Positions 1 through 64,000 of a DNA stretch of 64,000 nt are shown here, piece after piece. The translations under genes were made by a program, and so were the position numbers. The DNA lies in contig JAULBX010025275.1 in assembly GCA_032358255.1 (NCBI GenBank), forward strand, positions 124,001-188,000. The letters run 5' to 3'. The DNA is from Heterotrichella gracilis. Taxonomy: Eukaryota; Sar; Xanthophyceae; Tribonematales; Xanthonemataceae. The notes beneath the pieces were generated by a model. It worked only from the letters and a program-made list of their open reading frames with translations, made no database searches and was not told where the DNA came from. Position 1 is the stretch's first letter. Each line of letters opens with the position of its first letter.

Positions 1-2976
1 GCACTTCCCACCCCCGCACCGTTTTCTTCACAAACTCCTCCCCTGTGCCCAAGTTGAGCCCGATGCCGGTCACGTCATACTTTTGCATGGCGGCAAACTC
101 AGCGGGTGTGATGAAGCGCGTGTAGGGGTCCCTCAGGCCCTTGGCAATCATCTCACGCACCACCCTACAGGGGGAGTGGGGGGTGTATGAGGGGAGGACG
201 GGGGGGGCGCACGCATGGAGTGAGGAGGGGATGGTTGCGATGAGCTGTTGGTACAAACGGAGTTTTTTAGAGTAAATTATGTTTTTTAGAGTAAATTATG
301 TTTTTTGGAGTAAATTATGTTGGCACAGGTGCGTGGTTCTGCATTGCGGTGAAGCTGTCGGCCATTAGCGTTGCCGATTCAGGGTGTAGCATAGCAGAGC
401 TTTAGGATGCTGTTAGGGTTTCAGACTCACTTGTACACCGTCCCCTTTGTCTTGATGGGCTGCGCCAGCGCCTCTTCCCTTAGGGCCTCCCAGCGCCTCC
501 GGTCCCACCCGGCGCCCCGCACATCTGTGAAGTTGTCTGCCACCACCTCCCACACCTCCTGTATAAGCTCTCGCGCGTCTGACTGCAGGTCGACGCCCTG
601 TGGGGGGCGAGGGGCTGGAGTGGGGTGGGGAGGGAGAAAGGTGGGAGATGAAGTGGGGGGTGGATAGGGGTGAGGGCAGGAGAGGAGGGCAAGGGGGTCT
701 ATACTAGAAAATGGAGGGAGGGCGGGGCTCCGCAGAGGGACCTTGGGTGGTGGGGGTGCAGGGAAAACCAGTGGAAGGGTGGAAAAAGCCAAGTTTGAGG
801 CATGCAAGGAGGAAAAATAGAGGTGGCGTGTGAGGGGAAGGCGTGTTGCACCAACCCCCACCACCCCCACCTCCTGAATTGACAGCTCGATCCATCCCTC
901 CCTTGCGCCTTGAATGTGGCTGGCAGGGGGGGGAGGGGATGAGGCCTGCACAAGGGGAGAATGGGGGGAGACGAGCAGAGGTGGTGGGCTGGCTTTAGTG
1001 GTCACTAGGTAAATCTCAGTGGTTTGTGCGCACCATGGTGCCTCCCATTACCTCTGCCAAATTCTTGTACATATGCATAAATCTTAAGTTTCCCAGAATT
1101 TGAGTGACACAAGGGTATTGGTGAAAAATTTATTGTAGTGGCACGTTCCAGCGATTTGGCCCATGCGATTTACAGCCTTACGAGTGACACGTCTCTAATA
1201 CAGAAGCTATAAATAAACATACTTGCCAATTGATTAATTATATAGTGGCACATCCCAGCGGTTTGGCCCATGTACGCACCGTTTTCCCTCCCGTTGCCTC
1301 TATGGAGAAGGGCGCATTGTCTGTTAGGGTCTGCATGGCGGACCCAACCCTGAGCTCAAACCCTCGTAGGGTTTGCAGCAGCTCATCCTCGAAGGCAGAG
1401 GAAATGGAAGCTTCCTCGTGGGAGTGGGTCCTGTGGGGGGTGGAGGTGGGTTGGGGAGGGACGTTGGAGGGGGAAGTGGGTGGTATTGGCGGGAGAGGGG
1501 TTGGGACTGTGGGGATGGGCGGGTTGAGGTAGGGGGGGGAGAATGCATCAAGGTGAAGGAGGAGGGCAAGCGTAAGCATGACACAGAGGATGGAAGGGGG
1601 TGCAAGTTTCCTGGTGGAGGAGGTCCAATAGAGGGGTGTTGGAGGTGGGTGAAATTGGGTGGGTAGGTTGGGAACACATCAAACCTTGGCCAGAAGCTGG
1701 GGTGAGACATACCCGGTCATGCTACCCTAGCTGGTGGCTGAAACCCACATGGGCATGCATGTGATCAGCCGCACCAGCATTGTCACAAAATGGAAGGACT
1801 CCCCCAGTGCACCACCATGTCCCCACCCCTCTTGCCCGTTATCTTGGGCCACCTCTGAATTGGGGCCCCAAGTACCACCCATGCGCGCATGTGGCAGTTA
1901 CCCGCTCCCCTCACCCCCCACAACCGCACCAAAACCCACCTGTCATATAGCGCAGCCTCGTTGGGGGGTGGCAGGGGGGGTAGAGCAGCAGCCAGCACAG
2001 GGGAGGAGGTGGTGGCGAGGGCCAGCAGGGCGGCGCACCCTAGGGTTTTCGTTAGGGATTCCAGGGACGGCCGGTGGCAGGTGTGGGCAAGGTTCCTCCA
2101 TAGAGCGGCGGTGTGGCGCGTGGCGGGGGTGGGGGGTGGTGCGAGGTGGGTGAGGAGGTGGGTGAGGAGGGTGCGGAGGGAAGCCTGGAGGGGTGGGTGG
2201 TGGGTGTGGTGGAGTGGGTGGGTGGGGGACAAGATGGACGTGCAAGGGTTGTCAGGGTTTTGTGAGAAGCGCGTGACTGACTGGCTGAGTCGCTACAAAA
2301 TATGGGGTCTGTGCGAGGGGGCGCAAGCACGTGTGCGGATGCTGCAGCTCGACCCTAAACCCTAAACCCTACCCTTGCACCAGTGTACACAATACGGGCA
2401 GTAGGTCGCTCCTACCCAGGCGGCAGAGGGTTCAGGTTGTGTGAAGGTTTGCAGAAGGGAGCAGGCACCGACACTACAATAGCTAGAAATGGCCAAGTTT
2501 ATCTGAAAATGGTTTAGGTTTTGGACTGGCTGACGTGGTTCTGGTGGCTAGGGGTGGTGGGTGGGTGCAGCAAGCGAAAGGGTGTGGTGGACTGCGAAGC
2601 TGGAAGTGTATGGACAAGGTTCTCTGCAGCTAAGTTGTTTCAGAAGAGCGGCTACAGTTTAATCCAACTACTAGGGTTTCACGGCGCTAGCCGAGTCCAT
2701 GCACACGTTGAACCACACTACCGTGCCGCCGCAGGGTACGCTTACCTTAGGCGGGTCTGGAGTGGTTAGGACAAGGGCGTGCTTGAAAGGCAGCCCCGTG
2801 CGCGCTGTAGGGGTGCTGCTGGCGTGCCTTGTGCAGTGGCTGGATCGTGACTGGAGTTTGAGCTTGTGGGTAATGGCGGGAGCGAACAGCCCTGCCGTCA
2901 GGGAGTTTTTGCACACGCAGAAGCTGACGGGGCGCAGGTTGTCCATGGCAGGCGGGCTGTGGCGAGTTGTGGACAT
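1..2976 (-). CDS. ctpA: C-terminal processing peptidase CtpA (D1-processing protease family), 5' part
   Basis: In the photosynthetic family, CtpA trims the C-terminal tail of photosystem II protein D1 in the thylakoid lumen. Exons, read right to left: 2976-2746, 2184-1940, 1430-1280, 597-431, and 164 to about 20 or beyond the window; all phases agree. The first two exons give a two-part targeting region: a Ser/Thr/Arg-rich stretch, then a hydrophobic segment (AALLALATTSSPVLAAA) ending in an Ala-rich lumenal cleavage-like site. The diagnostic family sequence follows: ELIQEVWEVVADNF, then LRDPYTRFITPAEFAAM and YDVTGIGLNLGT. The PDZ domain and the catalytic Ser/Lys lie off the window, so activity cannot be judged. 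The start at 2976 gives an uninterrupted 77-codon first exon with a good donor (AAG|GTAAGC). The last exon may end at 20 (ACG|GTGCGG). Confidence 0.88.
262..318. repeat. 19-bp tandem repeat, 3 copies
   Basis: Three AT-rich head-to-tail copies of a 19-bp unit (GTTTTTTAGAGTAAATTAT, third copy with one change) lie in the ctpA intron between 165 and 430. The unit is unlike the GC-rich surroundings. Confidence 0.9.
1137..1272. repeat. Direct repeat beside the ctpA exon 3 donor
   Basis: About 30 bp at 1137-1166 recurs at 1243-1272 with a few changes (core TTTGGCCCATG). The second copy abuts the exon 3 splice donor at 1279, so the intron start has been copied about 106 bp further into the intron. 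Confidence 0.75.
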
Positions 2977-4003
2977 GTGTGGGTGAACGGCTGTTTATGC
3001 GAGGGTGCGGCCGGTCGCATATGTGGGCGCATATGCATGCATGCGGGCGTAAAGCACCGTCGTAAGTGACTGTCGTTGTCTTTTGACTACGAAGCAGCAA
3101 CTTAATGCTAGGGTTGGAACCAAAACAAAGTGCTCATCAGCTTTACAAGGTTTATGCACTTGTGCGAACGTGAAGGCAAATAAGGAAAAGTGGTGCCATT
3201 TGTGTAACTCAAATATAAAAAAAAAAGTCACAATAAAAATGTCGCTAACATTCCTTCAAAGCCAACCTGTACCCCAGGGTCCACCGCCATTTCACGTTGC
3301 AAGTTCACTTTTGTACCCGGTGCAAACATTAAGGAAGACCTTGACCTTAGGCAGAGGGTACAAAAGTGGACTTGCAAAGTCAGAGGGTGATGGATCATGG
3401 CCCATGGCATGGGATACAAGGTTGAAGCATCACTGCTTGTGGGCAAATGAAAACTAGCAGCTTCACAGCTGTACAGCCACAGCACTTAATTGTCAGCAAG
3501 TCTGTGGTCTCTTCATGGTTCTGTAAAGATTTGGGACCCAATGCAATGGCGTGGATGGCGCCCTGAACCCGCAAGTGCGCCATGCATTGAACCCGCAACT
3601 CCACATTGCTTCTGCTAAGCAAGCACAGACAATAGCATACCCCGACTGGAAAGAAAAACTTACAGCAACAAAGCATTGGTGTACAAAAAGTGACCGATTT
3701 AAGAAAAATACAGCTGCAGTGGGAGCCAGCACGTTGCACAAAATAAAGGCACAACTCCCCTTACAACGAGATTTGTACCTTTAGTTTGTTCACGCTTGCT
3801 GGCACCTACTGCAGCTGTATTTCACCGAGATCGGTCACTCAATAAGAAACACAGGTATACCTACAGGCGTTCTGGTGGATGCAGGGGTAACAACTCACCC
3901 GACTTCTGGGGCACAGTGTAACACAGCCTGACCACAAGCCAACCGCCCCCTATTCATGCTGGCACCCCTCTAAATAGGCATATGTCGGCATACATATAGT
4001 ATA
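2977..4003. other. Intergenic, no supported gene
   Basis: This lies upstream of ctpA and downstream of the tentative gene at 4004-5482. Short open frames on both strands show no family resemblance. It holds the inverted repeat at 3298-3376 and an ATGC-rich run near 3030. Confidence 0.5.
3298..3376. repeat. Inverted repeat (hairpin), 21-bp arms
   Basis: TGCAAGTTCACTTTTGTACC at about 3298 is matched by its reverse complement ending near 3376 with one mismatch. The spacer is about 37 bp. It could be a small foldback element or a hairpin transcript. Confidence 0.7.
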
Positions 4004-5482
4004 CTACACCATGGTCAGGTTCAGAGTGATCCCAGTCACGTTGGGCATCAACCTACTGACATCGCTCAAGCCTGGCAGGTTGAAGGTGTCAAGGCAGATC
4101 TCATAGCCGTCCACCAGCACCACCACTATTGACACTGCTTTCCCAGCCTTGCATTCCTCTGGCAGCCCTTCAAGCAGCAAGTCCTGCAGGCCCTGGCGGC
4201 CGTTTCCCCAGGCTGTACTCCCATAGGCTTTCAGTTTATTCACCGCGCCTCGGGTGAGGAGGGTGCCGTCCACAACGACATCCAGCTGCAACCAGTGGTG
4301 TGGTTGATCAGCGGTTTGATCAGATTTCTGGTTTGATCAGAGTGGTTGATCAGCGTTTTGATCAGATTTCTGGTTTGATCAGAGTGGTGAGCGTTCAAAG
4401 GGCAAAACGGGCACCAAAAACACAGTGGCGCTGGTAGAATGACAGACAAGGGAGACGGTCGTGCAGCAAAAAGAAAAATCCCAGCCAGTGGTTGAAACAG
4501 CTAGTGGACCCGCAGTGGCAAGCAGTACCAAGGGTCAAAGCCTGTTGGGTCATATGCTACTGTATGCATGCATATCACGGCGCAAGGAAGAAATTGACAA
4601 AGATGCTCTTCAACTAGCATTTAGCAATTGGCATTTAGCGTTTGGCAAAAACCCCAGAAGTGGACGAGCACGCAAGCAGGGTTCCCACACACTTACCAGA
4701 ATGCAGCTGAACCACGCGGGGTTGCTGGCGATGCCAACCAGCCCTGAAACTCCTGCAAGGGATAGCCCCGCCGCAACCTGCCACAAGCGCCAGCAGGCGT
4801 TGAGTCGTTGGAACAGGCTATTGATGGTGCCAACAGTATAAGACAATGAAGAAGAAGCTGGTGCCAATGAGACACCTAGTAGGTAGCTGGCAATAGGTGT
4901 ACTGGGTGGGTGAGAGAGTGTGGGCAGGCGTTACCTGGACCCACCAGTCCGCGGTGTCAAGGCTGTGTGCGAGCTCTGGCAACATCTGCCTGGCTACCAC
5001 ATAGCCCCAGGCAGTGCCCCATAGAGTGCCCCACGTCGTGCCAGGGGCAGGGACAGGCGTAGGGCGGTGCGCAGTTGGTGAGGCACGGAGCTTGCGGTCC
5101 TGCATGCACACACCAGTTGTGGATGGAGTTGGTCAAGCACAGACTGGCCAGGAAACACTTGGCAGCACAGTGACAAAACTGCTGTAAAACACAAAACTGC
5201 TTTGAAAACAGCACTTGCCTTTCCAGGAGGCAGCGCCGAGACTCGTGCGCGATAAGGTTTTGGCTTTGCACTCCCAGGGTCTGAACCACGTGGTGCTGGG
5301 GGTTGGGATGGGCCCATGTGCGGGCGCACACGACGAATATGCATGGTTGCAATGTGCACTCGCTTGTGGGCGACCTGCAAGTTCGCCGTGGTGCAACGCT
5401 GGGTGACGGTGGACAATGAAGTCAGTGAAGGTGACTGCAAGGAGGTGGAGATTGGCACTGTGAGGCAGCAGGTCATTACCAT
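4004..5482 (-). CDS. Hypothetical protein, 4-exon model (tentative)
   Basis: I do not recognise this gene. A phase-consistent model joins exons 5482-5219, 5099-4945, 4817-4697 and 4285-4004 (273 aa). The first donor would be GC (AAAG|GCAAGT); the others are GT (TG|GTGGGT, CTG|GTAAGT). The N-terminus is rich in Ser, Thr, Arg and Pro, like an organellar presequence. One hydrophobic stretch (about 145-165, VAAGLSLAGVSGLVGIA) could be a membrane segment. The C-terminal 94-codon exon reads LDVVVDGTLLTRGAV ... GYEICLDTFNLPGL with uniform, protein-like composition. The last exon is the best supported part; the upstream exons and start are uncertain. It is divergent from the NMT gene, about 460 bp apart. 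Confidence 0.4.
4300..4383. repeat. 42-bp tandem repeat, 2 copies
   Basis: Two nearly identical 42-bp units built on TTGATCAG/TTTGATCAGA lie just upstream (gene sense) of the last-exon acceptor of the tentative gene. Confidence 0.85.
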
Positions 5483-5940
5483 TCCAACAATGTTGCTTTG
5501 CTATTATTGTAGCTTAAAGTGCTGTTGCCGACAGTGCTGGCATAAAAAGGCAGCAACACTACTAGGAAACAAAGTGGGCGCGAGGCCGTATCGATAAGTG
5601 GGTAACCGACAATGACACTCGTCGCAAATGTGCAGTCAGTTTAGTCCCCCTTTGCAAACTCTGCACTCTGCACTTTGCACTCGTGCCTGTGGCGCTAGTG
5701 TATATCCCGTGCTAGTAGCAGTCACGTCACGATATACAGCTGCTGTAACAGCAGAACAACTCGTCTTTGTCAACCTTCGCACTGAGCGTACACCTCACAA
5801 AGCTCCTCCTTGGTCGTTCCCACTAAGGCGCGAGACGGACAATGATGGATGCACTCGACATCCTGCAATAGCGACGCTTTCTTCTACTTCTGGCAATGAC
5901 ACAGAGCTAGTACAAGCCAGAGGTTCTACTGAGGATAGCA

Positions 5941-8900
5941 ATGGCGGAGCAAAGCAACGACGATAGGGTAGGCAACGCATTGGACCAACTGGCCATCTCA
6001 CGACCCAGCCAACGACCAAAAGAGAGTTACGCGTTCTGGAGCACACAGCCGGTTGCCCAGTTCTCTGAAGCGGGCGCTGCAGAAGAGGTAGTTGCAGGGA
6101 GTTGGGGCGGCACGGCGCATATGCATGTATGAAGGCTGCTGAAATGCATATGCATGCATGCATGCATCAGTGCATGCATCGTTGTTTGCAGCCAGAAACG
6201 CAGTCATACTCTTAGCGCCCAACACCGACAAATATACGGTAAAGTAAGTTCCAGTCCTGGGAGAAAAGGGGAGTGTGGAGGTCAAGGAGACTGAATTGTG
6301 GCACACAGTGCATGCAGTATGATCTAGTTGCACACACTCCAGCCAGAGTATACAGCCACCCTGCATATATCCGACCAGGGAAGTCCAGTAGAAAGACACA
6401 TCCCCTGGATGTTGAGGGGTCCCAGAAAGGTGTCTGCACGCGTCCCGTGTGCTGCATGGCCCATGCACTTGGCAAGTAGTTCAACTCTCCCTGCATGACG
6501 CAGCACGCCCTTGGCTGGCACTTCACCACGCCTCAGCTTGTGTTTCAACTCACCATGCCCTTCGGATGTGATTTACTCTCCATCCCCACCCCTGATTAGC
6601 TGCAGCGTGCTGTGTATATACAAGCCAATTCGAGAACAAAGTCCGATTGTGGCACTTGCGTGCACGTTGCACCATCTGGTTGACCACATTCCAGCCAGAA
6701 TAGCAATCACCCGTGCACAGTGACAATACTACTACTTGTGGGGAACGCATAGGTTGTCTGCCGAGTAAACCCAGAACGGCAGTTGCACAAGTCTCGCATC
6801 CTTTTTCTGGTCGTGCCCTTCGCGTGTGGGTTAACAACCCCCTCCCTGCCTGGGTTGCCTGCAGGATGGTCCCATCGACAAGCCCAAGACTGTAGAGGAG
6901 GTCAGGCAGGAGCCCTATGGCCTGACTGCGAGGTGCGCATACCCACATGAGCTTGACCCCCTTCTGTGTGAGCCTCCTGCCTGTACCCTCGCGCATTCTC
7001 GACGTAACCAACCTGTGCCTTCACTACCCTGCACATTGCCGTCTCTTTTCACTGCCTGGAGTATTTAATCATATAAGTTGGGCACACTACCCTGCACGTT
7101 GCTGTCCCTTTGCACTACCTGGAGCATTCAGTCATTTGCATAAATATCAAGCATTTTAAACATATGTACTGCCTACACTACCCTGCACGTTGCCATCCTA
7201 TTTCACTCCGTGGGGTCCCTGCCAGATTATGTCTGTAACGCTTGTTAGTACCTGCCTGCTATAGCTTTGCACCCCCGACCCATGTACCTGATGTTGGGCC
7301 TGTGTCGCAGCTTTGAGTGGTGTGAGTGCGACATGACGGACGAGGCCACCGTGAAAGAGGTACCACTGCACGCCAGTAACCCTAGTGTACCCTAAACCCT
7401 AAACCACCCAAATCCCTTCCATAAATCCTGTTACGAAAGGGGTGCTGCTGCATGCCAACGGCTTGGGGCGTGCGTGTTGATATCGCTTGCCACAAGTGGT
7501 CCTGGTGTAGGGTTTAGGGTTCATGGGCTCCAGCACACCAGCGCTGGTATTGACCGGATGACCCTAATTCACACCCAACCGCATACCTTATCACGACTTC
7601 TATCGCACACTTCGCCACAAACCATGCTGCAAACCTTGCACCAAACCCTGACGCAAACCCTAAAAACCCTATCTCAGGCCCTACCCCTGGCGCAGGTGTA
7701 CACGCTGCTGAGCCTCAACTATGTGGAGGATGAGGACGCCATGTTCAGGTAAGGGTTTTGGGGTAGAACCCTAAGCTGTGACTCTAAACCTGCAGAGAAT
7801 CCCTGCCGTTTGCACCTGGGCACCGAAGCGAGTTGCTGCTTTTTGCGCGCTTCTGTCTGGAAACATGTCTCGATTCTGTGCCAATTTCTGGCATCAAATT
7901 TTGTGAAAGCTAACCGGTGGACGTCCAATCCCTAGTCGATGCCTCCCATCCCCGCTCGTAGCATGCATAGAAACATGGAACGGCAATGATGAGCTGTAAT
8001 CCTCACAATAAAACCAACTCAAACCGTGCCCAGGAGCCCTAAACCCTACACCTTCCCCTCCCCAGATTTGACTACTCCCCCGCCTTTTTGAGGTGGGCGC
8101 CCCAGCCCCCTTAGGGTACCTGAGCGGCACATGGCTTACCTTAAAACCCTTAAACCTCCCCTCCCCAGGTTTGACTATTCCCCCGCGTTCCTGAGGTGGG
8201 CGCTCCAGCCCCCAGGCTACCGGCGCGAGTGGCACGTGGGGGTGCGGGTGGCGGGTGGTGGGAAGCTGGTGGGATTCATTGGGGCCACCCCCGCTACCCT
8301 AAGGGCCAATGCCAATGTGGTGGAGATGGTTGAGATCAACTTCCTGTGTGTGCACAAGAAGCTGCGTGCCAAGCGGCTGGCCCCGGTGCTCATCAAGGTG
8401 CGGGTTGGTGTGTGAACCTGGGGTGCATTATCCTAGCTAGGGGTTTGGTGTTGTGCGCCGATTGGCTAGCTCCGGTGCTCATCAAGGTGCGGGGTGGTGT
8501 GTGATTCCTAGGTGCATTACTCTAATGGAGCCTGGTGCGTGAGCCCTAGGTGATATACCTAGCTAAGGCCGAGGTCCAGCACCCTTCCTAGGGTTCTTGT
8601 GTGCACACAAGAAGCTGCGCGCTAAGCAGCGGCCCCAGGGCTCATTCAGGCGTGAGTTGGTGTGTGAACCCTAGGCACATTACCCTAGCTAGTTTCTTGG
8701 TGTGTACACAAGAAGCTGCTCGCCAAGTGGGACATTTCCCTGCTGCTTATCAAGGTAAGGGCTTTATCACTGGCGCGTCAATTCACAGTTTGCAACAATT
8801 GGTGGGGGCCCACAAACCTGATTACACTCCTCAACAATTCCCCACCACCTTGTCCTACCGTTCCCTTCGCAGGAGATTACCCGCCGAGTCAACCTGTGCA

Positions 8901-10629
8901 ACATCTGGCAGGCCGCCTACACCGCCGGCGTGGTCCTCCCCAAGCCCATCGCCACCTGCCAGTACTACCACCGGCCCCTCAACCCTAAGAAGCTGATTGG
9001 GGTGGGGTTCTCGCGCCTGCAGCCGCGTATGACCATGGCGCGCACCATCAAGCTGTACAAGTTGGCTGAGGAGCCACAAATCCCCGGGATCCGGCCAATG
9101 GAGGATGCGGATGTGCCGCAGGTGTGGGGGCGGTGTAGGGATTTGGGTGTGAGGCTCCAGGCTTAGGGTTTGGTGTGGTGTGCACGGTGCACTCCACTTG
9201 GTGGGGGGGGGGCTCTTTCCATTCCTCTAAAGTTTTAGGGATTTGCAGTAATATAATGTAATAAGAATATAAATACACTAAATATACTTGTAAGCCTTCC
9301 ACCCCCAATGGCGCAGGTCCAGCAGCTCCTGTCCACCTACCTGTCCCAATTCCGCATGGCCCCCTTGCTGTCTGAGGAGGAGGTGAGGCACTGGCTCACG
9401 CCTGTCAAGGACGTCATAGCAACATACGTGGTGCCGGACAAAGGTACGCACAACAAAGGCTGGGGTCAGTACCCTAGAACAAAACCCTAAACCCTAGGAT
9501 CAAACTAGCGACGCACGCCTGTGAAGGTCGTCATCGCAACATACGTGGTGCCAGGCAAAGGTACGCACAAGAGATGCCGAGTCAGTACCCTAGACCAAAA
9601 CCCTAGGGAAGACACTGGATCATGCCCGTCAAGGACGTCATAACAACATACGTGGTGCCCAACAAAGGTACGCACAAAAAAATACTCTAGACCAAATTCC
9701 TCAGATATACTGGCGCACGCCTGTCGAGGATGTCATAGCAACATACGTGGTGCCGGATAAAGGTACGCACAAACAAATGCTGCGTCAGTGAGTGAGTGAG
9801 CAAGAACGTGCATTTCAGCTGGGTCAGTACCCTAGCCCAAATCCTAAACCCTAGGAAGTTACTGGCTCAAAAGGGCGTCATTGCAACATACGTGGTGCCG
9901 GACCTGTACGAGAAGGATTTACATGTACCCTCATGCCCCAAAGGGTCGAAATTATAGGGTTTCTGCACACCCATATCTAGCTCCACAGGTTGGCGTATCT
10001 CCTGCCTCTAAAGAAAAAGAATAAGAACGAGTACCGTCCGCGGCTTGAAACCCATCGCTTTTTCACGCCTACACCCCCCTGTCCCCTGCAGATGGCACCC
10101 TCACAGACATGGTTAGCTTCTACACGCTGCCATCCACGGTGCTGGGCAACGACCAGTACAACTCGCTCAAGGTGGGTGGCCAACTGTACGAATGTCCATA
10201 TTACCCGTGCCCTCATAGGTGATATGGGTTTGATTGTGTAAGACCAAGATGGTTGCCTGAAATGCCCGTACATATACTCAAATCCACGTCCATAAAGACA
10301 AAACCCTTCTGTAGTCACTGCCCTCGTACCCTTCCCATGTGGCAGATACATTTTATGAGTCCCCATCCCCGATCCCATCCCCGCAGGCCGCCTACATGTT
10401 CTACACCGTCCCCAACGAGCAGCCGCTCCTGAAGCTGATGACCGACGCACTCATCCTGGCGCGCAACCAGGGCCACGACGTGTACAATGCGCTGGACATC
10501 TTGGAAAATTCGACGGTGATCAAGGACCTCAAGTTCGGTCCCGGGGACGGCCACCTGCGCTACTATTTGTACAACTGGCGGGTGGCCAAGGAGATGGTGG
10601 CAGGGGAGGTGGGGCTGATCATGCTGTGA
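5941..10629 (+). CDS. NMT1: Glycylpeptide N-tetradecanoyltransferase (N-myristoyltransferase)
   Basis: Transfers myristate from myristoyl-CoA to N-terminal glycines of cytosolic proteins. There are nine exons: 5941-6087, 6865-6932, 7311-7359, 7696-7748, 8169-8397, 8873-9121, 9317-9443, 10092-10171 and 10387-10629. Every phase agrees, giving 414 aa, the usual NMT length. Family landmarks appear in order: [129 protein letters not shown] and the C-terminal [12 protein letters not shown]. The chain ends GLIML at the C-terminal carboxylate that NMTs use as catalytic base. The start follows an in-frame, uninterrupted first exon. Introns 4, 5 and 7 hold decayed copies of neighbouring exon ends. Confidence 0.97.
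8051..8133 (+). repeat. Decayed copy of the NMT exon 5 acceptor and 5' end
   Basis: This stretch matches the true acceptor plus exon 5 start at about 8155-8239, including the CCCCTCCCCAG tract and the TTTGACTA-CCCCCGC-GAGGTGGGCGC sequence. It has indels and lies about 105 bp upstream in intron 4. Confidence 0.92.
8457..8758 (+). repeat. Three decayed copies of the NMT exon 5 donor region
   Basis: About 8457-8502 repeats CCGGTGCTCATCAAGGTGCGG plus the following intron bases. About 8597-8669 and 8693-8758 repeat the earlier exon part (TGTGCACACAAGAAGCTGCG) and run into CATTCAGGCGTGAG and TATCAAGGTAAG. Real junction: 8397/8398. The copies include intron sequence and keep donor-like sites. Confidence 0.92.
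9389..9910 (+). repeat. Five-unit tandem array built on the NMT exon 7 donor
   Basis: Units start near 9389 (the real exon end), 9508, 9611, 9709 and 9860. Each carries GTCAAGGACGTCATAGCAAC / ATACGTGGTGCC. The first four also carry AAAGGTACGCAC, so three perfect decoy donors follow the true one at 9444. Between units lie CCCTAAACCCTAGGA-type telomere-like runs. Coding sense survives largely in the copies. Confidence 0.95.
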
Positions 10630-12639
10630 GGGGGGGTGAGATGCGCAATGGGGGTATTGGTTCACGGTGGGGGGTTTGTGGGTTTGGAGTTCGGATTGCA
10701 TGGTGGGGATTTGGGTTTGGGTTCCGGGACCAGGGGGAGAGGGTTTTGTGTGGGGTTGTGAAAGTGTATATCCTGGTGACGCATGTTTATTCCACCCAAG
10801 CCTCGGGCTTTGGGCTGACCCTGAACAGTAGAGCTTAGAATCCAGTTGGGTTCCAACACTTTGTATTGAATGGCGTAGTGTTAGAAACAGCCAGAGTGCG
10901 TGGGGACTTGCGTGGTGCTCCGCGGAAGCTGTCTGTCCCTTGCACAGCCTGCTCCTTGCAAGCTGTCTGTCAGTGAACGCTGGCTTGTGTGGACTTGCCG
11001 AGGGCTGTGGGTCACGGGTGGGCATGAATGTTCCCGGTGATTCAGAATTGAGTGAGACCCGTGGCATGCATGTCGGGCTCAGTGGTGCCAGGACCTGGTG
11101 CGGTGTACACCTCGTGCGCATTGCCTGGCATGGTCCGTGCAATTTGCCTAGCATGGCGCATTGGCCCATTGCCTGGCATGGCCCATTGCCTAGCATTGGC
11201 GCATTGGCAATGAAACGGGAGGCCGCAGACGCCAGTGCACTCCTGTGCCACTGCAAGCCTAACTGTTACGTTGTAAGGCCTTGACTTGAAGCCGAAGACA
11301 GGGCTTATGTTTTTTTTTGCAATCTGGATTGTCATTTACTGACAGTCGTTAACAATCAGTGCTTCTTCATGATCATGTGAATCACGATCAGATCAGTGAC
11401 TGTCACACTGCCTGGATCAGATACAAGCTGACTTAAAACGGTGTCTGGAACCCTTTTCAACGATAAGTAGGGATAAGTTATTCTTCACCAGCGATGCATG
11501 CATGCAATAAGAGCCACCTGGTGTGTGGCCGTGGCTCACAGCGTGCCGCGGACGTTGCGTGCTATCATACCCCTAGCTGCAAGTGTCAGGGTACAATGGC
11601 AATGCTGTTGTCCTGTCCACATGCCCAGTCAGCAGCGCAAAGCTGAAAAAAATACACTATTACACCCAGGGCCATTGCAAGTGCTCTAAACCGCTCTGCG
11701 CACACCAGCCAAGAGGTGTACTGAATTACAGTGGGTGGCGCACCTCACAGGGTATAGTCTATACCGTAAGTTGTCGATAGTTATAAGGGCCAAACAGCTT
11801 GTACATACCTCCCTTTGCTACCAGGCAACCATGCATGAGCTTCGCTTTCTACTGACCATTCAGCACCCTCAGGCCATCCCCAGCAAGTAAAAATAACCCC
11901 CCCCTCCCCAGCCCTGACACCCAACTGTCCAACGCCAGTTTGCCCCAAGAAAACTCACTGCTACAACTTGCCCCTTAGCTTGCCCCAAACCAACCCGCGC
12001 CAACCCTCAACGCATGTCCAACAGCAAACTGAAAACCCTGGCTGGAAAAACCAAAGCTGCTATGCTTCGGCTGCTGTGAAGACCCCGATGGAGCATTATC
12101 AGCCCCTCCATCCCCGACAAGGGTTTTGCAGACCTCTGAAATGCAGCTGGCACTGATGTAAGGACGCACTGCAGCTGGGGCCAGAGCCATGCGCTCCTCG
12201 TGCTGCCACCCACAGCCACACCCACAGCACCCCCCCATTGGACTCAACTCATGGCACCACAACGTCGCAGGCTGCCCACAGCTGTGCTTAGGGTTTAGGG
12301 TTACCATGCTGGGCCGCACCAGTCCTCCTGCTGCTGCCCCAGCCGCACCCTCGTCCCTCACAATCTGACACAAGATTCACCCACCAGCCCCTTTCTCCCG
12401 TCCCTGCTGCATGCGCATAGAGCCGCCACATTCCCCTCAGGAACTCCAAAGCCCTCTGCCACCACCCACATGCTACAAGCTGCCTTGGCTGCCATTGTCC
12501 AGGTGCCGTTGTCGCAGCACCCCCACTCTCCCTCTTGCAGCCGCAGCCACACCCACAGGAGGTCGCCTGTTTAGGGTTCAGGGTTTACAGCTGGCACAGG
12601 GCCGCCCCTCAACCCCTGCCCCAGGCCCCGCAGCCTGCG
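10630..12639. other. Intergenic between convergent NMT and bZIP genes
   Basis: No supported gene. It contains a cluster of GCATTGGC/TTGCCTGGCATGGC direct repeats at about 11120-11215, an ATGCATGCATGC run near 11495, and a TTAGGGTTTAGGGTT motif near 12290. Short frames such as 11975-12373 (-) are composition-driven. Confidence 0.5.
11120..11215. repeat. Imperfect short tandem repeats
   Basis: Several alternating copies of CATTGCCTGGCATGGC-like and GCATTGGC units lie in the NMT-bZIP intergenic space. Confidence 0.7.
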
Positions 12640-15078
12640 TCACAAGCCCGCGCCCTCCCCCCTGGCAGCAGCCGCAGCCACCGCAGCCAGCATGGGCAGC
12701 TCGGGCATGAGGCCGGGGGCCTCGTCGGTGGGGGGGAGGGAGCCTGAGCCTGGGCCCGAGCGGTTGGAAACCTCCTCCTGCAGATTGGCCACCTGGGGGG
12801 GCGGGGATGAGGGTGAGTTCAGTGGCTCAGTCATGGATACATACGCCTTTCATGGCTGTGCTGGTAAGGTGCACCCACGGGGTGAAAGGTTCCACTACAA
12901 GGTGGGGGGCGGGGGCATGGTGAGCTCGGGATAGCATTTGCAAGCAGGATAAACTGCTGCACCACTCCACCCCCACCACTGCGTCCACCCCTCCCCCTTG
13001 CCAATCCCCACCTCCCCCACCACCCCACCCACCTGCTCCCTGAGCCTCTGGTTGACCTTTGCCAGCAGGCTGAGCTCGTGCTGCAGGTTGGTGTTGCTCT
13101 TGGCAAGGTGGTCCGCCTGCGCCTGCAGCGTGCTCACCTTGGCTTCAAGCTCGACTGTGTAGGCGGCCTTGCGCTCCTTGCTCTTCTGGGCACTCTGGTG
13201 AGCGGGGGGCAGGGTTTGGTGTTAGGGTTTAGGGTGCATTGCTGTCTGGGCGCTCTGGTGAGCGGGGTTGGGGGGAGGGTAGGGTGTATGGTTCGTTGCT
13301 GTCTGGGCGCTCTGGTAATGGTGGTGGGGGTGACGGGGTGCGGGTGCACAGGCAGGGCATCGATGCATTTGCAAGCCGATTCTCATCCAAGCAGGGTATA
13401 TAATGCATGGGACAGGAGCTGGACTGTGTAGGCGGCCTTGCGATCCTTGCGCACCTGGGCGCAATGGAGGGTGGTGGGTTTGTGTGGGGTGCACAGGTTG
13501 GTTCCACTGTGCGCATTCAGCCCATTGAAAGTGCATTTATGCAGCACGCACCGTTGCAAATGCATGCGGGTACTCGCGGCCAACTCGCGCACATCGATGC
13601 ACATACATGGCCTCAAGACAAGACATATGCATGGCGATAAATTACAAAAGAAAAAATGCTGCTGGTAATGCAACGTCGGGGAGACTGTTCCTTTTCTTTG
13701 AATACTGACATGCAGCCTGTTTTGTGCCTGACATTGATACTTCTTGCCATTTGACCAGCGCACAGTCAGCAGCACCCTGCCTTGCGCCCCAGAACCCACC
13801 TGTCTATTGGCCAGCACCCGCTTCAGCTTCTTGGGCTCCAGCTTCACCAGCTCATCAGAACTGAACCTGCCCTTGCGCAGCTTGAGCTTGTTGGTCACTG
13901 GCACCCCATCGGCATCCATCTCCTCGCCCTCTGCGGCACTGGATGAGGGGCCGCTGTCCGCCGATCGGACCTCTGCAGAGGTGGTGCGTACGGATGGTGG
14001 GTGCTGCGTTTCTGATGTGGGTCGGATGGGTGGGTGGTGCTGCATCTCTGATGCTGGTCGCAAGGGTGGGTGGTGTTGTGCAGGTGGTGGTGCTGGGGGC
14101 TCCATGTGGGGGTGGATGGGCCTGATCGGGAGCCGCTGGGGGTCATCGCTGGGCCGAGCGATGGGCTGGCCATGCAGGGCTGCAATGGCGAGGTCCTTCT
14201 CCCTGTTGAGGGCTTCCCACTGCTTAGGGTTTAGGGTGGCGGTGGCCAGCTCGTTTTCCCCCCTGGCGTGTGCTGCCGCGGCTGCTGCTGCACCAGATAC
14301 CGCTGCCCTGGCTGCTGCCTGTGCGAATGACATCTGCTGGACGTACTCCAGCTGCTTGGAGAGGACGGAGGACTGCAGGGCTTCGTAGTCTGACTTGAAG
14401 CCCGCCAAGCCTGGAACGGCAGCAGAAAAGGGTTTAAGATTCATGGTTGTGGGGGTGAGCAGAAGCCCACACCTGTAACCTCACCAAAGCCCTTATGGTT
14501 CAGGCTTAGGCATACCAAACATATCACAGCGCCAAAATAGCGAAGGGTATATATATTTAGAAGTTGAGCAACCCGCCATACCTGGAACGGCACCACAAGG
14601 GGTTTAAGGTTTTGGGGCCGGGCGCGGTCGCCAGTTTGAGGTTTTGGGTTGAGTGACTCTCCATAGCTGGGTTGGAAGCCACAGATGCAGCCAGCCCTAA
14701 GAGCAGGCCTCGCAAGGGGAGCTGGCCGAGTGATGTTGCTACACAAGGGTTTAGGGTATCGGCAACAGGGGCCCAGTGGATCGCCAAACGTGAAACTTTG
14801 AACGGCACCGTACGGGTTTCGTGTTAGGGTTTTGAGGTTGGGCGCATCGCCATACCTGGGTTGGATGCCGCGGTTGCAGCGAGGCCCGAGAGGAGGCCCT
14901 GCAGGGGGAGCTGGCCTAGGGACATGGCGTTTGACATGTGGTGGCCCAGCTCCGGGAAAACAGTTTTCAGGAAGGTCTCCTCGCTTGGCGTGGCGTGGAG
15001 GGGGGCGGGCTGGTCCCTGGGGTCCCATTCTGCCCCAGCCTTGGCAGCTGTACCTCTAGGGCGCTCAGCCATGGCCAT
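12640..15078 (-). CDS. bZIP transcription factor, group I (VIP1/RSG)-like
   Basis: Nuclear DNA-binding dimeric transcription factor. Exons are 15078-14856, 14410-13800, 13194-13033 and 12792-12640, all in phase, giving 382 aa. The basic region starts at the end of exon 2 (KKLKRVLANRQ, about 268-278). Exon 3 completes it: SAQKSKERKAAYTVELEAKV, then heptads SNTNLQHELSLLAKVNQRL. The contact spacing is Asn-x7-Lys, not Asn-x7-Arg. That Lys is a mark of plant group I bZIPs. The N-terminal half has an Ala-rich stretch and His/Pro/Gln-rich low complexity; the C-terminus is Ala-rich. Exon 2 contains the telomere-like string CCCTAAACCCTAA in frame at about 14223-14237, encoding T-L-N-P-K. Divergent from the AT-hook gene at 16519. 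Confidence 0.93.
13217..13316 (-). repeat. Repeated copies of the bZIP exon 3 acceptor edge
   Basis: The exon 3 edge (plus-strand GGGCACTCTGGTGAGCGGGG at about 13188-13207) recurs as CTGGGCGCTCTGGTGAGCGG at about 13246 and again, truncated, at about 13304. A GTTAGGGTTTAGGG run separates the true junction from the first copy. Confidence 0.88.
13417..13470 (-). repeat. Decayed copy of bZIP exon 3 coding sequence in intron 2
   Basis: In gene sense it reads AAGGATCGCAAGGCCGCCTA CACAGTCCAGCT, matching the basic-region codons of exon 3 (KERKAAYTVEL as KDRKAAYTVQL). It lies about 260 bp upstream of the real exon and starts at a CCCAG that could act as a decoy acceptor. Confidence 0.92.
14665..14750 (-). 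repeat. Decayed copy of the bZIP exon 1 end plus intron 1 start
   Basis: In gene sense, CGGCCAGCTCCCCTTGCGAG ... GCTTCCAACCCAG repeats the end of exon 1 (GQLPLQGLL...ASNP as GQLPLRGLL...ASNP) and runs into intron-like CAACCCAAAACCTC that also follows the real donor. Telomere-like CCCTAAACCC lies between original and copy. Confidence 0.93.
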
Positions 15079-16518
15079 CTGAAGGATATGGGCAAACTGT
15101 GTGAGTGAAAGTTATTTTTCCAACTAAAGTCGGTGGCAATCTGTTCAAAAGTGTGTTAAATAGGCGGTGACCCGCTGGCGGGGTATGGGTTGTGTCTGTA
15201 ATCAACAACAAGGGCCAACTTCCAGGTGCCCCTATGTGCAATGCATGCTTTACATGCACTCGTTCCAATTGCAGCAGGTCTAAATGGTACAATTATTGGC
15301 ATGAAAAGTAGACAAAACCAGTAGGTTGTGGCGGGTTCTTATGCACGTACCAACTGGCGAGCCGGTGTACAACTGTTACCCACTGGCAGTGCCAACTTGT
15401 CACCAGCTTGCTCGAACCACCCAAGCGATGGGCAGCTTCACGGTTCTTGGAAACGCCAAACCTTAGAGGTACGAGTTCTTTCACCAAGACCTTGCCACGC
15501 CGCACTACAACCTAACCTGAGGTGCTGCCTGAAGGCTGTCAGCTGACCTTGTGAACAAACAATGGGTGGACGGTTTCAAAACCTCCATCCCAAGGACGAA
15601 AGCAGGGAAAATCTACTGGACAGAACGGCGAGGCTGACGAGTAAAATAGCAGCTGGTTTGCTTGCCTCTACCGTTTTTGATGGTACAAGGCTGCAACTGC
15701 TCAGTATGAGAACAGTTGGTCCATGTAAAGGTGGAAGTGGATGCTAGCTGGCACTGTGGTACACACAGTAAAAGTCTCAAGCCCTCCTAACATACAGCAG
15801 CCAGACTCTGTCAGTTACCCCAAGAGTTAGAAGAGCAACTTTCTCACGTCGAGCTGCACACACCTGTCGTGCTACAGAGTCGTTGCTGCGTGCGTTGTCA
15901 ACCAGTGGGCGCCCATAGAATGCATGCATAGCTGAATGCAAGTGCGATCGGGTCACGTCAACACGTTGTCGTACTAGCTCTACCTACCGTTGCTTCCCAG
16001 TTTCGGTTTGGGGGTTGTTTTAGCACTGTTTGGCATAGGTATTTGGCAGTGGCATGCATGCCGCTGCCACCGCAATTGGTGGCCAGCACTGCCGTTGCCA
16101 GCCCATATCAGCAGCACTGCGTTGAACGGCTATGAAACTTTATCATGAATATTACAAGCGTTTAGCAACGTACAGCATGCAGCATGGCGACGTGGGTGAC
16201 TTGCCCATGCAAGCGGGTTTTGGCGCCATCGCACCCTAGATGCCACCACACCCACACTCTTTGAGCATGCCCGTGTTTCCGCTGCAACAACAACACTGCC
16301 AAGGCCTCCAATCATTGAGCGTGTTCCCAAAACACCGCCAAAGTAAGTTACAGTTGCCTTTCAGCCTCACACTACTCACTCTTAGCCACTAAGCTGTGGC
16401 CCCTGCTTATTTCATGGGTGTGGCTAAGAGCTCACAGTGGCACACGGTGCAGCTTCACAACCTGTGGGACGTTCCAGAATCTCCCAGTATCGCCCGTTGT
16501 GTGCAGGATACCGCAAGC
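15079..16518. other. Intergenic between divergent bZIP and AT-hook genes
   Basis: About 1.4 kb between two start codons, so probably a shared upstream region. I see no convincing coding sequence. A few open frames (for example 16130-16330 minus) lack family resemblance. Confidence 0.5.
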
Positions 16519-19500
16519 ATGGCCACTATCAGCCTCCCAGGCTCCTCAGCAAGGCCTCGGCTAGCAACGACAGGCACGCACCCACACCCCCGTTCACGCG
16601 CACCACCACATATACCATACACCTGGTGACACTGCACACTGGCAATCCTGGAGTTCTTTTTATGCAACCGGAATCTGCTGGCCTAGTGCTGGCCCATTCC
16701 CCAGCAATCGTCTAGATGGCAAAACCAAACCACCCCTGACACTCTCACCTCATCCCCAAAAACCTCAGCAACTAGTCTCCTAGTGCCACATCCCACCTGC
16801 TTGCCACTCTGACTTCCTTCCCACACCACAAGCCAACCCAGTCCCCACCATTTTCCCATCTGGCGCAGGGACGATCCCGGTCCCAGCAACCGCGAGGTGC
16901 TGTCCCAGGTGGCAGCCGCCAAGCGCCACCGGCAGCGCCTGCTTGAGTCCCTGCAGCAGCTGGGGAGGGCAGCTGAGGGCATGTCCCGAGAGGAGCAGCA
17001 GCTGCTGAGGGAGGTCATGCAGCAGCCCTCAAGGGCGGAGGACCAGGAGGTGGGTGGGTGATGGGTGGGACATGGGGGCTGTGGGCGGATACACCCACCC
17101 ACATCTGCTGGCCATGGGCGCTTTCTCGATGACTGCAACACCCATCGGTGTTTAATTGTCTATGCAACAGGATGGGTTGTGGGGGTGGGGGGGAGGGTCA
17201 TCGTCACATGGATGAGAATGGTTTCCCCGTTGTGTAGGACTACGTTGAAATCCCTCCCATCATTGAGAAGCTCTTCCGGGAAGCGGGGGTGGCAGATTTA
17301 GTCCCATGGGATGGTAAAATGCTGCCCTGGGATGGGGAGTATGGCTACACGCAGCCCAAGGGGAAGCATTTTGATTGGTTTGAGGAGGATAGCGAAGATG
17401 ATGAGGAAGAGGAGGAAGAAGAGGAAGGTGGGTGGATAGTGATACTGAGGAGTGACCATCAGCATGTACGCATGGATGATTGTGCGTGGAAGAGCATCCA
17501 TGCGTGGTTAGTGACAGTAGTAAGTTGCTATCAGCATGCAACCATGATTAATCGTCCAGGCATGAATATTGTCAAGGTCAAGGGTTTTGGTAAACCTTGC
17601 GCCCATCACCATGGTGCAGAGGCGGAGCCTGATGCCAGTGCAGAGCCCCTCGTGGTCCCCCCCATGGGCCTTCCCACCGCCGCGGAGCTGCTGTCCCCAC
17701 ACCCGGTCCCCATTGAGGTGGCGGGGACCCTGGAGCGGGAGCTAGGGGCCAGGTGGCAAATCGAGCAGGCGATGGACCAAATGGAAGATGACCCAGACGA
17801 CGAAGGTAGCCATGTGCATGCGATGAGCAGCCAGCATGACGATTCATGCGATCACTGTTACATGAGTGCCCAATTCCAGGAGAGGTCACACGGCATGCAC
17901 TTTCTGGCAATGGCAAGCCGCTGCAGCAGGCGGAGGGTTTGCAAAATCCACCTTTGATGTCATGATCATGGCCTTGTCACCCATGATCACATTTGATCAC
18001 ACATGGCCTTGTCACCCATGATCACACCTCACACCCTTTGCCTGGTAACTGGCTGGTACTCTCCCCTCTCTGGCGAGTGACTCTTACTTTCACCCCTTTG
18101 CTGTGCAGCCCTGCTAGGGGACGATGAGGAGTTCGTGGTAGGGGAGGGAGTGGACGAAATGCTGCGCCTGCTGGAGAGTGGCCAAAAGCTGCCGCCACTG
18201 CAGGTCAGGGGGCAATCGGAAATCCTATGGGATGCCTAGTTTCTTCTTGGATTTCATCCCAGTGGAAAGGGGTATATAGAAAGAGATCTTCCCCAGTTGC
18301 AAGGGGTACATAGAGATCTCTTTCTATATACCCCTCGCCAGTTGTCCCTAATTTAGGGCCTAAACATGTACCAATCCCTGCTCAGTGCACGTGCCCCCTT
18401 TATTACAACCCTCCCCACTCCCCTGTTCAGGACCCCCGTATTATCCCTCCTGAGCCTGCGCATGTTCTCAAGGAGCGCATCGAATCCCTGGTGGATGCAT
18501 ACGAGGACCAGTTTCGCAAGAAAAAGGACCGGCGCCTGACCCTAGAACAGCTGCGTGCACCACCAGGGGAGGATGTGCCAATAGACTTTACAGTGGAGGT
18601 ATGGTAACTCGCTAGCCGGCTGCAGGGGTTCATTGCTGCGGCGGACACCTCCAGTTGTTCTGCTCTGTTATTTAGAGGTTCATTTTCTTTTATCTACCAC
18701 TCATTTTCCCGGCCAGTACTATTACAATTTACATACTACATTGTTATTAAAAAGCGGGGAGAGATGCAGATGCAGTCCCAGCAGATGCAGCACCAGCAGA
18801 TGATGATCATGGGGTTGGCAACCCTCCATATGCTAAGCTGCCGGCCTCACTGAACACCACCCTGTCACTACAGGATGATGATAAGGAAGGTTTAGGTGAT
18901 GAAGACGAGGATGATGGTGACCCCCCCTTTGCCAAGCTGCCCGTGCTTGACATCAGCACGGAGGAGTACCGCCAGGCACCAGACATCCCGCCGCAGGTGG
19001 AGGAGGAGTTTGATCGCTTCCAGTGGATACTGTACCTCCTGCGCAGGTGGGGGGGAGTTTGTCAACTCTAGCCAACGTGTGGCTATCTTGGTCATAGCCC
19101 TGGGGCCGTATGTAAGGTGGTGCAGCACAGTCTCATGGACCCTAACCTGACCCTACGACGCCTGCTGGTGGCACTGAAATCCACGAAACTCTCCAAATTC
19201 CAGTGAATTTGCTAGTCATTAAATCATCCATTTCCCGTGGGGTGCGCAGGGCCTATCTGGACCACAACCCTGCTGGGCCTGTGCGCAAGCTGGTGGAGCA
19301 CAGCCTGGTGGCACCCCACCTGACCTACGATGACCCCCTGGTGGTGTTCAAGGGGCCGCAGGCGTGGGAGGACTACATGGGGGTGAGAAAGGGGGGGGTG
19401 GGGGTGGGGGTGTTCATGCATGCACTAGTCTCCTTCGTATTGGTGTCACCTGTTGTCTCTATGAGTCATGGGCGTGACATGGCGCCAGTGGTGTTGGCAG

Positions 19501-22016
19501 TAGTAGCAGCAGCACGACTCGGGCACAGGAAATGTCACACCAGTGGCAGTGGAATGAGTTTTTTGCATATAAGACTTTTGCATATAATTCTATATATTTT
19601 ATCTCGTATACTTGTCCCTAGCGTCACGCTACTTATGGTCGAGGTGAGGTGCGGGTTCATGCAGGTGCACGGCGCGTACTCACCATGCAGTTGCATCATG
19701 CACGCCTTTTGATTGAGTGAATAGGCTCGCCAAGAAGGTCTACTAGGCAGTTCAATGTTTGACTTTACATGTCACAATGTAATGCTGACACGTGATGTGA
19801 CCGTGGCAGGCATTGGAGAAGTCTGGTGGCTGGGTGGAGCTGGAGCAAATCTGGGGGGCAGTGAGGACATACGAGTGAGTGGGGGGCAGGCCCCTCAAAA
19901 CCCTCAAAAACCCCTAGTGCACTGCTGCATGCGGGTTGGTGGCGAATGCTGGATAGTAGCTGCAGGTAGACCAGCAGCACAGAACACCTTCCTGTATGTG
20001 CCTTTTTTACCAGCTTCCTATATACTGAATGTGCAATTCATCCTTGCTTTCATGTAAATTGGAACAGCCTCCTGCGCTTGGTTGTCTAGCAGCAATTTGC
20101 ACCTTATACCGGAACACTTTCCAACGGCATGCACTCTCTCACACAGGCGTGCCCCTTCCTTGCAGGCCCAAGCTCATTTGGGAGGTTGTGGCGGACGTGT
20201 TTTTCCACGTACCCTACACCGACAGCTACAGGCTGTACCTCTCCCTCAACATGCCAGACGATTCTAGCGAGCCGATCGAGGCCGATGAGAGCTTGGATTA
20301 CGAGCCGATCACCGACCCCAGCGACCCAAACTACGATCCATCAAGGGATGAGTACGTGGTGGATGCTGTGGGGAGGTACTGCGCTTCCCCCTTGGGCCAA
20401 CAGGCGGAGAGTGTTACATGGCGGGGGGTGGATGGGGAGCCCATGAAATTCACCCCCGGGGGGGCTGGGGGCCTTTCCCAGGAGCAGCGGCGGAGCTACC
20501 GGCGGGAGCGGGAGCCAATCACAGGGCAGCAGCAGGTACTGGCGTCCGTTTTAGGGTTTACAGTTTAGGGGTCAATGTTAGGATTTAGGGTGTTGCAAGT
20601 GCAGCAGGAGGTACTCTACCGCTAATCATGGCGCAGCAGCAGGTACTGCCCTCCATTTTGGGTTTAATGACCAAGGTCCAGGGTTCATGGTTTTGCCAGT
20701 GCAGGATTACTCACCGCCAATCACAGCACAGCAGCAGGTACTCTCCTGCTTAATTATGTTGCATGAGGGTTACCAACTCGTCATGCATGGCTCTCTTTTA
20801 GTAGCATCATCGCATGGCACAGGTCTTGGCAAGCTCGGTGTCACCTGCACCTTGGCTTGTTGACAAGTTCGCGGGATGGCTTTGCCGCTGCATCCTTTAT
20901 GATTTCCCTGTTTCCTGCCTGTAGCAACAAGGGGCACAATTACCCAAGAGGAAACGCGGGCGGCCGCGGAAGGCTGCCGCCGCGGCCGCTGCGGCCGCCA
21001 GTGCATCGGCGCCCGGGCTGGCATCTGAGTCCCTGCGGGAGTGGATAGCCACTCCTGCAGAAGATCTGTATGACGAGGACAGCTACGCGGTCAGCTTCCG
21101 TCACACCTTCCGGGCGGAGAATGGGGTGGGCCCCTCGCTGCGCCCAGGGGAGGGCGAGACGCGGAGCGTGGAGGGGGCGTTTGAGTACGTCACCCGCCAC
21201 GCGGCGGTGTATGAGCGCCGCGACCACGACCTCCCTGAGGGCCTGGGTTCCATCTCCGCAGAGGGGGGTGGGGATTTAGGGAGCGGTGGCCAAGGGGAGG
21301 AGGGCGGGGAGGGGGCAGGGGTGCGGTATGCGGGTCAGAGGGAGGGGAGCGAGGCAGGCACTGCATGGCAGACTGGGGAGGTGATGACTGTGTGCGTCAC
21401 GCTGCAGTACACCATAGATGGGGAGCTGGGCCAGGTGTGGCTGGGCGGGGTGGGCCAAGGGTTTAGGGTTTAGGGTTTAGGGTCAGGTCAAATGCTGTGT
21501 GTTGATGAATGGCCTGGGCAGTATGTCTGCATGTGGTTTGTGAGCACCGGGCATGCCATTGGGAGCAGAGCTGGTAGTGGTACTGAAAGTGCACTACCCC
21601 TTGCCTGGCCAGAGTAGTACACAAGCTCAAGCTCATTTGCAAAGCTGGGCCGTCCACTCCCCACCACATCCCGCACCAATCCCCACCTCTTGACACCCCA
21701 CCCGCTGCTGCGCTAAACCCTACGGACATGCTTGCAACCCTAAACCCTACACCCTGCACTCCCCCAGGTGACGGATGTGAAGGCGGACTGGGGAGGGCTG
21801 ATGGGGGCACTCTCTGCCTATCACGATGCCATCGCCATGTGGGTTGAGGCCACAGGGCTGAACCAGTGGCACAACCCTGCTTTGGAGGCGGCAGGCATTC
21901 CCGAGGGCCCCGGGCTAGGGTACACTGATGAGGAGCTGAAGGAGATGTTTGGGGTCCCTCCGGAGGGGGAGGAGGATAGTGATGATGATGACGGGGAGGG
22001 ATACGACACGTGGTAG
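16519..22016 (+). CDS. Large acidic AT-hook protein, possibly plastid-targeted; family not recognised
   Basis: Twelve phase-consistent exons give 808 aa: 16519-16625, 16869-17049, 17238-17427, 17620-17805, 18109-18203, 18431-18598, 18874-19046, 19250-19382, 19810-19874, 20166-20535, 20925-21434 and 21768-22016. The N-terminus (MATISLPGSSARPRLATTG) resembles a plastid transit peptide. A Gln/Glu-rich helix-like stretch follows, then a Glu/Asp run (EEDSEDDEEEEEEEE). A well-ordered Trp/Tyr-rich central part contains WVELEQIWGAVRTYE and LIWEVVADVFFHVPYTDSYR. A single AT-hook (KRKRGRPRKA, about 562-571) precedes an Ala run, and the C-terminus is acidic (EEDSDDDDGEGYDTW). The AT-hook plus transit-like leader would suit a plastid nucleoid or transcription-associated protein, but that is inference. 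The first exon is the least certain. Confidence 0.8.
17955..18028. repeat. Intronic direct repeat
   Basis: CATGGCCTTGTCACCCATGA TCACA occurs twice (about 17967 and 18003), flanked by further TGATCACA copies, in intron 4 of the AT-hook gene. Confidence 0.85.
18268..18335. repeat. Perfect 22-bp inverted repeat in intron 5
   Basis: The left arm 18268-18289 (AGGGGTATATAGAAAGAGAT CT) is exactly reverse-complemented at 18314-18335. The 24-bp spacer itself holds a shortened third version (AAGGGGTACATAGAGATC). Confidence 0.95.
18798..18852 (+). repeat. Decayed copy of AT-hook gene exon 7
   Basis: GATGATGATCATGG ... CCATATGCTAAGCTGCCGG resembles the real exon 7 (GATGATG ... CCTTTGCCAAGCTGCCCG at 18909-18944) and lies just upstream of that exon's acceptor. 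Confidence 0.7.
19074..19195 (+). repeat. Decayed copy of AT-hook gene exon 8
   Basis: The stretch GGTGGTGCAGCACAGTCTCA TGG ... CTGACCCTACGA ... CTGGTGGCACTGAAA parallels the real exon 8 (CTGGTGGAGCACAGCCTGGT GGC ... CTGACCTACGA ... CTGGTGGTGTTCAAG), about 180 bp upstream of it. It is more diverged than most echoes here. Confidence 0.8.
20590..20745 (+). repeat. Two decayed copies of the AT-hook gene exon 10 donor
   Basis: The real junction reads CCAATCACAGGGCAGCAGCA G|GTACTGGCGTCC. Copies at about 20618-20660 and 20710-20750 repeat CTAATCATGGCGCAGCAGCA GGTACTG and CCAATCACAGCACAGCAGCA GGTACTC. Telomere-like GGGTTTA and ATTTAGGG runs lie between the original and the first copy. Confidence 0.95.
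21461..21483. repeat. Interstitial telomere-like run (TTTAGGG)3
   Basis: GGTTTAGGGTTTAGGGTTTA GGG starts about 27 bases after the exon 11 donor of the AT-hook gene. It is the Arabidopsis-type telomere repeat inside a gene. Confidence 0.95.
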
Positions 22017-23246
22017 CATGCTGGGGCCTGCTGTGGGGGGGGGTTAGGTGTAAGGGTTAATTTTGTCTTGGGGAGAGTTACAAGATGTGGTATCAGCTGG
22101 GGCCTGGTGTGTTTATGTTGCCTCGCAAGTACCTGTGAACTTAACAAGGTCATGCATTGACAGTGCTGTGCGCTAGAGGTTTTTTTTGCCAGCAGCTTGC
22201 AAGTACACATCGCACTGCTGTGTCAATTGATTATCGAATGGGGTCGCCAGACTGCTGCAAGGCAATGTAACACTGCAGTATGTCGGTTGTCCAGACCTGT
22301 GTAGACATCAACCTGGTTTCAGAGTGCCCACAATGGGTGGAAGGGAGTGGTGAAGCATATTCTTCTAGTTCTTCAAGGTATTAATTAGGTGACAAGCATA
22401 CGTTGTCCTTAAGTCTGCAGCCGACCATGCAGTGCAGTTTGACTTATTGTCTCCTTGCAAAAACAACGTGTGGATGCATGCATGCATTGCGGTTGGTGGA
22501 TGATGGAGTCCAGATTGAAGTGCATGGCGACTGGCTGTGTTGTCAAAAAGGGGTTTGGTCGGTTTGGCTGAGCGAACACTGCCTATACCGGGTTCTAAAG
22601 GACACCTAGCTGCCCGTTTGCTTTGCCTTAAATTGCATTGTAAATCCGTCAGCAGTGTGGTCCAGGCTGCCCTATCGATACTGAGGACACGCAAACCACT
22701 TTGCGTTGGGCCCAGGGCACTGAAGCTTGACTGCTTTCGTGTCCTTCAAAATGGGTTGCAACCCACTTATGCGAATCCAAGTCTTTTATGGAAGGGATAT
22801 CTCTTTGGCAACTTCAGTTCCGGGAATCTAGGGCCTTCACATCCTGCACGTCCTCCTGACCCGGTGGTACAAGGTGCGTTGCCTGAATCGGTATTGGTGG
22901 CTGTGCTGGCGTTACTAACCACACCATGAAGCCACGAGGGCTGCACATGCGTGTAGGGTGGTTGACCACCCCATCCCCCCTTGATGCACTTCCTTGAATT
23001 GCCGGGCAGTGCTTACTACCGTGCACACGGGTCACGCGCAGGGGCTACTCTGCAAAAGGAGCACGATCAGGGATACTACTCAGGGATAGAGTGGTCAGGG
23101 ATACTACTCTGTGGCAGTGCCTGGCCTCCCTGGCGTTGGCCAGTGTGTTCTCGAGCTTGGTGTAGGAAGCTTGATGTAGGCGTCACCAACCCTGGCAGGC
23201 AGCGCACTGATCCCTGTGCAACCAGACCACTGTTGCTGGTTACACT
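22017..23246. other. Intergenic, no supported gene
   Basis: Spacer between two same-strand genes. It contains a GATGCATGCATGC run near 22474 and a short tandem repeat (TCAGGGATACTACTC, about 23068-23107) shortly before the kinase 1 start. Confidence 0.5.
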
Positions 23247-24812
23247 ATGGACACTGGGGCTGTGGCGGGAAACAACGGCAGATACACACACACCAGTGAT
23301 GAGTTTCTGGGCAAAGGTAAGTGGCAAGCCATGCTGCCCATTCTCATGATAAGAGAGAGTGTCTTCAGTTTAATCACTATGGGCGCTTAACCCTTAACGC
23401 CCGACTGCCTAAGGAAGGTTGACATCTCAAGCTTGCCCAATACCACAGGATTGCTCACATCGGTCACACATCTTCAATTGCCAAGACACGTGTGTATTTC
23501 TGGTTGAAAGCCTTGGCTATATGCATATGCAGGTACCTATGGCTCTGTATATCTTGCCTTGGACAATGACACCAAGCAGCAAGTGGCCATCAAGTACATC
23601 AAGGTAGAGAAGCTCACAGGGAACATTCTCCGAGAGGTCATGAACCACTACCGAGTCTCTGTGCCAGCCCATCCCCACGTGATTTCCTTCAAGTCGGTGT
23701 TTTTGGACAGCGAATCCTGGCAGCTTGGCTTAGTGATGGAGTATGCGAATGGCGGAGAGCTGTTTGCCCATGTTAAAAACAGGGAGGGTGGGCGTTTGGA
23801 AGAGAAGGAAGCGCGGTACTTCTTCCAGCATCTGGTCCTGGGTGTGGACTACTGCCACGCCCAAGGGATCTCAAACCGTGACATAAAGCTGGAAAATTTG
23901 CTGCTGGCTTGGACATCGTCAAGGGCTGTGCTCAAGATCTGTGACTTTGGTAAGTTCTCTCATGATGCCCTCAAGAGTCTATCCACCCCAACACCATGCC
24001 TGTGCATCTTACAGTTCCTTGGACACATGCTTTACTGCCTTGCTTCAAAGCTCTCACGTTTACATGCGTCAGCTGTTCATCTGCATCTAGTGGTGTTGTC
24101 TGCGGAAGCCGTCGATTTGCGGTGCACTGGGGTTTGATGTTGGCCCAGCACCTCCAAGCATGCCGTCAATGCACCGGCGAGTGCCATTGCCAGGGCCAGT
24201 GCCACCAAGAGTTGGCCAATGCTGCTTGATTCGCCACTGCAATGGTGCATACACAACCCTACACCCTACCTCTTAAAACCTTGTTACCCTACCGTCCCTG
24301 CAGGGTTTGCCAAGAGCAGGGAGAATGACTCGCCTGCCAACTCAGCCGTGGGGACACCCGAGTACATGGCGCCTGAGGTCTTCCGTGGGCTGCGATATGA
24401 CGCCCACAAAGCCGATGTGTGGAGCATGGGGGTCATTGTGTTCGCCATGGTGACGGGCGGCTTCCCTTTCCGGGTGAGCGACCCGTTGAATGTGGGCCAG
24501 CTGTATCAACAGATCTCCAAACGACATTACTTCATACCGGACTTTGTTTCACCCTACCTAAGGAACCTGCTGCATAGGCTGCTGGACCCTTTTCCAGCCT
24601 CCAGGCTATCCATCCAGCAAGTGCTCGCGCACCCCTGGGTATTAGAAGACATGCCGTCCCATGCCCTCACGCTGAACAAGTACCTGCTAGGAGCCGAACG
24701 CAACGCAGCAGGGATGGAACAGAACGAAGCCGACATTGCTGCAACCATCAAAGAGGCCAGGCGGCTGCAGCTGGCGGCCCTCCAGCAAAAGAAGCAAGCT
24801 GGAATGCTTTGA
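23247..24812 (+). CDS. SnRK2-like serine/threonine protein kinase (paralog 1)
   Basis: Cytosolic or nuclear protein kinase of the plant SnRK2/SAPK type, a family linked to osmotic and abscisic-acid signalling in land plants. Exons 23247-23316, 23533-23949 and 24304-24812 give 331 aa. Visible motifs: glycine loop GKGTYGSV (22-29), VAIK with Lys44, catalytic loop [13 protein letters not shown] at the exon 2/3 join, and [10 protein letters not shown]. The catalytic loop has Asn in place of the usual His (NRD, not HRD); the catalytic Asp and Asn remain. The C-terminal tail (NEADIAATIKEARR) resembles the SnRK2 C-terminal regulatory helix; I see no acidic box. The start was chosen because exon 1 aligns with that of paralog 2 (NNGRYTH / NNGRFTH). 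Confidence 0.93.
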
Positions 24813-26671
24813 GGGCGCAGTGCTGAAGGGAACTGTTCGTTCCCATGGAATGATAATGGCTCATCCTGACCTCATGACACATCACATTGTGGTGGCAGCA
24901 GCTGGGTAAGGGGGATTCAATGGGTTGACTAGGTGGCGTTGGAGGCAAGTGGGAGGTGTAGACCGGTAGTGCCAAAAGATGGGATGCGGTAGCCGTATCT
25001 GCACCTAAAACAGCACCAACTTGCAGACCATGCACGCAATATTGCTAGTACTAGCGCAGAGCACGTTGGTTTTTTGCTTTTTTTCAACAAGCTCTTAAAC
25101 TCTTAGCATTGCTTTTTTGCTTTTTGCTTTTGTTTTCACCCAACTCAGTCCAGATATCCAAACACCACCGTACTTTTTGTCCAGCTCAAAGTGGAATCTA
25201 GCACAACTAGTTGGCAAACTAGTATGGTTGCTAGGCAGTGCCTATTTTTCTTCTATCCCATCACAGACTTGCTGTGGCTGTTTCTTGCACAGCGACCTAC
25301 AACTATGAATTCCCCTTTTTTTGTTATTCCATAACTGCCTAGCTGGGGCAGCACTGGAATGACAAGCAGTCAGTTGTCAGGTCACACCGTGCCTGACCGT
25401 CATGATGTCCGTGCTACCAGTTATGGTGAAGCTCTGAAAACCCTGCCGTCACAGCCTTCAAGCAAAATACCACCCGCATATTGTGGAGCGTTGGAGCGGC
25501 TGGTGTGGTTGGAGTGGAAATTGTTATATGTAGGTTCACTTTTCCCAGCAGCTATCGGGATGTAATACAGCATGTAGTTTTGAAGCCCAACACATCAGAA
25601 TGCCACGGCAGATGGCAAAGCACCTCAGGGATCTAGCTGCAAAGGTAACACCCGACATGGACAGCGTTGCCCTTAACTGACAACACAGCATCAGAACACC
25701 TTCCACTTCCAAAGCTCTTGACTGGTATCTGCCACAGTACTGTGTGCTGGCCGTGTACTGTGTGTGCCAAGGCTGCGTTTACTGACTGTGCAGGTTGGTG
25801 ATGCCCTCAACGTTGTCATGATGTCCATGACACCCCAACACACCACAATATGCCGTGCGGTTACCACCAGTAACTAAAAAGCTCTGAAAACCCTGCCATC
25901 ATAGCCTTCAAGCGCATATACCGCATACTGTGGATTGTTGGAACGGTTGGAGGGATGGCGCTGGTTTTGTACTGCAGTGGCGCTTCAGCGTTATCCCGGG
26001 CAAGCACTTAAATAGGCTGCTGCCCCACGGTGCTCGCAAGACTTTGAGGGCGTTGCAAAGTCGGGCCGCCGTCGTATATGGACAAGTGTGGTGCGTTGTT
26101 CCTGATTGCGGACTTTTGCATGCATGCATGTGCACCATGGGCCAACCTCGTGGGCTGCACGGTAGCTGGCTGCCTCACGGAATAAGGTTTGCTACCTGGT
26201 GTACTAGAACCTGCACTCTCTGTGGCCAAGAGGGTATCAAAGTCGCCATGTTGAAGCCTGCAGCCGGATTGTATTGCAATACACTAGTGGTTCGAATTCC
26301 TGTGTGGGCACTTTGATATTTGGAACAGGCTGTCACTGGGGCTGACTAAACCCATCGCACTAAAGTGACACTCTGCTTGCCGCCGATCACGCCACACTTT
26401 GTTTTTTGTGGACAAAACGCGAAACCGATGCAGCTTTCGTAGTGTCACACTGCTGCAAACTTGCGGACTCGTGTGTCGTAGGCTGTCCTGGTCGCCATGC
26501 TTTGACACCAATCACGCAGTGTTTCAAGCCGCAAACCTGGCAGTAGCCTGGCCAGTGACGCCTCAGCTTATCACAGAAAGGTTGTCAGTTGAAGAATAGA
26601 AAAAACCAACCTCGCAGCCCACTGCTCCTGCCCCATCAGGGAGTCGTGGGCCTCGTGGCCCCCGAGCTACC
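24813..26671. other. Intergenic between tandem kinases, with an internal duplication
   Basis: No supported gene. About 25400-25505 and 25820-25960 share AAGCTCTGAAAACCCTGCC, CATAGCCTTCAAGC-type sequence, a TGTGGA(G/T)(C/T)GTTGGA core and CATGATGTCC upstream, so a block of about 100 bp was duplicated about 430 bp apart. A GCATGCATGCATG run is near 26117. Confidence 0.6.
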
Positions 26672-28594
26672 ATGGCTGTGGCTCGCAACAACGGCAGATT
26701 CACCCACGTCAGTAAGCTGGGCGAAGGTAAGGCTGCAGTGGAGAACCGCTTTTGGACTGCCGCTGATTGTCCTCTCAACCTCAATCAGGCATAGTATTGG
26801 TTGACAGATCAGATGGCACAGGTTGGTTGGTTTATCAGATGCACAGGCTAGTCAGGTTCTGGGTACAGCTGTGGGTGTGGTTCTTCTTGATAACCCTTGA
26901 CCACTTGCATACACAGGTGCCTATGGCGAGGTGTACCTTGCCTTGGACAACACCACCAACCAACAAGTGGCTATCAAGTACATCAAGGTAGAGAAGCTTG
27001 CAGACAACGTTCACCGGGAGATCATGAACCACCACCGGGTCTCCGCCCACCCCCACGTGGTCTCCTTCAAGTCAGTATTTGTGGACAGCGATAGCTTAGG
27101 CATAGTTATGGAGTACGCCAGCGGAGGAGAGCTGTTTGCCCGGGTGCGGCAGCAGCGTGGGTTGAGCGAGCCAGACGCACGGTTCTTCTTCCAGCAGCTG
27201 GTGCTGGGTGTGGACTACTGCCACGCCAAAGAGATCTCCAACCGTGACATCAAGCTCGAAAACCTGCTGCTGGCCTCCACATCACCAAGGGCTGTGCTCA
27301 AGATCTGTGACTTTGGTAGGTGCCCACATAGCAGACGTCCACCACAACCCTCTTGCTGCTGTGGGGAGTAGTGCGCGCTTCTTCACTTGCTTGTCTGTTG
27401 GCCAACAGCATACAGCAAACAGCAGGTTGCCGATATGTTGACGCCAAGGGCAGGTGTGCGCCTTATTGCCCACCACATGCATGTGTCGTGCCTCTTGTAA
27501 AGAGAGCAGGGAGATGGACTCGGCACGCTAAAACCCTTATCCTCTTACCCCAAACCCTTTCTTCCCCGCAGGCTTTGCCAAGAGCAGCGTGATGGACTCC
27601 GCACCCAACTCAGCGGTGGGCACACCCGAGTACATGGCGCCCGAGGTCTTCCTGGGGGTGCGATACGACGGGCACAAAGCGGATGTGTGGAGCGTGGGCG
27701 TCATCCTCTACACCATGGTGGTGGGCAAGTACCCCTTCCGGGTGGGGAAGCAGGTAAATGACCCCCCATTTCAAGGAATTCCGCTGAGAATTTGTCATGA
27801 AATTTTGCTGAGAATATATAATGAATTTCATCTCAGAATGTTTCATGGCATTCAGCTGAGAATTTTTCATGGGCTCCAGCTGAGAATATTCCTTTCTTCA
27901 GGTGAACGACCCCCATTTCATGAGCAAGCTGTGGCAGCAGATGGCCAACCAGAAGTACGCCATGCCAGACAGGATCTCACCCACCCTTAGGGACCTGCTG
28001 CACGGCCTGCTGGACCCTTCTCCCGCCACCAGGCTGTCCATCCAGCAGGTAAAACACGCCCAATGGCTAAGTTGGGAGTGTGTGCTGCGAACAGTCATAG
28101 CTATGCTTGGCCATAAGCTGTGCGTTCGCTTGCTCTTGCATACGGAGATCAGCGGTTAGTATAGGCGTAGCCTACAACCTCCGGCTGGACCTGCCACAAC
28201 CCTGTCCATGTCCCCTTCCGCAAGCCCTGCCATCACCCCTTTGGCATCTAATTTACCGTAGGATAGTAATAGGACTATTAGTACCGTATTATTCCTATTA
28301 TTACCACCCATTTATTACCACCCTATTTACACTATTATTATCTTATTACCTCTTGAATTAACTAAACTCCTGCAGGTGCTCACCCACCCCTGGGTGGCGA
28401 AAGACATGCCGCCCCTCGCCCTGACCCTCAACAAGTACCTGCTGGGCCAGGCAATCAAGATGGAGCAGAGCGAGGCCGACCTCGTTGCCACCATCAGCGA
28501 GGCCAGGCAGCTGAAGCGCGCGAGCTCCAGCAAGCATGGCCGGATGGAGGGGTTTGAGGATGCGATGCGGGAGGTGATGATGGTGGACACGTGA
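26672..28594 (+). CDS. SnRK2-like serine/threonine protein kinase (paralog 2)
   Basis: Tandem duplicate of the kinase at 23247. Exons 26672-26726, 26917-27315, 27572-27753, 27902-28048 and 28376-28594 give 333 aa. Motifs: GEGAYGEV (17-24), VAIK with Lys39, [10 protein letters not shown] (the same Asn-for-His change as paralog 1), DFG and [10 protein letters not shown]. The last coding part of paralog 1 is one exon; here it is split by two extra introns, 27754-27901 and 28049-28375. The first extra intron begins with GTAAATGACCCCCCATTTC, nearly the same as the start of the next exon (GTGAACGACCCCCATTTC). The C-terminus is longer than in paralog 1 and ends in an acidic/Met-rich tail. Confidence 0.95.
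27498..27530 (+). repeat. Decayed copy of the kinase exon 3 start
   Basis: AGAGAGCAGGGAGATGGACT CGGCACGC matches the exon 3 start (AAGAGCAGCGTGATGGACTC CGCACCC) about 80 bp downstream. A CCCCAAACCC run lies between. Confidence 0.8.
27754..27901 (+). repeat. Paralog-specific intron with exon-copy donor and 24-bp minisatellite
   Basis: The intron opens with a copy of the first ~19 bases of the following exon. It is then filled by about five degenerate 24-bp units, each with GCTGAGAAT or a variant (near 27782, 27807, 27831, 27855 and 27879), up to the CTTTCTTCAG acceptor. Confidence 0.93.
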
Positions 28595-29856
28595 CGCGCA
28601 GCTGCCATGGTTGGGGTGGGGGGGGGCTTTACAACTTCAGGAAATATTGATGGAACACATGGGGGATTGAACGCATGGCGGTTCATGACAAGCTCTTCGG
28701 ATATTGTTGGAACCCGTGGTGCTTCATTTCAAGTTCAGCAGATATTGATGGATCACATGGTGCTTCAATGCAAGCTCAGCAGATAATGAAGGATCACATG
28801 GTGCTTCAGTGACAGGCGCCTGTGGAGGGAAATGGGAGTGTGAACGAATTCAAGATGCCAATCAGTGGGTTGGAAGTGTGTGCATATCTGCGCATAGGAC
28901 AGCACCAAAATGGGAGCCGGGAACCCTTGCATGCCATGGCCATGGCCTGAGCACGAGCATGGCATGCTTCTCTTTTTATATAGCACCCAATTGTTACTTC
29001 TAAAGTTGACACTGTTGCTTTTTTGGTAAATTTCAAGTACGCATTTCAAGTACGGATCGCTAGCTGTTTTCCATGCGTGTTCTGTTATTCAAGAGTTTTT
29101 GCCGGCTGTGCGCACATGGCTACAGATGATGGATCGCATTTTGCTTACAACAGGACTTGTTGGTGGGGTATGCACCTCAAGTGATTCTGGATGAGTAGTT
29201 TGAGACACTACTCGGCTGAATTGCAGTGTGCATCCCTTACATCATATGACTGTATATGTATAGCTGCATTTGCTGCAGCGCCTAGAATATGCCTGTTTAC
29301 CTAGTAGCCCCAGTGGGCTAGTCAGCTGCATGCAGGCTCGCCAGCCGCAGCATGCTGAAGTTGGGCTGGGCATGGGCTTGGCAACTTGCATTGCTGCTTA
29401 GTACATCACTTCCTAGCAAATACTGTACAAGTTTGCGTGTCGTCTCGTAAGATGTGTACAGTACAGAACTGTTTGCGCGTCCGCTCGTAAAACATGTACA
29501 CTATTGGCATCTCTGTTTCAGAAACTTTGACTGTCTACTAGTAGCTAGCTATAGCGCATGATGGACATCCAACATTGTAACATGCTGCAGCAAAAACTTG
29601 CGCCAGTAGTGTCCATATCTACGTAATTAATTTGGGATGAAGTAACTTAGGTTGAAGTGGGGTGTATACAGAGAAAAAAGCCTATCGTCACAGACGGATG
29701 CACATGTATGTTTATCATATGCATAATGTACATGCAACATTGACAGCAGCACGACTTGGGACAAATCATTCCTGGCACCAGCTGGCACTATATCTACCTT
29801 TGCACCCTAGCCAGTAGTCACCGTGCTGACATTTATGTTATAACTTATATATAGCA
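28595..29856. other. Intergenic between convergent kinase 2 and hydrolase genes
   Basis: No supported gene. The kinase-proximal part holds a tandem repeat at about 28641-28812. Near 29437-29505 two copies of GTTTGCG(T/C)GTC..CTCGTAA, each ending in a TGTACA-like run, occur about 45 bp apart. Confidence 0.5.
28641..28812. repeat. About four units of a ~45-bp tandem repeat
   Basis: Units carry GATATTGATGGATCACATGG TGCTTCA and AAGCTCAGCA. The most similar pair sits near 28740-28812. They lie just past the kinase 2 stop codon. Confidence 0.9.
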
Positions 29857-32427
29857 TCACTTCCTCTTTTTACTTCCTCTCACTACTCGCCCAGCAGCTT
29901 TGGGAGCATCCGCCACATCAGCATCATGCCCTTGCCGCTTGCCACGTGCAGCCCCACGCTTCTTGCCTTTCTTGCCTGGCACCGCCCCTGCCTCTGCACC
30001 ACTCCCACCTGGCACCGCCCCTGCCTGTGAACCGCTGGCTCCTGCATCTGCTTTCCCGGCACCTGCCTTCCTCTTCCTCACGCCAGGGCCATCCGTTGCT
30101 GCACGATCACCCCCTTGCCGCCCAGCGGGAGGCGCCGGACTCCCCTGCCCACCCCCAGCCAACACCTGCTTCACAAAGCCAACCACTGCCTCCTGCACCC
30201 CCTCCAATGCCAGCCTGGTTGCATCGGCGCCTCCCTTGCCATTGATCCGCAGGCCGTGGTCCCCCCCAACCACCTCATGCACCTGCCAGGGTCAAAAGTG
30301 CTTTTGAATATTTATTGACTTTTCTTCGGGGCACAGAGGGGATAGATGAAAGCTCATTTCGCGGGTTTGCCGGCGACAAACCAGGCAAGCTGAGGTGGCC
30401 TTCGTGCCATCGGCACATGCCGCATGCACTGCATGTGCCCACATGTGCCTATTTGTCTTTCCTATGCAAGTGCCATTTAAAACCTTAATATAAAAAAAGT
30501 AACTTCTTTCATTGATATGGCATGTGCCCCCTGTACACCCACCCACCTACCTCCACAGTCTGCGATGCCATGCGGCCCATGACAGCCGCCCACACCTCAG
30601 GCGCACTGAATGTGTCCTTGGTGCCCCGCACAAAGAGCAGGGGAAGCGCCAGATCTATCAAAGGGGTGTCGCGCAATTTGTCCTGGGGGAGGGGGTAAAC
30701 AGTTATTAGTTAATTAGGTTACATGTTATAGGCGAGGGGTGAATGACATGCTCAGTGATAAGCAAGACAATTGACGTCTTTACATCGCAGCCGTATTTGC
30801 CCATCACCTTGCGTCCATCCGTACCCCCACCATACAAGACCATATATGTGTCCCCAGCAAACCGAGCTATGGTTGCTGAGGACGGATACATGCATGCATC
30901 TCGTGTCATTTTGGGCTCAGCGCTTTCCATGGCGTACCGCCAGGGAGCATGATCCAAGTGGCCACCACTACCAAGGCCGGCTTTCAAATATATTTCTGGA
31001 TTACTGTACCCTGTTAGACGCACTGTGGCACACACACGCACCTGTTTGCCTGGCGTGTGCAGTGGGTATGAGAAGAAAACGCAACCCTTGGCATCGCTGG
31101 GGACGTCATGCGCCACTGTGCTGGCAACCCGGGCACCCTGCATGCACAGCAAAATGTTGCGTGAAAATGCCTGACATTTTACGGGTGGGCCTCGTGGTTT
31201 TGTGTGCACATGCAAGGCCTGCCTGTCAAACCATAATCGTTTCCAATTATTGATGCATACTGCCAGGAGTTTCGGAAGCAGTGCTGGTTCAAGACAGAGT
31301 GGAATGGCGCAGCTCTGCATCCCAGACCAAACCCTGAACCCTAAACAGGTTCCCCCTACATGCGCGTACCATGGAGTGCCCCGCCAGGATCCACCAGGTC
31401 ACTGCCCCAAACCCTTGTAGGGTATGCGCCTGCTCCATCAAACCCTGCACAACCAGCCGATGGTCACACATGCTGCACTTGGTTGTGAGGATTTGGTTTC
31501 TAGAACCCGGTCGAGATTATTAAGTGGGTTAAACCATCGCTGACCTTGGTGAGCTTGTTGATCATGCTTCGACCAAGAGGAACTGCTGCTCTATGTCACA
31601 GCTGCAATTTGCTGTTAACAAGGGTCACTTGCAGGGATTGTTTATGCCACAACTGCATTCCACCCCCGGTAGCGCCTTGCGCCAGCGCCTTAGCGCCAGC
31701 GCCTTGCCGAGCATTCACGATGCATATGCTTGTATCGTCTCATGGAAGCCCCAGTGTTGCACGGTAACTTACACACTTTGACCCTATGCACCAGATTGGC
31801 TGACTTGCAAATGGTTGCGCGGTGTCATGGAAGGCACACAGGCACACCCTGAACCTCAAAACCCTGAACAGTACCTTGCACACTTTGACCCTGTGCACCA
31901 GGTTGGTTGACTTGCAGGTGAAGCGCATGCACGGGACGCCCGCAGATGCAAATGCCGCCGCGTAATCGGGCAGGTTCCCACCGGCAGCGTCGCCTGACGC
32001 ACCGTGGCCCAGCACTACCCCTGCGCAAGCGCAAAATTCTACTCCTGGGGGTTGTTTTGTCGCCCGGGGCCTCGCATGACATTAGATATCATGACAATAT
32101 TACGTTGCAATGACAATGCACTGCACTGCGCCTCACTATAAAACTTTGTCGTCCCTGGCATTGCATGATATTACATTGCAATGCTTTGCCTGTACATGCC
32201 AATGCAGTGCATGCATATACGTTACGACTTGCATATTTGAATCAGCTGCTGCTGTGTGATACTACAGCTGATATGCTTGAAACCATATGGGTAGCGCGAA
32301 CCAGGTGTTGCAACTGGGATAGCAGCTTACCAAGGGTAGGTGCTTCGCCCTCAGGTACCCCGGTGGGCATGTCAAGCAGCAGCGAAAACTCCTTGCCACC
32401 CACTTCCAACACAGCAGCAATTGACAT
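29857..32427 (-). CDS. TEX30/KANSL3-type alpha/beta hydrolase with basic C-terminal tail
   Basis: Small serine hydrolase fold related to TEX30/KANSL3 (dienelactone-hydrolase-like); the substrate is unknown. Exons 32427-32331, 32020-31875, 31444-31370, 31137-31042, 30682-30551 and 30282-29857 give 323 aa. Family landmarks: VVLGHGASGDA (oxyanion side), CMRFTCKSTNLVHRVK, nucleophile elbow AGHSMGAR (Ser105, the Gly-x-Ser-x-Gly split across exons 3 and 4), FSYPLHTPGKQ, LFVRGTKD (Asp161) and GGDHGL (His191). The full catalytic triad is present. The last ~100 residues are an Ala/Gly/Lys extension ending GKKGKKRGAARGKRQ ... GSKKRK, like a nuclear localisation or RNA/DNA-binding tail and not typical of the core family. 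Divergent from the ABCG gene, about 900 bp apart. Confidence 0.9.
31764..31818 (-). repeat. Decayed copy of the hydrolase exon 2 end
   Basis: In gene sense TTTGCAAGTCAGCCAATCTG GTGCATAGGGTCAAAGTGTG TAAG repeats the exon 2 end (TGCAAGTCAACCAACCTGGT GCACAGGGTCAAAGTG TGCAAG). It lies about 100 bp into the intron, separated by ACCCTGAACCTCAAAACCCT-like sequence. Confidence 0.95.
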
Positions 32428-33326
32428 TGTGGCCTATTTTCTAACCAGCTTTAACTGCTGCGCGGGATACGTGTACTGTAAGTTCTCTAGGCTGGGGTGG
32501 CGGGAACGGCATGCATGCACATGTGAATGTTCAATAATCACAACGACAAGGGTACAGGGTACAGGGCACCACCTGGCACAATATGATAGATTTGCTAAAT
32601 GGGTGGGAGCGTTCAGAGGTCAATGTGCCTGTTGCTATGGCTCTCACCATACCAAGAAAGTCGCGGACACATATGTATGCGAGAATGCATGCATGCAAAG
32701 AAGGGCATGGGCAGGGTACCAGCAATGCTTCCAGGTCAGCTCCAGTCGCGGAAGTACTGGACCATTGGTGTATTGAGGTAGGCAAGGCAACACCTCGAGT
32801 GCCGTTGTTCTCTAGTTCTTCCAGCCTGTCTGGTTTCTTGGTTATGTAAGGGCTTAGGCGACCGCAGCAAATATTGTTGGTAAGATGATCACTCACATGC
32901 TTGAATAGCATTCAAAGTACATCAGTACTATTTTGATCACCTATGATTATTTGTAACGTACTTGTGGGGCAATCCAAAATTGGTTATGAGTGATTACACG
33001 GGTCATTTAACGGGTCATTTAGCCTGCACTGTTTGACCGTGCACTTTGCGACCCAATGCACAAGGTTCTCAGCAGTTTATATTCTACATCACGCCTCATA
33101 CTACCCGGCAATCACGCAAGAGGTCTCAAGTTGCAACCTTCCGGCCGCAACGCTCTTCCTCTCTGTTGCTCCTGGGACCCACCCGCCAAAGCCCGCATCC
33201 CTCACCACACAACTGGGGTGTCCTCCTCGACCCTTCACGTTCTTCCCACAAGACAACGAAATCCCACTTCCCCTAAAGGAATGCAGCCCTAAAACTGTGA
33301 CCTTGCCTCCACTGCAAGCCACCAGC
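32428..33326. other. Divergent promoter region of hydrolase and ABCG genes
   Basis: About 0.9 kb between two start codons. The frame upstream of 33327 stays open to 33033, so a longer ABCG N-terminus cannot be excluded. A GCATGCATGC run lies near 32690. No other gene is supported. Confidence 0.5.
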
Positions 33327-36300
33327 ATGGCTGAGGTCAAGGCAAACGGCCATGCCGAGGCGGTGGTCCCCATGGACCCTGTCACTATCATCACAGTACG
33401 GGATGTGGAGCCGTCAGTGGCCACCGACGAGCCACCGAGCAGCGCCGGCGAGCAGCTGCATACCAAGGCTGACGAGTTCATGAAGACCTTCCACCACAGC
33501 CGGTATTTGGCTACTGCCAGGTGCGCTGCAGAGATGGGGTTCAGAGCCACACAAATGGCAGCAATATGCACTGTTTTTTGTGGGTTTTTAGCCACACAGT
33601 GGCTAGCCAGTGCAGCTCAAGTCAGCAGGGCCTGGTAAAAGTACTGGACCGTGCATTGGGCGCGGCTTACCACCATACAGCACCACCAAACAATTGCAGT
33701 GAAAAGTGGCACATTATTTTGGCCACCTGCCCACCTTCCTGCAGTGCTTCACCATTGTGGTGACAAGCAGACTGGGCCTCTCAAGCCACTGCCAGTTTCT
33801 GCAGCACTGTTTAATCCCTTGTGCTGCACCACACCCTACCATTTCCCCGGCAAATGCACCCTCTAGGGTCGGGCACACACACACATACGCTGCCAAGTGA
33901 CACCCTGCCCGCAATACCCTACTGCACTGCTGGCACTCAGCCTCCCTCCCCTACGGTCTCTTACATCCTCTAAGGACACCAGCATCTGACCACTGGCTCA
34001 CTGTTGCAGAAAACCCTAAACCCTAAAACCCCGGCTGCCGTGTGGCTGCAGCCCCATGCAAACCACTGACCTGCGGTAGTCGAAACCAAAGCCACCTCAG
34101 AACATTGCAACGGCAATAAAGCGCTCCTGTTCATGACAGCATTCACCAATGATGCCAGCGGAGTAGTGGGTGTAAGTCGGGGTTTCCACCACTGAAATGC
34201 CCACTACTGAAATCTTCGACGCAGGTCCCTCAAGTCGGCCGCCAGCCGCAAGGCCTCCCAGGGACAGGAGCACACTGTGGCTGAGGAGGACGCAGAGGAG
34301 GAGGAGCACCCGCTGTCCATGTCCTTTGGCTCGGTGCTGCATGCCAAGAAGGTGGGTGGGTGGAGTGGCGCTTGTGCGGGGTTGCGGGTCCAGGTGCTGT
34401 TTAGGGTTTGGCAAAATGCTGGTTAGGGTCTGACAGGATGCGAATGGGGGGCAGCACTCGCTGTCCGTGTCCTTTGGCTCAATGCTGCAAGCCAAGGGGG
34501 TTAATGGTCGTTTGCCGGATGCTATAATAGTAGCATTGGGTGCACAGAATTGCTCACACCGTGGTAGCCGGGGGTTGGTAGGGTTTGGCAAAGGTCAGAT
34601 TTAGGGTTCGGCCAGGTGCCTGTGGCCGTAATGCTGCAGGCCACAAGGGGACGTAAGGCGCATAACATCTTTTTAAGCCATGCCATCACCACAGCGCGAA
34701 AGGACTTATGCCACTATCCTGCATGTAGATCATCAAGGTCAGTCAATGTGTGGAGCGACATGGATTCCCCCATCCCACCCCTTCACATGAATTTCCGCAT
34801 GTTTACACGTGTTCACCTGAAAGTATGTTCACTCATGTGCAGATCATCCAGGTCAGCTTTTATGGAGCGACATGGTATCAGCAATCCATCCCCACACATG
34901 ATTCTTTGGCATTCTCTCCTCAAATTCTGTTCACTGCTGTGCAGATCATCAAGGTCAGCCTTGTGTGGAGCAACCTGTTCTACAACATCCAGTTGGGCAA
35001 GGGGAAAAAGAAGGTGGACAAGTTCATACTCAATGGGGTGGATGGGGCGGTGTCGCATGGGCACCTGCTGGCGATCATGGGACCAACAGGTGAGATGGGG
35101 GTACTGACGAACACGGGATTCGGCAGCACAGCCAGAGTAGCAATCTGACGAGGATTTCAGCACATTCATATTTAGCTTGGCGGCGAAAGACCTGCCAGGG
35201 TGTTTTTTGTGTGTACACATTATTGTGTTTGTTCCAAATATGTGCGTTTTTAACCGAATTATTTTGTTTCCATTTTTATAGTGCATGGAAACCATAATAG
35301 GGTGGCGTCAATCATCCTATTGAATCGCAAAGACACCCTGGCAGGTCTGCGCCCCGTGACACTAGCCATTCGCCGGCTTGTACCCCTAACCAGGGTGTGG
35401 TGTGCTGCGCCAGGTTGCGGCAAGACCTCCCTGGTCAACGCGCTTGCGGGTCGGCTGCCCATCGGCGGCACCTTTACCGGTGAGATCACTGTGAATGGCC
35501 AGGCCAGGAGCAAGAGCTTCAGGAACATATCGGCCTACGTGCTGCAGGTGGGGAGAGCAGTACCCTGCTTCGTGGGGGCCCTAGGGACTGCATGCTTCTT
35601 CACTCGCATGCATTTGCATACCTCTGATGAGGAACTTGCTGCACATCATCACCTGCATACCTGTGCACTGCAGGCAAATGAATGTCATTTTTGAATGTTG
35701 TGTCATTGTAATTGATAATATTATCAAGTTCGCAATCTTTCTATTTTTGACTTTTATGTAAACGTTGTTCCTCCCCACAGAACGACGTGCTGTTCCACAA
35801 CCTGACAGTGCGCGAGACCTTCACCGTGGCCGCCAACCTGCGCCTGCCATCATCGGTGCCCGCAGCAACCAAGCGCCAGGTGGTGGAGGATGTCATTCTG
35901 GAGCTGGGGCTGGCAAAGGCTGCGGACACATACGTGGGTGAGTTGTGGTGTGTGGTTTTCCAGGTTGAGCAATGGCAGGGGATTGGTACAGCTTTTTTTT
36001 GGGGAATTTGTGACATTATTCGAGTTTCTGATGGGGTTTGCCCTACACGCCCGGCCCCTTCGAAGTTTGAATCGGCTCTTCTTCCCTTTGCTGTCACTTT
36101 GTAACTGACGTGTTCTTCGGGCCTAAGGATGTGGCTGGCTGTGCTGACGGCGGCAGTGTGTGTCTTACTGTACAAGGACCCTGCCAAAGATCCCTGTGGT
36201 ATTCTTCTGGGCCTAAGGGATGTGGATGGCTGTGCTGACGGTGTGTGTGTGTCCCTATGCAGGCAATGCCTTGGTGCGGGGCGTGAGCGGGGGGGAGCGC

Positions 36301-39300
36301 AAGCGGGTGAACATAGGTAGGGAGAGCCACACAGATCAGAGTGCAACATGCTGTGCAGTGTGCAACTATCCAGGTCCTGTGTGACTCTCCCCCTAGCATG
36401 TAAATGTAGTATCAACCCCTGCCCTGGATGCCCTCAGGGTTTCGCCACTGAGCATCTCTGGCCCTTCAAGCAGCGGCATGACCCGATCACCACCACCCAA
36501 CCCTACTGGGGACAGTCACATGTGTTCCAGGAGTTCAGCCAAATAACTAGCCATCCTTGCACAGCTTGCATGCAATTCCAACCCCAATTTCCTCCCCTGC
36601 AGGCATCGAGCTGCTGTCCAACCCTTCACTCATCTTCCTGGATGAGCCCACCTCGGGGCTGGACTCTTTCCAGGCACAGAACGTGATGCAGGTGTGTGGC
36701 AGGTGTTGTCCCATGTGTCATTTTGTGGACCTGTTTTTCAATTCATATGAGCACTGCACAATTCTGCTGCGAGGATGCCCCAGCGTGTTTGTAAAGCTGC
36801 TGCGGGTGCACATGATTGCTATCTGAAAGTATCCAATATTATCATGTCTTGACACTATTTATGTCAGGAACAATGCCATTTTAGTCAAAATCTGGGATGA
36901 TATAAAAACCGAATTTTATATTGATAATTATATTCACATGATGCATGCTCTGTGGGACCTTGCGCACAAGGGACGGACCATCATCCCATAGTAAATCGAC
37001 ACTATCCAATGTCAATTTTCCTCCACACTACATATGTCAGTGACATTGGGGGCTAATTATTACTCCGCGATGCAGGCCCTGTGGGACCTTGCGCACAAGG
37101 GGCGCACCGTAGTGACCACCATCCACCAGCCCCGGTCCTCCATATATTCCATGTTTGACCTGCTGCTGCTGCTGTCAGAGGGGAACGTGGTGTACTTTGG
37201 CAAGGCGGCGCATGCGGTGGGTGGGAATTTGTGTGTTGGTGGGTTGGGAGGAGAGTGTGGAATTCGTGTCAGTTTAATTCTGTAGCTGAAAAGGGTCTTT
37301 GAAGTTCCATCTGCTTCATGAAAGACCTCGTTACTGCTGCTGTCAGAGGGGAACGTGGTGTACTTTGGCAAGGCGGCGCATGCGGTGGGTGGTGGGTGGT
37401 GGTTTGTGTGTTGGTGGGTTTTGACAATTGGGAGGAGTGTGTGGAATTTGTGTCAGATTTAACTTTGTTTTTGGAAATATTATGTGAAGCTTCATCTTAT
37501 ATTATGTGATCAGTGTAGATGCTATACTTGGGACTTGCTGTGGCTGCTCACTGAGGTGAGCGTGATATACTTTGGCAAGGCGGCGCATGCTGTGGGTGGG
37601 GAGGTGGCTGTGTTGATGGGGCTCTGGTAGCGTGTGGCGGGATTCGAGTGGGTGAGGGCTTATGTGGTGGGTTGGTAGGTGGGTGGGTTTGTGTGGGGGG
37701 GTATGTGTCAGATTGTAAGATAAGGCCTGGGGTCAATACTTGCTCAACTGAACTCCGCTCTGACCTTAATCAATCCTGCCACACCTGCAGGTGGACTACT
37801 TTGACAATGTGGGCTTCCACTGCCCCGATCAGTTCAACCCCGCCGATTTCTTCCTGGATGTGGTGTCCATGGACTACAGGGCGCCTGACGTGGAGGCATC
37901 CTCCAGGGAGCGCATTGGGCTGCTGTCAAAGCACTACCGGGAGAACGAACCAGATTTCCAGGTGGTTACAAGGGAATGATGTGCTGTAGCTGGGTATAAG
38001 TTAGTCAATTAGTTAGTTGCATGCCTGCAATACATCCAGATCAGGAGTCAGTCTTGCACATACGGCGCCCATTTTTAGTACAAGAAGTTTATGTGCTGTG
38101 TAGATATCATGTAGGAAATTAATTACCTGCATTCCAGTCGTACAGCCAGATTAGCAGTCAGTCTTGCACATGCGGCGCCAGGCATCTGGATATGAAAAAG
38201 ATTGCTGAGTTTTTTTCTCGCGGAATCAGATAGTCACATAATCAGTGCAATTGAAGCCCCAGGGGTTGCACTGCCGACTGGTGTGCCATGTGCTCTGTAC
38301 ATGACTGTTATGCACATCATTGATATAAATATATTCCTTCTGTATGCACAGGAGTTTATCGACACCAAGGTGTCTGAGAGGCACCTGACAGGCCTGGTGG
38401 ACAAGTTCAACTTCCAGACCAACTGGTTTGAGCAGTTTGGCATCCTGTTCAAGCGGGCCTCCAAGCAGGCCTACCGTGACAAGGGCACCATGATTTTCTC
38501 CATCGTGCAGCCAATCATCATTGGGCTCATCCTGGGGGCACTCTACAGCTCCATGACCTACAATCAGAAGGTGGGAGCCAGGTTGAATCAGGTTGAACAG
38601 TGCAAGGTTCCACTTAGTTTCTGGTGGAGCCAATGTGTGGAACAGCATGCATTTGGAGTTGTGCACAAAAGCCAAGTTGGTGCTGATGTGTTTTTGTTAT
38701 GCACTGCTGTATAATAATCATCATCTAAGTGACAGTTACTTAGCAATATTTTGACTTGGAAGCCTTTTTTCTTATATCAACACCAGATAGTAATCACGTC
38801 CTTTTTGTGCAATGCAGGGCATCCAAGACAGGATCGGCATCCTTTTCTTCATCTGCATCTTTGTAGGCTTTGGAGGCCTGTTCTCAGTGCTCAACACCTT
38901 CCCAGTGGAGAAGGGGATCGTGAACCGGGAGAGGGCATCCAAAGCCTACCGAGTGTCGCCTTACTACCTCTCAAAGTGGATTGCCGAGGCACCCATGCGG
39001 GTGTTTGTCAGCCTCATATTTGCCTCCATTGTCTACTGGATGGTGAGTAGGACAAGCCTCACTTGTGGAATGTGACCTGCAATTAGCAAGCTGTTGAAAG
39101 AGCTGCTCGATTGTTGGGATATTGAGCTGTTTGGTTTCTACAAAACCTTCCACACACATTTGAGCGTGCACTTCACTGACCAGTAGTGTCTTTCTCAATG
39201 CTCTGCTCTCGTGCCCTTGTGCTTTCCTCCTCGTCTGCTGTTGTGCGATCTTCCATTTCTTCTTGTTTTCATTCTTTTTCACCATTTGTTTTTTTATCAC

Positions 39301-40890
39301 CATTGGTAATCATTCTTGCACAGGTGGGCCTCAACCCCCAGGCCTCCAAGTTCTTTATTTTCGTCTGCCTCATCGCCATGGCGAGCTTGGCTGCACAGGG
39401 GCTGGGGATCTTCATCTCAGCCAGCGTGGCAAATGAAAAGGTGGCCTTTGCTGTGGCGCCTGGAGTGACGATCATCCTCATCCTGTTTGGTGCGTGGGGG
39501 GCTATGATATTGCCCGAAACAAAATCACTTCTTGCCAGGCATTTGACAAGCAGATTTATGCCATTGCAGAATGCATATTATTACAGGCGGATCATCTTGT
39601 TTGTGTGTGCTGTCACATCACAATTCAATTCTTGCAGTGCAAGTGCCAATAATACATGTCTGATTTCATACAGTAGTACAGTAGTAAATGAAAATGGAGT
39701 ACTGTACGTCAACAAGATTCTGATGTGCCTAGCAACCTCCAATGGCAAGCTCACCTTCCACACCAATGTCTCACACAGCTGTATAGAAGCCACCGCGATG
39801 CTTGGTTTTGCACTCTGTCAGGCAGTGTCTGGTGGTCATGTTAAGCCGCTCACTCACATGTACACGAATCTGTGCGATGCCAGGTGGTTTCTACGTCAAC
39901 ACCGACACCATCCCCGACTGGCTGCGCTGGATCCAGAACCTGAGCTACCTGTACTGGGGATTCATCGGCCTGGCGGTGAATGAGTTTGAGGGGGAATGCT
40001 GCTGGACATGCCCGTGTGTCACAATAGGGGCCAACGGTGAGTTTATATGCACCTGATAGGGTATTCTGCCGCATTGGTGTTGCACCTGGTCAGCCTTGTG
40101 CAGTTGTGTGTGCAACGTTGTAGTCCAGAATAGAAGGGTTCATGTGCATAATTCATGCAAGTTTGATGGGGAGTGCTGCTGAACCTGCCCATGCATCACC
40201 ACCAGAGCTACCTTAGTGAGTTTAAAGGCATTGCTGCAATATTGCTGCACCTTCATGGGTGCTGCACCTGGACACCTTCGGGCATGTTTGCTTGTCTGGT
40301 CATGAAGTGGTCCTGTGCAGCTGCGCTCACCTTCCATGTGCATTCATCATGCAAATCCATTCATGGGCTCAGGATGAAGTGGTATACTAGTCGTCCTGCC
40401 ATGGGTGCGCAGGTTTACCCAACAATCCCTGCATGGCTGATTCAGCCCTTATTTTGGCCTAGGGAGCGCATTTAAATCCAATTTTTGGATCTTTATTAAT
40501 AAAAACATCCCCTTATTTTCCCAGCACGAAAGTGCGGTAAGCGGCACGACTGGTTGGCCACCATCTGCCACACTGGAAACAGTGTCAGTTAAGCCTTGGC
40601 TCTAGGACTGGGGTGAGGCATACCCAGACATGCTAACCTGGCTTCAAAGCTGGAAAGCAAATACTTACTTTATTTTCCCAGGTACCTGCACAGAGTACGC
40701 AGCAGATTGCATCTCCACAGGCGACCAGATCCTGACCAAGCTGTCCTTTGGCAACAAGCACGTGTGGGAGGGTTTCGTGGGCCTGGCTGCCCTCATTGTG
40801 GGCTTCAACCTGTGTGGCTACACAGTGCTGAGGCTCAAGGCGCCCCGGTTCCAGGAGATAAACACCCAGTCGCGCAAGAAGAGCAGCTGA
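33327..40890 (+). CDS. ABCG-family half-size ABC transporter
   Basis: Membrane half-transporter with nucleotide-binding domain first; ABCG proteins dimerise to export lipids or other hydrophobic compounds. Fourteen exons: 33327-33520, 34225-34351, 34945-35089, 35414-35547, 35781-35937, 36263-36316, 36603-36691, 37076-37216, 37791-37961, 38352-38570, 38818-39042, 39324-39489, 39884-40036 and 40682-40890. All phases agree, giving 727 aa. Walker A GPTGCGKTS is split across exons 3/4. The signature is [12 protein letters not shown], Walker [14 protein letters not shown] and the H-loop [15 protein letters not shown]. Six hydrophobic spans follow in exons 10 to 14, with a Cys-rich loop (ECCWTCPC, then [10 protein letters not shown]) before the last span, as usual for ABCG. 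The closest plant resemblance I see is ABCG7-like, which is inference. Multiple introns carry exon echoes. Confidence 0.96.
34447..34500 (+). repeat. Decayed copy of the ABCG exon 2 end
   Basis: CACTCGCTGTCCGTGTCCTT TGGCTCAATGCTGCAAGCCA AGG repeats the exon 2 end at 34308-34351. Copies of GGTTAGGGT and TTTAGGGTTT type sequence sit between original and copy. Confidence 0.95.
34731..34885 (+). repeat. Two decayed copies of the ABCG exon 3 acceptor and 5' end
   Basis: The real acceptor reads GCAG|ATCATCAAGGTCAGCC ...GTGTGGAGCAAC (34941 on). Copies at 34727-34770 (TAGATCATCAAGGTCAG...GTGTGGAGCGAC) and 34839-34875 (GCAGATCATCCAGGTCAG...TATGGAGCGAC) precede it at about 100-bp spacing. Confidence 0.95.
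36112..36255 (+). repeat. Duplicated block before ABCG exon 6
   Basis: TTCTTCGGGCCTAAGGATGT GGCTGGCTGTGCTGACGGCG (about 36113) recurs at about 36204 with small changes, just upstream of the exon 6 acceptor. Confidence 0.92.
36937..36990 (+). repeat. Decayed copy of the ABCG exon 8 start
   Basis: GATGCATGCTCTGTGGGACC TTGCGCACAAGGGACGGACC repeats GATGCAGGCCCTGTGGGACC TTGCGCACAAGGGGCGCACC of the acceptor and exon start at 37070. The acceptor AG is lost in the copy (GCATG for GCAGG). Confidence 0.95.
37328..37610 (+). repeat. Two copies of the ABCG exon 8 donor region
   Basis: 37333-37455 is near-identical to the real exon 8 end plus intron start (TCAGAGGGGAACGTGGTGTA CTTTGGCAAGGCGGCGCATG CG|GTGGGT, then GTTTGTGTGTTGGTGGGTT). 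About 37538-37605 is a more decayed third version (ATACTTTGGCAAGGCGGCGC ATGCTGTGGG). Both keep a donor-like GTGGG. Confidence 0.97.
40145..40218 (+). repeat. Decayed copy of the ABCG exon 13 end
   Basis: AGTTTGATGGGGAGTGCTGC TGAACCTGCCCATGCATCAC and the following TTAGTGAGTTT repeat AGTTTGAGGGGGAATGCTGC TGGACATGCCCGTGTGTCAC and the donor ACGGTGAGTTT at 40036. Confidence 0.93.
40596..40655. repeat. Dispersed repeat, copy 2 (copy 1 near 1683-1740)
   Basis: CTGGGGTGAGGCATACCCAG ACATGCTAACCTGGCT resembles CTGGGGTGAGACATACCCGG TCATGCTACCCTAGCT near 1699-1735. The two copies are about 39 kb apart, in introns of different genes. No coding or terminal-repeat structure is visible, so the family is unknown. 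Confidence 0.75.
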
Positions 40891-41039
40891 GCAAACTCGG
40901 TGTTTTGGAATTGGGGGGAGTAGTGGGCAGATTGGGTGAACATTCTCAGCATCATGATCTGCCGCAGACAGATGCGGGCAGGCAGCAGGCTGCTGAGTTC
41001 GTGTGACTCCATGGCTTTCAAGTCTGGCTCACTGGGTGG

Positions 41040-41102
41040 AGGCTCAGAGCGCTCAGGTTTCAGGAGATCACCACCCAGTCGCGCAAGAAGAGCAGCTGAA
41101 GG
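41040..41102 (+). repeat. Copy of the ABCG terminal exon beyond the stop codon
   Basis: GAGGCTCAGAGCGCTCAGGT TTCAGGAGATCACCACCCAG TCGCGCAAGAAGAGCAGCTG A repeats the last ~60 bases of the gene (40829-40890), including the stop codon. It lies 150 bp downstream, outside any intron. Confidence 0.97.
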
Positions 41103-42357
41103 GTTTTGTTGTGAGAAGGCTTGCCGGGCCTTTATCCTGAGGACTAGGTGGCGCGCGACTGTATGGGGTTCAAGAGGCTCTCCGTGCCTTCACCATCAGG
41201 GATTGGGCAGTTAACTGCAAGTTGGGTGTAGACAATGTTACACTGAGTTCCCTGTTCATCGTGATCAGGTGTCGCTGTGAATCAACAGCAGGATGCACAG
41301 GCTTTTTGTAACCCCATGGGTTATCAAGTTGGGTCCGCATGCGACTCGTCATGTTGTCAAGATTTACCAGCAGTCTGAGTTTCGCCTCTTTGCTTGCACT
41401 TATGCCCCCCTCCACGTTGCAAGTCACCTTTTTTCCCTTCGCTTAAAAGTCTCTCCTATTTTTGCCCCCGTTTGCTTGCGCTGTCAGTGACACTGGCAGC
41501 TGCTTGTGGGCTCACCGAGTGCATGCAAGTGACCTGGCAATAGCTCAGCTAGCGGGGGCTTTCAGAGAAAAGTGCATTGCGTATCCACCAAGTTTTTTGC
41601 TCACAATTTGTTTCAGAATTTATGAATGTAGTTGACAGGAGATTTAAAGTTTTGCCAGCCTGGGTGGGGTTCCAAGCCTGGGGGCCGCACGGTACCTGGG
41701 CAAGAGAAACTACTCAGAACTTTAAAAATTTAGATCAAGGTACTGGCACCGGTGTGGGCCTCCAAGACGATTGCCAGTTGGTCTAATTAATTGTTACATC
41801 AATGATGTGACAAGTTATAGCGTGTACATGTACAGTACGAAAAATGCAAGGGGGATGTTGCAAGTTGTTGCAATTGCGCTGCGACTTTTAATTTTAAATG
41901 CTGTCACTGTAACAATTACTGTAATAATTGTTATGGACAATGGTTAAAAAAATGTCATCGTCAACTTGAAGGCGGCTGCCACAGTGGCTGCTTGTGCCCG
42001 GCGGGCATCAGCGGACCAAATGATTTTGCATAACTTACCAACAATTACGATTTACCAGATCAAATTCAAGGCGCATTCCAACATTAACTTAAAAGCACAG
42101 GTCCAACATTCGTGGGCTTTGACGCCATTGTGATAGCCAACTATCATAATGCCCTGCATGCTGGCTATCATTGCCAATTTGGCCAAGTTAAATGCCTGCA
42201 CGTGCTTGTCAATGACCAGCCGTTCTGCTGGTGTGGTGCCCTGGTGCGAGCCAGTGGCCGCCTAACTACGCCTCCGTGCGTCCCTTCCTGTCTTTCATTT
42301 TAATGGCTTCAGATGGCCCAGCGCTCACATCTACCAGTACTACTTATCATCAGTGAA

Positions 42358-42660
42358 ATTTACAGGCCCCTGCTGCCTTGAGACCTGCACCAGCTCCTAT
42401 TGCAGCGTCACCAAAAAACCCCAAACCAGCAAATATTTTGTGAGGGCACAATTTCAGCGCCCTTGCTGCCGTGAGCACATGCTGCGCCAGCTCCTATTGC
42501 AGTACTCCTTTTGCAGACACGTGTGACCACAAACGTCGTCACCACGACATCAAACCCACGCCCCAAAAGCTCGTGCAAGGGCACAATTACAGGGCCCCGG
42601 CTGCCTGGAGCATGGGCACCAGCTCCCGTTGTGCAGAGCCATCAGGTGATACCCCCCACG
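42358..42660 (-). repeat. Three copies of the glutaredoxin terminal exon beyond its stop
   Basis: The real 3' end reads (plus strand) GGGCACAATTACAGGGCCCC GGCTGCCTGGAGCATGGGCA CCAGCTCCC. It recurs almost exactly at about 42570-42620. More decayed forms lie at about 42365-42410 and 42450-42505 (CTGCTGCC-TGAG, CACCAGCTCCTATTGCAG). Confidence 0.95.
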
Positions 42661-42774
42661 CTTCACAACCAGAATCCATTGTATATGGGCAAAATCACGC
42701 CCCGGGCTTGCTCAGCCCCTGTTACCGCATCATCACTCCATAACCCCCCTCGCAATCTTCTTGGGAGGGCACAA

Positions 42775-44954
42775 TTACAGGGCCCCGGCTGCCTGGAGCA
42801 TGGGCACCAGCTCCCCCTTCTTGTGCAGGGTCATCACCCCAGGACCGTCGTTGCACCCACCAACACCCTGGCCGGCAATGAAGATGTTGGGCATGGAGGT
42901 GCGCCCGGTCATCTGCAAAGGGTGGGGAGGGGGAAGATTGTTGAGCTTTGAAAGACAGTTGGAGGTATTTGGGGGGGCGTAGGGTGTGAGGTGTGGAACA
43001 AGCGTGTCCTTTCATGCCCCCCCCCTGCATATGGCTATGCTAGGGCCAGGGCGAGGGCTGGTCACCCTAAACCCTAAACCCTAAGCCAGACCCACACCCT
43101 GCAAATCCCTAGCAGCACCAGCTCTGTAATCCCTGAAGCAACGTGCTCATTCCCATCAGCCTTGAGACCGCCGCACCACCCTGTGCCAACCCTACCCTGT
43201 ATGCGCCAAATCCCACCACAAAACCCGGCGCTTCCGGCTTTCCTGGCGTAGGGTACTCAATAACCTATTAAGCGATTGCTCAGACATAGGATATCCCCCC
43301 ACCCACCTGTGCCAGCTCCGCCCTGTATGCATTCCCATCATCCATACTGTCAAGCTCCACAGCGAAGTGCTTTACACCATCTCCTTTGGGACATGCCTTA
43401 AATAGCCCGACATGAAGACTAGGCATAGCGTTGTATGCATAATCTTTATGCTCCACAGCGGTGTGCTTCACCCCAACCTTTTTAGGAAATGTGTAAAGAA
43501 AACCCGACACGCCTTGTATCCATAAAATCTATAGCCCCAGTGCAGTCCCTTAGGCCTAACCTAGGGTATCCCCCCTCCCACCTGTGCCAGCTCCGCCCTG
43601 TATGCGTTCCCATCATCCATGGTATCCAGCTCAACCGCGGTGTACTTCACCCCAAGCTCGGTCAGCAGCGCCTTGGCCTTCACACAGAAGGGGCAGCGAG
43701 TCCAGCTGAACACCAGCACCTGGGGATGGGGATTGAGGCTAGGGGCTGGTTTTGAGATATGGGATTGGATTAGGGTTGGGACTTGGATTTGGAATAGGGC
43801 AGCAGAACGCCAGCATTTGTTGATGGAAATTGAGGATTGGGGGTTGGGATTGGTGCAGAGGGTCCAGCAGTGCTTTAGGGTTTAGGGTTTAATCCTGTGA
43901 GCAGCGCCTTGGTCTTCACACGGAGGGCAGCGAATTTAGCTGAACACAACCACTTAGGAAGCGGAAGCTGTTTAGGGTTTAGGGTTTAGGGTTTTTACAG
44001 GGTTGCAACGCTTGCGCCTATTCCTCACCTCGTTGTCCTTGATGTACGAGTCAATGGCGCCGCGCACCGCCGTCTCATCGTACTGGCCCGCCTGTGCCTT
44101 GGCCAGCATCTTCTTGCCTGGTGGGTGGGGTGCAGTATGAGGTGATGCGGTGTGGGGGGCGGGGTGGTGGGTGGGAGATGGTGGATGCGGTGCCAGGTGG
44201 GGATGTGTGCAGCAAGGGACGAGGGGGATGGACCCTGGGGGTTGGGTGACTCATGGAACCGGTTGAATGGAATTGTGCCGCACTTGACTCTATTGATGGA
44301 AGGATATTACAGCAGTGGGTTATGCACCCCACAATGGTAAGCGCAAGGGGAACAGCAACCCTACTGACACAAGGGCTGAATTAACTTGAGGTTACCTCAG
44401 ACCATGCAAGAGAGATGAACGGCATATACAAGTGTGAGTACTGCCAGTGATGCACCTCGTGTGGGCGCATACCGAAGTGGACTTGTGTGCGCCAGTGGTA
44501 GAAGCTGTCCAGTAACATTGCAATACGAGCAAAGTCAACCAGGTTCTGAACAAAATATTGCCACTGGAAAATCACGACTGCCCACAAACACGTATTTAAT
44601 ACTGCATGCAATATTAAATCGCGCCCAGTTTGCATGCGCACATGTATGCATGCCAATCGTTAATCTGACCCTGCTTCCCACCATTGCAGCACTCACCACC
44701 ACTCTTTGTTGTAGTCGTCCACCACATTCGACTTAGCAACACATACCTTGGGCTAGTGGCGAGTTGTTGACTGCAACTGTGATTGCGTTGATCAAGTTTT
44801 CGGTGATGCTGCCACCGCCCTGGGCCTCGGCCTTGCACCGCAGCCCCTGCCGCTGCTGATGGCGCCTGGCTGCGGCAGGAGGGGGGGCAAGAACGCGGCT
44901 GCCGATGCCCGCGAAAGCGGAGGTGGAGGCGGAGAGGGGGCGGGTGGACTGCAT
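42775..44954 (-). CDS. Glutaredoxin, CPFC active site, probably plastid-targeted
   Basis: Glutathione-dependent thiol-disulfide oxidoreductase. Exons 44954-44747, 44117-44029, 43719-43582 and 42912-42775 give 190 aa, in phase throughout. The leader ([20 protein letters not shown]) is rich in Ser, Thr, Ala and Arg and looks like a plastid transit peptide. An in-frame Met at 45062 could extend it. The glutaredoxin domain occupies about 77-190: [19 protein letters not shown] with dithiol CPFC, then [21 protein letters not shown] (the TVP-like cis-Pro and the GG glutathione site), then [17 protein letters not shown]. Introns 2 and 3 contain copies of exon 3, and the 3' flank holds copies of exon 4. 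Confidence 0.93.
43310..43505 (-). repeat. Two copies of glutaredoxin exon 3 in intron 3
   Basis: Gene-sense GGTGTAAAGCACTTCGCTGT GGAGCTTGACAGTATGGATG ATGG ... GAGCTGGCACAG|GTGGG (about 43311-43376) keeps the reading frame and donor of exon 3. It encodes [20 protein letters not shown] against [21 protein letters not shown] second, more decayed copy (GGGGTGAAGCACACCGCTGT GGAGC) spans about 43425-43490. Neither retains CPFC. Confidence 0.95.
43870..43995 (-). repeat. Glutaredoxin exon 3 copy bracketed by telomere-like runs
   Basis: The echo at about 43897-43952 repeats the exon 3 start (AGCAGCGCCTTGG-CTTCACAC ... GGGCAGCGA ... AGCTGAACAC, compare 43662-43715). On the plus strand it has TTTAGGGTTTAGGGTTT (about 43872-43891) on one side and GTTTAGGGTTTAGGGTTTAG GG (about 43972-43995) on the other. 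Confidence 0.95.
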
Positions 44955-45965
44955 GGCGGTGGTGTTGGTGGTGCTGGTGGTGCCTACACCGGAAAAAGAA
45001 GCTGCAGGGGGTGCAGGGCAGGAGCACGCGCGGTACCAGAGGTGAGCTGTTACAGATTGCACTGCAGCACGCCTCGAGTAATTTGGCGTCCGTCATAGTC
45101 GCTTGCACCTGTTGCCACGAGCGTCGGAGGTTCAATTTGGGTGGTGTGTATAGCACTGTTACTGGTGCGGGGACTGAATGACACCCTGCCAGTGGAGTGG
45201 ATTGACTTCAGCCAACAGGCAGTCAACCCAAGCAGCCCCCATCCGCTCACACTCTGGGCACCAACCCTCCGTTCTGTATAAGCCGCACCTGCGCCCGCTT
45301 GTGGCAATTAATGCAATGGATGTAGTGCTCACAGGGTTACCCTACACTAGGGTCTTCAGAGCAGGCGGGTCCGGCTGGACTCTTTCATTGGCGGCGTAGT
45401 TGGGGCGAAAGCTCTATACACACCTCCTGCAATATGTGGCATGCACCAGTGTGGCACTTTGTTTGGCCAAGCAGCTGGCAGCAAAGTGTGTGTACACACG
45501 AGGCGGACACTTTGGCCTACGCAAGCCTACATATATAAATATTGTGAACATGCGCATCAATCAATCTCAGTTGTGTTACAGATTTTGTATGTATGCTGTA
45601 CCAGTTGTACTATCAAGATTTAACCGTCAATCAGTATAAACTGTTAGCATCAGAAACTGATGTGGGAAGGGAAAAAGGGAAACATGATACACTTTGCATC
45701 ATACTGCTATCCGCTAAGTTCTGAGCCACCGCTAAAAATCCTGCTATAAATTTGAATGAGACAATAAGGCCACAGAGAGGAAATAGAACTTTGTAATGTA
45801 CTCCAACTCTACTATTTCCCAAATTACATTTCTGTACCTTGTCCAATAGGAAAGAGCACGTGTACACAACGGCGTTTAACTATCAAGCAAAATCAAGCCC
45901 AGTGTCAGATGGGATCAGGCAGCAGTATAAGCGTTAAGAAAAAAATGTGAACCCAACATCTATTC
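44955..45965. other. Glutaredoxin upstream and BTB1 3' flank
   Basis: No supported gene beyond a possible N-terminal extension of the glutaredoxin to 45062. The BTB1-proximal half is AT-rich. Confidence 0.5.
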
Positions 45966-47165
45966 CTATTGCCTTTGTCGCTTGACACGGTCCAGCATTG
46001 GAACAGTGAGTGTACCGAATGGGTCATCCCCACGAATGCTACAATTTTCCTCAATCATTTTGTCTGCAAGCGCGACCATTGCCCTTTTGGTCACGAGGGT
46101 GCCTTCATCGTACATTTCCTGCACTGTATGGCTCCACAAGCTGTCCCGTGCAGTCCTGCACTTGCGAGCTCTGAGAAGGACTGCCTGCATCATAGCTGGG
46201 GACAAAGCCAGGATTGTTTCCTCCGAGATGCTTTCCAGGCGCCCCTCGGTGTAGTCCACAAACATCTCGTTGCCTGACGTGAATGCACCACATCTGTCTG
46301 CCCACAAAAGCACCAACTCTGCCCGCTCCTTAGGCAGCTCTCTCAGTTGCGCAGCAGACACATAGCTCAGGATGGCTCTCCCTGACTCCGGGGACAACGT
46401 AACCACAAATTCAGGGTCAAGCTTTGACAAATGACCTGCAACGACCTTGCCCAAATTTGCTGGAATATTGACGACTCTTCTGTCAGCAAGAGTGCACGCC
46501 CTCTGTACTCGCGCGCCGTGTATTTCCCAAAAGATTCCTCTGTACTTGTAGCCTTCTGGGTACATGCCAGAGACGCTTGCCAGGATGGATGTCACCAGGT
46601 CCCGTGACAGCGCGTCAAGGGTCTCTTGCTGCACTGTTTTAAGGACCCCCGCCAAGTAGGTGCTCACTATCTTGCCTGCCGCGGGTTCATGTGCAAACAC
46701 TCCCAGCCGGTCAGCCAAGACAATGAGCCCCTCAGCTGCACCCTCACTGGCTCCTCTCAGCTTTGTAACAAAGCCAGGTACATATAACCCTTCCCTTGCG
46801 CCATGCACAAAAAACTGCTCTCTTGCTGCCTCCACAAGCGCACCCACCTGGTACTTGTCACCCATCTTCAGGGCAGCCAAGCACTGGTCCACCTCCCCTG
46901 CGTCAACATGGCCCAGGTAGATGAAGTCCAAAAGCACTTGGATGTCGCCAGAGGTGTCTGTCACACGGAGGGTGTTGTGCTTAGGCAGTGGTGTGCTGGT
47001 CAGCAGTTCTCTGAAGAACTGGGAGCCACGCGGGTTTCTGCAGAGGTCTATTCTGTGTGCTTTCACTTTCACTCCGTCACTGCACTGAAGGGTGATGTCT
47101 GAGAAGCCGAGGCCTTGGTCGTACTTGGTGGTTAAATCTGGCGAGCTAGCGCATGAAGCTTCCAT
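45966..47165 (-). CDS. BTB/POZ-BACK domain protein (paralog 1), intronless
   Basis: Probable substrate adaptor of a CUL3-type ubiquitin ligase, judged by domain type only. A single 399-aa frame without introns. The BTB domain (about 18-115) has FSDITLQCSDGVKVKAHRI DLC, GSQFFRELLTS, VLLDFIYLG and CLAALKMGDKYQV. A BACK-like helical region follows, with ALADRLGVF-like repeats and LRELPKERAELVLLWADRCG. The C-terminus is basic (MLDRVKRQRQ). No kelch, MATH or NPH3 domain is visible. It shares most of its length with the gene at 48763-49887. It is single-exon in a neighbourhood where every other recognised gene has 3 to 14 exons, apart from its own paralog. Confidence 0.93.
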   Translation of the reverse strand: MEASCASSPDLTTKYDQGLGFSDITLQCSDGVKVKAHRIDLCRNPRGSQFFRELLTSTPLPKHNTLRVTDTSGDIQVLLDFIYLGHVDAGEVDQCLAALKMGDKYQVGALVEAAREQFFVHGAREGLYVPGFVTKLRGASEGAAEGLIVLADRLGVFAHEPAAGKIVSTYLAGVLKTVQQETLDALSRDLVTSILASVSGMYPEGYKYRGIFWEIHGARVQRACTLADRRVVNIPANLGKVVAGHLSKLDPEFVVTLSPESGRAILSYVSAAQLRELPKERAELVLLWADRCGAFTSGNEMFVDYTEGRLESISEETILALSPAMMQAVLLRARKCRTARDSLWSHTVQEMYDEGTLVTKRAMVALADKMIEENCSIRGDDPFGTLTVPMLDRVKRQRQ

Positions 47166-48762
47166 CGCAGGAAGAGCCCAGTGCAGGCTACAGCCCTGTG
47201 CAACAGGACAACGAGTTTGAGGTTCAAAGCGTCATCGTGGTCCATTCGTATGGGTCTTGCAGATACACTGAGGACACCAGGAAGGCGACGGACCTATCCA
47301 AAGGTGGGCACCAAAAGGTTCCTCCCAACTTGCAGCAAATCCCATGTACAGACAGCCCCTGGTTTGCAAGTAGCATGCATGCAAAAAAGCAGTTGCCCAC
47401 CTCGGGTTCTGATCACGTACGTGGGTTTACAATAAACCCTGTAACAGCCCTCTATGCTGTCCTTGTTGGGCAAGCACCAGCTGCATGAACTCCAGCAAGG
47501 CTTTCTCACTTCAAATAACGCTGCTGGGTTCAGCTTTTAGGGTTGGCACCGCCGATCACGGGGGAAGCTTATGCTGGCCAAGCAAGCCTTCTTAAAGGGC
47601 AAAAGTTTAGCGAACCACTGCCGTGCGGAAGTCGTGGATCACACCTCAAGAAGAACAATTGTTATCGATACTGTCGATGGCATCATTGAGCAAGACAACA
47701 AGACACCAATGTTAATATCAGCGTGTCCCCTAGTGGGTGTTCAGGTTTATTAACCTGGCAAGGCAGTAAGCTTAACACATGCACGTTTCTAAGCTCCACG
47801 GTTCGAAACCCTAGATACCCACATGCATGCATGCATAACATGAGGTTTTGGTTTCAGAGCTATTCAAGGAAAAAACAGTTGCCTACTGTTTTGAAACGGC
47901 AGCAGCCACCCTGCACTACTACACTGTTGAGTAGCTCTGGCAGGTTTCTTAAATCTAGCTAGCATTAAGTACAGCGCCCATTTGCCCATTAACGCTGGTG
48001 TGCAAGGACATTTGTGCATACATATACAGAGGTGGCATGCGGTAGGACTAAACGCATGCCATGTAACCACCAGTATTATTTAACATGGTTGTCCTGGCCC
48101 AGGGTGAAGCTGCCCACTTCAGGTCAATATGGCGCTGCTGTGTGGGCAAGCAGCTCGGACATCACACACAGCGGAATGCTCAATGCTCAACCATGGCGTC
48201 GTTGAGGTCTTGGTTGCATTACAGGTTATGGTATGTGTGTGTGCGCCAATGCTGAAAGGAGCGAGTTTGACATTGCCATTGCCTAGCTTGCCAGCATTGG
48301 ACATGCAGCTGGGCAGCGCACGTTTTGATATGTAAGTGCGCATTTTGGGAGCTGTGTACTGTGCAAGCTCTCTCGGTTGCATTACAGTTGATGGAATGTG
48401 CAGTACTGTAGTGCTGCATTCGCCAAGTTGGTGGTACCACCCATGTGTACAAAATTAAACCTTTAATTTAACCCCCAAATAAACGGGAAATGGGCAACGC
48501 ACGTGGGCTGTATATGAACTATTAATATGGTAAGCGCTTTCAAAGCGCTTTCAAATTGCTCCATACGGCTCTCAAGTAGACCTCTAGGACCACTCGCCAC
48601 TAAGGTCATAAGTTATGCACAAGTAGTGAGTCTGGGGGCTGCAAGGGACGGGGGAACTTGCCATGTAAAACCAACTATTCCCCACGCCCCTCAAATATTC
48701 TATTGTACAGTGTTTCAACAGCAACAACAAGCACAGCGCCGAGTGCACATAGTCAGGCACAG
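47166..48762. other. Intergenic between BTB paralogs
   Basis: No supported gene. It holds a CATGCATGCATGCATAA run near 47822 and a GGTTCGAAACCC string near 47801 that resembles a tRNA B box but lacks a matching tRNA fold. Confidence 0.5.
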
Positions 48763-49887
48763 TTATAAGGTTTGAGGACTTGAAAAACAGGAACTCGCCA
48801 AGCCAACGCTTAATCCGCTTGCCTTTGCCGCTTGACAGGGTCGAGTGCTGGAAGTTGGGAGCTTGTCCCACAGCTTGTCCCACAGCTTGTCCCACAGCTT
48901 GTCCCGTTCAGACCTGAACTCACGAGCCCTGAGCAGGACTGCCTGGGTCGATGCTGGAGACAAAGAAAGCAGCGTTTCCTCAGCTATGCGATCCAGGCGC
49001 CCCTCTGTGTATGCAACAAGCACCTCGTCGCCTGACGCGAAAGCACCACAACTGTCAGCCCACGATGACACCATGTCCACACGCTCTGTAGGCAGCCACC
49101 TCAGGTCCAAAGCAGTCACATGGCTCCTGATAGCCCTCACTGCCTCCGGAAACAACGCATCCACAAACCCAGGGTCGATTCTTCCCAGGTGGCCCGCCAA
49201 GAACATCCTCAATGCTGCTGGAGTCTCAAGAAGTCTCCTGCCAGCCAAAGTGCACGTTCGCTGTGCCCGCGCCCCATGGCTTTCCCACGTGATATTGTAC
49301 TCCCCCAGGAGGACGCTGTCAGAGATGCTTGCCACGATGTATTGCACCAGGTCTGCTGACAGCTCTTCCAGGACCTCTTGCTTCACTGTGTCAAGAGCCC
49401 CCGCCAAGTAGGTGCCCACCAGTTGTTTTGCTGGGTCGTGTGCAAATACTCCCAGCCTGTCAGCCAAGGCAATGAGCTCCTCAGCTGCTTCTTGCCTGGT
49501 TCCTCTCAGCTTTTCCACAAAGCCATACACGAAGAACTGGTCTGTTGCCGCCTCCACAAGCCCACCGACCTGGTATTTATCACCCAGGTTCAAGGCAGCC
49601 AAGCACTGGTCCACATCCAGCACACCAACTTGGCCCAGGTAGATGAAGTCCAGCAGGACTATGATGTCACCAGAGGTTTCTGGCAAGCGGAGAACCCCGT
49701 CCTCAGGCAGTGACGTGCTGGTCAGCAGTTCTCTGAAGAACTGGGAGCCCCGTGGCTGCCTGCACAGGTCACTCTTGTGGGCCAGCACTCGCACTCCGTC
49801 GCTGCACTGAAGGGTGATGTCCGAGAATTTCAGGTCTTGATCGTACTTGCTGACCAATCTCAGTGACCCAGAAGCAGCACCCTCCAC
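48763..49887 (-). CDS. BTB/POZ-BACK domain protein (paralog 2), intronless, altered C-terminus
   Basis: Tandem copy of the BTB-BACK gene upstream on the map (45966-47165). The 374-aa frame aligns from MEGAASGSLRLVSKYDQ through FSDITLQCSDGVRVLAHKSD and WLPTERVDMVSSWADSCGAF to about residue 330. The two genes then differ. Where paralog 1 has about 45 residues before its LDRVKRQRQ end, this gene has a 12-bp tandem repeat (48861-48904) encoding LWDKLWDKLWDKL. A matching end (LDPVKRQRQ) is present at about 48827-48850 but in another frame, so the annotated protein ends in an unrelated 31-residue tail. Either the C-terminus was lost by frameshift after repeat expansion, or a short intron is missed. 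Confidence 0.88.
   Translation of the reverse strand: MEGAASGSLRLVSKYDQDLKFSDITLQCSDGVRVLAHKSDLCRQPRGSQFFRELLTSTSLPEDGVLRLPETSGDIIVLLDFIYLGQVGVLDVDQCLAALNLGDKYQVGGLVEAATDQFFVYGFVEKLRGTRQEAAEELIALADRLGVFAHDPAKQLVGTYLAGALDTVKQEVLEELSADLVQYIVASISDSVLLGEYNITWESHGARAQRTCTLAGRRLLETPAALRMFLAGHLGRIDPGFVDALFPEAVRAIRSHVTALDLRWLPTERVDMVSSWADSCGAFASGDEVLVAYTEGRLDRIAEETLLSLSPASTQAVLLRAREFRSERDKLWDKLWDKLWDKLPTSSTRPCQAAKASGLSVGLASSCFSSPQTL
48861..48904 (-). repeat. 12-bp coding tandem repeat (LWDK)n
   Basis: GCTTGTCCCACA is repeated three times, with a fourth partial unit GCTTGTCCC, inside the 3' end of BTB paralog 2. The unit length keeps the frame. Confidence 0.95.
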
Positions 49888-51332
49888 TGCAGCACGAATA
49901 CAGTAAACCTAAACGAGCCAGCTTTGCGACGAGACTGTGCGTTTTAGGAGCAAAGCGCCGTTGGTCACTGACCCCAACTATCTGGCAAGACCACATGTGA
50001 AGATCCTATTAAGCTTTGGCAAACTGTAGCTCAGTGGGATGGCTAGGTTCTCGATAAAAGGTAGAAAGTGCAAACCAATAATGCATGCATGCATATATAC
50101 ATGGTTTCAGAGCTGTAGGGTGAAAGCAAGAAAGAAGGAAAGGGGTCTCCCAAAACAAATTACAGAAGGTAAATGCACATAATATCTTAACCATTCACGT
50201 TACAGACGAAGTGAATGTAGGCACGACACAACAATACTGGAACAGGACAATGCCTTGTCTTTAATGACCCCATCATCACCCATAATACCCCTCCTCCATG
50301 CGCAGCATCTTATGAGCGCAAGCTTTCTGATCACCCACAGTGGTAAGGGTGCTGCAACTGCAAGAAATGAAAAGCTAAGGTGGTCCTACAGCCGAAGGCT
50401 GGTTGCACTAACCTTTACCTAATTGAAACTGGTTGAACCTAGTGCTGAATCACCGTTGTAAAAGTCCACAGACAGTAAGGTTCTACTCTACGACGTGTGG
50501 CACCAGTGGACGGCAAAAACAATCAAGAGTATTAATTAACCATCAGACGATTGCTTTCATCACTCTACTTCACATGTTGCTGGCACAATCCCACAGGGCA
50601 GCACAATGCACACCTTTGCATGGCGCTGTTGCGCCGATCACCGCCCCAGATCATGCATGACCGTCCAAAGCTACTGGAACAAGAACATTGGATTGCGTCA
50701 TTGATGAAGATCCATATGACCACCTATACCAGTAACCACCAAAAAAATGAAACGACATACCTATGCGTCATCTGAAACGTGCATTGCATTGCATTGCCTA
50801 CCATAACACCCCACCCTACCCAACATTGCTAATGGATACCCTTCCAATGGCAGGCCCCATCCACTGCCCTCACCTCTCAACCCACCTACACCCACCCCCC
50901 TCCCGCCCCATCACGCCTTGCAATGCCCACTTCAAAGCTAGGATTTCAATCTCCAATGCTAGGGGTTCCACCCTGAATCTCACCACCATTACCACCACGC
51001 TCCTCGCAGCCCCCCCTCCACTCCCTTCCTTGCTCATATGCACCCCCTCCCCAATCCCCACACCCCTGACTCGCAAAGCAACGCCAGCGCTATGCACCCG
51101 CCCACCCTTCCCGCCCACATCAACGCATAAAATCCTACCACCCTCAAACCCCTCACGTGAAGGCATAGAAGCCCATGATGAACTCCCTCGCGTCAAGGAG
51201 TGAAACCCCAAACCCACACGTCAAGGCGTAAAACCCTAAACCCTCACGTGAAGGCTTAGAAGCCCATGATGTTCCCCGCGCTCCTCCCTCACACAAAGGC
51301 GTGGAACCCAACCCGAGCCCTAACTCAAATCC
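49888..51332. other. Intergenic; 3' echoes of the membrane-protein gene A
   Basis: No supported gene. The right end (about 51140-51290) holds copies of the terminal exon of gene A. Frames at 50763-51217 are low-complexity. An ATGCATGCATGC run lies near 50082. Confidence 0.55.
51140..51290 (-). repeat. Copies of the gene A terminal exon beyond its stop
   Basis: The real end reads (plus strand) CCTCACGTGAAGGCATAGAA GCCCATGATGTTGCCCGCGG. Copies at about 51153-51186 and 51235-51278 repeat CCTCACGTGAAGGC(A/T)TAGAA GCCCATGATG. A CCCTAAACCCTCACGTGAAG run joins telomere-like sequence directly to the second copy. Confidence 0.95.
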
Positions 51333-54300
51333 TCACGTGAAGGCATAGAAGCCCATGATGTTGCCCGCGGCAGCACCCGCCACCAGCCACCAGCATCCCT
51401 TGATGCTTACGGGGAAGTGCAGCATCTTGGCCGCCACCCCCAGCCCCCACACCAGGGGCAGCAGCGCCTGCGCCAGCGACGCCACCGCCAGCAGCAGGTT
51501 GATGTGCGCCAGCTCCTCAAACAGGCGCGCCATGCCACTCTTGTGGCCCAGGCCCTCCAGCAGGTGCTTGATGTCGCTGCCTGCAGGGGAGGATGGCTTG
51601 GATCAATGTGTGATTTAGGACACGTTTAAGCGAAGGGTAGGGTTGAGGAGCGCAGGGATCACTGCTGCCTGTGAGGGTTTGAGTTAGGGTTTTGTTTGAC
51701 ATGCGCCAGCTCCTCAAACAGGCGCGCCATACCATTCTTGTGACCCAGGCCCTCCAAGAGATGCTTGATGTCGCTGCCTGCAGGGGCGGGGGGCAGGGGG
51801 GGGGGTTGGGGTAATGTGTGAGCTTAGGGTTGAGGCGCATAGTGCTGCTGACTGTGAGGGTTTGGATTAGGGTTTGGATTGATGCTGCTGCCTGCAAGCT
51901 CCTCAAAGAGGTTTGATGTGCGGCAGACCCTCTACCCTAAGCCCCTTACTTCTTGCTACCTACCACTCCCAAATAAGGGAATTAGGGCTTCAATTTCAAA
52001 CAACAACATTTTTTTTGCCTCTCTGTTGCTGGGCCCCTAAATTCTAGCACGTACCATCTGTGTTGATCATCTTCTCAAAAGTCCTGGCCGCCCTGATGAG
52101 GATGGCGGCCACCAACACATAGTCGATCAGGTGGTAGATCTCGCTGAGCGCAGTTGCGGTGTGGCCCTGCAGGTACTCGGCAGCCATCAGCGCCACTGTG
52201 GATACCCCACATGACCACATGGCCATGGCTGAGAAGAACAGGGCTGTCACCACCTCGCGGAAAACCTGCAAAGGGGGAGATTTGAATGTTAAGTCATGGG
52301 TGGGGAGTAGGGCGGATCCAGAGGTGGAATACAATAAACCGGAACTCCTTGTAAGATTCCTACATTACAGTAATGATGGTGGAATGCAGGGTAGCCCCAG
52401 GAGGACTTGAATATGTCACATGATTTTAAGTGCTCCTGGTAGCCCTGGGGCCATGGCCAAATACAGAATAATCTACCAGCAGCACCAACGCACCTGCTCC
52501 TTCACTCGCGTGAACTCATATGTGTGGGATGAATAGGCCCATATTAGACACTCAGTGCACACCACACCTCACAAGCTGGACACCACCCATCCACCCACAC
52601 CACCCACCACCCGCCACTCACCTGCTCCTCCACGCGCGTGAACTCATAGGTGGGCGCAAAGGTCTCCCCCGCACCGTGCCTGGCCAGGCGCGCAGCCAGC
52701 ACCTGGCGCCCCCTGCTGTTGTAGGGCATGGCAGTGCGCGGCTGCGGGTGGAGGGGAGGTGCGGGCTCCCCGTTCCGCTCCCTGCTGATGTCGCGCGCTG
52801 ACACCAGCTGGTACACGATCTGTGGCATGGGGGCAGCGGGATTAGGGTTTAGGGTTGAAGGGCGAATGGGGAGAAACTATGGACTGTCGCAAACCCTAAA
52901 CCTCACCTTCGTGTACAGCCTCACCCAAATGGTTCGCCCACCACCTCACCCACTCACCCACTGCCCTCCGGGGTGCAAAACACGGTTCTGCCTCCCACCC
53001 CCCACCCACTGCCTCACCTGCGTCCCAAACTCTGCAAGCCTTATGTGGTGATGGCCATGCGCAGGGGTAATGGCAGGCGAAGCAAGCAGGCGACACAGCG
53101 CCTTCCCCACACCCATAACCCTGTTACCAATGGTCCCACCAAAAGTGCTTCAGACTTTTTGCATCACATTATTTACCATCCCCCCCCCACCCCCTGCCTC
53201 ACCTGCGTGCCAAACACGGGTGCGCCTACTGTGATGATGGCCATGCGCAGGGGTGAGGGCAGGCGGAACAGCGCCTCCAGCAACCCTGGTGAGCGCCACA
53301 GCAGCAAGCGGCAGGCGGTGACAACTGACAGCACACCCTGCAGGGGGGAGGATGATATTAGGTGATGCAGAGGGTGGGTTAGCGGGTATTGAGGGGGTGA
53401 GTGGTGCTGCATGGAAGATGGTCAGCATTGCAGATATGATCCGTTTGATTTGGCTGACAGTGCTTGAAAACATGAGCAGCAATGGGAGTCCCTCAAGCGT
53501 ATGCGCACACACCACCACCACCACCACCACCACCCACCGCTCTGTGCTTCCACCCCGCCCCACATACAACACATACCTGAGCGCAACCCACCCCACCTTG
53601 CTGAAGTAGGCTGCAATTAGGGATTTGCTGTTTAGAGTTTATGGGTTTAGGGCTTTACCGCAATGAAGAAGGCTGTATTGGGCCACAGCGCCGCTGCGGT
53701 TGCCATCTGCAGCACCGCCACCGCCGTGGTATTGATGCCCACCTCCTGGATACCCTTGGTGAGGGCTTGGAGGCCCTCCATCAGGTTGTCGATGTCGCGG
53801 CCTGGGGGTCAATGGGCGGCAGTTACTTCTTGCCGGGTGTGCAGGGTGTGCTTTGTTTGCTTGCAAGGGCTGTCATGCAAGGCATCACATGTATGGAACG
53901 GGGAATCCAATGCGGGCCCTGCTCTGCCCCAGGGGTGGGCACCCCAGCCGGAGGAAGGCGCAAAAACCCTAGGGCACCCCAGCCCGGGGACGGCACAAAA
54001 GGCCTTCTTTTCACGCGGCCACCATGGGGAGGCACCTCACGTCACGGGCGAGCAAGGACAGGGTTTACACCAATAGGTTAGGGTCTCATTAGGGTTTTTC
54101 CAAGAGGCTTTTCCTCTTGCCTTGGGTGGTGTACACCAGCCTGAAGGAGCGGGAGGATGCGAAGATGAGGAAGGCGCAGAATGCCTTGTTGACGCAGGAG
54201 GCCACCATGGGGAAGCTCTTCACGCCCAGTGAGAAGCCGCCTCGCACCATGGTGATGCACACCTCGGCCAGGGCAGCCACCGCAATGGCAAACCCTGCGC

Positions 54301-54833
54301 GGGTCATCTCCTGCTCCAGGGCCTTGAACACGTGCTCCTCCTCCTGCAAAACCATTCTTTTATCACTATTTGTATTCCTATAATCTACCCGCCTATGAAT
54401 ACTCCTGTAATTGATAAAAAAAATGATTTCTTTTCATATTGTAATTTTGAAAACAGTGCAACTGCGTTGTTATCACATTCTAAAAGACAAATAAATAAGT
54501 AGATTACTGTATTATATGAATAGTAAAAATAGGGAATAAATCAACTTGCTGAGGCTACCACCATACCTCATTGAACTCATATTGTGAGGGAGGGGCCACG
54601 TCAAACTTGAGGTCCGACCAGATGGTGCTGGCATCGCTGCTGGTGGCACTGCGGCAGCGCACGCGGCGGGGGGGCCAAGAGGGCAAGTGGGGCGGGGGGA
54701 CTGGGGAGGGCGGCTGGGGCACGAGTGGCGGCCGGGTGCGTGTGGTGTGGTGGGTGTGCCAACCTGTGCGCCTGATGTGGGGCCGGAGGGTGGTGGTGGG
54801 GTGGTGGTGCTGTGCGAGGATGGTGGGTGGCAT
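51333..54833 (-). CDS. Multi-pass membrane protein, plastid-targeting leader, unknown family (gene A)
   Basis: Not recognised. Seven in-phase exons (54833-54567, 54343-54121, 53801-53659, 53337-53203, 52819-52622, 52265-52055, 51580-51333) give 474 aa. The leader (MPPTILAQHHHPTTTLRPHI...VRCRSATS) looks like a plastid transit peptide ending before acidic sequence. About six hydrophobic spans follow. The protein has two related halves, each beginning YEF-x-x-EE-x-VF (YEFNEEEEHVFKALEQ; YEFTRVEEQVFREVV). Each half has DI-x-x-L-x-EGL after a phase-1 intron (GRDIDNLMEGLQAL; GSDIKHLLEGLGHK). The exon 2 donor is GC (CAAG|GCAAGAGG), where gene B has GT. Tandem paralog of gene B at 56689-60869. Confidence 0.85.
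51690..51792 (-). repeat. Copy of the gene A exon 7 acceptor and 5' end
   Basis: Gene-sense CTGCAG|GCAGCGACATCAAGC ATCTCTTGGAGGGCCTGGGT CACAAGAATGGTATGGCGCG CCTGTTTGAGGAGCTGGCGC AT repeats the true exon start at 51580 with few changes. It lies 200 bp upstream and includes a working-looking acceptor. Confidence 0.97.
52490..52537 (-). repeat. Copy of the gene A exon 5 donor region
   Basis: Plus-strand CACCTGCTCCTTCACTCGCG TGAACTCATATGTG matches the real CACCTGCTCCTCCACGCGCG TGAACTCATAGGTG at 52619-52652. Confidence 0.93.
52985..53100 (-). repeat. Copy of the gene A exon 4 donor region
   Basis: Plus-strand CTGCCTCACCTGCGTCCCAA AC ... GTGATGGCCATGCGCAGGGG TAATGGCAGGCG matches 53194-53265 of the real exon 4 end and donor. 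Confidence 0.93.
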
Positions 54834-56688
54834 GGTGCCGAGTGTGGGGTGCTGCTGGTTGATCCCTTGTGGGCCCACGCCGACTGGTTGGCCCAAATTT
54901 GGGTAGTACAGCAGTGGCGCGTGGTGTCTTGTTGGGTGGCGGCTGGTGCCTAGTGGAATGCAGGGCCGTATGGACCTCGCTGTCTTGCTAAGACAGCCTT
55001 CAAAGGCTTGGTGTGGAGTTCATCCAAACCTTGGACACTGGAGGCCACCAGCACTGAAAACCAAGGCTGAACTCCTTGCGGCTATGTCCAGTTGCGTGGA
55101 AGAGGGGTAAGGGTGCCTGCGGTACCACCAAGTTGGAAGGGGGTGAGGCACAGCCCAGAAGCAGTTCAAACCATGCCCAGCGACAGCTGAAACCATGGGA
55201 GTGGTGGGGGAGTTGTGGTGCAGTTCCAGTATGGTTGTTGTACCCCTGGGCTGTCTGGGCAACTAAAGCTGCGAGACCAGATTCGGCACCACGTTCCAGA
55301 AATAAAAAAAGGGCACAACATCGTGTTGAACAACGGGATCCCCTCCAATGCCTACCAATGCTTTCTGTATGACTTCACAGGTTTCCAACAGCGCGTGATT
55401 TCACTGCTTCAAACAAAGTGAACAGGCTCAGAGTGCAACAGGAAAACCTACGCCCCATCCGAGGGGTTTCCCACGCACCAATCGGGCCGCTGCGAGGAAG
55501 GGTGCAATTTGGACCCTTTTGCATGCCATTTGATTGCTGGGGAGTGGCAAACTTTTCTCAACAACGGTGCAGTGTAGGGGCGATGTGCAGGCTCGTTACA
55601 TGTTACTTACCTACCCAGTTCGATTGCAGCAAGAAAACCCCCGTGGGTCGTTAGAAACCGACGGACGGCAGTGAGTAAAGTCCAGTGTTGGGCGAGACGA
55701 AGGACATGCGGTTTGCACGATTGCACCGCCTAGAAAGCCTTCTTCTCACTGAAACTCGCTCCAACAGGTAGAGATCAGCCTTTGAACATACTACTAGGCT
55801 TTGTACAGCTGAAAGCAGCTTTTACTAGCTGCCTTGACAAAGCAATTGGACTGTGTCCGAGACGCAAAGTCAAATGTGGAGGCTCCCAACAAATTAGACC
55901 ATCCAAGGTAAGCTGTAGAGCGTTAGTGCCTAGCTTTATTCAACAAGAACCTTTTTTGGGCAATAAGGATACGCTTGGCGCAGTCTTGTTCATACCAGGG
56001 GAGAACACATTTTGTGCCCCCATCTGTTGCACGACTTGCCACGAGACCACTCGTCAGATGGCACGTGTCGGGGATCAGCAAACCAGATGGGGATTAACAA
56101 AAACATTTACAAACCCAGAAATCGTCCAAATCACACCCAATGGCCTGGGACTTTACACACCAGGGCTCCCCATCCCCTCTGGTGCAACAATGCCCCCTCC
56201 CCACAACATTCCCATGCGCCTAGGCACCCTTCCCCCCCTCTTTCCATGCAGGGGCAGCATCATCAAGCACGCATATGTACCATGGCTGCTGCTCGTGCAT
56301 CTGCGCAGTATGGAATTCGACGCCATATTCACCGCTATATCAAGACTAACTTGCTGGCTAAGAGTAACACCAACACCCCTTTCCCTAATTTACAGTCTTC
56401 TAGTTATCAAGGTTGCATGGACCCTGTGACCCCACAAAACAATTAATAACATCACTCCCAGGAAATAAATTAAACCAGCATTGCCACGCTACGCCTTCTT
56501 CTGGTGGGACAGCAATTTCCAGGATGCAGCGCCCGCCACCACACACCACACAGCGGTGATGGTGACCTGGAAGGGCAGGCCACGTTGACCTCTACCCCTG
56601 TCTCCCCAAGGGGAGCAAAGGCTGCGCTGGCGCCACCACATACCCCCCAGGGATCCCTACCGACCCCACACGCATATTCCCAGCCACG
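54834..56688. other. Intergenic between gene A and gene B
   Basis: No supported gene. An open frame at 55782-56429 (+) has no family resemblance, and a second frame overlaps it from 56012. The right end holds the gene B terminal-exon copy at 56485-56590. Confidence 0.5.
56485..56590 (-). repeat. Copy of the gene B terminal exon beyond its stop
   Basis: About 100 bp repeat the end of gene B including the stop region. Plus-strand GCCACGCTACGCCTTCTTCT GGTGGGACAGCA ... CGCCCGCCACCACACACCAC AC matches GCCACGCTAGGCCTTCTTCT GGTAGAATGACAGCA at 56683-56717 and onward. Confidence 0.97.
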
Positions 56689-59600
56689 CTAGGCCTTCTT
56701 CTGGTAGAATGACAGCAGGTTCCAGGAGGCAGCCCCCGCCACCACACACCACACCGCGGTGATGCTGACCTGGAAGGGCAGGATGGAGGCCACCTGGGCC
56801 GCCACCCCCGTCTTCCAAAGCAGGGGCAGCGCCACCTGCATGACCGCCAGCCCCGCCAGCAGCAGGTTGATTTGTGCCAGCTCCTCGAAAAGCTTGGCCA
56901 AGCCGCTCTGGTGGCCCAGCCCCTCCACCAGGATCTTGATGTCGTTGCCTGCAGGCGGGTGGCAATGGGTTTTGAGTGAGGGGTTTGGTGTCTGTTGTCA
57001 GCACCAGCAAGGCTTTGCAGGTAGGGATTGAGGTGGGGGGTAGCCACAACGGGGCAAGTGATTGTGAGCCTGTAACGGCAACGAGGGTAGGGTTGGAATG
57101 GGGATGTGCTCCATGGCCACGAGGCATTGTGGGTGGGGTTTACCGGGTAAACTTTACCCCCTTGAGGACTATCCTATATTTCATGCATAGAACACCCCAC
57201 ACTCTGCCACGCGCCCGCACCATCAGTGTTGGTGATTTTCTCAAAAGTCCTTGCCATTCGGATGAGGATGGAAGCCACCAGCACGTAATCAATCAGGTGA
57301 TAGATCTCGCTGATGTCGCCTAAAATACTGAATCAGATACCGAAATCTGCTGTGCTGTGGCAAATCTATACCTCATGCTCCCTAGAACATCCCCCGTCCC
57401 CGCCACTCGCCCGCACCATCAGTGTTGATTATTTTCTCAAAGGTCCTTGCCGCCCGGATGAGGATGGACGCCACCAGCACATAGTCGATCAGGTGGTGGA
57501 TCTCGCTGAGGGCGGTTGTGGCGTGGCCATGCATCATCTCCGCAGTCATTAGGGTAACCACCGACACCCCGCAGGACCACATCGCCATGGCTGAGAAGAA
57601 CAGGGTGGTGATCACCTCGCGGAAAATCTGCAGGGGGGGGGAAAGGGGGAGCGTTGTTTATATACAGGAATAGGGGTGGGGGCGCCCTACAACCTCTGTA
57701 TAGCCATGGCAAAGGAACGTGCAGAGGTGAAAGGGTAGAGTGGGCAAAAATTGGGAGATTTCATGGCGCAATTGTTAATACCCCAAATGACCACATGGCC
57801 ATGGCCGAAAAATAAAGGGTGGTGATCACCTCCCTGAAGACCTGCACCGGATTGGAGTGCGGGTGGTGGGTGGACGGGTTAAGCAGAGGTGAGGAACGGG
57901 AGGTGAGGTTGGGCAAAGGATGTTGGGGCAAAGGTACGAGCGGGGTATTTGCAGATATACGACTTGCAAAATTAATTGCTGGAGTGCATGTAAGTAGCTA
58001 ACTAGCATGACACAATGACACGAAACAAAACATGTCACCATCATGTCTCTTACTATGACAAGATTCCATGGCCCGGTGAGGGTATTTCTCCGGCGCACGC
58101 ACCTGTTCCTCCACCCGGTTGAACTCATAGCCGCATGCAGGTACATGCACACACCAAAAGACATAAGCAACTCCATTCCAGGAATTGTTTCAAGGAAAAG
58201 CTTGTGCCATTTCTCGATTTCATAAAAGGCCAAATCCCGCGGCCTGGTGAGGGTTCCCTGCTTGCGCCCGGACCTGTTCCTCCACGCGATTGAACTCATA
58301 GCCGCAGGGGGGCTCAGCCGCCAACTCAGCTGTGGTGGGCTTGGGGGCGAAGGCTGCGGGTTCCTCCCCCTTGCGCTTCCTGGCGATGTCATCCGCTGAT
58401 ACCAGGCGGAACACAATCTGTGGGGGGTGGCACAGGTGTTAGTAGATGTCGCAGGAACCGGGGGTAACATAGTGCTTCCTGGTATATAAACTCACACCCC
58501 TGGTGGTGGTGGAAAGTGTTTTTTTCTGGGGGGGGGGAGGCAGGCAGAAAGGTGTCAATTACCGAGCACAACTAATGGGGGTATCACATGTTAGAAGAGC
58601 TCCATCTGAACCCGTCACATCTTCACCCATATCCCCCACCCCACATATTCCCCCCCATTGCCCACCCGTACCCACCCCACCCCACCCCCTCCATTCACTT
58701 CCTCACCTGTGTGCCAAACACTGGCGCCCCCACTGTGATGATGGCCATGCGCAGGGGGTGGGGCAGGCGGAACAGCACATTGAGCACCCCTGGGAAGCGC
58801 CACAGCAGCAGGCGGCAGGTGGTCACAACCGTCAGCACGCCCTGTGGGGAGAAGAGATCAAGGGGTGGAGGGTGGTGGTGGTGCATGGGAGAGCATCAGT
58901 AATACACATATCCCTGTGAAATCAGCTGATATTGCTTGATGGACAGGGGCAGGGCAGGCTGAACAGCATGTTGAGCACCCCTGGGAAGCGCCACAGCAGC
59001 AATATAGATTGGGCACAATGCGCCGGAGTGGACACCTGCAGCACCCCAACCATGGCCAGGGTCTACAGGCATTCGGGTTCATGGGTATGAGGGTTTAGGG
59101 TTTTACCGCTATGAAGAACGGTGTGTGGCGCCACAGCACAGCCGCGGTAGTCAGCTGCAGCACAGCCACCACTGTGGTGTTGTTGCCCACCTCCTGAATA
59201 CCCTTGGTGAGGGCTTGGAGGCCCTCCATCAGGTTGTCGATGTCGCGGCCTGGGGAGAAGAAACTGGGGATCAGGGTTTAAGGCTTATAACCCATATTGA
59301 TGGATCCTACCTAATTTGAAGTAGAATAGCGGGTACTCATTATTCTTACCATTACTCTTTATTTGAAGTATAATATGTCATGGCGAGAACCTCTCTAGGT
59401 TCTCTTATGTCGAGTACACGAGCCTGCTGGAATTTACGAAGGCAAGTTTGATTAGGACTTTTACAAGGTGTCTTAGGGTTCTCCCCTCCCACCTGTGGTT
59501 GTGTACACCAGCTTGAAGTATTTGCCAAAGAAATTAAGGGTTTCGTGTCCCAACAGGGTTTCTTAGGGGGTCTCCCTTCCCACCTGTGGTTGTGTACACC

Positions 59601-60869
59601 AGCTTGAAGTAGCGCGAGGCGGCAAAGATGAGGAAGCCGCAGAATGCCTTGTTGAGGCACGATGCCAGCATTGGGAAGCTGTGCACAGTCACGTTGGGCC
59701 CATGGCGCACCAGGCTCACACCCACCTGGACCAGGGATGTATGACAGAGCATTATTTCCAGTGTGTGATGATGAAATGGCAGCGGGGTTTTATACTCGGC
59801 AAAGATGCAAGTCCATCGGTAGAATTTCAAGGAAAAGGGATGATTTTAAAACGGGGAAGCTGCGCACGGTCACATGGGAGCTACAATCTACTTGACAAGA
59901 AAATGGCACATTTCATTAATTCAAACATTTAAACATTTGAAAAGGAATTGAATAAGAACCATCCTGGATGCTAACTAGGCAGAGATGAATGCTGGATTGC
60001 ATAGTCATGTATTCTGACGGTCACACCCATGCTGGCCCCTGCACTCACCCTGACCATTGCGGCCAGTGCGATGGCAAACCCCGCGCGCCCCATCTCGTGC
60101 TCCAGGCTCTTGAACACATGCTCCTCCTCCTGCATAAAAAGTAAACATTATTATTATTATGATAATTTATCTATCGTAGCTCTTCTGCACGGCCCTTCTC
60201 CAGCTTCTCGACACATGCTCCTCCTCTTGCAAAATGACAATTGCATGTTGCTTTGTTATTTATGACTCTAGCAGGGATTACGCTGCCGCTGGTGGCGTAG
60301 GTGATGTGTTTCGGAGCGAAGATTCGTGCGGTGGGGTGGTGGACTGGTGCGGTGGTGGTTGTAGGTGCCTGGGGTGCAGGGTGCGGATTCACTGCATTGG
60401 TGAGTGCCCGACCGTGGTGTGGTGTGGCGCTGCATCACCATCTCCCAGCTCCCCATCTTGCTGAACTCATATTGGCTGAGAGGTGCCACATCATCCTGAA
60501 CCCTAAACCCTAGACCCTCCCCTCCCCTTGTCCACCTCTTCTGCCTTGTCATAGTCATTGTCCCTTCCCTACCTTGCTGAACTCATACTGGCTAGGAGCT
60601 GCCACGTCATCACCGAGCAGTGCCAAATCAATGGTTCCTGCGTCGCCAGTGATGGTACCAACAGCCGCGCTGCGGCACACATGGCGCAGGGGGCGGGGGT
60701 GGGGGCGGAGGGCGCCGGGGGTGGCATGGAGTGGGTGGAAAGCTGGGTTTTTCTGTGGTAGCACCAAAGGTGTGTGCCTAGCCTGGCATCTGACAGTGCT
60801 CCTGGAGTGGGTTCTGAGGGCAGTGGTCCGCTGGGGGTAGTGGTGCTGTGGGAGGGTGGCGGGTGGCAT
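56689..60869 (-). CDS. Multi-pass membrane protein, plastid-targeting leader, unknown family (gene B)
   Basis: Tandem paralog of gene A. Eight in-phase exons (60869-60573, 60129-60049, 59725-59584, 59249-59107, 58841-58707, 58417-58274, 57627-57417, 56948-56689) give 470 aa. The leader (MPPATLPQHHYPQRTTALRT ... HVCRSAA) parallels that of gene A. The two-half structure is the same: YEFSKEEEHVFKSLE then GRDIDNLMEGLQALTKGIQE; YEFNRVEEQIFREVITTLFF then GNDIKILVEGLGHQSGLAKL. One intron (60048-59726) splits sequence that is a single exon in gene A, so it was gained here or lost there. The exon 6 donor is weak (CAG|GTCCGG), while an echo 185 bp downstream offers a better one (CAG|GTGCGT). Function unknown; plastid envelope or thylakoid location is inferred from the leader. 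Confidence 0.85.
57195..57312 (-). repeat. Copy of the gene B exon 7 end
   Basis: About 110 bp repeat the exon 7 end and donor (plus-strand CGCACCATCAGTGTTGGTGA TTTTCTCAAAAGTCCTTGCC ... ATGAGGATGGAAGCCACCAG CAC), matching 57413-57520. Coding sense is largely kept. Confidence 0.97.
57780..57846 (-). repeat. Copy of the gene B exon 7 acceptor and start
   Basis: Plus-strand GACCACATGGCCATGGCCGA AAAATAAAGGGTGGTGATCA CCTCCCTGAAGACCTGCA matches GACCACATCGCCATGGCTGA GAAGAACAGGGTGGTGATCA CCTCGCGGAAAATCTGCA at 57577-57632. Confidence 0.96.
58060..58140 (-). repeat. Copy of the gene B exon 6 donor region
   Basis: Plus-strand GGTGAGGGTATTTCTCCGGC GCACGCACCTGTTCCTCCAC CCGGTTGAACTCATAGCCGC A matches 58246-58306 of the real exon 6 end. 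The copied donor (CAG|GTGCGTGCG) is a better consensus than the real one. Confidence 0.96.
58940..59010 (-). repeat. Copy of the gene B exon 5 interior
   Basis: Plus-strand GGCTGAACAGCATGTTGAGC ACCCCTGGGAAGCGCCACAG CAGCA matches GGCGGAACAGCACATTGAGC ACCCCTGGGAAGCGCCACAG CAGCA at 58767-58811. Confidence 0.96.
59475..59525 (-). repeat. Copy of the gene B exon 3 donor region
   Basis: Plus-strand CCCACCTGTGGTTGTGTACA CCAGCTTGAAGTA is exactly repeated at 59488-59520 and 59579-59611. The flank TTAGGGTTCTCCCCTCCCAC resembles TTAGGGGGTCTCCCTTCCCA C before the original. Confidence 0.97.
60438..60500 (-). repeat. Copy of the gene B exon 1 donor region
   Basis: Plus-strand CATCTTGCTGAACTCATATT GGCTGAGAGGTGCCACATCA TC matches TACCTTGCTGAACTCATACT GGCTAGGAGCTGCCACGTCA TC at 60570-60611. 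CCTGAACCCTAAACCCTAGA CCC follows directly, so a telomere-like run lies between copy and original. Confidence 0.96.
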
Positions 60870-60932
60870 GGTGGCGCAGCTGGATGGGGCCGCGGCCTGT
60901 GGGTGCGGGATGAGGGGACATGTGAGGGTGGC

Positions 60933-60970
<38 letters not shown>

Positions 60971-62113
60971 TGTGTGTGTGTGTGGGAGAGGGGGGGGTGA
61001 AAGGGAGAGGAGGGGGAGAGGGGATAAGAGTGCTGACTGTCTGATTTTCTCACCGTGCCTGGAGGGCAATGGTGGCCGGGTTCGCTGACCCTCCAGGGTT
61101 TTAACGTCCAGGCCTTGAGATATTAAGCAACTCCAGGCTGAGTGTGCAGAAACCAAGTACCAGGCAGCCGGGTGGTTCAATTGCCCCACAGCGTGGCCTC
61201 CCATGCCCGCTGCAGTACCGGTTGGCTTGGCTTGGCGCGGGGCTGAGGCACTAACGGCTCTAAGTCCACCGATGCTCTAGGAAAGGTGTTTGAGTGCACC
61301 CACGTTTGCGAAGCGCTGCGGGCTGGAGGAACGCGGGGCGACGTGGCAAGCATATATGTGCGGCCAGCCTGACATTGCAGATCAGGGTTTTAGGGTTTCG
61401 AGCTTGGAAACAGCACAGCCTGACCGAGCAGCTATCCTCCTTGAGTCTACGAGCTGTATGTACCTACACCGCTATGAAGCACGCAAGTTGTGGTGACACG
61501 CCGCATATATATGCAATCTGCGCACCACCCGTGGGGTGTTTGTCCTACCTGTGCTGCCCCAAAGTCCCTTTCTGATCCCTGAAGCCCCACACAAGCAGTG
61601 TTGAACAGCACAAAAGTCGGAGTTGCGGTCTCGCACAAGGCAGTTTCCTATTTGAAACAGGTGTTGGGTGCAGGGGCTCGACCGAGGCGGTAGGTCAACA
61701 AGGGTTTGGCACAGGGGTGGCACAAGAAGAGAGCTCAGACTGCAGTTCGTCAACATCTAGTCGGCAAGGGTGTTGGCGAGCAACAATTGATCACACTAAG
61801 TTGTCGGGCATCAGTGCTGGTGTGCCTGTCGCCGGGCAGTAAATAAACGTAAATAAACTCCCCATGGCGGGAAACAATTGGGTCTGCTGACTCACTGCAG
61901 TGCTGGGATTCGAAAGAGGGCATACAGTCCCCGGACCATGCCTTTGCCTTCGTACAGGGAGCTCATATTACGAGTCATAAAGGAGTTAACGCAGTGCATG
62001 CTTAACACTGTAGTTGCTTCCCTCTCGAGAGGGTTCTTATCTGTCTCCTACCCCAGTCCAGCGCTTGCACAAGTTGCTGTTGAGTGGGCTCTCCTCGCCA
62101 GCCACCAGCCACC
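60870..62113. other. Divergent spacer between gene B and UTP11, with GT microsatellite
   Basis: No supported gene. A (TG)n run lies at about 60935-60984. The 62026-62113 part directly precedes the UTP11 start. Confidence 0.55.
60935..60984. repeat. (TG)n microsatellite
   Basis: About 24 TG dinucleotides with one TA interruption. Confidence 0.97.
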
Positions 62114-63824
62114 ATGTCGGCGTCCTTGCGGAACGCCTTTAAGCGGAAAACACACAAAGAAAGGGCGCAACCGTAAGTGGCGGATACTCAACCTTAATGC
62201 TGGAGTCGGTGCCAGGCTTACATACGGCTTCCCAGCTGTGCCGTGCACCTAGTTACATATACCGCCATGGCGGGTGCAACCCTCTTTGTGCACACCGGGT
62301 ACCAGTGAAAGGAACAAGCGCTATTTCAGTGGCTAACTACATACACTACTTAGCGTCAAGAGGGCTTGGGCGTCGCAGGCGGCGTTTTTTTTACTGCATG
62401 CTTATATGCATGCATTGGCTGCTGCTGTGACTAAGCGTGCTCCCCGAATATTTGAGGCCAACCCACGCGGGCACCACTTAAGCGTAAAGGAAAAATTTAC
62501 CTTCGCTCATTTCCCACCCCACCGTTGTATCCCTGTGCACCGCACACCCTGCATATGATTGTCCCCAAATATGCCTCACCTGCAGTTAGTAGTACCCCTG
62601 TCCCATACCACAATAGGGCTTTTGACACTACTATAGCAGTAGCCAGCTCATTGGGTGACCTATTCTGTACCACGGGATGCAAGCACACGCCTGGACGAGG
62701 TCCCTGGCCACCCGCAAACCCTAAACCCTAAACCCCATGTGCCCCGCCATGTAGTGCTGCCCGGAGGAAATATGGCCTCCTGGAGAAGAAGAAGGACTAC
62801 CTGCTGCGTGCAAAGGACTTCCACAAGAAGGAGAAGACCATACAGGTGGGTGGCGCACCATGGCGTCGGCCATAAAACCCTAAACGCCAAACACCAAACC
62901 CTAATCACTAGGACAGTTACAAGAACGAGAAGACCACATAGGTGGGTGGTGTAGGCCATGAAACCCCCAAAACTTAAACCAAGGACTTCCATAAGCAGAC
63001 CATATTGGTGGGTGGCATTGGCCATGGAACAGAGCTGAGTGAAGCTGGGAATCGCGCTCGCATGGAATCGCGTGCCTTTGGCAAGTGTGGAACCGCATGC
63101 AGCATGCCTCATGGCCATCGCTGCAGAGCCCATGATTTCGAGTGCCGTTCTGGAATGCATGTATCCTGGGGCGCTGGACGTATCCCATTTCCGGAGTGGG
63201 CGCTGGTAGCAGTCCTGTCTCTGCTTCACACACTATAGATTGTTTGTGACAAGTTAGCAGGGTAGGCCTTGCATGCACGCCTTGCGCTTGCATCCTCTTT
63301 CCTGAGACAACTTGCCACTGCAGACGCTGCGGCAAAAAGCAGAGGAGCGCAACCCCGATGAGTTCTACTTTGCTATGGAGAAGTCGCGGACGCGGGGAGG
63401 GGTGCACATTGGAGGGTAAGCATCAGCATTGTTTACCCTGTTTACTGTGGCACAACACCTTGTGGTTTAAGGTTTTGGGCCTGCCCCAGAGGGCTGGTGC
63501 TATTCAGGGTCTGTAGGGTTCACCTTTGACAGTGCTCCTGCACAGCTGTGGCCCATTTCAATGTTCACTTTGGGGTTCAGTTTAGGGTTCAGCCGTGATG
63601 TCTGTTCACGGTTGAGTATGTGAGGGCTGTAAGTAATTGACCCAGGTACATGCTTCTGTTTAGGGGAAAGCAATGACCTCCATGTAGGGTTCTGCTTTTG
63701 ACAGTGGTAAACCCCCTCCCCTTGCAGGCGAGACCACCAGGGAAAGTACACCCAGGACGAGCTGCGGCTAATGAAGACGCAGGACATAAAGTATGTGGCG
63801 CACAAAACGCAAACGGAGGCAAAG
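62114..63824 (+). CDS. UTP11: U3 small nucleolar RNA-associated protein 11 (UTP11), 5' part
   Basis: Nucleolar component of the small-subunit processome for 18S rRNA maturation. Exons 62114-62172, 62755-62845, 63324-63415 and 63728-63824 give the first 113 codons in phase. The family pattern is clear: MSASLRNAFKRKTHKERAQP, then ARRKYGLLEKKKDYLLRAKD FHKKEKTIQ, then LRQKAEERNPDEFYFAMEKS RTRGGVH, then DELRLMKTQDIKYVAHKTQT EAK. The last exon ends at AAG|GTGTGA; reading on would stop immediately, but UTP11 proteins are about twice this length, so the gene should continue past 64000. The start ATG sits in a good context (CCACCATGTC). Confidence 0.92.
62905..63035 (+). repeat. Two decayed copies of the UTP11 exon 2 donor region
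   Basis: The real junction reads CACAAGAAGGAGAAGACCAT ACAG|GTGGGTGGCG. Copies at about 62917-62955 (TACAAGAACGAGAAGACCAC ATAGGTGGGTGG) and 62979-63022 (AAGGACTTCCATAAGCAGAC CATATTGGTGGGTGGC) follow. AAACCCTAAACG and AAACCCTAATC lie between. Confidence 0.95.
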
Positions 63825-64000
63825 GTGTGAGGAAGATTTGGGGGGCAATCCTTGCCGCACCGGCTGCATGATAAAGGGGCAGCATGCATGACCCGTGCTT
63901 TTCCCTTGCCTAATTCCCGTCACAAGTCTCTGAGGTAGAGTATGTCTGCATGTCGCATACTACTGGCAGGTTTGTTGGTGCAAGGTGTCCGGGATGTTTA

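Follow-up and report, generated by a model that had tools for sequence, protein, structure and literature searches.

Worn same-direction copies of exon ends in the introns of the alga Heterotrichella gracilis, probably scars of local copy-and-insert DNA repair

The genes of the window, i.e. the whole 64,000-nucleotide stretch of DNA analysed here, carry partial copies of their own exon ends, which we call echoes, in the introns and 3' flanks (Table 1). Many introns of this alga hold such a worn copy of the adjoining exon end, in the same direction and about 100 or 200 bases off. Searches support the names NMT, BTB, kinase and ABC transporter; the other names used (bZIP, AT-hook, hydrolase, glutaredoxin, UTP11, CTP protease and VPS53) are putative and were read from the sequences. 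The gene models are unsupervised and made without RNA support; 8066-8092 of an NMT echo had been miscalled as an exon, and nine short model exons inside echoes were removed before the null-model and later counts.

Table 1. Exon-end echoes and their sources in the window (positions of the window)
Gene	Feature	Span	Strand	Offset (bp)	Identity, basis or remark
NMT	Echo 8041-8126 of start (acceptor) of exon 8169-8397, source 8144-8227	8041..8227	+	103	82.6%
NMT	End (donor) of exon 8169-8397, 8341-8451; echoes 8464-8519, 8594-8703, 8700-8756	8341..8756	+		self-blastn, gene model
NMT	Echo array of end of exon 9317-9443 (~9514, ~9610, ~9709-9789, ~9871-9903)	9386..9903	+		telomere-like spacers
bZIP	Copies 13148-13209 / 13417-13478 at exon 13012-13194	13148..13478	-		self-blastn, gene model
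bZIP	14401-14441 / 14572-14611 at exon 13800-14410; 14640-14733 / 14828-14922 at exon 14856-15072	14401..14922	-		self-blastn, gene model
AT-hook	Echo 19083-19171 of start of exon 19250-19403, source 19253-19344	19083..19344	+	170	self-blastn, gene model
AT-hook	Echoed end of exon 20166-20535	20514..20742	+	107, 202	model exon 20705-20737 removed as echo
hydrolase	Echo 31758-31809 of exon 31875-32020, source 31865-31916	31758..31916	-	107	self-blastn, gene model
ABCG	End of exon 34225-34351, echo 34435-34496	34287..34496	+	148	self-blastn, gene model
ABCG	Start of exon 34945-35089, echoes upstream	34724..34977	+	114, 216	self-blastn, gene model
ABCG	Echo 36940-36979 of start of exon 37076-37216	36940..37108	+	129	90%
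ABCG	End of exon 37076-37216 with echoes	37139..37620	+	167, 375	self-blastn
ABCG	Copies 39983-40022 / 40160-40199	39983..40199	+	177	exon 39884-40036 in 1 of 2 gene models
ABCG	Final coding bases and stop codon 40812-40890, echo 41022-41099	40812..41099	+	210	84%; match stops at stop codon
glutaredoxin	Final coding bases, stop codon and 9-14 bp of flank (42761-42836); echoes 42578-42644, 42438-42494	42438..42836	-		90% and 79%
glutaredoxin	Both ends of exon 43582-43719: 43284-43379 / 43559-43654, 43661-43719 / 43897-43953	43284..43953	-	275, 236	self-blastn, gene model
gene A	Exon 51337-51580: 51140-51280 / 51233-51369, 51499-51722 / 51696-51911	51140..51911	-	93, 197	second pair fully tandem
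gene A	Echo 52488-52524 of end of exon 52622-52819	52488..52652	-	128	89%
gene A	Echo 52995-53079 of exon 53203-53337, source 53180-53265	52995..53265	-	185	
gene B	Last exon and stop codon 56683-56820, echo 56483-56610	56483..56820	-	200	
gene B	Echo 57174-57313 of end of exon 57417-57627, source 57366-57509	57174..57509	-	192	
gene B	Start of exon 57417-57627, source 57566-57632, echo 57780-57846	57566..57846	-	214	
gene B	Echo 58070-58135 of exon 58274-58417, source 58241-58306	58070..58306	-	171	
gene B	Piece 58755-58810, ~30 bp within exon 58707-58841, echo 58946-59001	58755..59001	-	191	91%
gene B	Echo 59463-59520 of end of exon 59584-59725	59463..59611	-	90	92%
gene B	Copies 60450-60495 / 60566-60611 by first modelled exon	60450..60611	-	116	
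UTP11	End of exon 62755-62845, source 62823-62853, echo 62919-62949	62823..62949	+	96	90%; CCCTAAA-like spacer

Aligned against itself by blastn (word 7, minimum 40 bits), the window gave 54 raw direct matches at offsets up to 600 bp, overlapping ones counted, and no inverted match within 1500 bp (three if self-palindromes are counted), and three shuffles of the window gave 0 direct and 0 inverted matches. The original observation of partial exon-end copies in the window is confirmed. The genes it listed (NMT, bZIP, AT-hook, hydrolase, ABCG, glutaredoxin, A, B and UTP11) do carry echoes, except for kinase 2, whose sole pair at the threshold used (27769-27889) is intron-only. A simple-repeat artefact was rejected, the filter removing just 1 of 136 raw direct matches (40 bits, offset up to 300 bp), and Rfam gave no match.

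Over 252 kb of the same 68.5-Mb assembly we counted 140 direct and 14 inverted pairs, including those of eight repeat-poor stretches (L006, L007, L008, L013 and L017-L020) that were excluded from the detailed set. The echoes are unevenly distributed across the genome: 8 of the 17 sampled stretches have at most one raw pair, and two of the eight are short (4.5 and 1.3 kb). The detailed set, from which the telomere, intron-length and edge statistics come, covers 187.9 kb: the window extended by 10 kb at either end, 30 kb of C50 and eight more stretches. It has 70 introns with an exon-derived echo and 176 without any pair, the repeat-poor stretches being left aside.

The mismatch rates in 97 pairs are 0.079, 0.090 and 0.186 at codon positions 1, 2 and 3, and 0.165 in the intron parts, and C>T plus G>A changes number 214 from exon to echo against 104 in the reverse direction. 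This shows that the echo drifts neutrally while the source exon is conserved, and that the copying went from exon to intron. A neutral echo beside a conserved exon speaks against both assembly error and coding function. We regard an assembly or sequencing artefact as next to impossible, given this codon-position structure and the fact that most sampled contigs carry echoes while some of the same assembly do not. Selected elements, e.g. decoy splice sites, would suit the density of the echoes and the many intact splice sites among them. However, the splice dinucleotides of the echoes have changed (6/83 at donors and 3/66 at acceptors) no differently from the rest of the echo where the source is under constraint, and hence are not conserved beyond the neutral expectation, and only 26/165 gap lengths are multiples of 3, which makes selection for such elements highly improbable.

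A coding edge lies inside 75 of the 135 pairs studied in detail, where a null model of purifying selection expects 27%, and in a further 25 pairs one copy is entirely exonic, where the same null expects 5%; pairs with no exon make up 22%. The unsupervised gene models place the echoes of the window at donors, acceptors and stop codons, as first noted, and the labels in the detailed set are 41 donors, 33 acceptors, 5 stops and 2 starts. Both the excess at exon edges and the local, same-strand duplication at the DNA level survive the nulls.

At least 4 intron bases are present in 39/46 donor copies and 32/42 acceptor copies, and spliced mRNA is thereby excluded as the template for most copies, as had been argued. 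The accompanying claim that the copies continue into the intron needs a limit: they do, but in the young ones (at least 88% identity, 30 pairs) the intron part has a median of only 8.5 bp and the exon part one of 47.5 bp. Pyrimidines make up 0.585 of the sequence upstream of echo acceptors, compared with 0.507 in the background (19 pairs, p 0.0025), as if a former intron end lay there. Copying of unspliced nascent transcript fragments around splice sites into nearby breaks would yield direct copies only, from a nearby source and made of an exon end with its splice consensus. Donors (41) and acceptors (33) are affected alike, though, and so are stop codons, and the whole offset was inserted rather than just the copy, all of which leaves RNA-templated insertion with a slim chance. 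The stop-codon echoes (ABCG, glutaredoxin and gene B), with a single young case among them, suggest that a splice site is not required. As proof of an edge set by selection, stop codons are weakened: 3 of the 9 stop-labelled pairs look by eye like donors truncated by the model, and only one of the other six has at least 88% identity.

The copies of young pairs end abruptly, and the exon-internal flank beyond is unrelated, with similarity (p 0.05) in only 2/30; one pair is identical over 62 bp yet has differing flanks. The intron-side flanks are alike in 9/30 young pairs. A high-identity patch beside weakly similar intron flanks, as in these nine, could also come from old duplications in which gene conversion has renewed the exon-like part from the exon and the noncoding flanks have faded. 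We consider this improbable, since conversion would be expected to renew the noncoding parts too, both directions being harmless there, and patches of ~55 bp are short for such a process.

The offsets are bimodal, with modes of ~103 and ~200 bp in each of two independent data halves, and do not exceed 300 bp in 126/135 pairs, so that donor and copy are closely linked. Introns with one echo have a median length of 277 after subtraction of the offset, against 268 in echo-free introns (p 0.83), and of 328 against 268 when only the copy is subtracted (p 0.003); separated pairs alone (n=24) give the same result. It is thus supported that the entire offset was inserted and not the copy alone, with a partial bias in that long introns may hold echoes more easily. 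Genes A and B gave mixed results as a polariser of introns: in their orthologous introns, 2 of 5 pairs fit worse after offset subtraction and 1 of 5 fits neither way.

Ordinary tandem duplications of ~100 or ~200 bp could leave a similar picture if those inside exons are eliminated and the noncoding part, in which both copies drift, is lost to view sooner, leaving only the exon end. They would explain why the two sharp modes belong to the offset, whatever the copy length, and why the intron excess equals the offset; 30/135 pairs are indeed tandem-like (L/D of at least 0.7), and in 23/71 separated pairs the spacer still resembles the outer flank at p 0.05 (4/24 young, 13/33 middle and 6/14 old pairs). 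However, simulations of tandem duplication that include selection, decay and an identical detection step leave 44-47% of pairs without an exon in all four indel settings, twice the observed share or more. At indel ratios of 0.1-0.3 the simulated young copies stay at full length (L/D 1.0) and extend 55-71 bp beyond the edge. Ratios of 0.6-1.0 come closer (L/D 0.71-0.55, 17-20 bp) with the exon share still unmatched, and the gaps within the real alignments suggest a ratio of ~0.15. A young match should also equal the offset, whereas the median L/D of young one-exon pairs is 0.42. We hold this explanation to be unlikely.

The exon-end copies are probably scars of local copy-and-insert DNA repair. 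Break repair in which nearby sequence is copied again is the best-supported group of causes because of the direct orientation, the insertion of the whole offset and the mostly unrelated filler, while in simulation ordinary slippage does not work as the principal source of the exon share. In its specific form, to which we give somewhat less than an even chance, the repair would be recurrent and neutral, act at staggered breaks and join the ends via filler. A staggered break by a coding edge would leave two ends overlapping by some tens of bases; fill-in would copy the exon end again, including the splice site or stop codon, before the broken ends are joined via filler DNA. The gene would survive since one copy still runs into the intact exon, and the second copy would stay behind in the intron or 3' flank and decay, with ~100 or ~200 bp gained per event. 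We infer both a staggered break as the lesion and an origin of the filler in its repair.

Simulated staggered patches give an L/D of 0.37-0.47 in young pairs, which agrees with the observed 0.42. Uniform staggered breaks yield 60% no-exon pairs against the observed 22%, and the exon share is matched only with an exon bias of ~12:1, under which the copy passes the edge by a median of 27 bp rather than 8.5, so that the sharp edge is missed. Points against staggered breaks also include the bimodal total length, which a copy joined to free filler does not predict, and the likeness of some spacers to their outer flank, which is what a tandem duplication would leave. Rescued exon breaks with exponential synthesis tracts were simulated in three settings and rejected, giving 80-87% no-exon pairs.

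Beyond the copy, the inserted sequence mostly bears no relation to its flank and in some cases resembles telomere repeats. Telomere heptamers occur at 23 per kb in spacers against 7.8 in introns away from pairs, and the full heptamer is present in 41/112 spacers, the motifs being degenerate; the telomere correlation was repeated with the dropped stretches included, where windows below 5 kb fall out. Enrichment in the motif at source ends does not differ significantly from that at the opposite ends of the same introns (24/61 against 15/61, p 0.12). Telomere growth from both broken ends was rejected, as the motif orientation does not fit, and capture of filler from elsewhere in the assembly is weakened, the 2 spacers searched both matching only themselves.

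How introns lengthen is poorly known, and each echo records growth in datable form, with codon positions 1 and 2 against 3 as its built-in neutral clock. Selection and decay, as simulated, do not account for the edge preference or the two insert sizes, which together are testable signatures of a lesion or repair step. We speculate, with considerable doubt, that coding edges in this algal lineage could be hot spots of a specific lesion, whose repair would re-copy the exon end and insert a set ~100 or ~200 bp, often with telomerase-type filler; introns would then lengthen step by step from their ends and pick up spare splice sites and telomere-like sequence on the way. Among the papers listed, screened by title and abstract opening, we recognised none on exon-end echoes in algae, which counts only weakly as a sign that none exists.

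Patch-mediated repair in rice and paired-nick duplications in plants also produce direct duplications of tens of bases from staggered ends. Fill-in of 3' overhangs by Pol alpha-primase leads to small tandem duplications (PMC8355091), alike in being direct copies of tens of bases from staggered ends; in the account compared they have neither filler of the size of the echo spacers nor a preference for coding edges. Introners (PMC9860276) are likewise insertions linked to gene structure in algae and other eukaryotes, but they create introns, many families with 3-9 bp target duplications or inverted repeats, whereas here existing introns grow and the 2 spacers tested are both unique in the assembly. 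The repair-mediated duplications of vertebrates (Pace et al. 2009, PMC2671141) are similarly short, local, neutral and near the break, have filler and microhomology, and sometimes hold pieces of exons or splice sites. Partial exon/intron donors are 4 of 824 there, with one exon copy inverted, whereas here most pairs hold an exon end, the offsets have two modes, and the counted pairs are direct by definition, inverted ones being ten times rarer. In horse and human, telomeric repeats were inserted at staggered breaks with direct duplication of the flanking sequence (PMC7215372), a likeness in both telomere-like filler and duplicated flank; those are telomeric arrays at a few loci, whereas the motifs here are degenerate and tied to coding edges.

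Our data confirm the local direct copies of exon ends that the original prediction had read from the sequence, i.e. decayed copies in the orientation of the source exon and placed in the neighbouring intron or 3' flank (echoes). The window (contig C277, bases 124001-188000; the assembly has 68.5 Mb in 903 contigs) was compared with itself using blastn with word 7, at least 40 bits and direct matches no more than 600 bp apart. This search gave 54 direct matches, and none in three shuffled windows. No inverted match was found within 1500 bp in the window, or three if self-palindromes are counted. The same search on 17 stretches of 17 contigs, C277 among them, gave 85 direct versus 11 inverted raw matches, with zero or one direct match in 8 of the 17 stretches. 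With overlaps and simple repeats taken out, 252,125 bases hold 140 direct pairs versus 14 inverted matches; exactly one copy is exonic in 103 of these pairs, none in 32 and both in five.

Exons were modelled without RNA support by a small gene finder, unsupervised and trained on the genome itself, which learnt clear splice signals, CAG/GTGAGT (donor) and TGCAG/G (acceptor). Pfam backs the BTB, kinase and ABC-transporter exons, and protein matches back NMT. The best named matches of the NMT protein, which mark the source as a green alga, include proteins of Chlorella vulgaris, Coccomyxa viridis, Trebouxia, Micractinium and Myrmecia at 61-65% identity. The detailed set (187.9 kb, eight repeat-poor stretches being left out) contains 135 non-redundant pairs within 600 bp. 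One copy carries a coding edge in 75 of the 135 pairs, against 27% expected from random placement at non-disruptive positions only, and hence the predicted excess near exon boundaries holds. Under the same expectation, one copy is wholly exonic in 25 pairs (5% expected), both are in five (0%) and neither copy is exonic in 30 (68%). Some of these 30 no-exon pairs are copies of copies in NMT and some fall in an ABCG exon predicted by one of two models only, so the exon-edge excess may be understated. Of the 81 cases in which a copy contains an edge, 78 have their echo on the noncoding side.

By three lines of evidence, the echoes seem to be dead copies with exons as their source. Over 97 pairs, codon positions 1, 2 and 3 mismatch at rates of 0.079, 0.090 and 0.186, and the intron parts at 0.165. 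Free drift of the echo, with the exon constrained at positions 1 and 2 and both copies drifting at all other sites, would give such rates; the codon pattern speaks against an assembly error. C>T plus G>A changes number 214 from exon to echo and 104 in the reverse direction. The splice dinucleotides of the echoes are changed in 6/83 and 3/66, at a similar rate.

The intron lengths support insertion of the whole offset, i.e. the distance between source and echo, rather than of the copy alone. The median intron is 268 bp without any pair (n=176) and 432 bp with one exon-derived echo (n=55), and 15 further introns hold several echoes. Subtracting the offset from the one-echo introns gives a median of 277 (p 0.83), versus 328 (p 0.003) if only the copy is subtracted; among pairs whose copy is shorter than 0.45 of the offset (n=24), the two subtractions give 268.5 and 394. 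The slope of intron length on offset is 1.33 (standard error 0.38). The whole intron-length test is partly biased in that long introns could hold echoes more easily. The offsets of no more than 300 bp (n=126) fall into two modes, whose means are 103 and 200, and 0 of 100 unimodal bootstraps reached the observed likelihood ratio. The modes are 101 and 195 in C277 alone (n=50), 107 and 206 at other loci (n=76), and 104 and 198 over the 106 non-overlapping loci, both sizes being common to donors and acceptors. They are significant at length-to-offset ratios of 0.45-0.7 (n=38) and below 0.45 (p 0.03, 58 pairs with offsets up to 300), and not significant at 0.7 or more (n=30, p 0.13).

The paralogous genes A and B share exons ~75-88% identical and carry most echoes at differing places, so the echoes seem to have arisen after the gene was duplicated. 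One of their intron pairs (474 and 468 bp) has an acceptor echo with offset 197 in one member and a donor echo with 192 in the other, and another (356 and 646) becomes 228 and 261 once offsets are subtracted. Of the rest of the five pairs, one becomes neither better nor worse and two become worse. The two genes also show a clean intron presence/absence difference. Echo plus spacer units (the spacer being the DNA between copies) have been multiplied into short arrays at three places, where spacer and exon part show equal similarity. A stretch of contig C100 differs from the rest in its GC of 0.35 and its lack of local repeats, and is perhaps organellar or foreign.

Features of the window and of sampled stretches (L-numbers)
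Feature	Position	Strand
Protein kinase, first tandem paralogue	23247-24812	
Protein kinase, second tandem paralogue	26672-28594	
Long open frame with BTB domain, first tandem paralogue	45969-47231	minus
Long open frame with BTB domain, second tandem paralogue	48766-49908	minus
Perfect 12-bp tandem repeat, 3.8 copies, in second BTB frame	48860-48905	
Gene A, one 223-bp exon	54121-54343	
Gene B, exons of 142 and 81 bp, 323-bp intron between	59584-60129	
Array of echo and spacer units	9386-9903	
Array of echo and spacer units	L015:5649-5956	
Array of echo and spacer units (contig C50)	L005:2794-2999	
Intron telomere heptamers, example	21458-21483	
Intron telomere heptamers, example	43970-43994	
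Telomere-like sequence, internal	L016:866-926	

The introns are rich in the telomere heptamer TTTAGGG (any phase or strand), with 1109 versus 96 expected, ~12 times the dinucleotide-shuffle expectation; the counts are 176 versus 25 in intergenic DNA and 94 versus 13 in exons. At least one heptamer occurs in 137 of 270 model introns, and they cluster within 50 bp of splice sites, pair-free introns included. Their density per kb is 18.6 in pair-bearing introns, 7.8 in other introns and 23 in spacers, 41 of 112 of which have at least one. The last tenth of introns has CCCTAAA in sense only (178 versus 0), which splicing alone could impose, and motif orientation in the spacers showed no growth from both ends. 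Heptamers occur at 24/61 source ends, versus 54/342 ends of echo-free introns (p 7e-5) and 15/61 opposite ends of the same introns (p 0.12). Echo density and telomere-cluster density outside pair spans correlate over 24 windows (Spearman 0.74, or 0.67 with intron share held fixed). The link between telomere-like sequence and echoes is suggestive, not proven. The internal L016 sequence has matches of 85-90% at telomere-like places in many contigs, and several of these lie at the very start of a contig (C5, C99, C480).

Plain tandem duplication was weighed against staggered patches, in which break repair would re-copy an exon end joined through filler. In 30 one-exon pairs of at least 88% identity (young pairs), the copies have a median of 47.5 bp of exon and extend a median of 8.5 bp past the coding edge; in 25 of the 30 the end falls within a range from 31 bp inside the edge to 20 bp beyond it. 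One pair has 62 identical bp with differing flanks. The flank is rarely similar beyond the exon-internal end (2/30 at the p 0.05 level), and weakly so beyond the intron-side end in 9/30. The spacer resembles the outer flank in 4/24 young, 13/33 middle and 6/14 old pairs. These similarities suggest a mixed sample of some plain tandem duplications and more patches with unrelated spacer. The pyrimidine share upstream of echo acceptors is 0.585 versus 0.507 (19 pairs, p 0.0025; p 0.058 in the 10 of at least 85% identity), as if the echo were placed at the old intron end.

We simulated plain tandem duplication with selection and decay, passing the output through the same detection as the real pairs. 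It gave 44-47% no-exon pairs whichever of the four indel settings was used, with full-length young copies at indel ratios 0.1-0.3 and copies nearer to the data at 0.6-1.0; the gaps (165 runs against 1122 mismatches) suggest a ratio near 0.15. Simulated staggered patches with filler gave the correct length-to-offset ratio, with 60% no-exon pairs under uniform breaks and 26% under a 12:1 exon bias, the edge still being too blunt. Simulated rescue of exon breaks gave 80-87% no-exon pairs. All the models fall short, and hence the edge preference is a real residue that none of them explains. The proposed slippage or templated joining at breaks is supported in part.

In vertebrates, local repair-mediated duplication has partial exon/intron donors in 4/824 cases (PMC2671141), and in the horse telomeric repeats were inserted at staggered breaks with flanking duplication (PMC7215372). 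The echoes seem to work in a similar way; new relative to these two cases are their preference for coding edges, their density and their two sizes. Our analysis confirms the echoes and supports their interpretation in part, as a variation on known repair-type duplication with an unexplained core.
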